From assembly GCA_021325385.1 (NCBI GenBank), contig JAJPHH010000120.1:1-58763 (forward strand): DNA of 58,763 bases, read 5' to 3'. Position numbers and translations under genes: made by a program. Positions 1 through 58,763 of the stretch are shown in pieces. Position 1 is the first letter of the stretch; every line of letters starts with the position of its first letter. The notes beneath the pieces were generated by a model. That model saw only the letters and a list, made by a program, of their open reading frames with translations. It made no database searches and had not been told where the DNA came from. Origin of the DNA: Alphaproteobacteria bacterium (GTDB lineage Bacteria > Pseudomonadota > Alphaproteobacteria > Rhizobiales > Beijerinckiaceae).

Positions 1-1
1 C

Positions 2-382
2 GACAATTTCGATTTCGACGTGGTGACCGCCGCCTTTGGCGGCAATCCGACGCCGGGCGTGGAGCTGCGCATCTTTTTCTCTTCCGCCGCCGCCAAGCAG
101 CCGGGCTCACGCAACTTGGCCGGAATCGCCGATCCCGTGGTCGACGCGCTGGTCGACAAAATCGCCAAGGCGCAATCGCGGCCAGAGCTCAACACGGCCT
201 GCCGGGTTCTCGATCGCGTCCTGCGCGCCGGCCATTATTGGGTGTCGCAATGGTACCGCGACCAAGCCTTGCTCGCCTATTGGGACGCGTTCTCGCGGCC
301 CGACAAGCAGCCGAAAATGGGCACCGGCGCGCCCGATACCTGGTGGTGGGACGAAGAGAAGGCGAAGAAGATTGGCCTCTGA
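2..382 (+). CDS. yejA: ABC transporter substrate-binding protein YejA-type, C-terminal part (5' end outside window)
   Basis: The last 126 residues of an extracellular solute-binding protein (family 5) are visible; the frame is open from base 2 to a TGA at 380-382. The segment ends in a tryptophan-rich tail (DTWWWDE), as is usual for the periplasmic peptide-binding protein of the YejABEF importer, which delivers oligopeptides (microcin C in E. coli). Its identity rests mainly on context, because yejB, yejE and yejF follow on the same strand. Unusually, about 630 bp separate it from yejB, and that gap is filled by a palindromic element. The signal peptide and most of the binding domain lie outside the window. 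Confidence 0.85.
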   Translation, partial: DNFDFDVVTAAFGGNPTPGVELRIFFSSAAAKQPGSRNLAGIADPVVDALVDKIAKAQSRPELNTACRVLDRVLRAGHYWVSQWYRDQALLAYWDAFSRPDKQPKMGTGAPDTWWWDEEKAKKIGL

Positions 383-427
383 CGCCGCCATCGGTAACGC
401 CATCGCCGGAGGCGGCTGCGCGTCTGC

Positions 428-985
428 GTCATTCCCGCGCAAGCGCAGGGCTGTCCGGGGAAAGGCCTGCGCCTTGGTCCGGCGACTTGGCTTGCTTTCA
501 ACACCGCGGCGCCACGCCGCCCGATCGCCGTCAACCCGCCATGGCGGCACAAAGGTACGTGCAACACGATGTCTGCCCGCGCGGCGCCATGGCGGGTGCT
601 CCGCTTGCGCTCCGCCCCTTCCGAGTGACGGCGACCGCTCGGCGTGGCTATTGGCGACCAAGACGTTTTGCTGCCGAAACCGGCCGTTCGGCCGTTTCGA
701 GCAGCAAAACGTCTTGGTTGCAAAAAGGCCATCGAGGCGGGCGCGGGTCAATGTTCGCGAAGCGGAGCGGAGCGACCGGCGAAGCCGGCTCGGCCTTGAG
801 GCGCGCCCGCCTCGATGGCGGCGCGGTGTTCGGGATTTGCTTTCTCGAGCGCGCTCGTTACTGAGTCTAGCTCGTCAGAAGCCCGCGAATAAACTCGATA
901 TCGCCCTGTTTCGCGACCGGCGCGCTCCGGGCGTCAAATTTGCCCTCATTTTCCCCGGACAGCCCTGCGCTTGCGCGGGAATGAC
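428..985. repeat. 558-bp palindromic element (36-bp perfect terminal inverted repeats, three internal hairpins)
   Basis: Bases 428-463 and 950-985 are perfect 36-bp inverted repeats containing ATTCCCGCGCAAGCGCAGGG. Between them lie three hairpins: 511-648 (with a 13-bp perfect stem 534-546/585-597 and outer pairing CGCCGTCA/TGACGGCG), 651-718 (stem 657-680/694-718 with one bulged base), and 729-818 (17-bp perfect stem 729-745/802-818). The order and linkers match repeats near 47.5 and 49.2 kb. No believable gene lies inside it. It looks like a non-autonomous interspersed repeat inserted in the yej operon; I saw no clear target duplication. Confidence 0.85.
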
Positions 986-1011
986 ACAGCGCAGCGCGAC
1001 AGGTTGAAGCC

Positions 1012-2094
1012 TTGCTCGCCTATATCGCCCGCCGCATCCTGTTGATGGTCCCGACCATCTTCGGCATCATCCTTATCTCCTTCATCATCGTGCAATTCGT
1101 GCCGGGCGGGCCGGTCGAGCGGGCCATAGCCCAATTGCAAGGCCTTGACGAAAGCGGGCGAGGCGGCGCGATGATGGGAGCGGCCGCCGCCCATGTCGGC
1201 GACATTTCTTCGCGCTATCGCGGCGCGCAAGGCCTCGATCCGAAATTCATCAAGGAGCTCGAAAAACAATACGGCTTCGACAAGCCGGCCACCGAGCGGT
1301 TTTGGCTTCTGGTCAAGAACTACGCGACCTTCAGTCTCGGCGACAGCTATTTTCGCAACGAACCAGTCTTGAAGCTGGTGCGCGAGAAACTGCCCGTCTC
1401 GATCTCGCTCGGCGTGTGGATGACCCTGATCTCCTACGCGATCTCCATTCCGCTCGGCATTCGGAAGGCGGTGAAAGACGGATCCCGCTTCGACACTTGG
1501 ACCTCCGGCGTCATCATCGTCGGCTACGCCATACCGAGCTTCCTATTCGCCATTTTGCTGATCGTGCTGTTTTGCGGCGGCTCCTTCTGGCAAATCTTCC
1601 CGTTGCGCGGCCTGACCTCGGATAATTTCGCCGATCTCTCCTGGCCGCAAAAGGTCGTCGACTACCTCTGGCACGTTACGCTTCCCGTCGCCGCCCTGGT
1701 CCTCGGTTCGTTTGCGACGACGACGCTTTTGACCAAGAACTCGTTCCTTGACGAGATCAAGAAAGCCTATGTGCAGACGGCGCGGATGAAGGGCCTAACC
1801 GAGCGCCAAGTGCTCTACGGCCATGTCTTCCGCAATGCGATGCTGATCGTCATCGCCGGCTTCCCCGGCGCGTTCATCGGCGCTTTCTTTACCGGCTCCC
1901 TGCTCATCGAGAAGGTCTTCACGCTCGACGGCCTCGGCTATCTCTCTTACGATTCGCTGATGAACCGCGACTATCCGGTGGTCCTCGGCAACCTCTACAT
2001 TTTCTCTCTTCTCGGTCTTGTCGTAAATCTGATCTCCGACCTCACCTACACCGTGATCGATCCGCGCATCGATTTCGAGACGCGGGAGGTCTGA
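1012..2094 (+). CDS. yejB: YejB, inner-membrane permease of peptide ABC transporter
   Basis: Permease subunit (360 aa, usual length) of the YejABEF oligopeptide importer. The N-terminus [18 protein letters not shown] followed by [10 protein letters not shown] is characteristic of YejB, and it fixes the TTG at 1012 as the start. Several hydrophobic segments follow, and the cytoplasmic EAA-type loop ([20 protein letters not shown]) near residues 250-275 would contact the ATPase. It is one base from yejE. The right end of the palindromic element lies only 26 bp upstream, so its original link to yejA transcription has been altered. Confidence 0.92.
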
Positions 2095-2095
2095 C

Positions 2096-3261
2096 ATGGA
2101 CGCGACGCCGCTCGCGCCTCCCCGCGCTTTCTCTCATGGTTGGCTCCGGCTCGGGCCGATGGGCCGGAGGCGGCTTGACAATTTTCGCCGCAACCGGCGC
2201 GGCTATTGGTCGGCTTGGATTTTCTGCGTTCTTTTCGGCCTGTCGCTGTTCGCGGAGTTCATCGCCAACGACAAGCCGATCGTCGCCTCGTACCAGGGCG
2301 AGCTGCTGTTTCCGATCTTCGTCAATTATCCGGAAGAGAAATTCGGCGGTTTCCTCGCCGAGACGGACTATCGCGATCCGACCATCGCCAATGAAATCGC
2401 GGCGCATGGCTGGATGATCTGGCCGCCGATTCGCTTCGCCAACAACACGCGCAATCTCGACCTGCCGACGCCGGCGCCCTCGCCGCCGACATGGATGCTG
2501 AGCGAGGCGCAGTGCCAGGCGGCGCTGAAAGCGATCGAATCGCGCGATCCGCAAAAGACCGTCAAAGGCCCGGGCTCCTGCCGCGACCTCGAATGGAACT
2601 GGCTCGGCACGGACGATTCCGGCCGCGACGTGCTGGCGCGCGTGATCTACGGTTTTCGCCTCTCGCTGGTCTTCGGCCTCATCCTCGCCGGCGTCTCCTC
2701 GATCGTCGGCGTCGCCGCTGGCGCGGTGCAAGGCTATTTCGGCGGCTGGCTCGATCTGACCATGCAACGGCTGATCGAAATCTGGTCGTCGCTGCCGCAT
2801 CTCTACATCTTGATCATTCTATCGGCGATCCTCGCGCCGAGCTTTTTGCTCCTCCTGTTCATCCTGCTGCTGTTCTCCTGGGTCAGCCTCGTCCATCTCG
2901 TCAGAGCGGAGTTCCTGCGCGCGCGCAATTTCGAGTATGTCAACGCCGCCCGGGCGCTCGGCCTCTCCAACGGCAAGATCATCGTCAAGCACGTCCTGCC
3001 CAACGCCATGGTGGCGACGCTGACGTTCCTGCCGTTCATCGTCAATTCCTCGATCGGCACATTGACCTCGCTTGATTTCCTCGGGCTCGGCATGCCGCCG
3101 GGCACGCCGTCGCTCGGCGAATTGCTGCTGGAGGGGAAAAACAACCTGTCGGCGCCGTGGCTCGGCCTTACCGGGTTCTTCGTCGTCGCGGTCATGATGT
3201 CGCTGCTCGTCTTCATCGGCGAAGCGGTGCGCGACGCGTTCGATCCGCGGAAGACTTTCGC

Positions 3262-3265
<4 letters not shown>
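2096..3265 (+). CDS. yejE: YejE, second permease of peptide ABC transporter
   Basis: Second inner-membrane permease (389 aa) of the Yej importer. It has a first membrane segment around residues 38-58 and then a long periplasmic insert (about residues 60-190), as is typical of YejE. Four to five membrane helices follow, with the EAA loop NAARALGLSNGKIIVKHVLP near residue 285. The motif GTDDSGRDVLARVIYG, common to oligopeptide permeases of the DppC/OppC type, precedes the membrane core. The ATG sits one base after the yejB stop, and the stop overlaps the yejF start, so the three genes are translationally coupled. Confidence 0.92.
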
Positions 3266-4884
<1,619 letters not shown>

Positions 4885-4947
4885 GTCAGGTACGTCCTTG
4901 TTGCGCAAGCAGCGAGAGGGGCGCCGGTGGCATAAAAGGGGAACGTC

Positions 4948-6165
4948 ATGGGCCGCGCCCTTCTCATCGTGCTCGATTCCGTCGGCTGCGGCGGCGCAGA
5001 GGATGCGGCTTCCTACGGCGATCAGGGCGCCGATACGCTCGGCCATATCGCGGCGGCTTGCGCCGAGGGCCGCGGCGACCGCGACGGCCTGCGGCGAGGC
5101 CCGCTCGCTTTGCCCAATCTGGATCGCCTCGGCCTCGGCCGCGCCATGGCGGCCTCGACCGGCCGCAAGCCGCCGGGCCTCGGCGAGGTCGAGCCGATCG
5201 GCCAGTGGGGCTACGGCGTTGAGACCTCGCTCGGCAAGGACACGCCGTCGGGCCATTGGGAAATCGCCGGCACGCCGGTGCGCTTCCAATGGGGCTATTT
5301 CCCGCCAACCATTCCCGCCTTCCCGTCAACTCTCACCAAGGCGCTGATCGAAGAAGCGCGATTGCCGGGCATTCTCGGCGACAGCCGCGCGTCCGGCACG
5401 GACGTGATCGACGAGTTCGGCGAGGAGCATTTAAGGACGCTGAAGCCGATCTGTTACACCTCGGCCGATTCCGTGCTGCAGATCGCGGCGCATGAGGAGG
5501 CTTTCGGCCTCGAGCAGCTATACGAGCTTTGCCGCATCGCGCGCCGGCTTTGCGATCCGCTGAAGATCGGTCGCGTCATCGCCCGGCCCTTCGTCGGCCG
5601 CGCCAAGGGCGAATTCGCGCGCACGCCGCGGCGCAAGGATTTCGCCATGCCGCCGCCGCCGGGCAACATTTTCGAGCGCGCCGCCGCGGCCGGCCGCGAC
5701 ATCGTCTCGGTCGGCAAGATCGGCGACATATTCGCCCATAGCCATACCGGCCGCGAGCTCAAGGGCGCGAGCAACATGGCTCACGTCGATCTGACGCTGG
5801 CGGCCTTGGCGAGTGCTGGAGACGGCGGACTGATTTTCGTCAATCTCGTCGATTTCGACACCGAATACGGCCATCGCCGCGATGTCCCCGGCTACGCCGC
5901 TTCCCTCGAAGCCTTTGATCGTCGCCTGCCTGAAATCGCGGCGGCGATGCATGGCGACGATTACGCCGTCATCACCGCCGATCACGGCAACGATCCGACC
6001 TGGCGCGGCTTCGACCATACGCGCGAGCATGTCCCGATCCTCGCCTTCGGCTCCGGCGCCAGAGCCGGGCCGATCGGCCGGCGCGAGACTCTCGCCGACA
6101 TCGCCCAGACCCTGTCGAAAAAACTCGACCTCCCGCCCGGACAGGACGGCCAGAGCTGGATTTGA
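4948..6165 (+). CDS. deoB: Phosphopentomutase
   Basis: Cytoplasmic enzyme (405 aa) interconverting ribose or deoxyribose 1-phosphate and 5-phosphate in nucleoside salvage. It belongs to the alkaline-phosphatase superfamily: the N-terminal [11 protein letters not shown] contains the first metal ligand, GHWEIAG lies in the middle, and [17 protein letters not shown] followed by [10 protein letters not shown] carries the C-terminal Asp/His metal ligands. The length is normal. AAAGGGGAA precedes the ATG. A HIT protein gene follows after 3 bp, probably co-transcribed. Confidence 0.96.
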
Positions 6166-6168
6166 GAA

Positions 6169-6591
6169 ATGCCCGGTTTCGTACTCGACGAGCGCCTGGC
6201 GGCCGATACGATCGCGCTCGGTGATGCGCGTTTGTCGCGCCTGCTGCTGATGAACGACCGGCGCTTTCCGTGGCTGATTCTCGTCCCGCGCCGCGCCAAC
6301 GCCGTCGAACTCTTCGACCTTGCGTCGGAGGAGCGCGCGCTTCTCGTCGAGGAGATCGCCCAAGTGTCAAAAAAGCTGTCGCAGCGCGTCGGCGTCGAAA
6401 AGATCAATGTCGCCGCGCTCGGCAATATGGTGCGGCAACTGCACGTCCATGTGATCGGCCGGGCGAAGCACGATGCGGCCTGGCCCGGCCCGGTCTGGGG
6501 CGCGGGCGCGCGCCAACCCTATGAAGCGGCGGACGCGCAGCGCCTGTCGGATGAACTGGCGGAAGCCATGGCTCATATTTTAGTCGATTGA
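6169..6591 (+). CDS. HIT-domain nucleotide hydrolase/transferase family protein
   Basis: Single HIT-domain protein of 140 aa. The histidine triad region reads QLHVHVIGR, so the first triad histidine is glutamine while the central (nucleophilic) and third positions are kept. This variant is frequent in alphaproteobacterial HIT proteins. The family cleaves or transfers nucleoside monophosphates; the substrate cannot be predicted here. It starts 3 bp after the deoB stop, suggesting a shared transcript with nucleoside salvage. About 130 bp without a gene follow; a short GCGCGA/TCGCGC hairpin lies just after the stop but has no T-run. Confidence 0.9.
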   Translation: MPGFVLDERLAADTIALGDARLSRLLLMNDRRFPWLILVPRRANAVELFDLASEERALLVEEIAQVSKKLSQRVGVEKINVAALGNMVRQLHVHVIGRAKHDAAWPGPVWGAGARQPYEAADAQRLSDELAEAMAHILVD

Positions 6592-6724
6592 GCGCGAAAT
6601 CGCGCCGAATTCCCGGCGCCCGCGCCTAAGCGCCGCAGCGCCCGGCAGCGCAAGTTCTCGAGCCGGATAGCGCCTTGCGCGAGCGGGAGGTCGCGACTAG
6701 TGTCCGCGCCGAAAAAACCCGACC

Positions 6725-7732
6725 ATGTCGCAAGGTCCGAATTTCGAGAGCGCAATGTCGATCTCTTCTTCTTCCGCCGATCATATTGTCGACCGCCGGC
6801 GCATGCGCCGGCAGGTGACGTTCTGGCGCGCCGCGGCCTTCGTCGTTCTCGCGCTGGCGATCATCGGCTTGGGCTGGCGCTATAGCGGACTGCCGACCGG
6901 CTCTCGCCTCGAGCCTCACATTGCGAGGGTCACGATCACCGGCCTGATCACCGGCGACGATGCGTCGCTGAAAATGCTGCGCGACATCCGCACGTCCAAC
7001 GCCAAAGCCGTCTTGCTGCGCATTTCCAGCCCGGGCGGGACGACCGCCGGCGCGGAACGGCTTTATGACGAATTGCGCCGGCTCGCCGCCAAGAAGCCGG
7101 TCGTCGCCGAGGTCGATACGATGGCGGCGTCCGGCGCCTATATCGCGGCGCTCGGCGCGGACCGGATTTTCGCGCTGGGCAATTCGCTGGTCGGTTCGAT
7201 CGGCGTGCTCGTCCAATATCCGAACTTCGCCGGCCTCCTCGACAAGATCGGCGTCAAATACGAGGCGGTCAAATCGTCGCCGCTCAAGGCCGAGCCGAAC
7301 GGCTTCGAACCGACGAGCGAACAAGCGCGCGCGGCGATGGCCTCGCTGGTCGGCGACAGCTACGAATGGTTCAAGAAGCTGGTGAAGGACCGCCGGAGCC
7401 TATCCGACAACGAATTGGCCGCGGTCGATGATGGCCGGGTCTTTACCGGCCGTCAGGGTCTTGACCTGAAGCTTATCGATGCGATCGGCGGCGAGCGCGA
7501 CGCGATCGCTTGGCTCGAAACTCAAAAAGGCGTCGCCAAGGACCTTCCGGTGCTCGATTGGAAGCCCGACAGCGGGCTGAGCGGCTTCGCGCTCTTCGGC
7601 TCGGCCGCGGCGGTCGCCGATTGGCTCGGCCTGACGACGATCGGGACGCTTTTGCGCCAAAGCGAGCTGGCCGGCGAGAGTCAATTGCTTGACGGTCTTG
7701 TGTCGATTTGGCAGCTTCCTAATCGAGACTGA
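6725..7732 (+). CDS. sppA: Signal peptide peptidase SppA, short form (S49 family)
   Basis: Membrane-anchored serine protease (335 aa from ATG 6725) that degrades cleaved signal peptides. A basic N-terminus is followed by one membrane segment (about residues 33-50), then the S49 domain: [15 protein letters not shown], the nucleophile serine in MAASGAYIA (about residue 136), and the general-base lysine in SSPLKAEPN (about residue 188). This is the single-domain form of about 300-335 aa, not the double-length E. coli protein. An ATG at 6755 (MSISSSS) is an equally possible start. ihfB follows, as is common in alphaproteobacteria. Confidence 0.88.
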
Positions 7733-7784
7733 GTGGAAATTCCGCCCGCGCGTCCTTTGCCGGCCGCCAATGATGGGGAATCCA

Positions 7785-8075
7785 TTGATTAAGTCCGAAC
7801 TGGTGCAGCGGATGGCCGCGCGCAATCCGCATCTCTACCAGCGCGACGTCGAAAACATTGTCGACGCCATTCTCGACGAGATCACGGCCGCTCTGGCGCG
7901 CGGGGAAAGGGTTGAATTGCGCGGCTTCGGCGCGTTCTCGACCAAGCAACGCGCCGCCCGTACGGGACGCAATCCGCGCACCGGCGACCAGGTGCCGGTG
8001 ATCGAAAAGGTCGTCCCCTTCTTCAAGACGGGCAAGGAAATGCGCGAGCGGCTCAACAAGGGCGTCGACGGCTGA
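7785..8075 (+). CDS. ihfB: Integration host factor subunit beta
   Basis: DNA-bending HU/IHF-family protein (96 aa). [20 protein letters not shown] is the typical N-terminus, and ELRGFGAFS plus [13 protein letters not shown] cover the DNA-binding beta arm with its intercalating proline. I chose the TTG at 7785 because family members begin MIKSELV and GGGGAA (7775-7780) lies at ribosome-binding distance; ATGs at 7770 and 7773 would add four or five residues. With IHF-alpha encoded elsewhere it bends DNA, for example at sigma-54 promoters such as those used by the NtrC-type regulator in this window. Confidence 0.92.
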
Positions 8076-8088
8076 CGCGGCGATTTGA

Positions 8089-8391
8089 ATGTTGAGGGCC
8101 GCGAAATTCGTCGTTCTTGCGCTCGTCGCCGTCGTCCTCCTGCTTTTTGCTTTCGCCAATCGGCAAATCATCGACGTATCGTTCGATCCTTTCGCGTCGA
8201 ATGGCGCGCCGGCCTTCGCCGTCGCAGCGCCGCTTTTTCTTGTTCTGATGATCGCGCTGATCCTCGGCGTCATGGTCGGCGGCGCGGCGGTTTGGCTGAG
8301 TCAAGGCAGGTTTCGCAAAGCTGCGCGGCTGCGCCGCGCGGAAGTCGAACGACTGCGCAGCCAGTCCGCTGGCGTACCGAGCGTCCACTGA
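8089..8391 (+). CDS. LapA-domain (DUF1049) small inner-membrane protein
   Basis: Small protein of 100 aa with two hydrophobic helices (about residues 5-25 and 44-70), a short periplasmic loop beginning NRQIIDVSFDPF, and a basic C-terminal tail (RLRRAEVERLR) likely to be helical in the cytoplasm. This is the layout of the lipopolysaccharide-assembly protein A domain. E. coli LapA works with LapB in controlling LpxC; no lapB is nearby, so only the domain call is safe. It starts 13 bp after ihfB, with which it probably shares a transcript. Confidence 0.8.
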   Translation: MLRAAKFVVLALVAVVLLLFAFANRQIIDVSFDPFASNGAPAFAVAAPLFLVLMIALILGVMVGGAAVWLSQGRFRKAARLRRAEVERLRSQSAGVPSVH

Positions 8392-8443
8392 CCGCGATGT
8401 ATCTGCGCGCTCGTTCTGATCTCGCCGTCAAGCGAGGCGCGCC

Positions 8444-9391
8444 ATGCAACTGATCGACGCGAAGGCGATCGACGGGCGGCTCGATTTTCCCCGTTTGATC
8501 GACGCGCTGGCCGAGGCGTTTCGCGGCGACCTCGCCGCGCCCGAGCGCGCCCATCATCGCATCGAGCGGCCCGGCGGCGCTGCGGCGACGCATCTGCTGA
8601 TGCCGGCTTGGACGACGTCCGCTGCTCGTCACGACGCGTTTCTCGGCACGAAAATCGTCAGCGTCTTTCCCGACAACGCTTCGCGCGGCCTGCCCGCGGT
8701 CCACGGCCTCTACGTGCTGCAGTCCGGCGAGACGGGCGAGCCTCTGGCGGCGATCGACGGAACGCGACTGACGCAATGGCGCACCGCCGCAGCCTCCGCT
8801 CTCGCCGCGCGCTTCCTCGCCAGAGGCGACGCGCGCCGCTTGCTCATGGTCGGCGCCGGCGCGATGGCGCCGTTTCTGATCGGAGCGCATCGCGCCGTCC
8901 GACCGATCGCCGAAATCGCACTTTGGAACCATCATCGCGCCGGCGCGGAGCGGCTCGCGCAAACGCTCGCCGGCGAGGGGTTGCGCGTTACGGTCGTCGA
9001 CGACCTCGAGGCGGCGGCGCGCGAAGCCGACGTGATTTCTTGCGCGACCTTGTCGACGTCGCCGCTGATCAAAGGCGATTGGCTCAGAAGCGGCCAGCAT
9101 GTCGACCTTGTCGGCGCTTTCAACCTTCAGATGCGAGAAGTCGACGATCCGGCCTTGCGGCGGGCGCGCATTTTCATCGATACCGAGGCGGCCTTGCGCG
9201 AGGGCGGCGATGTCGCTGCGGCGATCGCCGCCGGCGCGATCGACAAGCGTCATATCGTGGCCGATCTCGGGGCGTTGTGCTCCGGCGCAAGCGGGCGAAG
9301 GAGCGACGACGAGATCACGCTGTTCAAGTCGATCGGCGCGGCGGTCGAGGACCTGGCGGCGGCCATGCTGGTTTGGCGCGCTCGCGGGTGA
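8444..9391 (+). CDS. Ornithine cyclodeaminase / mu-crystallin family protein
   Basis: NAD(P)-dependent enzyme family protein of 315 aa. TRLTQWRTAAASALAA lies in the substrate region, and LLMVGAGAMAPFLI near residue 130 is the Rossmann dinucleotide motif, followed by the conserved pattern DLVGAFNLQMREVD. Members include ornithine cyclodeaminase, alanine dehydrogenase and imine reductases, so the exact substrate is open. GAGGCGCGCC precedes the ATG. It stands alone between the ihfB group and the convergent dehydrogenase gene; the 185 bp between the two stops hold nothing I recognise. Confidence 0.88.
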   Translation: MQLIDAKAIDGRLDFPRLIDALAEAFRGDLAAPERAHHRIERPGGAAATHLLMPAWTTSAARHDAFLGTKIVSVFPDNASRGLPAVHGLYVLQSGETGEPLAAIDGTRLTQWRTAAASALAARFLARGDARRLLMVGAGAMAPFLIGAHRAVRPIAEIALWNHHRAGAERLAQTLAGEGLRVTVVDDLEAAAREADVISCATLSTSPLIKGDWLRSGQHVDLVGAFNLQMREVDDPALRRARIFIDTEAALREGGDVAAAIAAGAIDKRHIVADLGALCSGASGRRSDDEITLFKSIGAAVEDLAAAMLVWRARG

Positions 9392-9576
9392 CGCGATCCG
9401 CCGCCGCGGCGCCCAGCGGGACGAGAACGTCATTCGCGCAAACAAGAACGTGGTACGAGCGGCTCTTTCGGCTCTTGCCGCGGCCATCGGCGTCGGTTGC
9501 GCCTTGTGAGCCTTGAAGCCCCCTTCAATCGTCGGCGGCGGAATTCCTCAGGCGAGGTTCGACGCGGTTGGGCGCT

Positions 9577-10461
9577 CTATCGCGGCGCCCCGCGAATAAA
9601 GTTGATGATCCCCGAAAAGTCGTCGCCCGCATGTCCCGAAGCGGCGAACAGCCCATAGAGCTGCGCCGCCGCCGCGCCGAGTGGCGTTGAAGCCCCAGCG
9701 GCGAGCGCGGCCTCCTGCGCAAGCTTCAGGTCTTTCAGCATCAAAGCGGCGGCGAAGCCCGGTCTGTAGCCGTTATTGGCGGGCGAAGCGGGGACTGGGC
9801 CGGGAACCGGGCAATAGCTGGTCAGCGACCAGGATTGGCCGGACGCGGTGGAGGCGACGTCGTAGAGCGCTTGCCCGGAAAGGCCGAGCTTTTCGGCGAG
9901 GGCGAAGGCTTCGCAAGTGACGATCATCGTCGCGCCGAGGATCATGTTGTTGCAGATTTTCGCCGCCTGGCCGGCGCCGGCCTCGCCGCAATGGACGATG
10001 CGCTTGCCCATCTTCTCGAGTATCGGCCTGGCCGCGGCGAACGCCGTTTCGGCGCCGCCGCACATGAAAGTCAGGCTCGCCGCCTTGGCGCCGCCCACTC
10101 CGCCGGAGACCGGCGCGTCGAGCGAGGCGATACCGGCGCTTTTCGCCGCCTCATGGGCGCGGCGGGCGCTGTCGACGTCGATCGTCGAGCAATCGATGAA
10201 CAGCGCGCCCGGCCTGGCGGCGGGCAAAATATCGTCCCAGACCGAAAGCACGTGCTGCCCCGCCGGCAGCATGGTGACGACGATGTCGGCCGCCGCCGCC
10301 GCCTCGCGGCCGGACGGGGCGATCCCCGCGCCGTTCGTCGCCGCCTGCGCGCGTAGAGATTCGACCAAATCGAAGCCGATGACGCGATGGCCCGCCTTGA
10401 CTAGATTGGCGGCCATTGGCCCGCCCATATTGCCGAGACCGATGAAAGCGATTGCGGTCAT
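9577..10461 (-). CDS. mmsB: 3-hydroxyisobutyrate dehydrogenase family oxidoreductase
   Basis: Beta-hydroxyacid dehydrogenase of 294 aa. The N-terminal FIGLGNMGGPMAANLVKAGH is the nucleotide-binding motif, DAPVSGGVGGAKAASLTFM the substrate motif, and GAGQAAKICNN carries the catalytic lysine. Family members oxidise 3-hydroxyisobutyrate in valine breakdown, or reduce tartronate semialdehyde; the residues favour HIBADH, but no other valine-pathway gene is adjacent. GGAGGAGACGCA before the ATG is a strong ribosome-binding site. The 175 bp upstream, toward the MFS gene, carry no gene. Confidence 0.87.
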   Translation of the reverse strand: MTAIAFIGLGNMGGPMAANLVKAGHRVIGFDLVESLRAQAATNGAGIAPSGREAAAAADIVVTMLPAGQHVLSVWDDILPAARPGALFIDCSTIDVDSARRAHEAAKSAGIASLDAPVSGGVGGAKAASLTFMCGGAETAFAAARPILEKMGKRIVHCGEAGAGQAAKICNNMILGATMIVTCEAFALAEKLGLSGQALYDVASTASGQSWSLTSYCPVPGPVPASPANNGYRPGFAAALMLKDLKLAQEAALAAGASTPLGAAAAQLYGLFAASGHAGDDFSGIINFIRGAPR

Positions 10462-10636
10462 TGCGTCTCCTCCTCAGCCGCGAGGGCTCAGTTTGCGTCC
10501 TTCGCCGGCCCGCCGTCCAGGCGGCAGCAAACAGAAGCGGATTTCGGCGTCCGATTTATCCGAGCGAAAACCTTTTGAGCGGTAGGGCGCCGCTCCGCCC
10601 GCCTGGGCGTCGAGACGCGATTGCCGGCGGAGAGCC

Positions 10637-11935
10637 TCAATCGCCGGGCGGCGTCGACCTCGCCGCGACGCCCGGTCGCGCCGTTTCTGGCATGAACCGC
10701 GCGAAAACGCCGAAAGCCGCGAGCGCGACCGCGCCAAGCGCGACGAACGTCGCCGAATAACCGAAACGATCGACGAGAAGCCCGGCGCCGACGCCGCTCA
10801 ACGATGCGCCGACGCCGAGCGCGGCGGCGACGGCGCCTTGCGCCAGATTGTAGCGACCGGTGCCGCGCATGATGTCGGCGAGGACGAGCGGCGTCAGCGC
10901 GCCGAAAATCCCGGCGCCGACCCCGTCGAGCAACTGTACGCCGACGAGCCAGACGCTGTCGTCGGACAGAGGATAGAGAAACGCGCGCAGCGGCAGGACG
11001 CCGAATCCGATCAGGAAGATCGGCTTGCGGCCGACGCGGTCGGCGTTGCGGCCGACCAGGACGGCGATCGGCAGCATGATCGCCTGAGCCGCGACGATGC
11101 AGGACGACATCATCGCCGTCGCATAGCGCGGATGCGCCGAGGCGAGTTTCTGCCCAACCAAAGGCAGAAGCGGCGCATTGGCGAAATGGAACAGGATCGT
11201 GCAGATCAAGAAAGTCACGAGCGGGCGACAGCGCAGCAGTTCGGTCCAGGAGGCCGCGTCCGCCGCGCCGATCCGCTTGGCGCGAGCTTCGCGCGCTCTC
11301 TCGTGATCGATCGCGTCGGCCGGAATGCTCAACGCCGCGGCGGCGGCGAGCGCGGCGAAGATCGGCGTCAAGAAGAAGACGGCGCGTTGCGTGAAGGCCC
11401 AGCCGATCAACGCCGCGCCGAGCGCGATCGCGACATTGCCGGCGTGATCGAAGGCGGAGTTGCGGCCCATCCGGCGCGCGAGTCGATCGCGCGGGAAGAG
11501 CCCGAGCGTGAGCGCCGCGACTGCTGGCCCGAACAGGTCGCCGGCGACCGACATGGCGGTCAAAGCGACGAGCAAGGGCCAAAAGCTCGGGAGCAAGCCA
11601 ATGGCGAGGCCGCTCGCGGCGACAACGACGAGCGCGGCGACAACGAAGCCGCGTTTGGCGCGCGTTCCGTCGATCAGCGCGCCAGCTGGCGCGTTGAACA
11701 GCAGGCCGATCAGGCCGCTGATCGTGGCGACGAGCCCGACCGCCGCCTGGCTCCAGCCTTGCTGGGTGACGAGAAAGACGTTCAAGTAAGGTCCGATCGC
11801 CCCGCGAACGTCCGCGAGCAGGAAGTTCAGCGCGTCCAGCGCATAGGGATTGAAGCGGCGCCGGCTGACCGCGGCGGATCCAGCCGATCGAGAGGTCGTC
11901 CCGCGCCAAAACGAAGCGGCGAGCGGTTCGGACAT
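10637..11935 (-). CDS. MFS transporter
   Basis: Major facilitator superfamily carrier of 432 aa with about twelve hydrophobic segments and a long, basic, serine-rich N-terminal tail. The inter-helix motif NADRVGRKP in the second half and DGTRAKRG in the first half are the typical loop 2-3 and 8-9 sequences. The substrate is unknown. It lies 42 bp downstream of the ArsB-like carrier on the same strand, so the two are probably co-transcribed; this may point to metalloid or toxic-anion efflux, but that is inference. The reading frame is intact. Confidence 0.85.
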   Translation of the reverse strand: MSEPLAASFWRGTTSRSAGSAAVSRRRFNPYALDALNFLLADVRGAIGPYLNVFLVTQQGWSQAAVGLVATISGLIGLLFNAPAGALIDGTRAKRGFVVAALVVVAASGLAIGLLPSFWPLLVALTAMSVAGDLFGPAVAALTLGLFPRDRLARRMGRNSAFDHAGNVAIALGAALIGWAFTQRAVFFLTPIFAALAAAAALSIPADAIDHERAREARAKRIGAADAASWTELLRCRPLVTFLICTILFHFANAPLLPLVGQKLASAHPRYATAMMSSCIVAAQAIMLPIAVLVGRNADRVGRKPIFLIGFGVLPLRAFLYPLSDDSVWLVGVQLLDGVGAGIFGALTPLVLADIMRGTGRYNLAQGAVAAALGVGASLSGVGAGLLVDRFGYSATFVALGAVALAAFGVFARFMPETARPGVAARSTPPGD

Positions 11936-11977
11936 AGGTCTGCCTCCGCGTACGCGTCGAAAGCCAAGATCGTTCGC

Positions 11978-13228
11978 TCAGCCGGTCAGAATCGCTGTCG
12001 CAAGCGCGCCGATCAGCGCCGGCGGCATGACCAAGACGCCGACCTTCAAGAACCGCCACGCGTTGATCCCCTCGCCTTCGCGACGCAGCGCGACGAGCCA
12101 AAGGATTGTCGCCAGCGATCCGGTGATCGACAGATTCGGACCGAGATCGACGCCGATCAGCGCGCCGGCCACGACGGGATGAGGCAAATGATCGGCCGCG
12201 ACGGTCGAGCCGACGATCAGCCCCACGGGAAGATTGTTCATGAAGTTGCACGCGATCGCGATGAGCGCGCCGGCCCCCATTGTGGTCAGGGACGCCGATC
12301 GCTCAGCGTAGCGCGCTGCAATTTCTGCGATCGCGGCGATGACGCCGGTTTGCTGGAGCGCCTCTACGAGGACAAAGAGGCCGGCGACGAGCGGCAAGAC
12401 GCTCCACGATACGCCGGTAACGACCGGCCAAGGCGACTGGCGCGTGCCGATCAGAATGAAAGCCGCGGTCGCGGCGCCGGCGGCGAAGGTCGGCAGGCCG
12501 AGACGCCAGCCGAGCGCCGAAGCGGCGAGGAGCGCCAGCGCCGTCGCCGCGATTCCGATCGCCGCGAGCGCGCCGCCGCGCGTCAGCGGCGCGGGTTCGG
12601 GCGCGGCGTTCAGCGCGGTCGTGAGCTGCCGACGCAGGGCGAAACGAAGGGCGAGGAAGGTCAGCGCGATCGAGACGGTCGACGGCAAGGCGAAGCGCGC
12701 CAGCCAGACGAGGAGCGGCGGCATGTTCGGGCCGAAAACGACCAGATTGGCGGGATTGGAGATCGGCAGGACGAAACTGGCGGCGTTGGCGATGAAGGCG
12801 CAGATCAAAAGGTACGGCAGCGGCTCGGCGCCGGCGGCTCGCGCTGCGGCGTATACGGCCGGCGTCAGCACCACCGCGGTCGCATCGTTGGAGAGAAAGG
12901 TCGTGACGATCACGCCGACGCCATAGATCAGCGCGAACAAGCGGCGCGGCGAGCCGCGCGCATAGCCGACGGCATGCGTCGCCAACCAGTCGAAGAGGCC
13001 CTCTCGGCGGGCGAGCTCGGCCAGCAGCATCATGCCGATCAGGAAGAGGTACACGTCCGTACCTTTGGCGATTCCGGCGAGCGCATCGGTTAAGGGCAGC
13101 AGGCCGAAAGCGACCAAGAGCACAGCGCCGGCGACCGCCCAGATCGCCTCGGGCAAGTTCCACGGCCGCGCGATCACCGCCGCGGTCGCGACTGCGGCTA
13201 TGCCCAAAGTGGCGGTTTCAGAAGCCAT
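11978..13228 (-). CDS. ArsB/NhaD-like inner-membrane carrier
   Basis: Hydrophobic protein of 416 aa with about eleven membrane segments. Conserved ion-transporter superfamily features are FLSNDATAVVLTPAVYAAA in the first half, ISNPANLVVFGPNMPPL in the middle, and FMNNLPVGLIVG in the second half. These match arsenical pump membrane proteins (ArsB) and related Na+/H+ antiporters. There is no arsA, arsC or arsR next to it, so arsenite export is only one possibility. The ATG is at 13226-13228. The downstream MFS gene is probably in the same operon. Confidence 0.82.
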   Translation of the reverse strand: MASETATLGIAAVATAAVIARPWNLPEAIWAVAGAVLLVAFGLLPLTDALAGIAKGTDVYLFLIGMMLLAELARREGLFDWLATHAVGYARGSPRRLFALIYGVGVIVTTFLSNDATAVVLTPAVYAAARAAGAEPLPYLLICAFIANAASFVLPISNPANLVVFGPNMPPLLVWLARFALPSTVSIALTFLALRFALRRQLTTALNAAPEPAPLTRGGALAAIGIAATALALLAASALGWRLGLPTFAAGAATAAFILIGTRQSPWPVVTGVSWSVLPLVAGLFVLVEALQQTGVIAAIAEIAARYAERSASLTTMGAGALIAIACNFMNNLPVGLIVGSTVAADHLPHPVVAGALIGVDLGPNLSITGSLATILWLVALRREGEGINAWRFLKVGVLVMPPALIGALATAILTG

Positions 13229-13356
13229 GGCGCGATCCGATTTGCGCCTGGCCGATTGTGTCGGCGCGCGCGTTCGCCTTTTTCGTCATCGCTCTGTAAG
13301 TCCTTGTCGGAAGGTCTCGATCCGGCGCGCTGCGTTGCGGCGCGCCGGGCGCCGAA

Positions 13357-13983
13357 TCAGGCGTGCTTTTCTTTACCGTGCGGCTTATCGGGTTTCGGCG
13401 TCTTCGCTTTGACGGGCCGAAGCTCCGTGGCGGAAGGGCCGATTTCGCGCGCGTCGATCACGGTTCCGAGCGGCGTGGCGAGGCTTTCGCCGCGCGCCGC
13501 AAGCGGCGCGCCCCGCTCGAGCAGCGCCTTCAGGCCCGGCGTTTCGTGCGGCGCGAAGCGGACGATGCGGCCGTCCTCCAGCAGAGCGCCGCGCGTCTCG
13601 CCCTTCGGCCCGTGCAGCGCGCGCCGCACCACGCCTTCGACAATGATCGGCTTGCGCGTTTTTTTCGGGTCGCGTTCGTCTCGCTTGTCGCCTTTTTCAG
13701 GGTCGTATTTTTTCGGTGGCCCATTGTCGACGATGCGAGCGCCGTCCGCGGTCTCGAATGCGACGGCGGCGAAGACATCGCCCTGGCGCGGCCGCACGCC
13801 GAAAATCCGCAGCGCCGCCTCCGCCCCGACAGCGGCGATCACCTCCTTGCCGAGATGCGGCGGAAAATGCACTTCCGCGCCGTCGGTCAGGATCATGCCG
13901 TCGGCCTCGCCGCGCGAATTGAGCAGGAAGCGCTCGAAACGGCCGGAGATTTCAGGAAGCGAATAGGGATCGATCCAATGCAT
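13357..13983 (-). CDS. Conserved hypothetical protein, about 208 aa
   Basis: I do not recognise a named family. The protein opens HWIDPYSLPEISGRFERFLLN, has repeated short stretches that read like beta strands (EADGMILTDGAEVHF near the start, RGALLEDGRIVRFAPHE in the second half), a charged central linker (KKYDPEKGDKRDERDPKKT) and a lysine/proline-rich tail. The two similar 'allow a setting, then a pole or host-fold' segments suggest an internal duplication. ATG 13983 is chosen because GAGAGGG lies just upstream; a start at 14079 would add a basic, unlikely leader. A GC-rich hairpin without a T-run (13322-13348) lies beyond its stop. Confidence 0.75.
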   Translation of the reverse strand: MHWIDPYSLPEISGRFERFLLNSRGEADGMILTDGAEVHFPPHLGKEVIAAVGAEAALRIFGVRPRQGDVFAAVAFETADGARIVDNGPPKKYDPEKGDKRDERDPKKTRKPIIVEGVVRRALHGPKGETRGALLEDGRIVRFAPHETPGLKALLERGAPLAARGESLATPLGTVIDAREIGPSATELRPVKAKTPKPDKPHGKEKHA

Positions 13984-14126
13984 GGTCCCTCTCGTCTCGT
14001 TGAAGCCAATTTCGCGATCTCGCGCCGCCGTCCAGACGGCGCGTCGCGTGCGGCGAGACGATCGCAAACCGCGTGCCATGCGTTAAAGAATTGAAGAAAT
14101 TGATGAAATCTCCGAAACGCGCGGGA

Positions 14127-15476
14127 TCAAGCGTCCGCTTTGCCGACGCCGTCCGTCCGTTCGGCGGACAGATCGAGGCCGTACCGCTTGATCTTCGCGT
14201 AGAGGAGCTGGCGATGGACGCCGAGTTCGCGCGCGGCGGCCGTGCGATTGCCGTCGTTCCGGAGCAGCGCGCGGCGGATCAACATCTTTTCGAGCCGTTC
14301 GACCGCGGCGGCAAGTTCTTCGTCAGGCCAGTCGAATGTCGCGGTCCCGCTCGGTGGATCTGCGATGAAATCGAGATCAGAAGCGGTGACCGCGTCGGCG
14401 CGGGCGAGCACGGCCGCGCGCTGCATTGCGTTCTTGAGTTCGCGCACATTGCCGGGCCAGGCGTGGGCGACGAGACGCGCGGCGGCGTCGGCCGAGAGCC
14501 GTTTGCCGGCGCTTTTGAGGAAATGCTCGGCGAGCGGAACGATGTCGGCGATGCGCTCGCGCAGCGCCGGCAAGCGGATCGGCACGACATGAAGGCGATA
14601 GAAAAGGTCCTCGCGAAAGCTCCCCTCGCGCACCCGCTGGCGCAAATCGCGATGGGTCGCCGCGATGACCCGCACATCGACGGCGATCGGCTTGCCGCCG
14701 ACCGGCGTCACCACCCGCTCTTGCAAGGCGCGCAGAATCTTGGCCTGCATGGCGATGTCCATGTCGCCGATCTCGTCAAGGAACAAAGTGCCCGTCGCCG
14801 CCTCCCGAAAGGCGCCGAGCCGATCGCTCGCTGCTCCGGTGAAAGCGCCGCGGACGTGGCCGAACAGCTCGCTCTCCATCAGTTCGCTCGGAATCGCGGC
14901 GCAATTGACCGCGACGAACGGCTTGTCGCGGCGCAGCCCGTGCTCATGAATCGCGCGGGCGACCAGCTCCTTGCCGGTCCCGGTCTCGCCGGCGATCAGC
15001 ACGGTCGCGTCGCTGTCGGCGAGCATGCCGATCGTCTTTTGCACCGTCCGGATCGCCTCGGTCGCGCCGATCAAGCCGACGCCGTTCGCATCGGCGGCTG
15101 GCGCGCTCGCGTTCGAAGCGGCCGCGGCCATCGCGTCGAGCGTACGCTTCAGCGCGTCGCGGCCGATCGGCTTGGTCAAGTGATCGAAGGCGCCGAGCCG
15201 CATCGCTTCGATCGTGTTCTCAGCCGTCGCATGCGCGGTCAACACGGTCACCGGCGGCGGCCGCTCGGCGGCGCGGATGCGTTTAAGGACTTCCAGCCCG
15301 TCCAAGCCGGGCATGCGCAGATCGAGCAAGACGGCGTCGACCGGGTTGTTCGCGAGCAGCGTTAGCGCCGCGGCGCCGGAGGGCGCGAGGCGCGGCTCGT
15401 AGCCGAGATCGCGCGCCGCCTCGGCGAGCGCATCGCGCATCGCCGCATCGTCGTCGACGATCAGGACGCAGGGCAT
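14127..15476 (-). CDS. Sigma-54-dependent response regulator, NtrC family
   Basis: Three-domain regulator (449 aa). The receiver domain has an acidic pocket (DDD at residues 8-10) and the phospho-acceptor Asp at about residue 52 (LLDLRMPG). The AAA+ domain has Walker A GETGTGKE near residue 168 and the sigma-54-contacting GAFTGA loop. The C-terminal Fis-type helix-turn-helix is NRTAAARELGVHRQLLYAKI. It activates RpoN promoters when phosphorylated. Its start overlaps the end of the histidine kinase gene by 16 bp, so the pair is translationally coupled. No target gene can be deduced from the neighbours. Confidence 0.93.
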   Translation of the reverse strand: MPCVLIVDDDAAMRDALAEAARDLGYEPRLAPSGAAALTLLANNPVDAVLLDLRMPGLDGLEVLKRIRAAERPPPVTVLTAHATAENTIEAMRLGAFDHLTKPIGRDALKRTLDAMAAAASNASAPAADANGVGLIGATEAIRTVQKTIGMLADSDATVLIAGETGTGKELVARAIHEHGLRRDKPFVAVNCAAIPSELMESELFGHVRGAFTGAASDRLGAFREAATGTLFLDEIGDMDIAMQAKILRALQERVVTPVGGKPIAVDVRVIAATHRDLRQRVREGSFREDLFYRLHVVPIRLPALRERIADIVPLAEHFLKSAGKRLSADAAARLVAHAWPGNVRELKNAMQRAAVLARADAVTASDLDFIADPPSGTATFDWPDEELAAAVERLEKMLIRRALLRNDGNRTAAARELGVHRQLLYAKIKRYGLDLSAERTDGVGKADA

Positions 15477-16930
15477 GGCAAAACGATCTCGAAGGTAGTG
15501 CCCGACGGCGATTCGCTCAGGCGCGCTTCGCCGCCATGCGCCGCCGCAGCCTCACGGACGATCGACAGGCCCAGCCCGACGCCGTCGGCGCGGCCGGTGA
15601 CGAAGGGCTCGAACAGGCTGTCGCGAATATCAGCCGCGGGTCCCTCGCCTTCGTCATGGACCGAGAGCGTGAGCGCGTCGCCCGCACGCGCCGCGGCGAT
15701 GAGGACCGTGGAGCGCCTCGGCGCCGCGTGAATTGCGTTAAGCACGAGGTTGTCCAGCGCGCTGCGCATCCGTTCCGGATCGAACTCGGCTCGCTCGACC
15801 TCGCTGCGCCATTGCAGCGTGACTTCTTTGGCGCGGGCGAGCTCGTCATGCGCGGCGGCGCAGGCCTGCAAGAACGGCGCAAGCTTCACCGTCGCTTTTT
15901 TCGGCTTGTCGCGCCCGGTCACGCTGAGCAGCCTGCGCACCAAAGCGTCGAGCCTGTCGACCTGTCGGACGATGGCGACCAGCGCTTGATCTTTGCGCGC
16001 TGTATCGCCGGCCACGGCGTTCTCCGCTTTAAGCCGCATCGCGGCGATCGGATTGCGGATTTCGTGGGCGAGGCCGGCGGCGACGCGGCCGATCGCCGCG
16101 AGGCGTTCGCCCGCCGCAACCTGCCGCGCAAGTCGGTCGGCGGTTTGGCGCGCCAAGGCGAGGTTGCGCCCCGCCTCGTTGAGGGCGGTTACGATCCGAT
16201 CCAGTTCGCGTTCGCCGGTCATCGGCAGAGCCGGCAGTTCAGCCACGTCATGGGTCTTCAATGTCGCCTCGATATGGCCGACATGCCGGGACCAGAGCAG
16301 GGTCAGCCTGGTCAAGAGAGCGGCCGCGGCGAGAGTCGACATGAACAGCACGCCCAATCCGGCCATCAGCAGCCAATAGCCGCGGCCAGCGAACGTATAG
16401 ACGCGGGTCATCGCCCAGGCGGTCAATTGCGGAAGCGGACCCGGCAGCGGGCAGGCGGCGATCAGAAGGATTTGCGTCGAGGCGTCGAAACGGTTGACCA
16501 CCGGCCGTCCCTCGGCCAGCGCCGTGCGGTTGGCCTCCCGGATGCGGGGCGTCTCGGCCGCGGGCAAATCGGTCTTCGGGCCCGAGCCCTGATAGGTGGG
16601 GAACGCGTAAGCGAGCGATTGCGCGCCGCCGCGGAAAATCCCGCCTTCGACGCCGCCGAGATTACGCAAGGCGGTTTCGACGACCGTCGTCAGATCGCGG
16701 CTCGACGGCTCCCCATTTGCATTCTCGCCGCGCCCGCCCAAATCCGCCGTAAAAGAGCGAAAGGCGCTTTCGATCGAATCGCAGGCGCGGCCGATCTCCG
16801 CCGCGGCTTGGCCGGCCTGGGCCGTCGCCGATTGAAGGAAGAGGCCGTACATCAGCGCGCCGGCGGAGGCGGCCGCCGCCGTCAACAGCGCTAGAAGGAC
16901 GATGAATCGGCCCCGCAGGGATCGAACCAT
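15461..16930 (-). CDS. Membrane sensor histidine kinase
   Basis: Sensor kinase of 489 aa from ATG 16930 (MVRSLRGRF). A first membrane helix (about residues 8-30) and a second near residues 190-215 enclose a periplasmic sensor domain. A HAMP-like segment with MTGERELDRIV follows. The H-box is GLAHEIRNPIAAMRLKAE, the N-box LDNLVLNAIHAAP, and the G-boxes DEGEGP and GVGLGLSIVREAAAAHG. It is the partner of the NtrC-type regulator directly downstream. The signal is unknown. Only 35 bp separate its start from the stop of the upstream TetR gene, so read-through from there is possible. Confidence 0.92.
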   Translation of the reverse strand: MVRSLRGRFIVLLALLTAAAASAGALMYGLFLQSATAQAGQAAAEIGRACDSIESAFRSFTADLGGRGENANGEPSSRDLTTVVETALRNLGGVEGGIFRGGAQSLAYAFPTYQGSGPKTDLPAAETPRIREANRTALAEGRPVVNRFDASTQILLIAACPLPGPLPQLTAWAMTRVYTFAGRGYWLLMAGLGVLFMSTLAAAALLTRLTLLWSRHVGHIEATLKTHDVAELPALPMTGERELDRIVTALNEAGRNLALARQTADRLARQVAAGERLAAIGRVAAGLAHEIRNPIAAMRLKAENAVAGDTARKDQALVAIVRQVDRLDALVRRLLSVTGRDKPKKATVKLAPFLQACAAAHDELARAKEVTLQWRSEVERAEFDPERMRSALDNLVLNAIHAAPRRSTVLIAAARAGDALTLSVHDEGEGPAADIRDSLFEPFVTGRADGVGLGLSIVREAAAAHGGEARLSESPSGTTFEIVLPCPAS

Positions 16931-16965
16931 TAGGTCTGCTGCGAAACTGGCGTTGCCGGCGATCT

Positions 16966-17631
16966 TTAAGGCCGCCGCCGGCATCCGTCGAGGAACAGCT
17001 TCACCGCCGAGCGCAGGCGCCGCTCCTGTTGCTCCGGGCCTTCGCGATGGCCGAGCATGGCCAAACGTTGCGGCACAGCGATGACCAGCATGGCGAAATG
17101 TTGCGCCGCCAGTTCCGGATCGTCGATCGAAAGGACGCCGCGCTCCGCATAGACCCGCATGAAACGCGACAGTCCTGAAAGGCCGTGGCGCGGAAAACTT
17201 TCGGCGAAATGCCGGGCGAAGTCGGGCACGCGCGGCGCTTCGGCAAGGAAGAGGCGGATGATGGAAAGGGCCTCGTCGCTCAAGGCGAGTTGCATCAGCC
17301 GGCGGCCGAGCTGCAGGAGGCCCTCTTCGACGTCCTCGGGCGTCGGGTCGCCGGCGCCGAGCGCGCCGATCTGCTCATCCCGGAACTGCGCCACCGCGGC
17401 GACGAACAGCGACGCCTTGTCGGGATAGCGCGCATAGAGAAAGCGCTTGGCGACGCCTGATTGGCGGGAAATCTCGTCGATCGACGTTCCTTCCCAGCCG
17501 CGCTCGAGCAGCAGGCGCTTGGTCGTCTCGAGGAGCTGGCGATGCCGCCGCTCCGCCTCCTGCCGTGTCGGCCGCCCGCCCGGGCCCCGCTTGAAGGCGC
17601 CGGTTTCAAGGGCTGATTCCCCGTCGGACAT
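16966..17631 (-). CDS. TetR/AcrR family repressor
   Basis: TetR-type regulator of 221 aa. The N-terminal helix-turn-helix reads GTSIDEISRQSGVAKRFLYARYPDKASLF, quoted here in two parts: GTSIDEISRQSGVAK (about residues 52-66) then RFLYARYPDK. The remaining helical part is the ligand and dimer domain. ATG 17631 is chosen because AAGGAAGGA lies directly before it. The gene is divergent from the HlyD-ABC-permease export operon with a 68-bp shared promoter region, the usual layout for a local repressor of an efflux system. Confidence 0.9.
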   Translation of the reverse strand: MSDGESALETGAFKRGPGGRPTRQEAERRHRQLLETTKRLLLERGWEGTSIDEISRQSGVAKRFLYARYPDKASLFVAAVAQFRDEQIGALGAGDPTPEDVEEGLLQLGRRLMQLALSDEALSIIRLFLAEAPRVPDFARHFAESFPRHGLSGLSRFMRVYAERGVLSIDDPELAAQHFAMLVIAVPQRLAMLGHREGPEQQERRLRSAVKLFLDGCRRRP

Positions 17632-17664
17632 TCCTTCCTTGTGGGCCTCTCTGATGAGTGATAA

Positions 17665-17687
17665 TGTAACTGTACCGTTTCGTTGCA
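17665..17687. promoter_or_regulatory. Possible TetR operator in the divergent promoter region
   Basis: TGTAAC (17665-17670) and GTTGCA (17682-17687) form an imperfect inverted repeat with one mismatch, separated by 11 bp, midway between the TetR and HlyD starts. On the minus strand TTGCAA followed after 16 bp by CATTAT could be the tetR promoter, and would overlap the repeat. The assignment rests on position and weak symmetry only. Confidence 0.3.
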
Positions 17688-17699
17688 ATAGGTCAAGGC

Positions 17700-18701
17700 A
17701 TGAGAAGACGTCTCCTCCTTGCCCTGGCGCTGATCGCCGCCGGCCTCGCCGGCTGGTGGATCTGGCTGCGGCCACAAGGCCCGCGTCAAGTGGAGTGGCA
17801 GGGCTACGCCGACGCCGATTTCGTGAAAGTGGGCCCGACTCAGGCTGGGCTCCTCGTCGCCGTCCATGTCCGGCGCGGCGATAAGGTCGTCAAAAGCGAG
17901 CCGCTCTTCGATCAGGACGACGCCAATGACAAGGCCGCGATGGAGCAGGCGCAAAGGCAATTGGCTCAGGCTCGCGACCAACTCGCCAATCTCGAAAACG
18001 GCGGCAAGCCGACCGAAATCGCCCAAGCCGAGGCCAATCTCGCCGACGCGGAAGCATCCCGCGACAAAATTCAGGCGGACCTCAACCGCAATCGCTCCCT
18101 GTTGAAAACCGGCGCCGCCACGGCGCAGCTTGTCGATCAGGAAGAAGCCGATCTGCGCTCCGCCGACGCCAAGGTGCGCGTCGCCCAGGCCGCGCTCGCG
18201 CAGGTCCGCGCGCCGATCGGGCGGCAAGACGAGATCAAGGCGCAATCCCAAGCCGTCGACGCGCTGCAAGCCGCGCTCGCCATGGCCCGCTGGCGCTACG
18301 ACCAGCGCCATGTCGCGGCGCCCGCGAGCGGCGTCGTCGCCGACATTCTCGCCGAGCCGGGCGAAACGCTGGCCGCGGGCGCGCCGGTCGTCTCGATCTT
18401 GCCGCCGGAAAATATCTATATGCGCTTCTTCGTCCCCGAGACGGAGCTCGCGCTGGTTCATCCGGGCGACGAGGTTGCGATCCTGTGCGATTCCTGTCGG
18501 CCGGATCTGACGGGGATCATCTCCTATATCGCGCCGCAGGCGGAATACACGCCGCCGGTCATCTATTCGGAATCGACGCGCGCGAAATTCGTCTTCTTGG
18601 TCGAGGCGCGGCCGAAGAGGGAATTCGCCGCCCTGCTCAATCCCGGCCAGCCGGCGACGGTGCGCCCCATGGCTACAAATGCGCCGACGGCGTCGCGATG
18701 A
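17700..18701 (+). CDS. HlyD-family periplasmic adaptor of ABC efflux system
   Basis: Membrane fusion protein (333 aa) with an N-terminal anchor helix (about residues 4-22), a first lipoyl half-motif, a long alpha-hairpin (about residues 75-185, rich in Q, A, E and D heptads), a second lipoyl half (RHVAAPASGVVADILAEPGE) and beta-barrel domains. It would bridge the inner-membrane ABC exporter to an outer-membrane channel. The organisation resembles YbhG of the YbhGFSR system. The stop overlaps the ATPase start (ATGA). Confidence 0.92.
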   Translation: MRRRLLLALALIAAGLAGWWIWLRPQGPRQVEWQGYADADFVKVGPTQAGLLVAVHVRRGDKVVKSEPLFDQDDANDKAAMEQAQRQLAQARDQLANLENGGKPTEIAQAEANLADAEASRDKIQADLNRNRSLLKTGAATAQLVDQEEADLRSADAKVRVAQAALAQVRAPIGRQDEIKAQSQAVDALQAALAMARWRYDQRHVAAPASGVVADILAEPGETLAAGAPVVSILPPENIYMRFFVPETELALVHPGDEVAILCDSCRPDLTGIISYIAPQAEYTPPVIYSESTRAKFVFLVEARPKREFAALLNPGQPATVRPMATNAPTASR

Positions 18702-19609
18702 ACGATCGCGTCATCGACGTACGGAATCTGCGCAAGAGCTTCGGCGCGCGCAAAGTCGTCGAAGGCCTGTCATTGCAAGTCGAGCAGGGCCAGATCTGCG
18801 GTTTTCTCGGCGCCAATGGCAGCGGCAAGACAACGACGATTCGCATGCTGTGCGGCCTGCTCGTTCCCGACGCCGGCGAGGGCCAATGCATCGGCTTCGA
18901 CATCATCCGGCAAGCGCCGCTGATTCGTCGCCATGTCGGCTACATGACGCAGAAATTCAGCTTTTACGAGGACCTCACCGTCTTCGAGAATCTCGATTTC
19001 GTCGCCAGCGTCTATGAGATGCGAAACCGCCGCGCGGCGGTCGACGACATCATGGTCCGCATGGGTCTGGCCGATCGCCGCAACCAACTGGCCGGCGAGC
19101 TTTCCGGCGGCTGGAAGCAGCGCCTGGCGCTCGCCGCCTGCGTGCTGCACCAGCCGAAATTGCTGCTGCTCGACGAGCCGACCGCCGGCGTCGACGCCAA
19201 GGCGCGGCGCGAATTCTGGGACCTCATTCACGATATGGCCGGCGAGGGCCTGACCGTACTGGTCTCGACCCATTACATGGACGAAGCCGAGCGCTGCAAT
19301 CGCATCGTCTATCTCGCCAACGGCCGCATCGTCGTGGAAGGCGGCGCCGATCAAGTCGCGCGCCAGTCGGGCCTGATCACTTTCGAGGCGACAGGCCAAG
19401 GGATCGACAATGCGGCGCGCGCGCTGCGGCGCATGAGCGGCGTCGAGGCCGCGGCGGTCTTCGGCCATGCGCTGCATGTCGCCGGGACAGAACGTGAATC
19501 GCTCGAGCGCGCCATCCGCTCCTTCGCCAACCTCGAATGGCGGGAAGTCGAGCCGCGGCTCGAAGACGTCTTCATCCATATGCTGAGCGTAAAGGAGGCC
19601 GCGCCATGA
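18698..19609 (+). CDS. ABC transporter ATP-binding protein (ABC-2 type exporter)
   Basis: ATPase of 303 aa with Walker A GANGSGKT (near residue 40), Q-loop in YMTQKFSFYEDLT, signature LSGGWKQR, Walker B LLLLDEPTAGVD and switch histidine in VSTHYMDEAERC. It is a single-domain ATPase of the CcmA/drug-export class. Start ATG 18698 overlaps the upstream HlyD stop, and its own stop overlaps the permease start, so all three genes are coupled. In-frame sequence upstream of 18698 belongs to the overlapping HlyD gene in another frame. Confidence 0.95.
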   Translation: MNDRVIDVRNLRKSFGARKVVEGLSLQVEQGQICGFLGANGSGKTTTIRMLCGLLVPDAGEGQCIGFDIIRQAPLIRRHVGYMTQKFSFYEDLTVFENLDFVASVYEMRNRRAAVDDIMVRMGLADRRNQLAGELSGGWKQRLALAACVLHQPKLLLLDEPTAGVDAKARREFWDLIHDMAGEGLTVLVSTHYMDEAERCNRIVYLANGRIVVEGGADQVARQSGLITFEATGQGIDNAARALRRMSGVEAAAVFGHALHVAGTERESLERAIRSFANLEWREVEPRLEDVFIHMLSVKEAAP

Positions 19610-20730
19610 CAGGCCTTTCCTGGCGCCGCCTCGCGGCGCTGTTGCGCAAAGAATGGATTCAAGTGTTCCGCGACGCGATGACGCTGCGCATCATCATCGC
19701 CATCCCGATCATGCAATTGTTCCTGTTCGGCTACGCCATCAATACGGACCCGAAGAATTTGCCGACCGGGCTGCTGACGACGGACCATACCAAATACGAG
19801 CGCACCATCGTCGCCGCGCTGAAGAATTCCGGCTATTACAACGTCACGCCGCTCGCGACCGAAGCCGAGGCCAATGAAGGCCTCGCCGACGGCGACCTTC
19901 TCTTCGTCATCGAGATTCCGCCCGGCTTCGATCGCGCTGTCGACCGCGGCGAATCCCCTGCGATCCTAGTCGACGCCGACGCCACCGATCCGACTGCGAT
20001 CGGCAACGCCACCGCCGCGCTCGCTTCGCTCACCGCCGACATCCAGCGCGACTTGCCGCCGATCCGCCGCGCGCAGCCGCAGACGCCGCCGTTCCAGTTC
20101 GTCGTCCACGCCCGCTACAATCCCGAGCAACTCACCGTCCTCAACATCGTGCCGGGATTGATCTGCATCGTGCTGACCTTCTCGACCCTGTTCGTCACCA
20201 CGCTGTCGATAACAAGAGAGCGCGAGCGCGGCACGATGGAGAATCTGCTCGCGATGCCGGTCAGGCCCGTCGAAGTGATGATCGCCAAGATCACCCCGTA
20301 CCTGACGATCGGCTATATCCAAGTCGGCTTGATCCTGATCGCCTCGGTCCTGTTCTTCCAATTGCCGATCCGCGGCTCGATTCCGCTGCTCTTGGCGGCG
20401 CTCGGCCTGTTCATCGGCGGAAATCTCGCGCTCGGCGTCTTGTTCTCCACCGTCTCGGCCAACCAGATGCAGGCGACGCAATTCGCCCAGTTCACGCTGC
20501 TGCCGTCCTTCCTTTTGTCCGGCTTCATGTTCCCGTTCCGCGGCATGCCGCTCTGGGCGCAATGGGCCGGCGAAGTCTTTCCGACCACCCACGCTATGCG
20601 CATCGTCCGCGGCATGCTGCTGAAAGGCAATGGCTGGACCGAGATCGCGCCCGACCTCTGGCCGCTGGCCCTGTTCACGCTCGGCGCGATCGGCTTGGCG
20701 GTGTGGTTCTATCGCGAGACGCTGGATTAG
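19606..20730 (+). CDS. ABC-2 type permease of efflux system
   Basis: Inner-membrane permease of 374 aa: one N-terminal helix (about residues 25-45), a large periplasmic domain (to about residue 170), then five C-terminal helices. The conserved ABC-2 stretch TREREEGTMENLLAMPVRP is present here as TRERERGTMENLLAMPVRP, and the C-terminus has SGFMFPFRGMPLWAQW. This is the YbhS/YbhR type; with only one permease gene it would act as a homodimer. AAAGGAGG precedes ATG 19606. The exported substrate is unknown; drug or toxic-compound export is typical for the class. Confidence 0.95.
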   Translation: MTGLSWRRLAALLRKEWIQVFRDAMTLRIIIAIPIMQLFLFGYAINTDPKNLPTGLLTTDHTKYERTIVAALKNSGYYNVTPLATEAEANEGLADGDLLFVIEIPPGFDRAVDRGESPAILVDADATDPTAIGNATAALASLTADIQRDLPPIRRAQPQTPPFQFVVHARYNPEQLTVLNIVPGLICIVLTFSTLFVTTLSITRERERGTMENLLAMPVRPVEVMIAKITPYLTIGYIQVGLILIASVLFFQLPIRGSIPLLLAALGLFIGGNLALGVLFSTVSANQMQATQFAQFTLLPSFLLSGFMFPFRGMPLWAQWAGEVFPTTHAMRIVRGMLLKGNGWTEIAPDLWPLALFTLGAIGLAVWFYRETLD

Positions 20731-21184
20731 GCGGCGGCGCAGATCGGATCTCGCAAGCAATTGAACGCCTCCTCCCTCGAGCCCGAACTTCCCCGCCCGG
20801 CTCCTCGATCATGAAGGCGCGCCGCTCCTGGGCGGGGCCATCTCCGGCTGGCTCGGCGCCGCCACAGCGCTCGAATGGGCGCTGTCGTTGATGCTGATCC
20901 ACTCCGTCTATCGGTTGACGCCGCCCGCCGTCCGTCGCCGAAATCCAGAAAGGCGGCGATGCGGCGAAGAGCCGCGCCGAGACGAGCGGTAGCCGAACGA
21001 GCCTCAAGGCCGCGCCTCGTTGTCAAAGCGGCGGCCGCGGCCAGGCGGGGACCCGCCGGCGGCGTGGCGAGTTGAGAGGATCATCGGTCTGTTCATCGGC
21101 CAGTCATCCGACTTCAGTCATCCTGACGCTTTGAATCGTCGGCGGGCTGGGGTTCGGCGGCGAGATCGCGTTAACGGTGTATTG
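20731..21184 (+). other. 454-bp intergenic region, possible gene remnant
   Basis: No complete gene is apparent. Around 20800-20930 one plus-strand frame reads LLDHEGAPLLGGAISGWLGA and then ALEWALSLMLIHSVYRL, which looks like a hydrophobic protein fragment, but it has no start codon and an upstream stop. It may be the relic of a membrane protein, or chance. The last 60 bp should contain the promoter of the secreted beta-propeller gene; I see no convincing -35/-10 pair. Confidence 0.35.
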
Positions 21185-22483
21185 ATGTCGCCCTCCATCT
21201 CTCGCCTGGCGGCGATCGGCGCATTTTCTCTTCTCGGCGCGGGCCTGATCGGCGACGCGCAGTCTTTGCCGATCTCAACGACCTACTGCGTCGCCGCCCA
21301 ACAATGCGCCAAGCTCTGCCAGCAACGGAGCGAGAAAGGCCGCACGGCTCAAGACCTTATCCGTCGCTCGGCTTATGAGCTCGGCGAGCCGGGCGTGTTC
21401 CGCCTGCCGCCTCGCGAGGGCGCGCCGCCGCCTCTGGTCGATCCGGCCAACGTCTATTCTGAAACCCGCGCCGGCGATTTCAGCCCGGCGGTCGCAGGGG
21501 CGCTGCCGCGCGTCTATGCGCCCAATCTTGGGACCGGCCAGGTCGACGTCATCGACCCTGCGACCTTCACGGTGATCGACCACTACGCCGTCGGCCGCAG
21601 TCCACAGCACGTCGTGCCCTCATGGGATCTGAAAACGCTTTGGGTTTCGGGCGACGAATCGGAGCCGCGCGCCCATGGCTCGCTCGTCCCGATCGATCCC
21701 AAGACCGGCAAGCCGGGAACGCCGGTGCCGGTCGACGACGCCTATAATTTATATTTCACCCCGGACGGACGCTCGGCGATCGTCGTCGCCGAGGCGATGC
21801 GGCGGCTCGAATTCCGCGATCCCCATACGATGGCCTTGCAAGGCTACATCAACACGCCGCAATGCGCCGGCGTCAATCACGCCGATTTCTCGCCCGACGG
21901 CGCCTATGCGATCTTCACCTGCGAGTACAACAACGCGCTGGTCAAGATCGACATCGACCGTCACGAACTGGTCTCGACGTTGAAGCTCGCCGACGGCCAT
22001 ATGCCGCAGGATATTCGCGTGTCCCCCGACGGGTCGGTGTTTTACGTCGCCGACATGATCGGCGACGGCGTCGTGATGGTCGACGGCGCCAAGATGAAAG
22101 AAATCGGCTTCATTCCGACGGGCGTCGGGACGCACGGCCTCTACCCGAGTCGCGATGGGACGAAACTTTACGTCTCCAATCGCGGCACGCATAATCTTGC
22201 CGGCGTCAAACACGGCGCCGGCAGCATTTCCGTTATCGATTTCAAAGCGCGCGAAGTCGTCGCCAATTGGCCGATCCCCAATGGCGGCAGCCCGGACATG
22301 GGCAATGTCAGCGCCGACGGCAAGACGCTCTGGCTGTCGGCGCGCTATGACGGCGCCGTCTACGCGATCGACACGACGAGCGGCGACGTCAAGACCATTC
22401 CCGTCGGCGGCATGCCGCACGGCCTCACGGTCTGGCCGCAGCCCGGGCGCTACTCGCTCGGCCATACTGGGAATATGAGATAG
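21185..22483 (+). CDS. Secreted YVTN-type beta-propeller protein
   Basis: Protein of 432 aa with an N-terminal signal peptide (residues 1 to about 26, hydrophobic core LAAIGAFSLLGAGLIG, likely cleavage after DAQS or near it). Repeated propeller blades contain motifs such as VYAPNLGTGQVDVIDPATF, VLYVADMIGDGV-like FYVADMIGDGVVMVDG, and LYVSNRGTHNLAG, typical of the YVTN/lactonase-like 7-blade fold. It carries no haem-binding CXXCH and no clear enzymatic motif. ATG 21185 is chosen to retain the signal peptide. It is convergent with opgG/opgD. The function is unknown; binding or a dehydrogenase-like role is possible. Confidence 0.83.
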   Translation: MSPSISRLAAIGAFSLLGAGLIGDAQSLPISTTYCVAAQQCAKLCQQRSEKGRTAQDLIRRSAYELGEPGVFRLPPREGAPPPLVDPANVYSETRAGDFSPAVAGALPRVYAPNLGTGQVDVIDPATFTVIDHYAVGRSPQHVVPSWDLKTLWVSGDESEPRAHGSLVPIDPKTGKPGTPVPVDDAYNLYFTPDGRSAIVVAEAMRRLEFRDPHTMALQGYINTPQCAGVNHADFSPDGAYAIFTCEYNNALVKIDIDRHELVSTLKLADGHMPQDIRVSPDGSVFYVADMIGDGVVMVDGAKMKEIGFIPTGVGTHGLYPSRDGTKLYVSNRGTHNLAGVKHGAGSISVIDFKAREVVANWPIPNGGSPDMGNVSADGKTLWLSARYDGAVYAIDTTSGDVKTIPVGGMPHGLTVWPQPGRYSLGHTGNMR

Positions 22484-22606
22484 AGCGGCGGGCTCTGAAA
22501 TCGGCCGTGTTCAGTTGGCGAGCGCTTCGGCCGGCGCACATGGCGTCCGTTCCAAACAAAAGCTGCTTTGCGCGTCCCCGTTTGTCCCAGAAGGCGCAGC
22601 GAACGC

Positions 22607-24211
22607 TTAAAACGGGTGGTACTGAAACATCCAGGTCTCGGTCAGCTGCTCGCCGCCATGGCGAAGATAGCAGCGCAGCTCGACCGGGTCAGGCCCTTCG
22701 ACGCCGCCAAGGTCGAATTGCGTGCGCCAATGGCCCGGCACGCCGTCCGGAACCGCTTCGGTCAGCTTGTACGGCCCGAACGTCCCGCGCGACGCGTTGA
22801 CCACCGCTTCCGGCGTCACGCCATAGGGCAGGGTGGCCAACGGGCCGCCCAAAAACTCGACCATGAATTTGCGCACGCCTTTCGGCCGCGGCTGGCCCGG
22901 CTGGCCGCCGCGGCTGAGACGGGTCGCGACGCAGCGGCCGAGCTTGGTTGGGAAAGGTTCGTCCGCGAGCCAATGCAGGCGGTAGTGGAGCGCGAGTTCG
23001 GCGTCGGCCGGGATCGGCTTTTCCGGCACCCACATGGCGACGACGTTGTCGTGGATTTCATCGTCGGTCGGTATCTCGCAAAGCTGGATCGAGCCCGCGC
23101 CCCAGCCCTCGCCGTTCGGACCCGGCAGCGGCTCGACCCACAGGCTCGGCCGACGATCGTAATTGACCCCGTCGAGATAATGGTCGAAGGCGCGGTCGCG
23201 CTGCAGCAGGCCGAAGCCTTTCGGATCGTGGTCGAGAAAGGCCGAGACCATGATCCGCGGCGGGTTGTTCAGCGGACGCCACAGCCGCTCGCCCGAGCCT
23301 GTCCACATCGCGAGACCGTCCGAATCGTGCACTTCCGGCCGCCAATCGATCGCGTCAACCTTCTTGGTCTCGGAATACCAGTACATCGAGGTCAAGGGCG
23401 CGATGCCGAAGCGCGAAACTTCAGCGCGCATATTGAGCGAGGCGTCGATATCCATCACCACGCCCTTGCCGCGCGTCATGGCGAACCGGTAGGCGCCGAC
23501 GATGGACGGTCCCTCCATCAACGCATAGAGGACGATGGAATCCGCCCCTTCATTCGCTTCGATGAAGAAATGGGTGAAATCGGGAAACTCTTCCGACCGG
23601 TCCGCGACCGCGACGTCGAGCGCGACGCCGCGCGACGATAGGCCGTACTGCCTGAGTTCGCCGATCGCGCGAAAATAGGCCGCGCCGAGAAAGGCGACCC
23701 AATCGTTCTTGCGCCAATCGAGCGCGCCGTCGCGCGCCTCCTGGATTCTAAGGCCGGCGAAGCCCGCGCCTTTCGGCAATTGCCGGGCGATCGAATCTTC
23801 CGGCATGTCGAAATAATCTTGGTCGTAAATGATGCGCCGCGAATGGTCGCCCTCGACGACATGCATCTCGACCGCTTTTTGAAAGAACAGGCCGAGATGG
23901 AAGAAACTCACCGGGAACCGGCCCGGGCCCTCGGCGAACAGCGCGCGGTCCATTCGATAGCGGATCTTGCCCCATTCTTCGTAATTGATCTGCTTGACGA
24001 TTTCCGGCGCCGGCCGGGCTGGGCCGATATAGGGCTCGCGCGCCATCTGCTTGGCGCGGGCCTTGAAGAGTTCATACGAGAAAGGGACAGGGTCGCCGAA
24101 GCGGAGGCCGTCCGCCGCCGCCAGCGCCTCCATGCCGCCGCTCGAGGCCAACCCGACGGCCGACGCGGCCGCCCCTTTGAGAATGGCGCGGCGATCAATC
24201 GAGTGAGACAT
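22607..24211 (-). CDS. Glucan biosynthesis protein OpgG/OpgD (MdoG family), Tat-exported
   Basis: Periplasmic protein of 534 aa needed for osmoregulated periplasmic glucan synthesis. The N-terminus SHSIDRRAILKGAAASAVG is a twin-arginine signal peptide, which is the OpgD-type feature; OpgG has a Sec signal. Family motifs include FGDPVPFSYELFKARAKQMA, YEEWGKIRYR, FHLGLFFQK and the C-terminal WMFQYHPF. The length is normal. No glucosyltransferase opgH is beside it. The 225 bp upstream, toward trmB, hold no gene. Confidence 0.9.
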   Translation of the reverse strand: MSHSIDRRAILKGAAASAVGLASSGGMEALAAADGLRFGDPVPFSYELFKARAKQMAREPYIGPARPAPEIVKQINYEEWGKIRYRMDRALFAEGPGRFPVSFFHLGLFFQKAVEMHVVEGDHSRRIIYDQDYFDMPEDSIARQLPKGAGFAGLRIQEARDGALDWRKNDWVAFLGAAYFRAIGELRQYGLSSRGVALDVAVADRSEEFPDFTHFFIEANEGADSIVLYALMEGPSIVGAYRFAMTRGKGVVMDIDASLNMRAEVSRFGIAPLTSMYWYSETKKVDAIDWRPEVHDSDGLAMWTGSGERLWRPLNNPPRIMVSAFLDHDPKGFGLLQRDRAFDHYLDGVNYDRRPSLWVEPLPGPNGEGWGAGSIQLCEIPTDDEIHDNVVAMWVPEKPIPADAELALHYRLHWLADEPFPTKLGRCVATRLSRGGQPGQPRPKGVRKFMVEFLGGPLATLPYGVTPEAVVNASRGTFGPYKLTEAVPDGVPGHWRTQFDLGGVEGPDPVELRCYLRHGGEQLTETWMFQYHPF

Positions 24212-24436
24212 CGCGATCCTTCATCGTCGCGTCGAGAGGGATCTCGCGCGTGTCCGCCGGCGGAAACCCGCCGCCAATAGTGGAAGAGCTTAGGAAGCGC
24301 CCCACCCAACAGACGCGCGCTTATCTCGGAATTGCGCCCGTCCGCAAGCCCTGGACGTTGACCCGTCCCCAGGGCGGCGCCTGGTTAATCAGGGCTTATG
24401 TCAAGAATTGGCCGGGCCGGCTGCGGCGGATCGACC

Positions 24437-25147
24437 TCAGACGCGAACGAAAGTGGAATAGACAGGCCGGCGGCCCTCGCGCTTCGCTTTGGCTTCGTAG
24501 CGCGTCTCGCGCCAGTCCGGCCAGGGCAGGCGCCAATCGTCGGCTCTTTGCGCCGGCCAGGCGAAATCGGGATTGTCGAGAAAGCGGCGCAAGGTCCAGC
24601 CGGCGTAATCGTCGATATCGGTGGCGAATCGGACCTCGCCGCCGGGACGGAGAATGCGGGAGAACTGGCGCACGCTCGCCGCCGAGACGAAGCGCCGCTT
24701 TTTGTGCCGCCGCTTGGGCCAGGGGTCAGGGTAAAGAATGAAGAGCCGAGATATGGCGCGATCCGGCAGCGCTTCGATCAGCGCGCCGGCGTCGCCCGCC
24801 CGGAGCCGGACATTGTCGAGCCCCTCCTTTTCGATCGACGCCAGCGCCTTGGCGACGCCGTTGACGAAAGGTTCGGCGCCGATGAAGCCGATATCGCGAT
24901 GCGCCAAGGCCTGGGCGATCAGATGCTCGCCGCCGCCAAAGCCGACTTCGAGCCAGATCTCGCGGGGTTGGAGCGGAAAAAGCGCCGCGCAATCAAGCCG
25001 CGGCGCGACGCCCACTTCGACTTGCGGCAGCAATTCACGCAGCAGCGCTGCGTGATGGCTGCGCAAGGTCTTGCCATGCGTCCGTCCATAAATGACGCGC
25101 CGCTTGCCGGTCTCGCCGGCGGGCGGCGCATTATCGTCGTTGTTCAG
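24437..25147 (-). CDS. trmB: tRNA (guanine-N7-)-methyltransferase TrmB
   Basis: SAM-dependent enzyme making m7G46 in tRNA. It has the SAM motif EVGFGGGEHL, the middle motif LFILYPDPWPKRRHKKRR, and the conserved N-terminal YGRTHGKTLRSHH. The start is a problem: between the metK stop and the conserved N-terminus there is no in-frame ATG, GTG or TTG. CTG 25147 (giving 236 aa, the normal length) or ATC 25153, which overlaps the metK stop, are the only places that keep the whole domain. A TTG at 25066 would cut off the conserved YGR segment. Coupled translation from metK is likely. Confidence 0.88.
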   Translation of the reverse strand: MNNDDNAPPAGETGKRRVIYGRTHGKTLRSHHAALLRELLPQVEVGVAPRLDCAALFPLQPREIWLEVGFGGGEHLIAQALAHRDIGFIGAEPFVNGVAKALASIEKEGLDNVRLRAGDAGALIEALPDRAISRLFILYPDPWPKRRHKKRRFVSAASVRQFSRILRPGGEVRFATDIDDYAGWTLRRFLDNPDFAWPAQRADDWRLPWPDWRETRYEAKAKREGRRPVYSTFVRV

Positions 25148-25152
25148 CGCGA

Positions 25153-26343
<1,191 letters not shown>

Positions 26344-26512
26344 CGGTGACGTCTCCGTGCGCGGGGGCCGTTTCTCTTCGCCGCGGCGGTCGCCTCAGCT
26401 TGCCCCAACAAGCCCCTTAACGCGCTCCGACGTCGGCAGCGCCCTTCTGACAGTCGTCGTTCGTCAGGTCAAGCGATTCTCGCGAAAGCGTTCGATATAG
26501 CGAACGACGCCA

Positions 26513-26941
26513 TCAGCCCTGGTCCGCCCCGGATGGGCCGCCGCCGAGGCTGCGCGCCAGCAAGACGACGAAATCGACAATCCCCCTGCGGACTTTCGGG
26601 TCCCGAATGCTGGAAAAGGCGCGGTTCAACTCGACCCCCTCGGCTGTGGACAGAAACTCGACCACGTAAGAGCCGCTCGCCGGCTCGGCGAAGCCGGGCG
26701 CCGCAGCGCCTCGCGGCCCTGCGTCTTCAAGGAAGAAAGAGGGCTGCACATTGAGCGCGCGGGCGATCTGTTTGAGGGTGCTGGCGCTGATCCGGTTAGA
26801 GCCTTTTTCGTATTTCTGGATCTGCTGGAAGGTGACGCCGAGCGCCTCGCCGAGCTTCTCCTGGCTCATCCCGACCAGCATGCGCTGCATGCGCAATCGA
26901 GCGCCGACCTGCTGGTCGATAGGATTGGGAGCTTTCTTCAT
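26513..26941 (-). CDS. XRE-family transcriptional regulator (PhrR/PraR-like position)
   Basis: 142-aa regulator with an N-terminal helix-turn-helix: MSQEKLGEALGVTFQQIQKY (about residues 24-43) followed by GSNRISASTLKQIARALNV. The C-terminal half is less conserved. This is the DNA-binding type found beside lnt and metK in Rhizobiales; in Sinorhizobium the lnt homologue (actA) and the neighbouring phrR are associated with acid tolerance. Whether this protein has that role is inference. It sits 169 bp upstream of metK on the same strand. Confidence 0.9.
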   Translation of the reverse strand: MKKAPNPIDQQVGARLRMQRMLVGMSQEKLGEALGVTFQQIQKYEKGSNRISASTLKQIARALNVQPSFFLEDAGPRGAAAPGFAEPASGSYVVEFLSTAEGVELNRAFSSIRDPKVRRGIVDFVVLLARSLGGGPSGADQG

Positions 26942-27080
26942 GCGGGCCTAATCCTTCGAGCCGTGGCCTTGAAAAGGCCACAGCCGCTGAGCCGCGCGCC
27001 GACGGGCCAGCTCCTGAACGGCGGCAAGCGCTCGTTCTACGTGTAAAAACCGCGCGGCGGCAAGCCTTCGGCCGGCCCGT

Positions 27081-28745
27081 TCAGAAGCGCCTTTGGGCGA
27101 AGCCGCGCAAGCCGAAACATAGAATCAGGCCCAGGAGCAAAAGCGCGCCTGGCCCGAGCGCGCCGTAACGCGCAAAAAGCGTCGGCGACCGCGCGACCGG
27201 CAGCGCCGTATCCAGAACGCCTTCGACGCCGAGCGGCAGGTCCGCGATCGTTCGGCCAAGTCCGTCGACCACCGCCGAAATGCCGGAATTGGCCGCGCGC
27301 ACCAGCGGCAGGCCTTGCTCGATGGCGCGCAGGCGCGCCTGCGCGAAGTGCTGGTACGGGCCGGCGGTGCGGCCAAACCAGATGTCGTCGGTGAGGTTGA
27401 GGATGAAGGCGGCGCGCCTCTCGCCGCCGAAGAGGTCGCCCCATTCGTCGGGAAAAATCGCCTCGTAGCAAACCATCGGCCATGAGTCGGGCAGGCCCGG
27501 CGCGCGCAATAGCTTTTCGCTGGCGCCCGGATCGAAGCCGCCTGGCGCGTAGCGGACGAATTGGCTCAATCCGAACCGCTCGAGCAGCCCGCGCAGCGGC
27601 AGGTACTCGCCAAACGGTACGAGGCGAACCTTGTCGTAATGGTCAAGCAGCGCGCCGCGGCGATCGACGACTTGGATCGAATTATAGTAGCGCGCGCGCG
27701 CCTCGTCCGGGCCGCGCTCGGCCCGGGCCGCGCCGGCGATCAGCGTCGTCCCGCCATGCAGGAGACCGGCGATCTGATTCAAGGCGACGGGGTCGCGGGC
27801 GAGCAGAAAGGGAAAGGCCGATTCTGGCCAGATCAGATGGGTTACGTCGGCGACCCCCGTCGTGGTCGGCGAGGTCGCGCGGTCGGAAAGGTCGAGATAA
27901 TGACGCATGATCGCGTCTTTGTTCTCAGGGCTGAAATCGGCGCCCTGGCCGATATTCGGCTGCATGATTCGCAGCTTGACGCCGGCGACCGTCGCCGCGG
28001 GCGGCGCGGCGAGCCGCCAGGCGCCGAATGCGGTGAGGAGGGTCAGCGCGAGGACCGCGAGCGCCGTCGGCGCAGCGCGGCGTCTGCCGCTCGCCTCGTC
28101 GATCAGCGTCGCCGGCGCGGCGAAGATCGCGATCGTCAACAAGGTCAGCCCATGCAGGCCGACGAGCGAGGCCGCCTGCGCGAGCATCGGCGTTCCGCCC
28201 AGCGCCATGCCGAATTCGTTCCAGGGAAAGCCGGTCAGAATATTGGCGCGCAGCCACTCGCTGACCCCGAGGCCCGTGGCGAGCGCGAAGATGCGGGCTG
28301 CGCCGGGGGACCATAAAGCCTTCGCCAAGGCGAAGCCGAGGGCCGGGAAGAAAGCGAGCGCAGCCGGCAGCCCCAGGACGCCGAGCGGCAGCGCCCAGGC
28401 GAATTCATCGGCGTCGACCAGGAAGGCCGCGCCGAGCCACCACAGGCCGGCGACGAAATAACCAAAGCCCCACCACCAGCCGACGCCAAACGCCGCTCGA
28501 AGGGAGGGCAGAAACGTGGCGCCTTTGGCGTTGGAATCGGCCGAGCCGTCGAGCAGCCAGACCGCGACGGTCAACGGCGCAATCATGGCCGGCCAAAAAT
28601 TGACCGGCGCCATGGCCAGCGCGCCGGCGGCGCCGGCGCCGAAGGCGATCAGCCGCCGACGCCAGCCCCAGGCGAGAATCACCGGCTCGCCGATCGACTG
28701 AACGAAGGAGGCGCGGTCGGGGAAGGTCGAGACGCTTGAGGTCAC
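27081..28745 (-). CDS. lnt: Apolipoprotein N-acyltransferase
   Basis: Inner-membrane enzyme (554 aa, GTG start) that adds the third acyl chain to lipoproteins. The N-terminal half has about six hydrophobic helices with the conserved FPWNEFGMAL; the C-terminal half is a nitrilase-type domain with the Glu-Lys-Cys triad in WPESAFPFLL, DKVRLVPFGEYLP and MVCYEAIFPDEW. A last hydrophobic helix ends the protein. It has an 85-bp gap to corC upstream and a 139-bp gap to the XRE gene downstream. The window also encodes a candidate lipoprotein substrate (56380-56997). Confidence 0.95.
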   Translation of the reverse strand: MTSSVSTFPDRASFVQSIGEPVILAWGWRRRLIAFGAGAAGALAMAPVNFWPAMIAPLTVAVWLLDGSADSNAKGATFLPSLRAAFGVGWWWGFGYFVAGLWWLGAAFLVDADEFAWALPLGVLGLPAALAFFPALGFALAKALWSPGAARIFALATGLGVSEWLRANILTGFPWNEFGMALGGTPMLAQAASLVGLHGLTLLTIAIFAAPATLIDEASGRRRAAPTALAVLALTLLTAFGAWRLAAPPAATVAGVKLRIMQPNIGQGADFSPENKDAIMRHYLDLSDRATSPTTTGVADVTHLIWPESAFPFLLARDPVALNQIAGLLHGGTTLIAGAARAERGPDEARARYYNSIQVVDRRGALLDHYDKVRLVPFGEYLPLRGLLERFGLSQFVRYAPGGFDPGASEKLLRAPGLPDSWPMVCYEAIFPDEWGDLFGGERRAAFILNLTDDIWFGRTAGPYQHFAQARLRAIEQGLPLVRAANSGISAVVDGLGRTIADLPLGVEGVLDTALPVARSPTLFARYGALGPGALLLLGLILCFGLRGFAQRRF

Positions 28746-28830
28746 TGCCGCCGTCGCTCGCCGCGAATCATGGCCTCATCCTAAATCATGATCCGCCGCC
28801 GCCCAAAGCGGTTGAAAGGTCGTTGACCGC

Positions 28831-29865
28831 TTAGCCTTCTTCCGCCCCGCCGGCCACCGGCTCGGAGGGCGGCGGCGCGCCAGCGCGCTTGCGTCGGCCG
28901 GCGGACTTCCTCGCCGGCGGCGCGGCGCGTTGGATCTTGACCTTCTTCACCCGGCGCGGATCGGCGTCGAGAACCTCGAATTCGTAGTCGCCGATTCCGG
29001 TCACGATCTCGCCGCGGCCCGGCACGCGGCCGACCTTGGCCGTGACCAGGCCGCCGATTGTGTCGACCTGTTCGGCCTCGCCGAACTTGATGAAATCGTC
29101 GCCGAGCGCGGCCGAAAGGTCTTCGAGGCTGGCGCGGGCGTCGGCGACAAAAGCGCCTTCGGCGGTTTTCTCGATCGCCGGCGTCTCGGCTTCGTCGTGC
29201 TCGTCCTCGATGTCGCCGACGATCGCCTCGACCACGTCCTCGATCGACACCAGCCCGTCGCAGCCGCCATATTCGTCGATGACCAGGGCCATATGCGTGC
29301 GCGTCGCCTGCATCTTTAAGAGCAGGTCGAGCGCCGGCATCGACGGCGGCGCATAAAGGACCGGACGCAGGATATTCGCCTTGGCGAGCGGCAGGCTCAT
29401 GTCGAAAGGCGCCGGCGCTTGTTCGGACGCCGCCTCAGGCGCGAGGCCGAATTGCGGCGCTGCGGCGAGATAATCGACGAAATCGCGAATGTGGACCATG
29501 CCGCGCGGATCATCGAGCGTCTCGCCATAGACCGGCAAGCGCGAATGGCCGGCGGTCCGGAACAGGGCGAGCACGTCGCTCAGCGGCGCATCGATCTGCA
29601 CGGCGATGACGTCGGCGCGCGGCACCATGACGTCCTCGACGCGCACGTCGTGCAGCGCCAGGACGTTCTTCAAAATCGCCCGCTCTTGCGGCGTGAAGTC
29701 GGCGTCCGGCCCGGCTTCTTCAAGCGCGTCCTCGATATCGTCGCGCACCGAGGCCGGGCCGAGGCCGAACAGCGCGCGCAACCGCTCGAACAATCCGGCA
29801 TGCGTTTCGAGCCCGGGCCTCGCCGGCGTCGGCTCGTGGGTGTCGCGTTTTGGCGCTTCGCTCAT
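28831..29865 (-). CDS. CorC/HlyC-family CBS-domain protein
   Basis: Soluble 344-aa protein with two CBS domains (about residues 75-215; VEDVMVPRADVIAVQ opens the first) and a C-terminal CorC/HlyC domain (about residues 235-315). A lysine/arginine-rich tail follows. It lacks the DUF21 membrane domain found in larger relatives, so it matches the E. coli YbeX/CorC form, which is linked to Mg2+/Co2+ homeostasis and ribosome metabolism. Its start overlaps the ybeY stop by 4 bp. The ybeY-ybeX-lnt order is widely conserved. Confidence 0.92.
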   Translation of the reverse strand: MSEAPKRDTHEPTPARPGLETHAGLFERLRALFGLGPASVRDDIEDALEEAGPDADFTPQERAILKNVLALHDVRVEDVMVPRADVIAVQIDAPLSDVLALFRTAGHSRLPVYGETLDDPRGMVHIRDFVDYLAAAPQFGLAPEAASEQAPAPFDMSLPLAKANILRPVLYAPPSMPALDLLLKMQATRTHMALVIDEYGGCDGLVSIEDVVEAIVGDIEDEHDEAETPAIEKTAEGAFVADARASLEDLSAALGDDFIKFGEAEQVDTIGGLVTAKVGRVPGRGEIVTGIGDYEFEVLDADPRRVKKVKIQRAAPPARKSAGRRKRAGAPPPSEPVAGGAEEG

Positions 29866-30353
29866 TCGTGCTCCGCCGGAACGCTCCGGCCATAGGGTTC
29901 TGCGATCGCCATCCCCTTCAGCACGCGCGTTTCGAGCGCCTCCATCTCTTCGGCCTCGCGATCGGTCTGATGATCGAAGCCGACGAGGTGCAGGAAGCCG
30001 TGTACGACGAGATGGACGAAGTGATCGCTCAAACTCATTTCATCATCGTCCGCTTCGCGCTGCGTCGTCTCGTAAGCGACGACGATGTCGCCGAGAAGCG
30101 GCGCGGAGGCGAGCCGATCGGCGGGCGAAGCCGGAAAAGAGAGCACGTTCGTCGGCTTGTCGAAGCCGCGCCAGCGGGCGTTGAGCGCGCGAATGCGCTC
30201 GTCGTCGACGAGCTGGACGCTCACTTCAGCCGCTTGCTCGAGTTTGACGCCGCACGCCGCCGCGGCGGCGCGAACGGCGCGCTCGGCGAGCGCCGCCGCG
30301 TCGGGCAGCGCCGCCCAGAGCGGCGAAACGCGCTCGACGGCGATGTCGAGCAT
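29862..30353 (-). CDS. ybeY: Endoribonuclease YbeY (rRNA maturation factor)
   Basis: Metal-dependent RNase (163 aa) needed for 16S rRNA 3' maturation. The zinc motif HGFLHLVGFDH (three histidines) lies near residue 125, and FPTNVLSFP-like KPTNVLSFPA near residue 70. ATG 30353 (MLDIAVERV) is chosen because sequence further upstream translates through an interspersed repeat and is not conserved coding. The gap to phoH (209 bp) is exceptional in this otherwise tightly packed operon and is occupied by that repeat. Confidence 0.95.
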   Translation of the reverse strand: MLDIAVERVSPLWAALPDAAALAERAVRAAAAACGVKLEQAAEVSVQLVDDERIRALNARWRGFDKPTNVLSFPASPADRLASAPLLGDIVVAYETTQREADDDEMSLSDHFVHLVVHGFLHLVGFDHQTDREAEEMEALETRVLKGMAIAEPYGRSVPAEHE

Positions 30354-30389
30354 GATCGTACTTGGCGCGCTTTCCGGCGCCTCAGCGCT

Positions 30390-30530
30390 CCCCCTCCCCG
30401 GCCCTCCCCCGCTTCGCGGGAGAGGGAGGGCGCCGAGCCGCTCCTGCCTATCCTGCCCCGGCGCCCGCGAGGCGGGTCGCGGCGCGTGGGCCCCCCTCTC
30501 CCGCGAAGCGGGGGAGGGCCGGGGAGGGGG
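30390..30530. repeat. Interspersed repeat, 37-bp perfect inverted arms, between phoH and ybeY
   Basis: Bases 30390-30426 and 30494-30530 are perfect 37-bp inverted repeats made of C-rich CCCTCTCCCGCGAAGCGGG-type sequence. Each arm contains its own small CCCGC/GCGGG hairpin, and a 67-bp spacer lies between them. A diverged copy is at 43088-43231. This sequence type is widespread between genes in Rhizobiales genomes. Here it is transcribed within an operon, 32 bp below phoH, and could fold into a very stable RNA stem. Confidence 0.85.
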
Positions 30531-30562
30531 CGTGCGGCCGCTCATCGATCTATTGGTCGGTT

Positions 30563-31609
30563 TCATCGCCGCGCCTGCGCCTTCGAGTCGTCATAGGCCG
30601 CGACGATGCGGCGGACGAGGTCGTGCCGCACCACGTCGCCGGCGCGGAAGACGACGTGGCCGACGCCTTCGAGCCGCGACAGCAGCGCCACCGCGTCGCT
30701 CAAGCCGGATTTCTCGCCGTGCGGCAAATCGGTCTGGCTCGGATCGCCGTTGACGATCATGCGCGAGCCCTCGCCGAGCCGGGTCAGGAACATCTTCATC
30801 TGCATGGCCGTGGCGTTTTGCGCCTCGTCGAGCAGGATGAGCGAATTGGAGAGGGTGCGGCCGCGCATGAAGGCGAGCGGCGCGATCTCGATCATGCCGG
30901 TCTCGAGGCCGCGCTCGACCATGCGGCCGTCCATGAATTCATAAAGCGCGTCATAGATCGGGCGAAGGTACGGGTCGACCTTTTCGCGCATGTCGCCGGG
31001 CAGGAAGCCGATCTTCTCGCCGGCTTCGACGGCGGGCCGCGACAGGATCAGCCGCTCGACCGCGCCCTGTTCGAGCAGCGACACCGCGTAGCCCACCGCG
31101 AGCCAGGTCTTGCCGGTGCCGGCCGGGCCTTCGGCGAAAACCAGTTCGTGGCGCTTCAGCGACGTCAGATAATGGTTCTGGGCCGCATTGCGCGCGCGGA
31201 CGACGCCGCGTTTGCGCGTCCTGATCAGCTCGAAAGCCGGACGCTGATCGGGGTCGCTCGGGAACAGGCTGCCTTGCAGCGCGCCCTCGGCGATCGCGCC
31301 GTCGACGTCGCCGAGATCGGCGCCCTGGCCGAGCTTGGCCCGCTCGTAAAGCATTTCGAAAACGCGGCGCGCGTGCTCGGCCGCCTCTTTCGGCCCCTTG
31401 ATGACGACGTGATTGCCGTTGGCGTTGGCGACGACGCCGAGCTTGCGCTCGATCGCCGCAAGATTCTGGTCGTAGTGACCGAAAACGACGGAAGCCAGGC
31501 CGTTATCGTCGAAAGCAAGCGTGGTTTCGAAAGGTTTGTCGCGCGTCTCTGTTTGCATGTCGGCGTTCGCCGGAGGAATCTTGGCGATCGTACGATCCTG
31601 CGTTCTCAA
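30563..31609 (-). CDS. PhoH-family ATPase (YbeZ)
   Basis: 348-aa protein with an N-terminal RNA-binding-like region (about residues 25-100) and a PhoH P-loop domain: Walker A GPAGTGKT near residue 158, LILSRPAVEAGEKIGFLPGD, and Walker B ILLDEAQNAT. YbeZ acts with YbeY in RNA metabolism. The start is uncertain: TTG 31609 has AGGAG ten bases upstream, whereas ATG 31558 gives a 331-aa form beginning MQTETRDKP. It lies 13 bp below miaB. Confidence 0.93.
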   Translation of the reverse strand: MRTQDRTIAKIPPANADMQTETRDKPFETTLAFDDNGLASVVFGHYDQNLAAIERKLGVVANANGNHVVIKGPKEAAEHARRVFEMLYERAKLGQGADLGDVDGAIAEGALQGSLFPSDPDQRPAFELIRTRKRGVVRARNAAQNHYLTSLKRHELVFAEGPAGTGKTWLAVGYAVSLLEQGAVERLILSRPAVEAGEKIGFLPGDMREKVDPYLRPIYDALYEFMDGRMVERGLETGMIEIAPLAFMRGRTLSNSLILLDEAQNATAMQMKMFLTRLGEGSRMIVNGDPSQTDLPHGEKSGLSDAVALLSRLEGVGHVVFRAGDVVRHDLVRRIVAAYDDSKAQARR

Positions 31610-31622
31610 ATGAGTGGGTCTC

Positions 31623-33068
31623 CTAACCCGTCGCGTCGATGATGCGGCCTCTGAGCGAATGCGGGCCGACGCTCAGAATCTCGATATCCGCCAGCTCCCC
31701 GATCAATTCGGGCGCGCCCTCCGCCAGCACAGACTGCATATAGGGAGAGCGGCCGACCAATTGACCGGGATAGCGGCCGATTTTTTCGATCAAAACTGAC
31801 AGGACGCGACCGACCATGCCGCGATTGAAGGCCTGGCGCTGTTCTTCAAGCGCGTCCTGCAGGCGCGCCAAGCGGCGCGCCTTGGTCGCCTCGTCGATCT
31901 GGTCCGCCATTTCGGCGCCGGGCGTGCCCGGCCGCGGCGAATATTTGAACGAAAACGACGAGGCGAAGCCGATTTTCTCGGTCAGCGCCAGCGTCTCTTC
32001 GAACTCCGCTTCGCTCTCGCCGGGAAAGCCGACGATGAAATCCGACGACAGCGCGATATCCGGCCGGGCGGCGCGCAAGGCGGCGACGACCGCGAGGTAA
32101 TCCTCGGCCGTGTGCCGGCGGTTCATCGCGGCGAGAACGCGGTTCGAGCCCGATTGCGCCGGCAGATGGAGGTAAGGAGAAAGAGCAGGATTGTCGCGAT
32201 GAGCGTCGATCAGCGAAGGCGACATATCGGTCGGGTGCGACGTCGTATAGCGGACCCGCGCCACGCCCGGGCGAGCGGCGACCCGCTCGAGCAACGCGGC
32301 GAGATCGCAAGCGCCGCCGTCTTCGGCGAGGCCGTGATAGGCGTTAACATTCTGGCCGATCAGGGTGATTTCGCGCACGCCGGCGGCCGCGAGCGAGTCG
32401 ATCTCGGCCAGAATCTGCGCCACGGGCCGGGAAAATTCTGCGCCGCGCGTATAGGGGACGACGCAGAACGAGCAAAACTTGTCGCAGCCCTCCTGCACCG
32501 TGACGAAGGCGGTCACGCCGCGCGCCCGCGTCGCCGCCGGCGCGGCGGCCGGCAGATGGTCGAATTTGCTGTGGACCGGGAAATCGGTGTCGACGACCGG
32601 CTGAGCTTCCGCTTGGCGCAGCAATTGCGGCAGGCGATGATAATTCTGCGGGCCGACGACGAGATCGACGGCCGGCTGCCGGCGGATGATTTCCGCCCCT
32701 TCCGCCTGGGCGACGCAACCAGCGACGACGATTTGGGTCTTGCGCCCGGCCTGGGCGCGGCGCTCTTTCAGTTCGCGCGTCTTGCCGAGTTCGGAGAAAA
32801 TCTTCTCCGAGGCCTTTTCGCGGATATGGCAAGTGTTCAGGACGACGAGATCGGCCTCTTCGATCTCGGCCGTCGGCGAATAGCCCTCGCCCGCAGCGAC
32901 GTCGCTCATGCGCTGCGAATCATAGACATTCATCTGACAGCCGAATGACTTGACGAAAATCTTTTTGCCGTCTTCGAGCCGGGATTTTTGAGCGACAGGG
33001 GGCGCGGCGCGGTCAAGAATGTCGAACGGGGCTGCCAAAAAGGGTCTCCAGGCCAATCCGCCCTTCAT
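31623..33068 (-). CDS. miaB: tRNA-2-methylthio-N6-dimethylallyladenosine synthase MiaB
   Basis: Radical-SAM methylthiotransferase (481 aa) acting on A37 of tRNAs. The N-terminal iron-sulfur domain has cysteines in [20 protein letters not shown] and [10 protein letters not shown]; the radical-SAM cluster is [16 protein letters not shown]; a TRAM domain ends the protein. An N-terminal leader of about 35 residues precedes the conserved core, so the true start could be later. Its start directly abuts the stop of the acyltransferase gene. It uses SAM made by MetK, encoded in the same block. Confidence 0.96.
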
Positions 33069-33959
33069 TTAGAGCCTTTGGGCCGCGGGGAGAATAGCAG
33101 ATTTGGCGGGCGAGGGTTCAAGTCGGCCGAGCCGAGCCTGCTCGGCCAAGGCGCGCACCGCTCGCTCGGCGCGGCGGGCGATCTGCTTGCGATGCTCGCC
33201 GCGATGGACATAGAGCGGCGCCCCGCAATAGAGGTCGCAATCGACGCTCCCGGCGAGGAGAAATCGCCATAAATGGCTGAAAAATGTCATATCGCCATAC
33301 CAGGCGACGAATGGCCGCTCGGCCCGGCCGAGCGGCAAGCCGCCGCGCCGCGAATAGGCGATGAAGATCGGCTGGACCATCGCCGAATGGAGCGGGTCGT
33401 CGAGCGCGAGGCGGCTCGCCTCGAAATGCGAAGATTTGAACCGGAGAATGCGGTTGCCGTCATTGGTCGTCGCCTCGGCGAACAGCACCACGGCCGATCC
33501 GGCGCGCATGCGCCTGGCCATTTCGGCGTTGACCAGGGGGATCTTCCGCCGCCGGCCGCGATCGACATAGACCGCGCCCTGCAGGCCGACCAACAGGCGG
33601 GCGAGAAAGCGCGCGCCGACCTCTTTTTTCGCCAGGAAAGCGGTCGGCCGCAACGCGCCGAGCACCACGATGTCCAACCAGGAGACGTGATTGGGGACCA
33701 CGAGCTGGGGCCTGAAGTCGCTCGCTCGGCCATGGACATGCAAGCGGACGCCGAGTCCGAAGCACAATGCGCGGTGGAGCAGAGGCGGCAGGCTCTCGCC
33801 AAGCCGCCAACCGCGGCGGAGCGCGACATGGCGAATCGGGCCGCCGATCAGCACGATCAGCGCCGCCGCCGCCAAGGCGGCGAGCAGCCTGGCGAGAACG
33901 ACCGGGCCGTTGGCCCGAAAGAAAAAGGCCGCGGATTTGAGAACAGCCCCCCGGCTCAC
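33069..33959 (-). CDS. PlsC-type 1-acylglycerol-3-phosphate O-acyltransferase family protein
   Basis: 296-aa membrane-associated acyltransferase (GTG start at 33959). One N-terminal hydrophobic helix lies at about residues 20-42. The catalytic HX4D motif is NHVSWLD, and FAEATTNDGN stands for the second motif, in place of the usual FPEGTRS. Members of this group make phosphatidic acid or, in Rhizobiales, ornithine lipids (OlsA); motifs alone cannot separate them. It abuts rimI upstream and miaB downstream without a gap. Confidence 0.88.
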   Translation of the reverse strand: MSRGAVLKSAAFFFRANGPVVLARLLAALAAAALIVLIGGPIRHVALRRGWRLGESLPPLLHRALCFGLGVRLHVHGRASDFRPQLVVPNHVSWLDIVVLGALRPTAFLAKKEVGARFLARLLVGLQGAVYVDRGRRRKIPLVNAEMARRMRAGSAVVLFAEATTNDGNRILRFKSSHFEASRLALDDPLHSAMVQPIFIAYSRRGGLPLGRAERPFVAWYGDMTFFSHLWRFLLAGSVDCDLYCGAPLYVHRGEHRKQIARRAERAVRALAEQARLGRLEPSPAKSAILPAAQRL

Positions 33960-34442
33960 TTAGAGCAAATCCCTGCGTAGAACGAGCGCGGTCGCCGGCG
34001 CGCCGTCGCTTTTCCGATAATAGCCTTTTCTCTGGCCGACCTCGCGAAAGCCGAATCTGGCGTAAAGCGCAAGCGCGGCCGCGTTGTCCTGTTCGACTTC
34101 CAGGAACAGCTTCTTGACGCCGAGCGAGGCGAGGCGCGCCATATGAGCGGCGAGCAGCGCCCGGCCGACGCCGCGCCGGCGCAAAGCCGCATCGACGGCG
34201 ACGGTCAGGATCTCGGCTTCGTCGGCGGCGAGACGCGTCAAGACGAAGCCGCGCAATCGGCCGCTCGCCGGATCGACCGCTGCCTCGCCGGAGACATTGG
34301 CGGCCGAGATGAGGCTCTCGAATTCCTGCGCCGACCAGCCATGGGCGAAGGACGCGGCATGGAGCGCCGCGCATTGCGCGGCGCGGTCGCTGCGCAGCGG
34401 GCGCAGAACCGGCTGGGCGGCCTTTCGGAATGGGAAGACCAT
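33960..34442 (-). CDS. rimI: Ribosomal-protein-alanine N-acetyltransferase RimI-type
   Basis: GNAT acetyltransferase of 160 aa. The acetyl-CoA loop reads VDAALRRRGVGRALLAAHM, and the C-terminal EVEQDNAAALALYARFGF is characteristic of RimI, which acetylates the N-terminus of ribosomal protein S18. ATG 34442 (MVFPFRKA) is chosen; upstream sequence in this frame belongs to the tsaB gene. It lies 17 bp downstream of tsaB, the usual tsaB-rimI order. Confidence 0.92.
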   Translation of the reverse strand: MVFPFRKAAQPVLRPLRSDRAAQCAALHAASFAHGWSAQEFESLISAANVSGEAAVDPASGRLRGFVLTRLAADEAEILTVAVDAALRRRGVGRALLAAHMARLASLGVKKLFLEVEQDNAAALALYARFGFREVGQRKGYYRKSDGAPATALVLRRDLL

Positions 34443-34459
34443 GCGTCTTTGTAGGCGTC

Positions 34460-35149
34460 TTAAGGGCTGGCGCGGGCGATTGCGGGATTTTCGGGGGCTT
34501 GGGCGTCGGGCGCTTTGAGGTAGAGCGGCCGCGGCGGCGATTGATCCGGATCGGCGACGAGGCCGAGCCGCGCCACGGCGACAATATCCGGGCAGTCGAT
34601 CGGGCCGGCGATTTCGGCCGCGAGGCCGGCTCGCGCGGCCTCCGCGGCGAGGAGCGGCGCAGCGCTGCCGGCGAGGCGCACCGGCCCCGAGCCAATCAGC
34701 CGGACCGCGTCGCGTAAGTTCGCAAGCCGCGGCGGCAGCAGCGGCCGTCCGTTCGCCTCGAAGAGCTGCAGATAGACCCGACCATGCTTGGCGTCGATCG
34801 CCGCCGCGATGACGCCTGGCCTGGGATCGGCGAGGAGCGAGCCGGCGAAGGCGGCGAGCGAGGAGACGCCGACCACTGGCGCTGACAGGCCGAGACCGAT
34901 CGCCCGCGCCGTTGCGAGGCCGATTCGGATGCCGGTGAAGGAGCCGGGCCCGACCGTCGCGGCGACGCGATCGAGCGAAGAAAAGCCGCGTTCGACGCCG
35001 GCCATCAGCTTTTGCAGCAGCGGCGCGAGCGCCTCGGCGTGGCCGCGCTCCATCGGCAGCGTCTCGAGCGCGATCGGCGCCGCCGCGCCGCTCTCCGCGA
35101 CGCAAGCCGAGGCCGCGCCGCAGGACGTGTCGATGGCGAGAATGCGCAT
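34460..35149 (-). CDS. tsaB: TsaB, tRNA threonylcarbamoyladenosine biosynthesis protein
   Basis: 229-aa actin-like-fold partner of TsaD in t6A37 synthesis. It has the N-terminal LAIDTSCGAASACVAE and the VGPGSFTGIRIGLATARAIG motif. It is the first gene of the minus-strand block that continues through rimI, plsC, miaB, phoH, ybeY and corC, so its promoter should lie at 35150-35260, shared with the divergent toxin-antitoxin genes; I see no clear promoter for it. Confidence 0.94.
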   Translation of the reverse strand: MRILAIDTSCGAASACVAESGAAAPIALETLPMERGHAEALAPLLQKLMAGVERGFSSLDRVAATVGPGSFTGIRIGLATARAIGLGLSAPVVGVSSLAAFAGSLLADPRPGVIAAAIDAKHGRVYLQLFEANGRPLLPPRLANLRDAVRLIGSGPVRLAGSAAPLLAAEAARAGLAAEIAGPIDCPDIVAVARLGLVADPDQSPPRPLYLKAPDAQAPENPAIARASP

Positions 35150-35265
35150 GGGCGGTGTGGTATCGCAAAGCCCGCGGGGGGAGAAGGGCTGGATTAAGGT
35201 TCACCAGGTTCGGTTCGTTTGAGCGAACTTGCCGAACCAGAGACCGACAGTTTGGGTTGTTCCTC

Positions 35266-35294
35266 TTGAAGGCTATACGTCAATGACGTATATT
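35266..35294 (+). promoter_or_regulatory. Promoter with overlapping palindromic operator of the toxin-antitoxin pair
   Basis: TTGAAG (35266-35271) and TATATT (35289-35294) have an ideal 17-bp spacing. The spacer and -10 carry a perfect palindrome, TATACGTCA-A-TGACGTATA (35274-35292, 9-bp arms). The expected transcription start, about 7 bp after the -10, falls at 35300-35302, i.e. on the toxin's GTG codon. The layout suits autorepression by the HigA-type antitoxin. Confidence 0.75.
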
Positions 35295-35299
35295 GCGCT

Positions 35300-35659
35300 G
35301 TGCATACGGTCATCGAAACCCCGACGTATCTCGCCGACCTGAAGGCGGCTCATGTAGGGGTCGACGAAGCGGCGCAGATCGTCGCGATTATTGCAGCCGC
35401 GCCCGAGGCTGGAGACCTGATCGTCGGGACTGGAGGCGCTCGCAAAGTTAGGATTGCCGGACGCGGCAAGGGCAAGTCGGGCGGCTATCGCATCATTACC
35501 TATTTCGCCGCGAAAGACGTTCCCGTTTTCCTCCTCGCGTTGATTTCGAAAGGAGAACGAGCAGATTTGTCGCAAGCCGAACGCAACGCGCTCAAAGTGG
35601 AATTAGCCTCGCTTGCCGATGATTATCGCGCAGGCGTCGCGGCCAAGCGGAAAGATTGA
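35300..35659 (+). CDS. RelE/HigB-type toxin of type II toxin-antitoxin pair
   Basis: 119-aa toxin of the RelE/ParE superfamily. The core [24 protein letters not shown] (given here only as [19 protein letters not shown]) resembles the HigB/RelE beta-sheet motif KARLAGRGKRGGYRVI, and [15 protein letters not shown] follows. Such toxins cleave mRNA on the ribosome. GTG 35300 is the only possible start in this frame, because a stop and no other start codon lie just upstream. It precedes the antitoxin gene by 10 bp, the higBA order. Confidence 0.85.
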
Positions 35660-35669
35660 GGATGTCCCT

Positions 35670-35984
35670 ATGACTAAGCTCGGCGATCGTCTGCTCACGG
35701 CGGCCAAGGAAGCTCGCGCCATCGCCAAGGGCGAAGCCGATCCTGCGAGCTATCGCGTGCATGTTCCAGAAAAGTTGGACGTGAAAGCGATTCGCGCGAA
35801 GCTCGGGCTTAGTCAGAACGCCTTTGCCGCCCGCTTCGGCATCTCGCCAGGCACGCTAAAAAATTGGGAGCAGGGCGTCAGAGACCCGGACGCACAGGCG
35901 CGGGTGCTTCTCACGATCATCGATCGAGAGCCCGAAGCGGTCCAAAGGGCCCTTGCGGCGGACTTGAACCAGGGCAGCCTCTGA
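35670..35984 (+). CDS. HigA-type antitoxin with XRE helix-turn-helix
   Basis: 104-aa antitoxin. The C-terminal half is a DNA-binding helix-turn-helix, LGLSQNAFAARFGISPGTLK followed by NWEQGVRDPD, typical of HigA/XRE antitoxins; the N-terminal half should bind the toxin. GAGGAT lies 8 bp before ATG 35670. The 10-bp gap to the toxin suggests one transcript. The perfect palindrome in the promoter is the likely binding site. It is convergent with argB. Confidence 0.88.
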   Translation: MTKLGDRLLTAAKEARAIAKGEADPASYRVHVPEKLDVKAIRAKLGLSQNAFAARFGISPGTLKNWEQGVRDPDAQARVLLTIIDREPEAVQRALAADLNQGSL

Positions 35985-36014
35985 CGCGTGCACTCCGCCA
36001 AACGCAAGCCACGG

Positions 36015-36028
36015 CGCCCCGCGGGGCG
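36015..36028. terminator. Possible hairpin between convergent higA and argB
   Basis: CGCCCCGCGGGGCG is a perfect 14-bp palindrome in the 50 bp between the two convergent stops. It has no T-run on either side, so termination is only a guess. Confidence 0.3.
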
Positions 36029-36034
36029 AGGGAG

Positions 36035-36931
36035 CTACCGCGTCACCAGCGTCCCCGCGCCTTCGTCGGTCAGCAGTTCGATCAGCACGGCGTGCGGAAT
36101 CTTGCCGTCGAGGATGACGACGCCTTCGACGCCTTGCTCGAGCGCATAAATACAGGTCTCGACTTTGGGAATCATCCCGCCGGTGATCGTCCCGTCGGCG
36201 ATCAGGCCGCGGATCTGATCGACCTTCAGCTCCTTGATGAGCTGCTTATCCTTGTCGAGCACGCCGGGCACGTCGGTCAGCAGCAACAGGCGTTTCGCGT
36301 TGAGCGCGCCAGCGATGGCGCCGGCGAACGTGTCGGCGTTGATGTTGTAGGTCTCGCTGTCCGCGCCCTGCGCGACCGGCGCGAGGACGGGGATGAGCTC
36401 GCGGCCCAGGATCTGATCGAGCACGGTCGTATCGACCTTGGCCGGCTCGCCGACATAGCCGAGATCGACCACGTCCTCGACTTCGATATTGCCGCCGGCC
36501 GCGGCGCGCGTGACCTTGCGCGCCGTCACCATATTGCCGTCCTTGCCGCAGAGGCCGACCGCTCGTCCGCCCTCGGCGTTGATCAGGCCGACGATCTGCT
36601 TGTTGATCGCGCCGGCGAGGACCATCTCGACGATCTCGACCGTCGCTTTGTCGGTGATGCGCAGGCCGCCGGAAAAGCGCGATTCGATGCCGAGCTTCTT
36701 CAGCATCACGCCGATCTGCGGGCCGCCGCCATGGACCACGACCGGATTGACGCCCGATTGCTCGAGCAGAACCATGTCCTTGGCGAAATCGCGCGCCTTT
36801 TCTTCGTCGCCCATGGCGTGGCCGCCATATTTGACGACGATGGTGGCGTCGTCATAGCGCAGCATATGCGGCAGCGCCTGCATCAGGATTTCGGATTGCT
36901 CCTGCGGGCTGGCCTTGCGAATGTCGTTCAT
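36035..36931 (-). CDS. argB: Acetylglutamate kinase
   Basis: Arginine-pathway enzyme (298 aa) phosphorylating N-acetylglutamate. Motifs are VVKYGGHAM (Lys in the ATP site), [10 protein letters not shown], and [14 protein letters not shown]. The N-terminal extension of about 25 residues (including [11 protein letters not shown]) is the type found in arginine-inhibited hexameric enzymes, where it carries the inhibitor site. The 201 bp upstream, toward the BMP gene, hold nothing I recognise. Confidence 0.97.
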
Positions 36932-37132
36932 GACGGAAGAAGCTCCGGGTTGGCCGGTCTTCTAGCGGCTCAAGGCGCCAAGCTCAATGCGGAGAGGCCG
37001 GAAACCGCGCGCCGCGCGATCCGTTCGCCGGCGGTCGCGAGCGGATTTGTCCGACACGCGGCGACACGCGCCATGCGTCGGACGCCCGAAGCTCGAAATG
37101 GCTGAACGGCGTAAGCCGGCCGACGGCGGGAC

Positions 37133-38224
37133 TCAGGTGATCGAGCCGATGACGCCCTCGATCAGATAGTTCGTGCCCCAGAGACTGCCCTCGTAAAGAT
37201 CGAGAGTCTTGCTGGCGATCACGTTGCCTTTGTTGTCCTTGACGCCGCCGACGAAGATCGGCTTGTCGGCCTTCATATCTTCGATGGCTGCGAGAGCCGC
37301 CTTGCGCGCCGCCTCGCTGGCGCCGGCGCCGAAAGGCGTGCTCTTGACGAGGTCCTTGTCGTAACCGCCTTCGTTCATGTTCGGAAGCTTCTCGCCTTTT
37401 GCGATGAGTTTGGCGTAGGCGTCGTAGACGGTGCTCCACTTCATCTCCGCGCCCGTGATGAAGCCCTTCGGCGCGAGGTTGCTTTGATCGGCGTTATGCC
37501 CCAAAGTTTTTGCCCCGCGCGCTTCCGCGGTCTCGATAACCACTTTCGGACTATCGACATGGCAGGCGATCACGTCGCAACCGGAATCGACGAGCGCTTG
37601 CGCTGATTCCGCCTCGCGCACCGGCAAGGACCAGTCTCCGGTGATGATCAGATGGACCTCCGCCGCCGGATTGACCATCTTGACGCCGACCGTGAACGAG
37701 TTGACGTTGCGAAGCACCAGGCCGATCGGTTTGGCCGCGATATAGCCGATCTTGTTGGACTTGGTCGAAAGCCCGGCGGCGACGCCGTTCACATAGTGAC
37801 CCTGGTCCATATAGGAATAATAGCCGCCGGCGTTCTTCGGGTCCTTGTCCTTGTTCCAGAGACCCGTCGGATGGCGAAACTCGACATTAGGGTATTTTCG
37901 CGCTGCATCGAGCATGAACGGGTTGAAATAGCCGAACGAGGTCGGAAAGAGCAAAGAGGCGCCGTCCAAGTTGATCATCGATTCCATGGTTTTCGCCACG
38001 GCGTCGGTCTCCGGAACGTTCTCTTCCTCGACCACGGTGATGCCGGGAAGGTTCTTCAAGGCGGCCGCGGCGACGGCGTGCGATTGGTTCCAGCCATAGT
38101 CGTCCTTCGATCCGACATAGATGAAACCGATCGTCTTGCCGGCGGCGCGCGCCATGGGCAGTCCGGTCAGCAGAGCCGCTCCAGCCGCAGCCCCCGACAA
38201 AAATCCGCGTCGTGTCACGTTCAT
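37133..38224 (-). CDS. BMP-family ABC substrate-binding protein, Tat signal
   Basis: 363-aa periplasmic binding protein of the basic membrane protein family (PnrA/Med), members of which bind nucleosides or sugars. The N-terminus NVTRRGFLSGAAAGAALL is a twin-arginine signal with cleavage near MARAAG. Conserved YVGSKDDYGWNQSHAVAAA and LFPTSFGYFNPFM follow. No ATPase or permease gene is next to it, which is unusual; either it is an orphan or it serves a transporter encoded elsewhere. The flavin-reductase gene lies 163 bp upstream on the same strand. Confidence 0.88.
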   Translation of the reverse strand: MNVTRRGFLSGAAAGAALLTGLPMARAAGKTIGFIYVGSKDDYGWNQSHAVAAAALKNLPGITVVEEENVPETDAVAKTMESMINLDGASLLFPTSFGYFNPFMLDAARKYPNVEFRHPTGLWNKDKDPKNAGGYYSYMDQGHYVNGVAAGLSTKSNKIGYIAAKPIGLVLRNVNSFTVGVKMVNPAAEVHLIITGDWSLPVREAESAQALVDSGCDVIACHVDSPKVVIETAEARGAKTLGHNADQSNLAPKGFITGAEMKWSTVYDAYAKLIAKGEKLPNMNEGGYDKDLVKSTPFGAGASEAARKAALAAIEDMKADKPIFVGGVKDNKGNVIASKTLDLYEGSLWGTNYLIEGVIGSIT

Positions 38225-38387
38225 GGTCCATGCTCCTTCCTACGATGGGAGCTCGCTCGGCAAATGCTCCAGCGACTCTCTGCTTGCGACGACTCACGGA
38301 TGTGTGTTGCAGCCTCCGCGCCGCAACACGAGTCCGCGCCGAGCGTCGTCACTGTCCCATGCCCAACAGCAAGACGCGTGCCGCGCG

Positions 38388-39071
38388 CTATCCGAACTCG
38401 GCGCTCGACCGCGTCCGCTTCGCCTGACATTCCTCCCATTCGGCCACCGTCATCGTCGGCAGGTCGAATTGGTCGCGTGTTCGCGAATAGCCGTGTCCGC
38501 CGAGCCGCCCGACGGCGTCCATCCTGCGCTGATCGACATGCATGGTGGCCGAATCGACTGCGCCGGCTTTGATGAAACAAGCCAACACAAGTCCAAGGAC
38601 GATCTCGCGCGACTTGCCGACTTCCAGGGTCAGGTACCGCCGGCACTCGAGCGAAGCCGGCGCTTCGGCGATCCGCGGGCATTTGACGTGGACGCCTTTC
38701 ACCGCGGTTAGGCCGGACAGGGCGATCTCGTCGACCTCCGGCGGAAAAGGCGTCGCGCAAATGTTCATCGCGGCGAGGATCGCATCGTCGACGATGTTGA
38801 CCGTGAATTCCTCGGTCATCCGGATGTTGCGGCCGGTGTCCTTGAAACGCATATCGTCGTGGTTTTCGACGCCGATCGCCACGATCGCGGGGTCGGCCGA
38901 AAGGCAGTTGAAGAAGCTGAACGGCGCGGCGTTCTGCGCGCCGTGTTCGTCGACCGTCGTGACGAACGCGATCGGGCGCGGAATCACCGTGCCGATCAGA
39001 AGCTTGTAGCGCTCGCGCGGCGAAAGCCGCGCGAAATCGAAATGCGTATGCGGCGCGTCGGGCGGCGTCAT
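38388..39071 (-). CDS. Flavin reductase family protein (FMN-binding split barrel)
   Basis: 227-aa protein with the split-barrel flavin-binding fold. The motif IGTVIPRPIAFVTTVDEHG and NAAPFSFFNCLSADPAIVAIG are typical of the group that contains FMN reductases and of flavoprotein subunits with unknown substrates. ATG 39071 overlaps the GntR stop by 4 bp, so it is translationally coupled to that regulator. Its partner oxygenase, if any, is not in this window. Confidence 0.88.
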   Translation of the reverse strand: MTPPDAPHTHFDFARLSPRERYKLLIGTVIPRPIAFVTTVDEHGAQNAAPFSFFNCLSADPAIVAIGVENHDDMRFKDTGRNIRMTEEFTVNIVDDAILAAMNICATPFPPEVDEIALSGLTAVKGVHVKCPRIAEAPASLECRRYLTLEVGKSREIVLGLVLACFIKAGAVDSATMHVDQRRMDAVGRLGGHGYSRTRDQFDLPTMTVAEWEECQAKRTRSSAEFG

Positions 39072-39814
39072 GAGGATCGCTTGCGCCGGCCGACCGGCAG
39101 CGAGATCGCGGCGTTCGAAGCCTCGATCGTTCGCGCATAGCGCGACAACACCGCGTCGAGATCGAGGTCGGCGCTTGGCGCGTCGGCGAGTAACGCCCTT
39201 CGCTCGACGGAGCCGACATGCTCCTCCATCAGACGCGTCGCGCCGGCAATGTCCTTCTTGCGCAACGCTGCGATGATCTGCGAATGTTCGTTGACCGCGC
39301 ATTCGGACGAATGCGGCCGGCCGTAGAGCGCAAGGATCAGGGAGCAGCGCGAGACGAGCTCGGCGAGGGCGCGCTGCAGCACCTTATTGCCGGACATGGC
39401 GGCGAGCTTGATGTGAAACTCGCCGGCCAGGCGGATCGAGACCCGATCGTCGCGTCGCGCCTTGGCGGCGTTCTCCTCGCGGACATGCCCCTCGAGCGCC
39501 GCGCCATATTCCGGCCGCCACCGCTTGATCGTCAGCGCCACCGCTTCGCGCTCGAGCGCCTTGCGAACCTCGAAGATGTCGCGAGCCTCTTCGAGCGTCG
39601 GCTGCGCGACCGTGGCGGTACGCTTCGGTCGAGCGTCGACGAGGCCTTCGGCCTGGAGGCGCGCCAACGTCGCCCGCGCCAGCGTCCGGCTCATGCCGAA
39701 ATGCGCGCCGATCTGATCTTCGGGCAGCTTCGCGCCCGGCAGCAAGGCCTGCTCGATAATCGCCTGACGCAACGCCTGATAGGCTATTTCGGCTCGGGGA
39801 GAAGATTTCGACAT
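39068..39814 (-). CDS. GntR family regulator, FCD-type
   Basis: 248-aa regulator with an N-terminal winged helix (DQIGAHFGMSRTLARATLAR near residue 30-50) and an all-helical FCD ligand domain (FEVRKALEREAVAL, FHIKLAAMSGN, EHSQIIAALRKKD, with the usual metal-binding histidines). FCD members respond to small organic acids or amino acid derivatives. It is divergent from the ribbon-helix-helix and DUF1989 genes, and overlaps the flavin reductase gene, so it probably controls both sides. Confidence 0.9.
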   Translation of the reverse strand: MSKSSPRAEIAYQALRQAIIEQALLPGAKLPEDQIGAHFGMSRTLARATLARLQAEGLVDARPKRTATVAQPTLEEARDIFEVRKALEREAVALTIKRWRPEYGAALEGHVREENAAKARRDDRVSIRLAGEFHIKLAAMSGNKVLQRALAELVSRCSLILALYGRPHSSECAVNEHSQIIAALRKKDIAGATRLMEEHVGSVERRALLADAPSADLDLDAVLSRYARTIEASNAAISLPVGRRKRSS

Positions 39815-39843
39815 TGGAGATTGAGGACGACGATCCGCCGATT

Positions 39844-39975
39844 ATTGTATACGAGAATATGGCAATCAAGTATCCATGTGAGCAAAGATTAGCCAGGAAA
39901 CGCCGCTTTCATGAGCTTCTACCGACGGGAAATAGGCAATATGAAGAGGAGATCGGGCGCATATAGGTATACAAT
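39844..39975. promoter_or_regulatory. Two inverted ATTGTATAC sites, probable GntR operators
   Basis: ATTGTATAC (39844-39852) and its inverse GTATACAAT (39967-39975) lie at the two ends of the 169-bp divergent promoter region. The first overlaps a candidate gntR promoter on the minus strand (TTGATT 39869-39864, 17-bp spacer, AATAAT 39846-39841). The second ends 8 bp before the plus-strand ATG. TTGTATAC-type sites are common for FCD-GntR proteins; the assignment is by sequence and position. Confidence 0.5.
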
Positions 39976-39983
39976 GTGAGGCG

Positions 39984-40148
39984 ATGACCATGGCCGAAAG
40001 AACCGTGATCGTGCGGCTCAATCAGCAGCAGATCGAGCTCGTCGACCGCGCCGTGGCGCGCGGCGCCGCGGCTGATCGCGCCGCGCTTATCCGCCGCGCC
40101 TTGCGCGAGCAGGCCGCCAAATCCTCGCGCCGAGGAGAGGCGCGATGA
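39984..40148 (+). CDS. Small ribbon-helix-helix-like protein, 54 aa
   Basis: Short gene. The protein begins MTMAERTVIVRLNQQQIELV, which fits a beta strand plus first helix of a CopG/Arc fold, continues DRAVARGAAADRAALIRRAL with a second helix, and ends in a basic tail. GTGAGGCG before ATG 39984 can serve as ribosome-binding site. Its stop overlaps the DUF1989 start (ATGA), so the two are translationally coupled. I infer a DNA-binding accessory regulator; it could instead be a small partner of the DUF1989 enzyme. Confidence 0.7.
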   Translation: MTMAERTVIVRLNQQQIELVDRAVARGAAADRAALIRRALREQAAKSSRRGEAR

Positions 40149-41080
40149 GCGCGCGGAGCGTCCTTTTCGAATGGACGATGCAGCCGGGGACCGGCAAGGC
40201 GATCGAATTGCGCGCCGGGCGGATCCTGCGGATCGAACAGGTCGAAGGCCGGCAATGCGTCGACTTCAACTGCTTCAATCTCCACGACTACAAAGAGTAC
40301 ATGCATTGCGGCCGGACGCGCACCGTTCACGGCTTCAATCCGTCGAAAGGGTCCTTCCTGTGGTCGGCGCCGCCGCGCGAGCGCCCGCTCCTTTACATTC
40401 TCGAGGATACAGTCGGGCGCAATGACGTGCTCTTTCCGCGTTGCAGCGCCTATCTTTACGAGAGCGCCTACGGCTTCGACGCCCATACGAACTGCCAGGA
40501 CATTCAGGCCGAGGCGCAGCGCGAATATGGTCTGACGCCGGACGACGTGCACGACAGTTTCAACCTCTTCATGTGCACCGAAGTGACCTTGGACGGCCGC
40601 GCGACGATCACCCGCCAAGAGTCGAGGCCGGGCGATTTCGTCGACTTGCTGGCGCTTGTCGATGTGCTGGCGGTCCCCAATGTCTGCGGCGCAGACGTCA
40701 TGCGCACGAGCAATTTCGCGCTCAAGCCGATCAAGCTCACCGTGTTTCAGGCGAGCGAGGCGGACATGGCGGCGGCGCCGAAGACGCCGATTCTCAAAAG
40801 CCAGCGGACGCCGCAGGACTTCCGCAATGCGACGATCAAGTCCGACCGCGCGCTCGTTCGCGACCATACTTATGTGGCGGAGTTCGTGAACACGCCGATC
40901 CTCGTCGAGGACGTCGTCGTGACCCTCTCGGCGGACGAGGCGGCGATGTTCGAGGCGATTCGTCTGCCCTCTTACGAGGCCGACGACGGTGCGGCCCTGC
41001 GCGACATTCTCTTCACCTGGTGGGAAGAGAACTTCCTCGGCGCGACCGAAAGCGGCGCGCCGGCGATCGGCTCGCCGTAA
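40145..41080 (+). CDS. DUF1989 / urea carboxylase-associated family protein
   Basis: 311-aa protein of the DUF1989 family. The cysteine-rich CVDFNCFNLHDYKEYMHCG near residue 38 and the motif DDVHDSFNLFMCTEV are diagnostic; the cysteines and histidines could bind metal. Two DUF1989 proteins together form carboxyguanidine deiminase in guanidine breakdown. Here there is a single family member and no urea/guanidine carboxylase, so the substrate may differ. Regulated from the GntR-controlled divergent promoter, in my reading. Confidence 0.88.
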   Translation: MSARSVLFEWTMQPGTGKAIELRAGRILRIEQVEGRQCVDFNCFNLHDYKEYMHCGRTRTVHGFNPSKGSFLWSAPPRERPLLYILEDTVGRNDVLFPRCSAYLYESAYGFDAHTNCQDIQAEAQREYGLTPDDVHDSFNLFMCTEVTLDGRATITRQESRPGDFVDLLALVDVLAVPNVCGADVMRTSNFALKPIKLTVFQASEADMAAAPKTPILKSQRTPQDFRNATIKSDRALVRDHTYVAEFVNTPILVEDVVVTLSADEAAMFEAIRLPSYEADDGAALRDILFTWWEENFLGATESGAPAIGSP

Positions 41081-41105
41081 CGCCGCGGATTTGTCGGCCG
41101 CCGCC

Positions 41106-41996
41106 TCAGGCGGATGCGATCTGGGCCAGAGAGTCCACGCGCCGCCATCGCGCCCGTCCTCGCCGCTGGATGTCGGCTTTTTCGGGGTCGATCATTTGGA
41201 GCCGATTCGAGATTGAAATGTCGCTGATCGTGTCCGAACGCGGCGCCGGCCGATCCGGAAATGCGGCTTCGAACTTCGCGGCGTCGATCACGACGCGACC
41301 GATCGGGGCGAGCTCCATCCGTTTATAATGCGCCGGCGAGCAGACGCCGGCGCGATTGAGATACCAGGTTCGCGGCGCTTCAAGGTCGGCCAGCGCGGGT
41401 CTCTGCGGCAGCGCGATCTCGATTACGAGCGGCCGGTACCAAGCGAGGAAATCGAAGACGAGGCCGCATTCGACCACCACGAAGACGCCCCAGCCGTCCT
41501 GTTGAAACTGCGGCCGCATCTCCTTCTTGCTCGCGAGATATGGATTGATCGGCCTTCCTTGCGATGATGGAAAGGCCAGAACGTCGCCGCTCTGCATCAG
41601 CAGCTTTTGCGGCGCCGTCATGGTCTTGCGCGTGGCGGGCGCGACCGGCGCGATCAGGCGCTGCCGCAATTCGAGCAGCATACGCTGTCGTTTTTCGAGC
41701 TCCTTCGGCGGCATGCCGAGGCTTTCCATCGCCTTCAGATCGACGCCTTCGGCAATGATCGCGAGCGCGCGCTCGCGCGCCTCCGGCAAATCGACGCCGC
41801 GTTTGGCGAATTGGTCGGCGACGACGAGCCAAAAGGTCGTGGCCTCGTCCGGGTCGGTCGACGCGCCGAATTCAGTTTCGCACAGCAGTTGAAGCAGGCG
41901 CGCGGGCTCGAAGGGAAGACGGACGACAGCCCCGATCATCGCCTTGAGATCCAAAGCGAGATCGTTCGAATAGAGTCCGGCGCCCCATGCGCCCAT
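41106..41996 (-). CDS. Conserved hypothetical protein, DUF4259-like N-terminus
   Basis: 296-aa protein without a recognisable catalytic motif. The start GAWGAGLYSNDLALDLKAM resembles the GxWGxGxFxND opening of DUF4259 proteins, although it is longer than those. The remainder has a helical middle part and a C-terminal region with beta-strand character (GWGVFVVVECGLVFDFLAWY). It is convergent with the DUF1989 gene, 25 bp apart. No function is proposed. Confidence 0.8.
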   Translation of the reverse strand: MGAWGAGLYSNDLALDLKAMIGAVVRLPFEPARLLQLLCETEFGASTDPDEATTFWLVVADQFAKRGVDLPEARERALAIIAEGVDLKAMESLGMPPKELEKRQRMLLELRQRLIAPVAPATRKTMTAPQKLLMQSGDVLAFPSSQGRPINPYLASKKEMRPQFQQDGWGVFVVVECGLVFDFLAWYRPLVIEIALPQRPALADLEAPRTWYLNRAGVCSPAHYKRMELAPIGRVVIDAAKFEAAFPDRPAPRSDTISDISISNRLQMIDPEKADIQRRGRARWRRVDSLAQIASA

Positions 41997-42047
41997 GGCG
42001 AATCCTCCTCTCGCAGGAAAAAACGGACCTTAACGCCGAACGAACCT

Positions 42048-43055
42048 CTAACCCAGCAACGCTCCGCTCGCCCGCAGCGCGCCGACCTCTTGCCGATTCC
42101 AGTTGTAGAGGACAGGAGCGACGTGCGGCGCAATCGCGGCGCGCTCGTCGTCGCGCAGCGGCAGAAGCTTCGCGATGACCGCCGCCATCGCGACCTCCGC
42201 CGCCCGCCCCGCGCCGTCGTCGCATTTGATCGCGACGCCGAGCCCGAGCTCGGGCAGGGCGCCGCAATAGACGCCCTCGGCGCCGGTCTTGACGAATGCG
42301 CGCGCGCCGAGCGCGGTCATGATCTCCGTGTCGAAGCCGCCAGTCCCGCGGACGAGGCGCGGGTGGGCGGCGCAGGCTGCGCGGATGCGGCGCGACGCAG
42401 CGGCGCGGCCAGGCTCGAGCCCTTCGCCCGTCCCGAACCGGGCGAAGGCGAACGCCAGAGCGCGGAGCGGAATCGCGTAGGTCGGAACAGCGCAGCCGTC
42501 GACCCCCCACGTCGCATCGTCAAGCGCGAGTCCGGTCATCGCGCTCAGCGCGGCCCGCACTTCGCGCTGCGCATGATGATCGTACTTCACGTAGCCTTTC
42601 GGCGAGACGCCGGCGGCGCAAGCCACGCAAAGAAAGCCGGCATGCTTGCCGGAGCAATTGTTGTGCAGGGCGCTCGCCGTTGCGCCCGACGCCGCCAGCG
42701 CGCGGGAAGCGGCGATATCGGCCGGCCAATGGATACCGCATTCGAGCGCGCTCTCGTCCAAGCCGCATTTGGCGAGCATGGAGCGCGCGGTCGCAACGTG
42801 AATCGGCTCGCCGGCATGCGACGAGCAAGCAAGCGCGATCTCGGCGTCGGTCAGCTTGTACTTCTCCGCGGCGCCCGACTCGACCAGCGGCAGCGCCTGC
42901 AGCGCCTTCACCGCCGAGCGCGGAAAGACCGCCGCCTCGACATTGCCGAGCGCGAGGACCGACTTGCCCTCGGAATCGCTCACCGCGACCGCGCCGCGAT
43001 GCCGGCTCTCGACACGCCCGCCGCGCGTCGCCTCGACGAGGACGGGATTGGTCAT
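42048..43055 (-). CDS. L-asparaginase, AnsA (Rhizobium etli) type
   Basis: 335-aa asparaginase II-family enzyme hydrolysing asparagine to aspartate and ammonia. The N-terminus NPVLVEATRGGRVESRHRG and the two Ser-Lys motifs, FPRSAVKALQALPL (SxxK) and NNCSGKHAGFL, are typical of the rhizobial class that is unrelated to the E. coli type. ATG 43055 (MTNPVLV) is chosen because upstream sequence runs into the repeat at 43088-43231. The gene lies downstream of that repeat and of the dehydrogenase gene on the same strand. Confidence 0.92.
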   Translation of the reverse strand: MTNPVLVEATRGGRVESRHRGAVAVSDSEGKSVLALGNVEAAVFPRSAVKALQALPLVESGAAEKYKLTDAEIALACSSHAGEPIHVATARSMLAKCGLDESALECGIHWPADIAASRALAASGATASALHNNCSGKHAGFLCVACAAGVSPKGYVKYDHHAQREVRAALSAMTGLALDDATWGVDGCAVPTYAIPLRALAFAFARFGTGEGLEPGRAAASRRIRAACAAHPRLVRGTGGFDTEIMTALGARAFVKTGAEGVYCGALPELGLGVAIKCDDGAGRAAEVAMAAVIAKLLPLRDDERAAIAPHVAPVLYNWNRQEVGALRASGALLG

Positions 43056-43087
43056 GGCGGGGAGCGATGTTTGATCGACGCCGCGAG

Positions 43088-43231
43088 CCCCCACCCGTAC
43101 CCTCCCCGCTTTGCGGGAGAGGGGGCTTCGGGCGTCGCGCCAACTGTGTTTCCAGCCCTGCCACGCGCAGGCGTTGGCCGCGGCGCGAAAGCCTCCCTCT
43201 CCCGCGAAGCGGGGGAGGGTACGGATGGGGG
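43088..43231. repeat. Interspersed inverted repeat, second copy
   Basis: Bases 43088-43127 and 43193-43231 are imperfect inverted arms with the core CCCTCCCCGCTTTGCGGGAGAGGG versus its partner with CGCGAAGCGGG (each quoted as a part: TTTGCGGGAGAGGG and CCCTCTCCCGCGAAGC). It is the same sequence type as 30390-30530. Here it lies between the dehydrogenase and asparaginase genes, 32 bp upstream of the asparaginase ATG. Confidence 0.8.
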
Positions 43232-43262
43232 TCGGCGCAGGCCTTGACCATTGCAAACCCTC

Positions 43263-44351
43263 CTAAGCCAACCTCTCCGCCACGGCCTTGCCCGCCGCGA
43301 CCGTGTCGGCCGGGCCGCCGAGATCGCGGGTGCGCAAGCGCGGCTCCTCCAGAGTGGCGACGATCGCGCCCTCGATCGCCCGCGCCGCTTCGCTCTCGCC
43401 AAGATGGTCGAGCATCATCGCCGCCGACCAGATTTGCGCGATCGGATTGGCTACCCCCTTGCCGGCTATGTCAGGGGCCGAGCCGTGCACCGGCTCGAAC
43501 AGCGAGGGAAATTCCCGCTCCGGATTGATGTTGCCCGACGGCGCGATGCCGATCGAGCCGGCGCAAGCCGGGCCTAGATCGGAGAGAATGTCGCCGAACA
43601 GGTTCGAGCCGACGACGACGTCGAACCAGTCGGGATGCAGCACGAAATGGGCGGTCAGGATGTCGATATGGTACTTATCCCAGCGCACGCCGGGATACGC
43701 CGCCGACACAGCCTCGACCCGCTCGTCCCAGAACGGCATCGTGATCGAAATGCCGTTCGACTTGGTCGCCGAGGTCAGATGCTTCTTCGGCCGCGACGCG
43801 GCGAGATCGAAGGCGAATTTCAAGATCCGGTCGACGCCATGGCGGGTCATCACCGTCTCCTGCACCACGGTCTCGCGGTCGGTCCCGGCGAAGATGCGGC
43901 CGCCGATCGAGGAATATTCGCCCTCGGTGTTCTCGCGCACGACATAGAAGTCGATGTCGCCCGGCTTGCGGTTGGCGAGCGGGCAGGGCGCGCCGGGCAT
44001 CAGGCGGACGGGGCGCAGATTGACGTATTGATCGAATTCGCGCCGCATCGGGATCAGCGAGCCCCAGAGCGAGACGTGATCGGGCACGATCGCCGGCCAG
44101 CCGACCGCGCCGAAGAAAATCGCGTCATGGCCTTTAAGCTGCGCCTGCCAATCGTCCGGCATCATCTTTTTGTGACGGAGCCAATAATCGACGCAGGCGA
44201 AATCGAACGAGGAGAAGTCCAGATCGAAGCGGAATTTCTTCGCCGCCGCTTCGAGCGCGCGCAAGCCCTCCGGGACGACCTCCTTGCCGATCCCGTCGCC
44301 CGGAATGACGGCGATGCGGTAGCGGCGGTTGGTCCGGGCGGTCGAATTCAC
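43263..44351 (-). CDS. Tartrate dehydrogenase / D-malate dehydrogenase family protein
   Basis: 362-aa NAD- and metal-dependent oxidoreductase of the isocitrate/isopropylmalate dehydrogenase superfamily. It begins RYRIAVIPGDGIGKEVVPEG and has DFYVVRENTEGEYSSIGGR and the metal-binding DVVVGSNLFGDILSDLGP. Tartrate dehydrogenase, D-malate dehydrogenase (DmlA) and close homologues share these motifs. GTG 44351 is chosen to give the normal length; an ATG at 44441 would add an atypical leader. The 252 bp upstream, toward the divergent MFS gene, have no other gene. Confidence 0.88.
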   Translation of the reverse strand: MNSTARTNRRYRIAVIPGDGIGKEVVPEGLRALEAAAKKFRFDLDFSSFDFACVDYWLRHKKMMPDDWQAQLKGHDAIFFGAVGWPAIVPDHVSLWGSLIPMRREFDQYVNLRPVRLMPGAPCPLANRKPGDIDFYVVRENTEGEYSSIGGRIFAGTDRETVVQETVMTRHGVDRILKFAFDLAASRPKKHLTSATKSNGISITMPFWDERVEAVSAAYPGVRWDKYHIDILTAHFVLHPDWFDVVVGSNLFGDILSDLGPACAGSIGIAPSGNINPEREFPSLFEPVHGSAPDIAGKGVANPIAQIWSAAMMLDHLGESEAARAIEGAIVATLEEPRLRTRDLGGPADTVAAGKAVAERLA

Positions 44352-44603
44352 GGGCGGCGGCTCCTGGCTGGCGGTTGACGGCGCGAGAATGGCCAAGGCA
44401 GAGCGTCTGTCAACGCGGACGGCGTGGAGGATGAAACGCAATCGAAACGATGGCGGATTGGCCCCCTGGAGCCGAATACTCCTCGTCGCTTCGTCGCGCT
44501 GAACGCGCGCTCGCGACTCATTCGAATTTCGTCGCAGGAATCGGGGAGCGCGCTTCGCGCCTTCGCCCTAGATCACGCGTCTCGTTTCGCCAACGGACGC
44601 GCC

Positions 44604-45836
44604 ATGACCTTCGAACCTCCCCGCCTGCCGGCCGCCTTCATCCGCCTCGCCTGGTCGAATCTCGCTGCGCAATGTTCGGAGCAGATGGCGCTCGCCGCCG
44701 CGACGATCGTCGCGGTTCTCGCGCTTGACGCCGGCGGCGCCGAGACCGGATTGCTGCAGACGGCGCAGACGCTTCCCTTCCTGCTCCTGTCTCTGCCGAT
44801 GGGCGTTGTCGCCGATCGCGTCTCGCGGCGCGGGCTGATGGTCGCCGCCGAAGCCGCCCGCGCGGCTTCGCTCGCGCTGACGCTCGCCCTTGTGGTCGCC
44901 GGCAAGCTGGATCTCGCTTTGCTCGCCGGCCTCGGCTTTCTCGGCGCGACCGGCACGGTCGCCTATAGCGTCGCCGCGCCCGCGCTCGTCCCGTTGCTCT
45001 CGCCGCGCGAGGCGCTGCCGCTCGCCAATCGCTGGCTGGAGCTGGCGCGCAGCGCCGCCTTCGCCGCCGGGCCGGCGATCGGCGGCGCCCTGGTCGGCTG
45101 GTCCGGCGCGCCGGCGGCCTATATCGTTGCGACGACGCTGTCGCTCGCCGCCGTCGTCACGCTGGCGCGCCTGCCGGCGGGCAAGCCGGCGGCGCAAGCA
45201 GGCCGCCGGCATCCGCTTCGCGATCTCGCCGAAGGCGCGCGTTTCGTCGTCGGCCATGCCTTGCTGCGTCCGCTGCTGGTCGTCGCGATCGTCTTCAACA
45301 CGTCATGGTTCGCGCTGCAGGCGGTCTATGCGCCCTACGCCGTTCACCATCTCGGCCTCGACGCGTCCGGCGTCGGCGCGACGCTCGGCGCCTATGGCGC
45401 AGGCATGATCGTCGGCGCGATCGGCGCGCCGAGCCTCGGCCGTATCTTCACCTTCGACGCCTCGATTGTGATTGGGCCGCTCTGCGGCCTGATCGCTTCC
45501 GTGTTGATGGCGTTGACTATCGTCGCGCCGTCCGGCCTCATCGCCGCCTTCAGCTTCTTTCTGTTCGGCGCCGGTCCGGTCGTCTGGGTGATCACGACGA
45601 CGACCTTGCGCCAGACGGTCACGCCCAACGCCATGCTTGGCCGCGTGTCTGCGATCATCGTCACCGCGACGATGGGCGCGCGGCCGCTTGGCGCGGCGCT
45701 CGGCTCGGCTCTCAGCGCAGCCTACGGCGTCGAGGCGTGCCTGGTCTTTTCGGCCGTCGGGTTTTTCGTGCAGTTCGCGGCGATCGTCGCCTCGGCGCCG
45801 CCGCGGCTCAAGGCGCTGCCCGAAGCGGCGGAGTGA
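44604..45836 (+). CDS. MFS transporter, EntS/DHA3-like
   Basis: 410-aa carrier with about twelve membrane segments. It opens PPRLPAAFIRLAWSNLAAQ and has the loop motif GVVADRVSRRGLMVAAEAAR between helices 2 and 3. This is the organisation of the DHA3 drug or siderophore exporters. ATG 44604 is chosen for good alignment with a normal MFS start; a longer frame begins at 44424. It ends 21 bp before a strong hairpin, and is convergent with DUF1127. The substrate is unknown. Confidence 0.87.
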   Translation: MTFEPPRLPAAFIRLAWSNLAAQCSEQMALAAATIVAVLALDAGGAETGLLQTAQTLPFLLLSLPMGVVADRVSRRGLMVAAEAARAASLALTLALVVAGKLDLALLAGLGFLGATGTVAYSVAAPALVPLLSPREALPLANRWLELARSAAFAAGPAIGGALVGWSGAPAAYIVATTLSLAAVVTLARLPAGKPAAQAGRRHPLRDLAEGARFVVGHALLRPLLVVAIVFNTSWFALQAVYAPYAVHHLGLDASGVGATLGAYGAGMIVGAIGAPSLGRIFTFDASIVIGPLCGLIASVLMALTIVAPSGLIAAFSFFLFGAGPVVWVITTTTLRQTVTPNAMLGRVSAIIVTATMGARPLGAALGSALSAAYGVEACLVFSAVGFFVQFAAIVASAPPRLKALPEAAE

Positions 45837-45847
45837 CGGCGCAGCGC

Positions 45848-45886
45848 AAATAAAAAGCGCCCGCCGGGGGAGGGGCCGGCGGGCGC
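45848..45886 (-). terminator. Rho-independent terminator of the DUF1127 gene (possibly bidirectional)
   Basis: GCGCCCGCCGG (45857-45867) and CCGGCGGGCGC (45876-45886) form an 11-bp perfect stem with an 8-base loop. Read on the minus strand the stem is followed by TTTTTATTT (45856-45848), a classical terminator for the DUF1127 transcript. On the plus strand it could also stop MFS transcripts, but there it lacks the T-run. Confidence 0.8.
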
Positions 45887-45960
45887 CTGAGACGCGGACG
45901 GGGGAGACTTTGGGAGGGAGGAGGGAAGCCTCCGGCCGCCCGCGAAACGGGGTTTAGGGC

Positions 45961-46125
45961 TTACGCTGCGACGGCGGTCCCCTGGCGAACGATGAACTCG
46001 ATGTCGCCGCGGCGGATGCCGATGTCGTTGAGCTCGCGGTCGCTGAGCTGGGAGAGCTCCTTGACGGCCTCGCGGTAGCGCAGCCAGGCGTGCAGCTTCT
46101 CGGTTAGGGTCTTGAACGGGGTCAT
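45961..46125 (-). CDS. DUF1127 small arginine-rich protein, 54 aa
   Basis: Small basic protein with the DUF1127 signature LSQLSDRELNDIGIRRGDIEF and a basic helix (LHAWLRYREAVKEL) before it. ATG 46125 has AGGAG 7 bp upstream. Members influence RNA turnover and stress or phosphate responses in alphaproteobacteria (CcaF1 of Rhodobacter is an RNA-binding example). It has its own terminator at 45848-45886 and a long AT-rich upstream region. The gene is monocistronic. Confidence 0.92.
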   Translation of the reverse strand: MTPFKTLTEKLHAWLRYREAVKELSQLSDRELNDIGIRRGDIEFIVRQGTAVAA

Positions 46126-46529
46126 TGCAGTGCTCCTGAATCTTTTTTCTTGCGGTTCGGACCGGACAATCAGGCAGCGTGCTCCTCGCGGGCCGCGCCG
46201 GCCTGACGCGGTGCAACATAAGCGGGGGCGGTCTGAATTTGTAGGGTGAAGTTTGGCCCTCAGACATGCATTATTTGCATGGATAGGATAATCGAATTTT
46301 AATGAATTTGGGCAAATCGCCTGCAATTTCGCCAGATATGACCAAATTTTACCCGTGAAATGCCTACTGGAAATTCTTATGGCGGTTTTAGGAATGCGAA
46401 AATTTCATGACAATTTGATGATGCGCCGCAGCATAGCTTCCCGTGGAGAAGGGGGAATTGCGGGCGAATGCGCGGGGCATCCCGCTCTGCTCGGCGGCTG
46501 GCATGTCAGGCGGCGGCTCAGATAGGAGC
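46126..46529 (-). promoter_or_regulatory. 404-bp AT-rich upstream region of the DUF1127 gene
   Basis: No gene is apparent. The part 46220-46440 is clearly less GC-rich than the surroundings. A palindrome CATGCA-TTATT-TGCATG (46265-46281) lies about 140 bp before the ATG. Just upstream on the minus strand TTGCCC and GATTAT, 16 bp apart, could be a promoter, putting the palindrome in an operator position and giving a long 5' leader. The region also includes the 3' end of the prmA transcript. Confidence 0.4.
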
Positions 46530-47441
46530 TTAGGGCCGATAAAGCAAGAGACTCGCCCAACCATCGAGCGTCAGCCGGTCGAGGAGGAAAAAGCCTTGCG
46601 CCCGCCAGGCGGAGAGGACGCCCGCGACGTCGCTTTCCAAGAGCCCGGAGAGGATCGCCTCGGCGCACGGCGCAGTCAGCGTCGCGACCGAAGGCGCGAG
46701 ACCCCGCAAGGGCCGCGCCAGGATATTGGCGAGGACGAGGTCGTAGGGTCCGCCCTGGCGCAATTCGCGCCGGGCGACGCCGCGCGCGAGCAAGGGGCGC
46801 ACCCAGCCGGCCACGCCATTGAGCCGGGCGTTCGCCGCAGCCGTTGCGACCGCGATCGGGTCGAGATCGCCGGCGGCGACCGGTCGGCGCAAAGCCTTGG
46901 CAGCGGCGATCGCCAGCACGCCCGTGCCGCAGCCGATATCGATCACGTGACGGGGCCGGCGGCGCCGCAGCGCGCGGTCAAGTAGCAACAGGCAGCCGCG
47001 CGTGGTGCCGTGATGACCGGTGCCGAAGGCGAGCGCCGCCTCGATCTCGACGGCCACATCGTTCGGCCGGATTCTGGCGCGGTCATGCGCGCCATGGACG
47101 AGAAAGCGGCCGGCCCTGACCGGGGCGAGGCCAGCCAGCGAGTTGGCGACCCAGTCGGCCTGCTCGGCGCGTCGGAACTCGACGCGCTGTGCGGCCTCCT
47201 CGCCCGCCGCGATCGCGACCAGCTCGCGCAGACTCGCCTCGTCGGGCTCGAAGCCGAAATAGGCCTCCACGATCCAGTCGCGGCGCCCTTGTGGCCCGGT
47301 CGCGCTCTCGAACGCGCTCGCCGCCGCTTCGGCCGGTTCGAAGCTCTCGACGATCAGATCGACGATCGCGCGGGCGCGACGCTCGTCGCAGACGAGGCGC
47401 AGGCGGTAGGCGGCGTTGTTGGGCGGCAGGCCTTCGAGCAT
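46530..47441 (-). CDS. prmA: Ribosomal protein L11 methyltransferase
   Basis: SAM-dependent enzyme (303 aa) that trimethylates ribosomal protein L11. The SAM motif is DIGCGTGVLAIAAAK, preceded by ALAFGTGHHGTTRGCL and followed by NILARPLRGLAP, which are PrmA hallmarks. The N-terminal third is the substrate-recognition domain. The length is normal. About 520 bp upstream, up to chrA, hold only repeats. Confidence 0.95.
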   Translation of the reverse strand: MLEGLPPNNAAYRLRLVCDERRARAIVDLIVESFEPAEAAASAFESATGPQGRRDWIVEAYFGFEPDEASLRELVAIAAGEEAAQRVEFRRAEQADWVANSLAGLAPVRAGRFLVHGAHDRARIRPNDVAVEIEAALAFGTGHHGTTRGCLLLLDRALRRRRPRHVIDIGCGTGVLAIAAAKALRRPVAAGDLDPIAVATAAANARLNGVAGWVRPLLARGVARRELRQGGPYDLVLANILARPLRGLAPSVATLTAPCAEAILSGLLESDVAGVLSAWRAQGFFLLDRLTLDGWASLLLYRP

Positions 47442-47528
47442 GGCGGCGAGGTCTTACGGTGGAATCGAAGGGCGGGGAAGGCGGGCGAAGGCCCGGTGCG
47501 TCGGGGCCCAATTTTCGAGCGCCGCGCT

Positions 47529-47861
47529 GCCTGAGCCGCGGGCGGGCGCCAAGGCCAAGCGCGCTTCGCGCGTCGCTCGCCATTCTTTGTTCGACGCAGA
47601 GCGATGGCTCGCGAGCCTTGACCCCCGCCCGCGGCTCAGGCTCCTTGGCGACCATGAACTTTGGTAATGAAACCGTCGGCCTCCCGACGCTTTCATCACC
47701 AAAGTTCATGGTAGCAGAAAAAGTCACATCGGCGCGGCGTCGTCATCCCGAAGGGGCCGAAACGAAGTGGAGGAGTATCCATAGCCCGTCGCGCAAAAGT
47801 ACGAAAGCCGCGCCCGGCGTTCAGGCGGGCTATGGACACTTGACGACGCCGGGCCGATGTG
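47529..47861. repeat. Three-hairpin mosaic repeat, copy 2 (upstream of chrA)
   Basis: Three consecutive hairpins: a perfect stem 47531-47546/47624-47639 (CTGAGCCGCGGGCGGG), a central hairpin 47645-47712 starting TTGGCGACCA with stem 47651-47672/47691-47712, and a third with outer stem 47725-47744/47842-47861 and inner stem 47778-47788/47826-47836 (TCCATAGCCCG). The central hairpin and its linkers match the copies at 651 and 49354, while the outer hairpins are different. No gene lies within. The 100 bp that follow should hold the chrA promoter. Confidence 0.82.
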
Positions 47862-47964
47862 GCCCCGCGGCGCGCCCGCGCTTTGGGACGTACCTTGATA
47901 TGTTGTTCGAACCATTTGATTTGCAGACCGCGTTCCTACGCCGCCAAGTTCGAGGCGCTGCGCC

Positions 47965-49164
47965 ATGACCTCCGCCCCGCCCGCCAAGTCCCCCGCCGGC
48001 TCGCCCCTCGAAGTCCTGCGCGCCTTCGCGCGGCTCGGACTCTCCTGCTTCGGCGGGCCGATCGCCCATATCGGTTATTTCCGCGACGAATTCGTCGTCC
48101 GCCGGCGCTGGCTCGACGAGCGCGCCTTCGCCGATCTCGTCGCGCTCTGCCAATTCCTGCCTGGCCCGGCTTCGAGCCAGGTCGGCTTCTCGCTCGGCCT
48201 CATGCGCGCCGGCTATCTCGGCGGCCTCGCCGCTTGGCTCGGCTTCACCCTGCCTTCGGCGATCCTGCTCGTCCTCTTCGCCTATGGCGCGAGCGCGCTG
48301 ACCGGCCCGATCGGCCAGAGTCTGCTGCACGGGCTCAAGCTGGTCGCGGTCGCGATCGTCGCTCAGGCGGTGCTCGGCATGGCCCGTACGCTCTGCCCGG
48401 ACAAGCAGCGGGCGTCGATCGCCGCCCTCGCTTTGATCCTGATCGCCGTCTCGCCCGCTTCGTCGAGCCAAGTCGGCGCGATCGTCCTTGGCGCGCTCGC
48501 CGGCCTTGCGTTCTGTCGCGGCGAAGCACGCGAAGCGTCCGAATCCTCCGCCTTCCCGATCACGCGGCGCATGGGCGTCGTTTTTCTCGTCGTCTTCCTG
48601 GCGCTCCTCGCTTTGTCCTTCGCGCCGGGGCGGGAGTTCGCGCTCGCTGCCGCCTTCTACCGTTCCGGCGCGCTCGTCTTCGGCGGCGGCCATGTCGTGC
48701 TGCCGCTGCTGCGCGCGGCCGTCGTCGCGCCGGGCTGGGTCACGGACGGCGCCTTTCTCGCCGGCTATGGCGCGGTTCAGGCCGCGCCCGGCCCGCTCTT
48801 CACCTTCTCCGCCTATCTCGGCGCGGTCGCTCATGTTCCACCCGGCGGAATCGCCGGCGCGGCTCTGGCGCTGGTCTCGATCTTCATCCCCGGCCTGCTC
48901 GCGCTGATGGCGGCTCTGCCCTTCTGGCGGCGCCTGAGCGGCCGCCAAAGCGCCCGCGCCGCCATGGCCGGCATCAACGCCGCCGTGGTCGGCCTGCTCG
49001 GCGCCGCGCTCTACAATCCCGTCTTCGTCAGCGCCGTGCAGAGTCCGGTTGATTTCGCCATCGCCGCCGCCGGCTTCGTCCTGCTCGTCGCCTGGCGCGC
49101 GCCGCCGCTTCTGGTCGTGGCGCTGACCGCCGCGGCGGGGGTGACGGAGGCGATGGTGGGGTGA
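47965..49164 (+). CDS. chrA: Chromate transporter ChrA
   Basis: 399-aa inner-membrane protein with the two homologous CHR halves. The first half has LGLSCFGGPIAHIGYFRDE and CQFLPGPASSQVGFSLG; the second has FGGGHVVLPLL and GYGAVQAAPGPLFTFSAYLG. About ten membrane helices are visible. The long-chain form exports chromate. The gene stands alone between two hairpin-repeat copies, in a 2-kb segment that could be an acquired cassette; its base use does not look different from its neighbours by eye. Confidence 0.93.
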   Translation: MTSAPPAKSPAGSPLEVLRAFARLGLSCFGGPIAHIGYFRDEFVVRRRWLDERAFADLVALCQFLPGPASSQVGFSLGLMRAGYLGGLAAWLGFTLPSAILLVLFAYGASALTGPIGQSLLHGLKLVAVAIVAQAVLGMARTLCPDKQRASIAALALILIAVSPASSSQVGAIVLGALAGLAFCRGEAREASESSAFPITRRMGVVFLVVFLALLALSFAPGREFALAAAFYRSGALVFGGGHVVLPLLRAAVVAPGWVTDGAFLAGYGAVQAAPGPLFTFSAYLGAVAHVPPGGIAGAALALVSIFIPGLLALMAALPFWRRLSGRQSARAAMAGINAAVVGLLGAALYNPVFVSAVQSPVDFAIAAAGFVLLVAWRAPPLLVVALTAAAGVTEAMVG

Positions 49165-49212
49165 TAGCGTGCGCCGCAAGGGCGGTCCGTACCATAACTG
49201 GAGAGGCCGAGG

Positions 49213-49539
49213 CGCCACGCCGGCCAAGCGCCGTCAACCCGCCATAGCGCCACCAGGCTCCTCGGATAAGGTACAACCATCTGCGAGGCGCTATGGCGGG
49301 TCCTCCGCTGCGCTGCGGCCCTCCGGGTGACGGCGCTTGGCCAGCGCGGCATGTTGGCGACCATGAACTTTGGTGATGAAACTGGGCTATTTGGCCCAGT
49401 TTCTTCACCAAAGTTCACGGTAGCAAAAAAGCCGTCGCCGCGCGGAGGCGTCAAGCCTCGCCTCGCCATCGCTCAGCGTGAAGGATTGCTCCGCGCTTGC
49501 CGTGGCGAGGCGACCGCGAAGCGGCTTGGGCTTGACGCC
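49213..49539. repeat. Three-hairpin mosaic repeat, copy 3 (downstream of chrA)
   Basis: First hairpin 49213-49349: inner 14-bp perfect stem 49237-49250/49288-49301 (ACCCGCCATAGCGC) and outer 15-bp perfect stem 49222-49236/49328-49342. Central hairpin 49354-49421, starting TTGGCGACCA, with a stem of about 28 bp. Third hairpin: 49447-49457/49529-49539 (GGCGTCAAGCC) with inner stem 49458-49468/49503-49513. The first hairpin matches the copy at 511-648, and the central one matches the copy at 47645. No gene lies within. Confidence 0.82.
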
Positions 49540-49572
49540 GAGCACGGCGATGGCACGCAGGATAAAGCGCGT

Positions 49573-49854
49573 TCACACTTGTGAGCGGCGATCGAAGATT
49601 CCGGCGAAGGCTTCGTCGGGCAGATCCGACCCGAAAAAGTCGAAGGCGGTCTCGACGCTCGCATCGACGAGCGCCGTCTCCAGCGTCGAACGCAGCGCTT
49701 TGGCTTTTTCAGTTTCGGTTCGCAGTGCGTCGGCCAAGGCTTGGAACAGATTCACGTCGCTCCTGGCCGCTTGGACCTCGACGCGCGCGAGCCCCCGCGC
49801 CGTCGCGCGGTCGCGACGCGCGATGGTCGTTTTTCGCTGGGATTTGGCGGTCAT
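49573..49854 (-). CDS. Small hypothetical protein, 93 aa
   Basis: A basic N-terminus (TAKSQRKTTIARRDRATA) is followed by a helical segment (VNLFQALADALRTETEKAKAL) and an acidic end (FDFFGSDLPDEAFAGIFD). ATG 49854 is chosen; an upstream start at 49887 would add 11 residues. I do not recognise a family. The charge pattern resembles small antitoxins or nucleoid-type proteins, but no partner gene is adjacent. The 168 bp between it and the uvrC stop carry no gene. Confidence 0.6.
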   Translation of the reverse strand: MTAKSQRKTTIARRDRATARGLARVEVQAARSDVNLFQALADALRTETEKAKALRSTLETALVDASVETAFDFFGSDLPDEAFAGIFDRRSQV

Positions 49855-50022
49855 GTTCGATTCCGAGAGAGGGGCAACCGATAACATAGCGGCATGTTCA
49901 CATCGGAGACCGGACGCGCGCCACAGGCAAAAGATCGCGGACTACCTAAAGCGCTCCGCCTCGTAATCAAGGCTTAGTCGCAGAGGCGCAAAACCATGTT
50001 CTCCTTCGACAAAAAAAGCCGC

Positions 50023-52056
50023 TCATCCCCCCTCATGAAAGAACTCGTACACAATCCGCGCCGTCGCCTGGTTCACCCCCGCCACCTTCTCCAAATCCGC
50101 AAGCCCGGCCCGCGCCACGGCTTTCGCCGTCCCGAACGCATTCAGCAGCGCGCGCTTTCTCGCCGGCCCGATGCCTGGAATCTCGTCGAGCGGGCTCTTC
50201 GTGAACTCGCGCTTGCGCTTGGCGCGGTGCGTGCCGATGGCGAAGCGGTGGGCTTCGTCGCGTAGTCTTTGCACGAAGTACAGCGCCGGGTCGCGCGTCG
50301 GCAGGCGGAAGGGCTCGCGGCCGGGGATGAAGAAGGTCTCGCGGCCGGCGTTGCGGTCCGGGCCCTTGGCGATGGCGACGAGGCGCGGGCCTTCGATGCG
50401 CAGCATGGCGAAGACTTCCCGCGCCGCCTCCAATTGGCCGCGGCCGCCGTCGATCAGGACGAGGTCGGGCCATTCGGGAAAGGCGCCGGGCTCAGACTCG
50501 GGCTTGGCGACGGGGACGGTTTCGCCGCTCTCGGTCAGCTCGGTCCGCCGCGCCGCCTTCGCCAGCCGGGCGAAGCGGCGGGTCAGCACCTCCCGCATCA
50601 TCGCGTAATCGTCGCCCGGCGTCAGATCCGCACTCTTGATGTTGAAAGTGCGGTAATGCGCTTTCATGAACCCGTCCGGGCCGGCGACGATCATCGCGCC
50701 GATCGCGTTCGTCCCCATAATGTGGGAATTGTCGAAGACTTCGACGCGGCGGATCGGCTCGTCGAAGCCGAAGGCTTGTCCCACCGCGGCGAGCAGCCTC
50801 TCCTGCGTCGCCGCCTCGGTCAGCTTGCGCGACAGGCCTTCGCGGGCGTTGCGCAAGGCGTTCTCGACCAGCTCGCGCTTTTCGCCGCGCTGCGGCCGGC
50901 CGACCGCGACTCTGCGGCCGGATTTCGCGCTCAGCGCCTCGCACAGAACGGGGGCGCTTTCGACGTCGTGCGATAAAAGCACAAGCCGCGGCGCCGGTCG
51001 GTCGGCATAGAACTGGCCCAGGAACGAATCCAGCACCTCGGCCGCGCTCATCGAGCGGTCGGCGCGCGGAAAGTAGGCGCGGTTGCCCCAGTTCTGGTAG
51101 GTGCGGAAGAAGAACACTTCGATGCAGAACTGCCCCGCCTCTTCCGCCACGGCGAAGACGTCGGCCTCGGCGATGCTGCGCGGATTGATCGCCTGCTCGC
51201 CCTGAATGGCGGAGAGCGCCGCGATGCGGTCGCGCAACCGCGCCGCCTTCTCGAAGGCGAGGTCCTCCGCCGCCTGACGCATCTCCTCGGCCATCCGATC
51301 GCGCACCGCGCGACTCCTGCCGGAGAGGAAGTCTTTCGCCTCCTGGACGAGCCGAGCGTAATCCTCGTCCGAAATCTCATGCGTGCACGGGCCCGAGCAG
51401 CGCTTGATCTGGTACAAGAGACAGGGCCGTGAGCGATTCTCGAAATAGGAATCCGAGCAAGTGCGCAAAAGGAAGGCGCGCTCCAGGGCGTTGAGGGTGC
51501 GGTGCACGGCGCCGGCGCTGGCGAAGGGGCCGAAATAAGAGCCCTTGATGCTGCGCGCCCCGCGATGCTTGGCGAGTTGCGGCGCGCGATGGTCGCTGGT
51601 GACGAGAATGTACGGGAAGCTCTTGTCGTCGCGCAGCAGGACGTTGTAGCGCGGCCGCAATTGCTTGATGAGATTGGCCTCGAGCAGCAACGCTTCGGCC
51701 TCGGTCTCGGTCGAGACGAAGACCATCGAGGCGGTGCGGGCGATCATCTTGGCGATGCGCGCCGACTGCATTTCGGGCCGCATATAGCTGGCGATGCGCT
51801 TTCTTATGCTGCGCGCCTTGCCGACATAGAGCACTTCGCCGTCGGCTGCGATCATCCGGTAGACGCCCGGCCCGAGCGGCGCCTGTCTCCAATAGGTCTT
51901 GATCGCCGCCGCGCCGCGGGCAAGCGCGTTCGGCGCGGCCTCGTCCTCGGCGAGGGCGAGTTCGAAGCCGGCTTCGCTTTCGTCGTCGTCGAGCGACGGT
52001 TCAGGCGGCGCGTCGAGGAGCGGGTCGGTGGGCGGGTTGTCCTTGCCGGGGGTCAT
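50023..52056 (-). CDS. uvrC: Excinuclease ABC subunit C
   Basis: Nucleotide-excision repair endonuclease (677 aa). The N-terminal GIY-YIG nuclease reads [20 protein letters not shown], a UVR motif lies around residue 250-285 ([19 protein letters not shown]), and the RNase H-like nuclease domain with [10 protein letters not shown] and tandem helix-hairpin-helix motifs ([17 protein letters not shown]) end the protein. An acidic N-terminal extension of about 45 residues precedes the core. A CTTTTTTTG run follows the stop on the minus strand, which may take part in termination. Confidence 0.96.
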
Positions 52057-52188
52057 GGCGGCAGATTTAGGCGCGTCGCGGGGGCATGGGAAGGGCGAGG
52101 GTTATCCTCTTCCGTAGAGCGGAAGCGGAACGAGGATATTGGCGCTCTATCCTGAGACCCGCGTAGCCTGAAAGGCAGTCCGCGAATC

Positions 52189-52770
52189 ATCTGCCCCTAG
52201 TTCGACCCGCCGGAGGCGAGTCGAACTCCCGAGCGGAGCGAGGGGCGGGACCGCCCCTCGTCCCGACACCTCCAGAAGGCCGCCGCGCGCAGCCGGAGTC
52301 AAGGGAGCACCGGAGCAACCCGCAGCCACGCGCAGGCGCGCGTCAGCGCGCCGAGCATGGCGAGGATTGCGAGGAGCGCAGCTTGACGCCGGCGAGCACG
52401 GCGGCATTGGCGGTTGACAGCGGGCGCGTTTGGCATGGCTGAGCATGAATGGGACGCGAGCGTTCGGGAATTGGCGCGCCCTCGACGCGACTCCGCCGCG
52501 GCATGTCGATCGACGAGGGTGACATCGTGGAAACCCTGAAGCGCCAAATGCCGCCGTGCTCGCCATCGTCAAGGTCCAGTGCTCGCAATCCTCGCCATGC
52601 TCGCTTCGCTTCGCGAAGCTTGCGCGTGGCTCCGGGTTGCTCCGCGCTTCCCTTGACGACGGCTGTGCGCGGCAGCGTTCTGGAAGGGTCGGGGCGAGGG
52701 GCGTCCCGCCCCTCGCTCCGCTCGGGAAGTTCGACTTGCCCTGCGGGCGGCGTCGAACAAGGGGCAGAAT
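52189..52770. repeat. Long imperfect inverted repeat, about 225-bp arms
   Basis: Bases 52189-52412 and 52541-52770 are imperfect inverted copies, separated by 128 bp. Matching landmarks are ATCTGCCCCTAGTTCGAC versus GTCGAACAAGGGGCAGAAT at the outside, CCGCCCCTCG-type sequence in the middle, and GGCGAGCACGGCGGCATT versus its complement at the inside. No convincing gene lies in the arms or spacer. It lies in the 1.2-kb gene-poor stretch above uvrC. It may be a MITE-like element or the scar of an inverted duplication. Confidence 0.75.
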
Positions 52771-52894
52771 TGGGCTCCGGGCCGGGCGATTTGGCCCTGA
52801 CGGGTCACGGCAATCGACACCGCCTGCTGCTTTGGAGTTTCCTTCACGCAACCGCTAATCTGCCCCGGAGGCAAGCAACGCTGGGGAGTGGCCG

Positions 52895-53223
52895 ATGTAT
52901 GATGTCGAAGTATCTTTAGTCGTTCTGGCGGCGCGCGGCGCGAGCTGGATGGTAGATCCGTTCAATATGATCTTGGCACTGCTATGCGGCGTCCTTGGCT
53001 TCCGACGGGCGCCGTGGCTGGCGCCAGCCGGCCTAACGGTGCTCGCCGCCGCAGGTATCTGCGCCTACGTCAATCATCAGCGCGACTCTCTCGGATTGAC
53101 CCCCTCTCTTTCGCCAATTTTGGCATCGGCTATGCTCTCGAGTCTTTGGTGTTCTACGGGTTAGGCCGTGCTCTGTCGCCCCGTGTTGCGCGGCCTTCAT
53201 CGAGCCAGACGGTCGGGCAATAG
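52895..53223 (+). pseudogene. Frameshifted small membrane protein gene
   Basis: An open frame from ATG 52895 (GGGGAG six bases before it) encodes MYDVEVSLVVLAARGASWMV and then hydrophobic sequence DPFNMILALLCGVLGF and LTVLAAAGICAYVNH, but it stops at 53164. The sequence SFANFGIGYALESLVFYGLG that looks like the missing last membrane helix is in another frame and continues to a TAG at 53221-53223. The switch lies near the C-run at 53100-53106. A single-base indel, or sequencing error, would explain it. The family is unknown. Confidence 0.5.
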
Positions 53224-53268
53224 GACCGCCACGACCAGACAGGAACAGGTGCGGTTCCGCCCTCACCC

Positions 53269-55119
53269 TCACCTCCCCAGAAACGCCTGGTTCTGCTTCT
53301 CAAGCTCCCGCCCATAGACCCGCAGCGCATGCGCTTCGCTCAGCACGCCGAGGATCTTGCGCGATTGCGCGTCGGCGAGCACCGGCAGCGTGTCGGCTTC
53401 GCTCTCGTCGAAAGCGTCGACTGCGGCCCTGATCGTCGTCTGCGCGGTGAGGAAATTGTTGCGCCATTGCGCCAGCTTGGCGATCGGCTCGGAATCGTCG
53501 TGCGTCGCCGCATGCAGGTCGCTGACCAGGACGATGCCGGCATAGCCGTCGTCGGCGTCGGTGAGCAGGATTTCGCGGGCCGAGCCGACCGGGAATAGAA
53601 CCCGCGCCGCGGCGATGGTGCGGTCGGCGGCGACGGAGCGGAAATCCTTGCGCATCAGCCGCGCCGCCTTGATGTCGCGCATCCAGCCGACATCCTGCGG
53701 GCCGCGAATGGCTTCGCCGCGCAGATGGAATCGCCAGGTGGCGAACGAATAGCCGAACGTCTCGCGCACGATGAGGCCGGTCAGCGCGCTCGACAGCAGC
53801 GCGGCGACGGTGACGCGAAAATCATTGGTCGTCTCCAAGGCGAAGAAGGTCATCGCCACGGGCGAACCGATGATTCCGGCGCCGACTGCGGCCATGCCCA
53901 GCACGGCGGCTGCGGCGGGGTCGATCGTCGCCGCCGGCCAGACCGCATCGAGGCCCTCGCCATAGAGCCTTCCGACCAAGGCGCCGATCAGCAGCGAGCA
54001 AAAGAACAGGCCGCCGCGAAAGCCGCTGCTGAGGGAGACCGCCGACGATAGGCTCTTGACCAGCAGCACCAGGGCGACCTGCGACAGCAAGGGCGAGGTC
54101 GAAAGGTTCACGCTGAGCGCGCCATGGCCGGCGCCGAGCGCCTCCGGCGCGACAAGGCCGAGGCCGCCGATCAGCGCGCCGCCGGCGATCGGCCGCCATT
54201 TGGCCGGCATTCTGGTCGCGCCCCAGAGGCGCTCGAGCAGCGCCACCCCGGCCATCAGCGCGATGCTGGCCGCTGCGGCGAGCGCGGCGATGACGAGGAG
54301 ATGAACGCCGAGCTCGATCAGCGGTTGCGGCAGCGGCGCATGGATCAGCGATTCGGGCCTGGCCAAGATGGTCCGCGTCACCATGCTGGCGAGGATCGCG
54401 CTGACCAGGACCGGGGCCAGCGAATTGATAGTATAGGCGCCGAGAATCGCCTCCATTGCGTAGAACGCGCCGGCGAGCGGCGCATCGAACGCGCCGGCGA
54501 TCGCCCCGGCCGCGCCGCAGCCGACGAGGAGCCGCATATCGGCGCGCCGCGCCCCGAGCGCACGGCCGAACAACGAAGAAAACGCGCTGCAAAGCTGAGT
54601 ATAGGCGGCTTCGAGCCCGACCGACGCGCCGAAGCCGTTCGAAACCAAGGTCTGCGCCACAATATAGAGCGAGCCTGGGGCCGAGAGCCGGCCGCCGCGC
54701 AACGCGTTCGCCTCGACCGCGTCGGCCAGTTGGCCGCGAAAGCGGTCGCCGGCCCAGAGCGTCAGGCCGAGCAAGGCGAGCCCGCCCAGCATCGGCGCGG
54801 CGATCGTGCGCCAAGCGTCCGGGGAGCGCGTGAGGCTCAGCGACGCTTCATGCGGAATTGCGAACAGAACTTCGTGCAGTCGCTGCGCCGCCTCGTTCAG
54901 CGCCGAGACCAGCAAGCCGCTTGCGATCCCGATGATCACCGCCGCGACGAGCAAACCGCTTTCGCGGGTGCGCACGAAGGCGCGCATCCAGGAAGGCAAG
55001 GCGCGGTCGAGGCGGCTCGCCGAGGGCGCAGCGGCTTCGGGGCGCGGCGGCGGCTCGAAAAGCTTCTCGCTCGGGCGCGCCGCCTCGGCAGTTTCGCTTT
55101 GACGGCCTGGCTCTGCCAT
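53269..55119 (-). CDS. CLC-family channel/transporter with C-terminal CBS domains
   Basis: 616-aa membrane protein from ATG 55119 with a proline-rich N-terminus, about ten hydrophobic segments (residues 55-440) and a C-terminal pair of CBS domains (about residues 480-610). Of the CLC anion-pathway motifs, the gating-glutamate region is recognisable as GASVGLEAAYTQ, the region corresponding to GSGIP reads ALRGGRLSAPGS, and the last is GFRGGLFFCSLLIG. The filter is thus divergent from E. coli ClcA, and the ion is uncertain. It is divergent from the M24 gene. Confidence 0.88.
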   Translation of the reverse strand: MAEPGRQSETAEAARPSEKLFEPPPRPEAAAPSASRLDRALPSWMRAFVRTRESGLLVAAVIIGIASGLLVSALNEAAQRLHEVLFAIPHEASLSLTRSPDAWRTIAAPMLGGLALLGLTLWAGDRFRGQLADAVEANALRGGRLSAPGSLYIVAQTLVSNGFGASVGLEAAYTQLCSAFSSLFGRALGARRADMRLLVGCGAAGAIAGAFDAPLAGAFYAMEAILGAYTINSLAPVLVSAILASMVTRTILARPESLIHAPLPQPLIELGVHLLVIAALAAAASIALMAGVALLERLWGATRMPAKWRPIAGGALIGGLGLVAPEALGAGHGALSVNLSTSPLLSQVALVLLVKSLSSAVSLSSGFRGGLFFCSLLIGALVGRLYGEGLDAVWPAATIDPAAAAVLGMAAVGAGIIGSPVAMTFFALETTNDFRVTVAALLSSALTGLIVRETFGYSFATWRFHLRGEAIRGPQDVGWMRDIKAARLMRKDFRSVAADRTIAAARVLFPVGSAREILLTDADDGYAGIVLVSDLHAATHDDSEPIAKLAQWRNNFLTAQTTIRAAVDAFDESEADTLPVLADAQSRKILGVLSEAHALRVYGRELEKQNQAFLGR

Positions 55120-55164
55120 GCGAGGGGTCCGGAATCGATTGATCTCCAATAGCAAGGAGCGGCG

Positions 55165-56319
55165 ATGGCCGTCCATTTCTCCGCCGCCGAAATGGCGGCG
55201 CGCAAGCGGCGCCTCCTCGCCGAAATGGCGGCGCAGAAGCTCGACGGGCTGCTGCTCTTCGCCCAGGAGAGCATGTATTGGCTGACCGGCTACGACACGT
55301 TCGGCTTCTGCTTCTTCCAATGCCTCTATGTCGGCGCCGACGGCCGGACCGCGTTGCTGACACGCTCGGCTGATCTGCGCCAGGCGCAGCGCACGTCGAA
55401 CATCGAGGATATCCGCATCTGGAAAGACGGCATCGCCGCCGACCCGACCCGCGACCTCCGCGCCATGCTCGACGACATCGGCGCGCGCGGCCGGCTCGGC
55501 GTCGAATATGACAGTTACGGCCTGACCCATTTCAACGGCCGCCGGCTCGAGGCCGCCCTCGCCGGCCGGGCGGAGCTGGTCGACGTGTCGCGGCTCGTCC
55601 CGGCGCTGCGCGCGACGAAATCGCCCGAGGAGCTGGTCTTTGTCCGCGAGGCGGCGCGGCTTTCCGATCTCGCCGATCGCGCCGCGATCGAGCAAGTCGC
55701 GCCTGGCGCCGACGAGGGCGCGATTCTCGCCGCCATGCACAACGCGATTTTCGCCGCGGGCGGCGATTATCCGGCCAACGAGTTCATCATCGGCTCAGGC
55801 GGCGACGCGCTGCTCTGCCGCTACAAAACCGGCCGCCGCAAGCTCGAGTCGAACGATCAGATCACGCTCGAATTCGCCGGGGTCTATCGCCATTACCACG
55901 CGGCGATCATGCGCACCCATATCGTCGGCGCGCCAAAGCCGCTGCATCGGGCTTATCACGAAGCGGCCAAGGCCGCGCTGCTCGCTTGCGAGGCCGAGCT
56001 CAAGCCAGGCCGCGCGGCCGGCGACGTCTACGCCGCCCACGCCCGCTTCTTCGACGCGCATGGCCTATCGCGCCACCGCCTCAACGCCTGCGGCTATTCG
56101 CTCGGCGCGAAATTCACGCCATCCTGGATGGATCCGCCGATGTTCTATGAGGGGAACGATTTCGTCATCGGCGAGGGCCAGGTTTATTTCGCTCACATGA
56201 TCTTAATGGACAGCGACAGCGAAACCGCGCTCTGCCTCGGCCGCACCTATCTGATCGGCCCGACGGGCGCGGCCCCGCTCAACGCCGCCGACCTGGACCT
56301 CGTCGTCAAATCGGGCTAG
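55165..56319 (+). CDS. M24-fold (pita-bread) hydrolase, non-canonical metal site
   Basis: 384-aa protein with the creatinase N-terminal domain (about residues 10-140, including YWLTGYDTFGFCF) and a C-terminal M24 domain. The metal-binding Asp residues of aminopeptidases are not conserved: the region reads LEFAGVYRHYHAAIMRTHIVG (here split as LEFAGVYRHYHAAIM and RTHIVG) and the usual HxxGHG is CGYSLGAKFTPSW. These match the creatinase/ectoine-hydrolase type of the fold better than Xaa-Pro peptidases. GGAGC precedes ATG 55165. The substrate is unknown. Confidence 0.85.
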   Translation: MAVHFSAAEMAARKRRLLAEMAAQKLDGLLLFAQESMYWLTGYDTFGFCFFQCLYVGADGRTALLTRSADLRQAQRTSNIEDIRIWKDGIAADPTRDLRAMLDDIGARGRLGVEYDSYGLTHFNGRRLEAALAGRAELVDVSRLVPALRATKSPEELVFVREAARLSDLADRAAIEQVAPGADEGAILAAMHNAIFAAGGDYPANEFIIGSGGDALLCRYKTGRRKLESNDQITLEFAGVYRHYHAAIMRTHIVGAPKPLHRAYHEAAKAALLACEAELKPGRAAGDVYAAHARFFDAHGLSRHRLNACGYSLGAKFTPSWMDPPMFYEGNDFVIGEGQVYFAHMILMDSDSETALCLGRTYLIGPTGAAPLNAADLDLVVKSG

Positions 56320-56379
56320 CTGTTCTCGTCGATAACAATCCGCCGGGGAGCAACCCCAGAGCGGGAGGCGAAGTCAAGG

Positions 56380-56997
56380 ATGATTGCAATCAGCCAACGC
56401 CTGTCGGGGGCGGCGGCCGCGCGTCTCGCGGCGATTGTCGGTTTGGCCGCGTTCGCGCTCGCCGGCTGTGTCGAGACGACGGCGGAGCTGACGCCGACCG
56501 GCGACGCCGGGCATCTCCACCTCGTCCGCCGGCCCGATGTCAGCCTCGCCGGCGCAACCGTCGCCTTCGTCTCGGTCGACGGCCCGCCGGCCGAGATCGC
56601 CGCGAATTTCATGAAGGATTTGGCGCGCGAGGCCGCGGCGCAGGACATCGTCGTCGCCGACGCCAAGAAGGCGCGCTATTTCGTCCGCGGCTATCTCTCG
56701 GCCTATCCGACCCAGGACGGCGCGGCGGTCGAATTTGTCTGGGACATTTTCACCAGGGATAAGGCGCGCGCCCAGCGCCTCAGCGATTATCTGGTCGTGA
56801 AGGGCCAGGGAAGCGACGCCTGGGCGATCGCCGGTGCCGCGGCCTTGTCGAGCGTCGCGGCCAAGAGCGCCGACGACCTCGCGGCCTTCCTCTCCAACAC
56901 GCCGGAGGCCGTCGCCGCGGCGTCGTCGCCGGCGGCCGATCGCGCCATGTCGGCGCTCGAGGCGGCCGCCAAGCCGCTCGCTTACGCGCCGGAATAA
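56380..56997 (+). CDS. Putative lipoprotein, 205 aa
   Basis: The N-terminal signal ends in the lipobox LAGC (Cys near residue 30), so the protein is probably diacylated, and triacylated by Lnt. The mature part begins VETTAELTPTGD and contains VAFVSVDGPPAEIAANFMKD and VEFVWDIFTRDKARAQRLSD. I do not recognise a specific family. The gene lies 60 bp downstream of the M24 gene, in the same direction, with a possible shared transcript. The 226 bp after it have no gene apart from a 21-bp motif, CCGGCCAGCGGCCGCGTCTAC, that recurs (one change) near 58330. Confidence 0.8.
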   Translation: MIAISQRLSGAAAARLAAIVGLAAFALAGCVETTAELTPTGDAGHLHLVRRPDVSLAGATVAFVSVDGPPAEIAANFMKDLAREAAAQDIVVADAKKARYFVRGYLSAYPTQDGAAVEFVWDIFTRDKARAQRLSDYLVVKGQGSDAWAIAGAAALSSVAAKSADDLAAFLSNTPEAVAAASSPAADRAMSALEAAAKPLAYAPE

Positions 56998-57223
56998 GAG
57001 CGGGCCGGGCGGATTTCCCGGGCGCGGCGAAACCGGCCAGCGGCCGCGTCTACAAAGCTGGTCGTCCAAACCAAACGCTTGGCGCCCGGGCACGAATTTC
57101 GTTGAAGTGCGGCAAGCGGACCCGGCCTTCCGCTGAAAGCGCCGCTCGGCCGCAGGGCGATGCGGGCCGGTGAATCACGCGAGCAGCGGGCTCGACAAGT
57201 CCGGCAACGGGACCACGGTTGAC

Positions 57224-57772
57224 CTAGTCCACCGCCTCAGGCTGCGCCGCGGCTGGCGCGTCGATCCCAGCCTTGTCGCTGACGCTCAGCACCGCGCCCT
57301 CCAGCTCCGCCGGGGCCGGAGGCTCGTAGATGGCCTCGAGCATCTCGAACATTTCCGGGGTCACCTCCATGACGAAAGTCTCGCCCTTGGCGGCGTTCCG
57401 GCCGGCGACGCGGGCGCGGCGGACCTCCTGCGGCGCGTCGACGAAGTGCCATTGCGGCGACAGGCCCTTCTCCTCGGCGATCTGGCGGATGCGCTCCCGG
57501 TCGGCCCGGCGCATCGCGCCGACGTCGAGGACCACCGAGGCCCCGGCGGCGAGCACGTCGGCGGCGGTCGACCAGATCAGCTGATTGCAGCGGCCGAGGC
57601 GCTCCAGCATCCAGGCGAATTCGATGGGACCCTGGAGGTCGGGGCCGAACAGGCGCGCGCCCCACTCGTCGAGTACGAAGGGGACGGCGTTCTCGCGGCG
57701 GGCAAGCGCGTGGGCGTAGGTGGTCTTCCCCGCGGCGCAGGGCCCGAAAATGACGTTGAGCGTGGCTGGCAT
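57224..57772 (-). CDS. P-loop NTPase, zeta-toxin/kinase-like
   Basis: 182-aa protein with Walker A FGPCAAGKTTYAHALAR at the N-terminus, and DVGAMRRADRERIRQIAEEKG later, a layout seen in AAA_33/zeta-toxin-like kinases. ATG 57772 (MPATLNVIFG) is chosen. The protein ends in an alanine/proline-rich tail. It could be a small-molecule kinase or a toxin of the zeta family; no antitoxin gene is next to it. Confidence 0.82.
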   Translation of the reverse strand: MPATLNVIFGPCAAGKTTYAHALARRENAVPFVLDEWGARLFGPDLQGPIEFAWMLERLGRCNQLIWSTAADVLAAGASVVLDVGAMRRADRERIRQIAEEKGLSPQWHFVDAPQEVRRARVAGRNAAKGETFVMEVTPEMFEMLEAIYEPPAPAELEGAVLSVSDKAGIDAPAAAQPEAVD

Positions 57773-57841
57773 GGCGCCCCCTTCCTCCCTTGACGTTCGG
57801 GAGCCCGGTGGCGGCAATGCTCCCCTGGTCATGCAACGCGC

Positions 57842-57925
57842 TCAGCTTGATCTTCGTTCCTCTACGCGCCCTTGGGGTGGCCAACGGGCAGTCCGCTGTG
57901 GGTCGAAGGCAGTCATAGCGACGGC
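57842..57925. repeat. Fragment of a Rhizobiales-type interspersed repeat
   Basis: The minus strand reads ATGACTGCCTTCGACCCACA and continues GCGGACTGCCCGTTGGCCA. This short sequence recurs between genes in many Rhizobiales genomes, where it translates to spurious MTAFDP-RT peptides. It has no gene of its own here. Confidence 0.5.
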
Positions 57926-57963
57926 CACACCCGGGGCGCCAATCGTTGGGTTTGCGCCACGAG

Positions 57964-58225
57964 CTAGAGTCGGTCGTCTCCGCCCCACCGCCAGCGCGGC
58001 GGCTCGCCTTTCAGCCAACAAATGGCGACGAGCGCGACAGCGAGAACGGCCACGTAGACCAGGTAAGCGGCGAGGACTTTTCTCTGCGGGAGCAGGAACG
58101 CTCCCGCGGCGACCAGTCCAACGAAGGCGGCCAGGACTGCCCAGCCTTGCCACGTCGCCGGCAAGCCCCATCCCCAGCCGTAACGTTTTGCCAGGAACCA
58201 ATAGCGAGGATGGGTCCGGCGCCAT
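57964..58225 (-). pseudogene. Small two-helix membrane protein gene with a disrupted N-terminus
   Basis: One minus-strand frame encodes RYWFLAKRYGWGWGLPATWQ then two hydrophobic helices (WAVLAAFVGLVAAGAFLL and AAYLVYVAVLAVALVAICWL), ending at TAG 57964-57966. It has no ATG. The only good start, ATG 58225 with AAGGAG upstream, opens in a different frame. A one-base indel between 58225 and about 58200 would join them. A TTG at 58164 could start a shorter, 66-aa form. Homologous small WFLAKRYGWGWG proteins seem familiar from Rhizobiales, but I know no function. Confidence 0.5.
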
Positions 58226-58479
58226 GGCTGGCTCCTTCAGGCCGGAGCGGCCGCGGCGCTTACTCGACCCAAACGATGACCCGAGTGAGGCGGCGCGGAT
58301 GGCGCCGCGCTCGCTGAGCGCGCTGACCCGGCCAACGGCCGCGTCTACGGGCCGACGTCTCGCTTCCCTTCATCAAATCGACACAACCGCGTGGATCGGC
58401 GCGTCTGTTCTGTTGTTCCGGGCCGGAGCGGCTGCTAAGACCCGCGCGCCGGCGCAAGAGGATGGCGATGATCGGGGCG

Positions 58480-58763
58480 ATGAAAATTCTGGCGGGCAAC
58501 TCCAATCCGCCGCTGGCCGAAGCGATCGCCGCCTATATCGGCGAGCCGCTGACCAAGCTGCACGCCCGCCGCTTCGCCGATCTCGAGATTTTCGTCGAAA
58601 TCCTCGAAAATGTGCGCGGCCGCGACACGTTCATCATCCAGTCGACGTCTTATCCGACCAACGACAATCTGATGGAGCTGCTGATCATGATCGACGCGCT
58701 GCGGCGCGCGTCGGCGCAGCGCATCACCGCGGTCATTCCCTATTTCGGCTATGCCCGGCAGGA
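58480..58763 (+). CDS. prs: Ribose-phosphate pyrophosphokinase, N-terminal part (3' end outside window)
   Basis: The first 94 codons of PRPP synthase: [20 protein letters not shown], then [36 protein letters not shown], and [13 protein letters not shown] at the window edge, all characteristic. The enzyme makes PRPP from ribose 5-phosphate and ATP. ATG 58480 matches the usual family start; in-frame ATGs at 58462 and 58468 are alternatives, the latter having AAGAGG at good spacing. About 250 bp before it hold no gene. Confidence 0.94.

What the first reader, a model, noticed from the sequence alone, without database searches (positions are those of the whole stretch)
511..49539. Family of three-hairpin mosaic repeats with conserved linkers and exchanged stems
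Three copies (511-818, 47529-47861, 49213-49539) each consist of three successive hairpins. The central hairpin always starts TTGGCGACCA and is followed by GGTWGCAAAAAR. At its centre GAAAC/GTTTC is also kept in copies 1 and 3, but the mid-stem is AGACGTTTTGCTGC in copy 1 and TGAACTTTGGTGAT in the others, replaced on both strands. The first hairpin differs by a paired change (ATGGCG/CGCCAT in copy 1, ATAGCG/CGCTAT in copy 3). The outer hairpins of copy 2 are unrelated to those of copies 1 and 3. So structure appears to be selected, and modules are swapped as units. Rhizobiaceae mosaic elements (RIME, ABC-type palindromes) are known; this particular arrangement I do not recognise.
Basis: partly seen in the sequence, partly recalled or inferred. 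Interest (0 to 1): 0.75.

Follow-up and report, generated by a model that had tools for sequence, protein, structure and literature searches.

The report
Three-hairpin mobile repeat in a methanotroph
A family of short, gene-less DNA repeats folds into three hairpins whose two arms change together; the evidence favours arms copying each other over selection on an RNA, so the family looks like a new but recognisable kind of bacterial mobile repeat.

Summary
The three copies are real and strongly structured (folding z -8.7 to -13.8). They belong to a repeat family of one genus, that of Methylocapsa sp. S129: 40 scored copy-1-type places and about 20 older copy-3-type places in this genome. A model of hairpin 3 matched 6 of 248 genomes of the family, all in this genus. 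Central stems covary strongly (20 of 27 pairs change on both sides), but this does not show selection on RNA: wobbles are rare, transversion-type double changes are as common as transition-type ones, some copies carry the hairpin interior flipped or one arm rewritten, and 1 of 42 single stem changes in recent copies is compensated. Copy 2's outer hairpins are the others' hairpins in reversed order. Copy 1 is larger than described (446-967), has terminal inverted repeats and sits in a REP-type palindrome; 7 of 18 such elements show a 10-bp direct duplication with at most one mismatch. No Y1/RAYT match in the genome. Best reading: a MITE-like nested palindrome, arms matched mainly by arm-to-arm copying. 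A mismatch bias in hairpin 1 that a minus-strand RNA would explain is unresolved.

The parts
428..445 (+). left half of a REP-type palindrome (GTCATTCCCGCGCAAGCG) in which copy 1 sits
446..464 (+). left terminal inverted repeat of copy 1 (CAGGGCTGTCCGGGGAAAG)
446..967 (+). copy 1, full element (c1 type, 522 bp)
511..648 (+). copy 1 hairpin H1 (branched)
651..727 (+). copy 1 central hairpin H2
728..820 (+). copy 1 hairpin H3
949..967 (-). right terminal inverted repeat of copy 1
968..985 (+). right REP half flanking copy 1, in inverted arrangement
47516..47880 (+). copy 2, outer hairpins in reversed order (H3'-H2-H1'); ends approximate
47645..47721 (+). copy 2 central hairpin H2
49203..49575 (+). 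copy 3, c3-type element without visible terminal inverted repeats
49354..49429 (+). copy 3 central hairpin H2
49431..49554 (+). copy 3 hairpin H3 (GCCGTCGCCG..CGGCGATGGC)

Best explanation
A genus-restricted, non-coding, MITE-like repeat made of nested palindromes. A three-hairpin core exists without visible ends (c3 type, older) and inside an element with about 18-bp terminal inverted repeats that has inserted into the loops of REP-type palindromes and spread recently (c1 type). Shown: copies, ends, REP flanks and duplications, paired change, flipped interiors. Inferred: movement by a transposase supplied in trans that prefers REP palindromes; stems kept matched mostly by copying one arm from the other (template switching or recombination within the hairpin); exchange between copies giving the mosaic. 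The copies are rarely between divergent genes.
For: 40 scored c1-type places, copy 1 included (40 of 177 candidates scored; several are contig-end pieces that may be halves of one copy), and about 20 c3-type places. In the held stretches 18 elements have both terminal repeats, 12 of them with the H2 word: 15 of 18 have REP-like flanks on both sides and 7 of 18 a direct duplication of at least 9 of 10 bases; it follows the local REP variant (CGCGAAAGCG in L148, CGCGCAAGCG in L016, L027, L149). H2 covariation: 20 of 27 pairs with two-sided change, 90.6% paired against 71.4% in shuffles and 32-45% in slid controls. In the same 31 rows 717 Watson-Crick, 14 G-T, 26 A-C and 50 other cells; two-sided pair types 14 transition-like, 16 transversion-like. 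Of 30 c1-type H2 interiors, L015, L008 and L028 are flipped versions of other copies' interiors, and L004 and L016 have one arm rewritten to match the other. c1 core singletons: 42 of 6931 stem cells, 21 of 2145 loop cells (p 0.07), 1 of 42 in stems compensated. 3 of 34 copies lie between divergent genes, background 39 of 175. Template switching as a maker and keeper of hairpins is described in PMC8794818 (abstract and section 7 read).
Against: No transposase with these terminal repeats was found; none was sought beyond the end matches. Most c3 starts lack the end word, so it is not shown that they moved by the same route. 5 of 18 elements have inverted rather than direct REP flanks, which needs later recombination. 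Counting all c1 variants, stems vary 3 to 5 times less than loops (0.015-0.030 against 0.063-0.107 per cell), and core singletons are about a third as frequent as those in the element's own flanks (63 of 9076 against 114 of 5142 cells, summed): constraint or homogenisation of the core is possible. In H2 of c1 copies G-T exceeds A-C (51 to 6), mostly one shared G-T pair and a second common one. H1 mismatches are biased to A/C in diverged copies and an unpaired H1 stretch shows no matching mutation bias.
Confidence: 0.55

Rival explanations
1. A family of structured RNAs read from the minus strand (order H3'-H2'-H1'), with pairing kept by selection on the RNA.
For: In H1, A/C mismatches exceed G/T ones: outer stem 23 to 3 (c3), 13 to 0 (S129), 10 to 0 (c1); inner stem 12 to 3 (c3), 9 to 3 (c1), 1 to 1 (S129). 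Leaving out one shared column, which gives 11 of the 23 and 8 of the 13, I count 22 to 3 cells and 12 to 3 columns in the 30 rows. A/C on the plus strand is G-U on the minus strand. An unpaired H1 stretch shows no such mutation bias (21 of the 30 rows). c3 cores fold slightly better on the minus strand (10 of 15, p 0.064), as do S129 cores (7 of 9, p 0.15). Stems vary less than loops in c1 copies.
Against: H2 has few mismatches of either kind (14 G-T and 26 A-C of 807). H3 goes the other way once its shared C/A column is left out (10 G/T to 4 A/C, counted; with it 14 to 5 A/C in c3, 7 to 2 in S129, 2 to 10 in c1). c1 distinct changes and singletons show no strand bias; c1 cores do not fold better on the minus strand (6 of 15). 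No Rfam family at the gathering score; only microRNA-precursor matches and one U3 match, all below it, at a laxer threshold.
Confidence: 0.22
2. Two-way transcript-end elements, kept palindromic because transcripts from both convergent genes must fold.
For: c3 copies lie between convergent genes in 9 of 16 intervals, background 37 of 175 (p 0.002); H2 mismatches favour neither strand strongly, which fits use of both.
Against: The terminator scan of 47450-49650 found 2 sites where shuffles give 2.3; c1 copies are mostly between co-directional genes (10 of 15), with convergent 5 of 15 not above background (p 0.19). The gene caller is crude.
Confidence: 0.12
3. REP/REPIN-type repeats moved by a RAYT (Y1) transposase.
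For: Palindromic, intergenic, REP-associated; 8 of 11 genomes of the genus have Y1 matches over the cut-off.
Against: No Y1 match in this genome, which has the most c1-type copies seen; the assembly is broken at many copies, so a missed gene is possible.
Confidence: 0.04

Closest known systems
Br-REP1 with its two flanking palindromes, Bradyrhizobium (Hahn et al. 2016, PMC5082802; passages seen)
   Same: Three successive palindromes, intergenic, many copies, first found at overlapping 3' ends of convergent genes; flanking palindromes also found apart.
   Different: Its 20-base central consensus does not occur in the window with up to 3 mismatches; the passages seen mention no terminal repeats or REP-loop insertion.
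Bacterial MITEs (reviews PMC2229807 and PMC10969869; passages seen), YPAL in particular
   Same: Non-coding, terminal inverted repeats, target duplications, stable stem-loops; YPAL targets span or adjoin dyad symmetry.
   Different: Over 500 bp in the full form, with a branched three-hairpin cargo; the same terminal repeats also carry a different cargo (L040, L158).
CGTC-tagged REPs (PMC3733652; passages seen) and insertion sequences that target REPs (PMC1525189; passages seen)
   Same: The insertion target reads like a CGTC-type REP; REP targeting is reported for five insertion-sequence families.
   Different: Here the inserted thing is a gene-less palindrome. That the target belongs to the CGTC superfamily was judged by eye.
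RIME and ABC elements of Rhizobiaceae
   Same: Palindromic mosaic intergenic repeats.
   Different: Sequence comparison not done.

Membership tests
MITE | no transposase gene, terminal inverted repeats | tested here: met
   18 elements with both ends in the held stretches, 233-716 bp, 12 with the H2 word. Not met for most c3-type starts.
MITE | target-site duplication | tested here: inconclusive
   7 of 18 with at least 9 of 10 direct matches; true length (4-10 bp) is ambiguous because the target is itself a palindrome
MITE | autonomous partner with the same ends | tested here: inconclusive
   67 end matches with up to 3 mismatches, 2 in the control; of 11 contig-end stretches compared with copy 1, 10 match and L162 does not; broken assembly
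REP/RAYT | Y1 transposase in the genome | tested here: not met
   0 of 1 genome at E 0.01
known structured RNA | match to an Rfam family | tested here: not met
   0 at gathering score in the whole window; matches below it are microRNA-precursor types and one U3
Br-REP1 | central consensus sequence | tested here: not met
   0 matches with up to 3 mismatches in the window
integron attC | integrase and attC sites | not tested
   not searched

The most novel reading that the evidence does not exclude
A hairpin-templated mobile element: each move passes through a fold-back strand on which one arm is recopied from the other, so that stems are rewritten as exact inverted repeats, interiors flip, outer modules swap ends, and new palindromes nest in the loops of old ones.
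Probability: 0.12. Interest if true: 0.8.

Novelty: new variant of a known kind. Interest (0 to 1): 0.45.

Why it matters
Paired change in stems is the usual proof of a functional RNA. Here a large covariation signal comes with flipped interiors, rewritten arms and few wobble intermediates, so the family is a natural test case for how far template switching alone can mimic RNA selection. It also shows gene-less palindromes inserted in the loops of other palindromes.

Tried and rejected
Rfam at gathering and lax thresholds: nothing useful. Plasmid search with copy 1: no match. Minimum energy of both strands as a test of the RNA strand: undecided. Promoter and terminator scan of 47450-49650: nothing above shuffles. 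Empty-site comparison: matches to the flanking genes are 32 nt apart in S129, but the genus is only 71-80% identical there, so it is no clean empty site. Module test: among 15 c3 copies halves of H1 and of H2 are linked (r 0.35 and 0.55) but halves of H3 are not (-0.11), so it has little power for H3; two comparisons between neighbouring hairpins were also positive (0.26 each, p 0.04 and 0.01), and with 5 c1 copies added H1-H2 is linked (0.40). The model R1 was built from hairpin 3 alone. Rows left out: the H2 alignment holds 31 sequences (2 c1, both with unusual interiors, 17 c3, 3 copy-2 class, 9 S129) and leaves out L081, L087 and L061; one search skipped copy 2 and L061 for want of the search word. 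The counts 9 of 16, 5 of 15 and 14 of 34 were entered by hand, with the three L030 copies counted once. Papers: eight searches ran; their listings and abstract starts showed no report of this repeat. Passages of PMC3794950 and PMC6119699 on repeats were seen: nothing relevant.

Full report
What is there. The three copies are real and fold far better than shuffled sequence. They belong to one repeat family. A search with copy 1 gave 40 places in its own genome, itself included, the others at 77-98% identity (40 of 177 candidates scored). Many of these lie at contig ends, so two places may be halves of one copy, and one (L037) is a hybrid with copy 3's type. Copy 3 stands for about 20 older places at roughly 70-80%. 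Copy 2 has two relatives of its own class, L051 and L056.

Where it occurs. A covariance model of hairpin 3 matched 6 of 248 genomes of the family, in 1 of 43 genera; those 6 are among 11 genomes of the genus. In the order it matched 1 of 397 genomes, the window's own, 142 genera being sampled. These searches score few candidates per genome, so copy numbers are lower bounds and weak matches may be lost. A 23-base word of hairpin 3 gave 10 stretches in the genome collection: Methylocapsa sp. S129 (8), a Hyphomicrobiales MAG (1) and the end of a contig in a MAG labelled Gammaproteobacteria (1). Contig lengths identify G010 as S129 and G006 as that Hyphomicrobiales MAG. One viral contig matched, by its flank at the same site as L053.

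Anatomy. H1 is a branched hairpin, H2 a single long one, H3 branched again. In S129 the inner stems of H1 and H3 are mostly short; in this genome most are longer, with a variable loop. A word of the type AAAGTAC or AAGGTAC is in 16 of 20 elements, by eye mostly in the H1 loop (whole elements searched). The c1 form lies between terminal inverted repeats, CAGGGCTGTCCGGGGAAA and its complement, inside palindromes of the REP type GTCATTCCCGCG[C/A]AAGCGGGAATCC. Of 18 elements with both ends, 12 have the H2 word; 15 have REP-like flanks on both sides, 7 a 10-base direct duplication with at most one mismatch, and 5 have the flanks inverted, copy 1 among them (the flank patterns were chosen after seeing the flanks). 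Two elements, L040 and L158, carry the same ends around a different hairpin cargo. Among c3-type starts only L037, and with one mismatch L044, has GGCTGTCCGG within 200 bp upstream, as does L055, a fragment; in S129 it is there, with at most one mismatch, in 5 of 14 starts.

Paired change. In 31 H2 sequences, 20 of 27 pairs change on both sides and 90.6% of cells are paired (shuffles 71.4%, slid controls 32-45%). Of 807 cells 14 are G-T and 26 A-C; two-sided pair types are 14 transition-like and 16 transversion-like. In a wider count without alignment, c3 had 10 G-T to 15 A-C, S129 5 to 8, but c1 51 to 6, mostly one shared G-T pair and a second common one. Among 30 c1-type H2 interiors, L015 equals the reverse complement of the commonest form but for one base, L008 equals it with one base added, and L028 is that of L004 but for two; L004 and L016 have a rewritten left arm. 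In c1 cores, singletons are 42 of 6931 stem cells and 21 of 2145 loop cells (p 0.07), and 1 of 42 in stems is compensated. I read this as stems matched mainly by copying between arms, as described for template switching (PMC8794818).

Against that reading. Counting all c1 variants, stems vary three to five times less than loops, and core singletons are about a third as frequent as in the element's flanks (63 of 9076 against 114 of 5142 cells, summed), so constraint or homogenisation of the core is possible. In H1, mismatches are mostly A/C: outer stem 23 to 3 (c3), 13 to 0 (S129), 10 to 0 (c1); inner stem 12 to 3 (c3), 9 to 3 (c1), 1 to 1 (S129). One shared column gives 11 of the 23 and 8 of the 13; without it I count 22 to 3 cells. 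A/C here is G-U on the other strand. An unpaired H1 stretch shows 24 C>T and 7 G>A cells in a C-rich sequence (21 of 30 rows), so a plain G>A bias does not explain it. H3 goes the other way without its shared column (10 G/T to 4 A/C), and c1 distinct changes in H1 show no bias (9 and 11). This is unresolved.

Mosaic. Distances of H1 and H3 among 15 c3 copies are uncorrelated (r -0.25), H1-H2 0.15 and H2-H3 0.12; with 5 c1 copies added H1-H2 is 0.40 and H2-H3 0.18. Halves of H1 and of H2 are linked within themselves, halves of H3 are not. L037 joins a c1-like H1 to a c3-like H3. Copy 2's class has H2 in the usual direction but the outer hairpins reversed.

Context. By a crude GC-based gene caller, c3 copies lie between convergent genes in 9 of 16 intervals (three copies in one interval counted once), against 37 of 175 in the surroundings (p 0.002); c1 copies in 5 of 15 (p 0.19); all types together 14 of 34 convergent and 3 of 34 divergent, background 39 of 175 divergent. 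In the window, copies 2 and 3 flank a chromate-transporter gene between prmA and uvrC.

Verdict. A new family of MITE-like nested palindromes in one methanotroph genus. What is unusual is the combination of REP-loop insertion, reversed outer modules and arm-rewritten stems. That the structure is selected as RNA is not shown. After checking, confidence in the best reading was lowered from 0.58 to 0.55 and the RNA rival raised from 0.20 to 0.22, because of the core-against-flank singleton rates.

Noticed in passing
window 47441-50032: Copies 2 and 3 flank a chromate-transporter gene lying between prmA and uvrC; matches to these two genes are 32 nt apart in S129 and 52-2620 nt apart in six other genomes of the genus: a variable spot.
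   Followed up: partly
L040:4492-4724, L158:1243-1477: Elements with the same terminal repeats but a different hairpin cargo, which by eye contains another REP-type pair.
   Followed up: partly
L147:1839-1861: A viral contig holds a copy at the same site as L053, so the site may lie in a prophage or the contig be mislabelled.
   Followed up: no
L119:4655-4677: An S129-like copy at the end of a contig from a MAG labelled Gammaproteobacteria; possible misbinning.
   Followed up: no
H1 outer stem, fourth pair, e.g. window copy 3: An A/C mismatch kept in most c3 copies and in 8 of 10 S129 copies, a G-U pair on the minus strand.
   Followed up: partly
L008:3905-4620: A 716-bp form with a second terminal-repeat-like start inside it and non-REP flanks CAATCC; nested insertion possible.
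   Followed up: no
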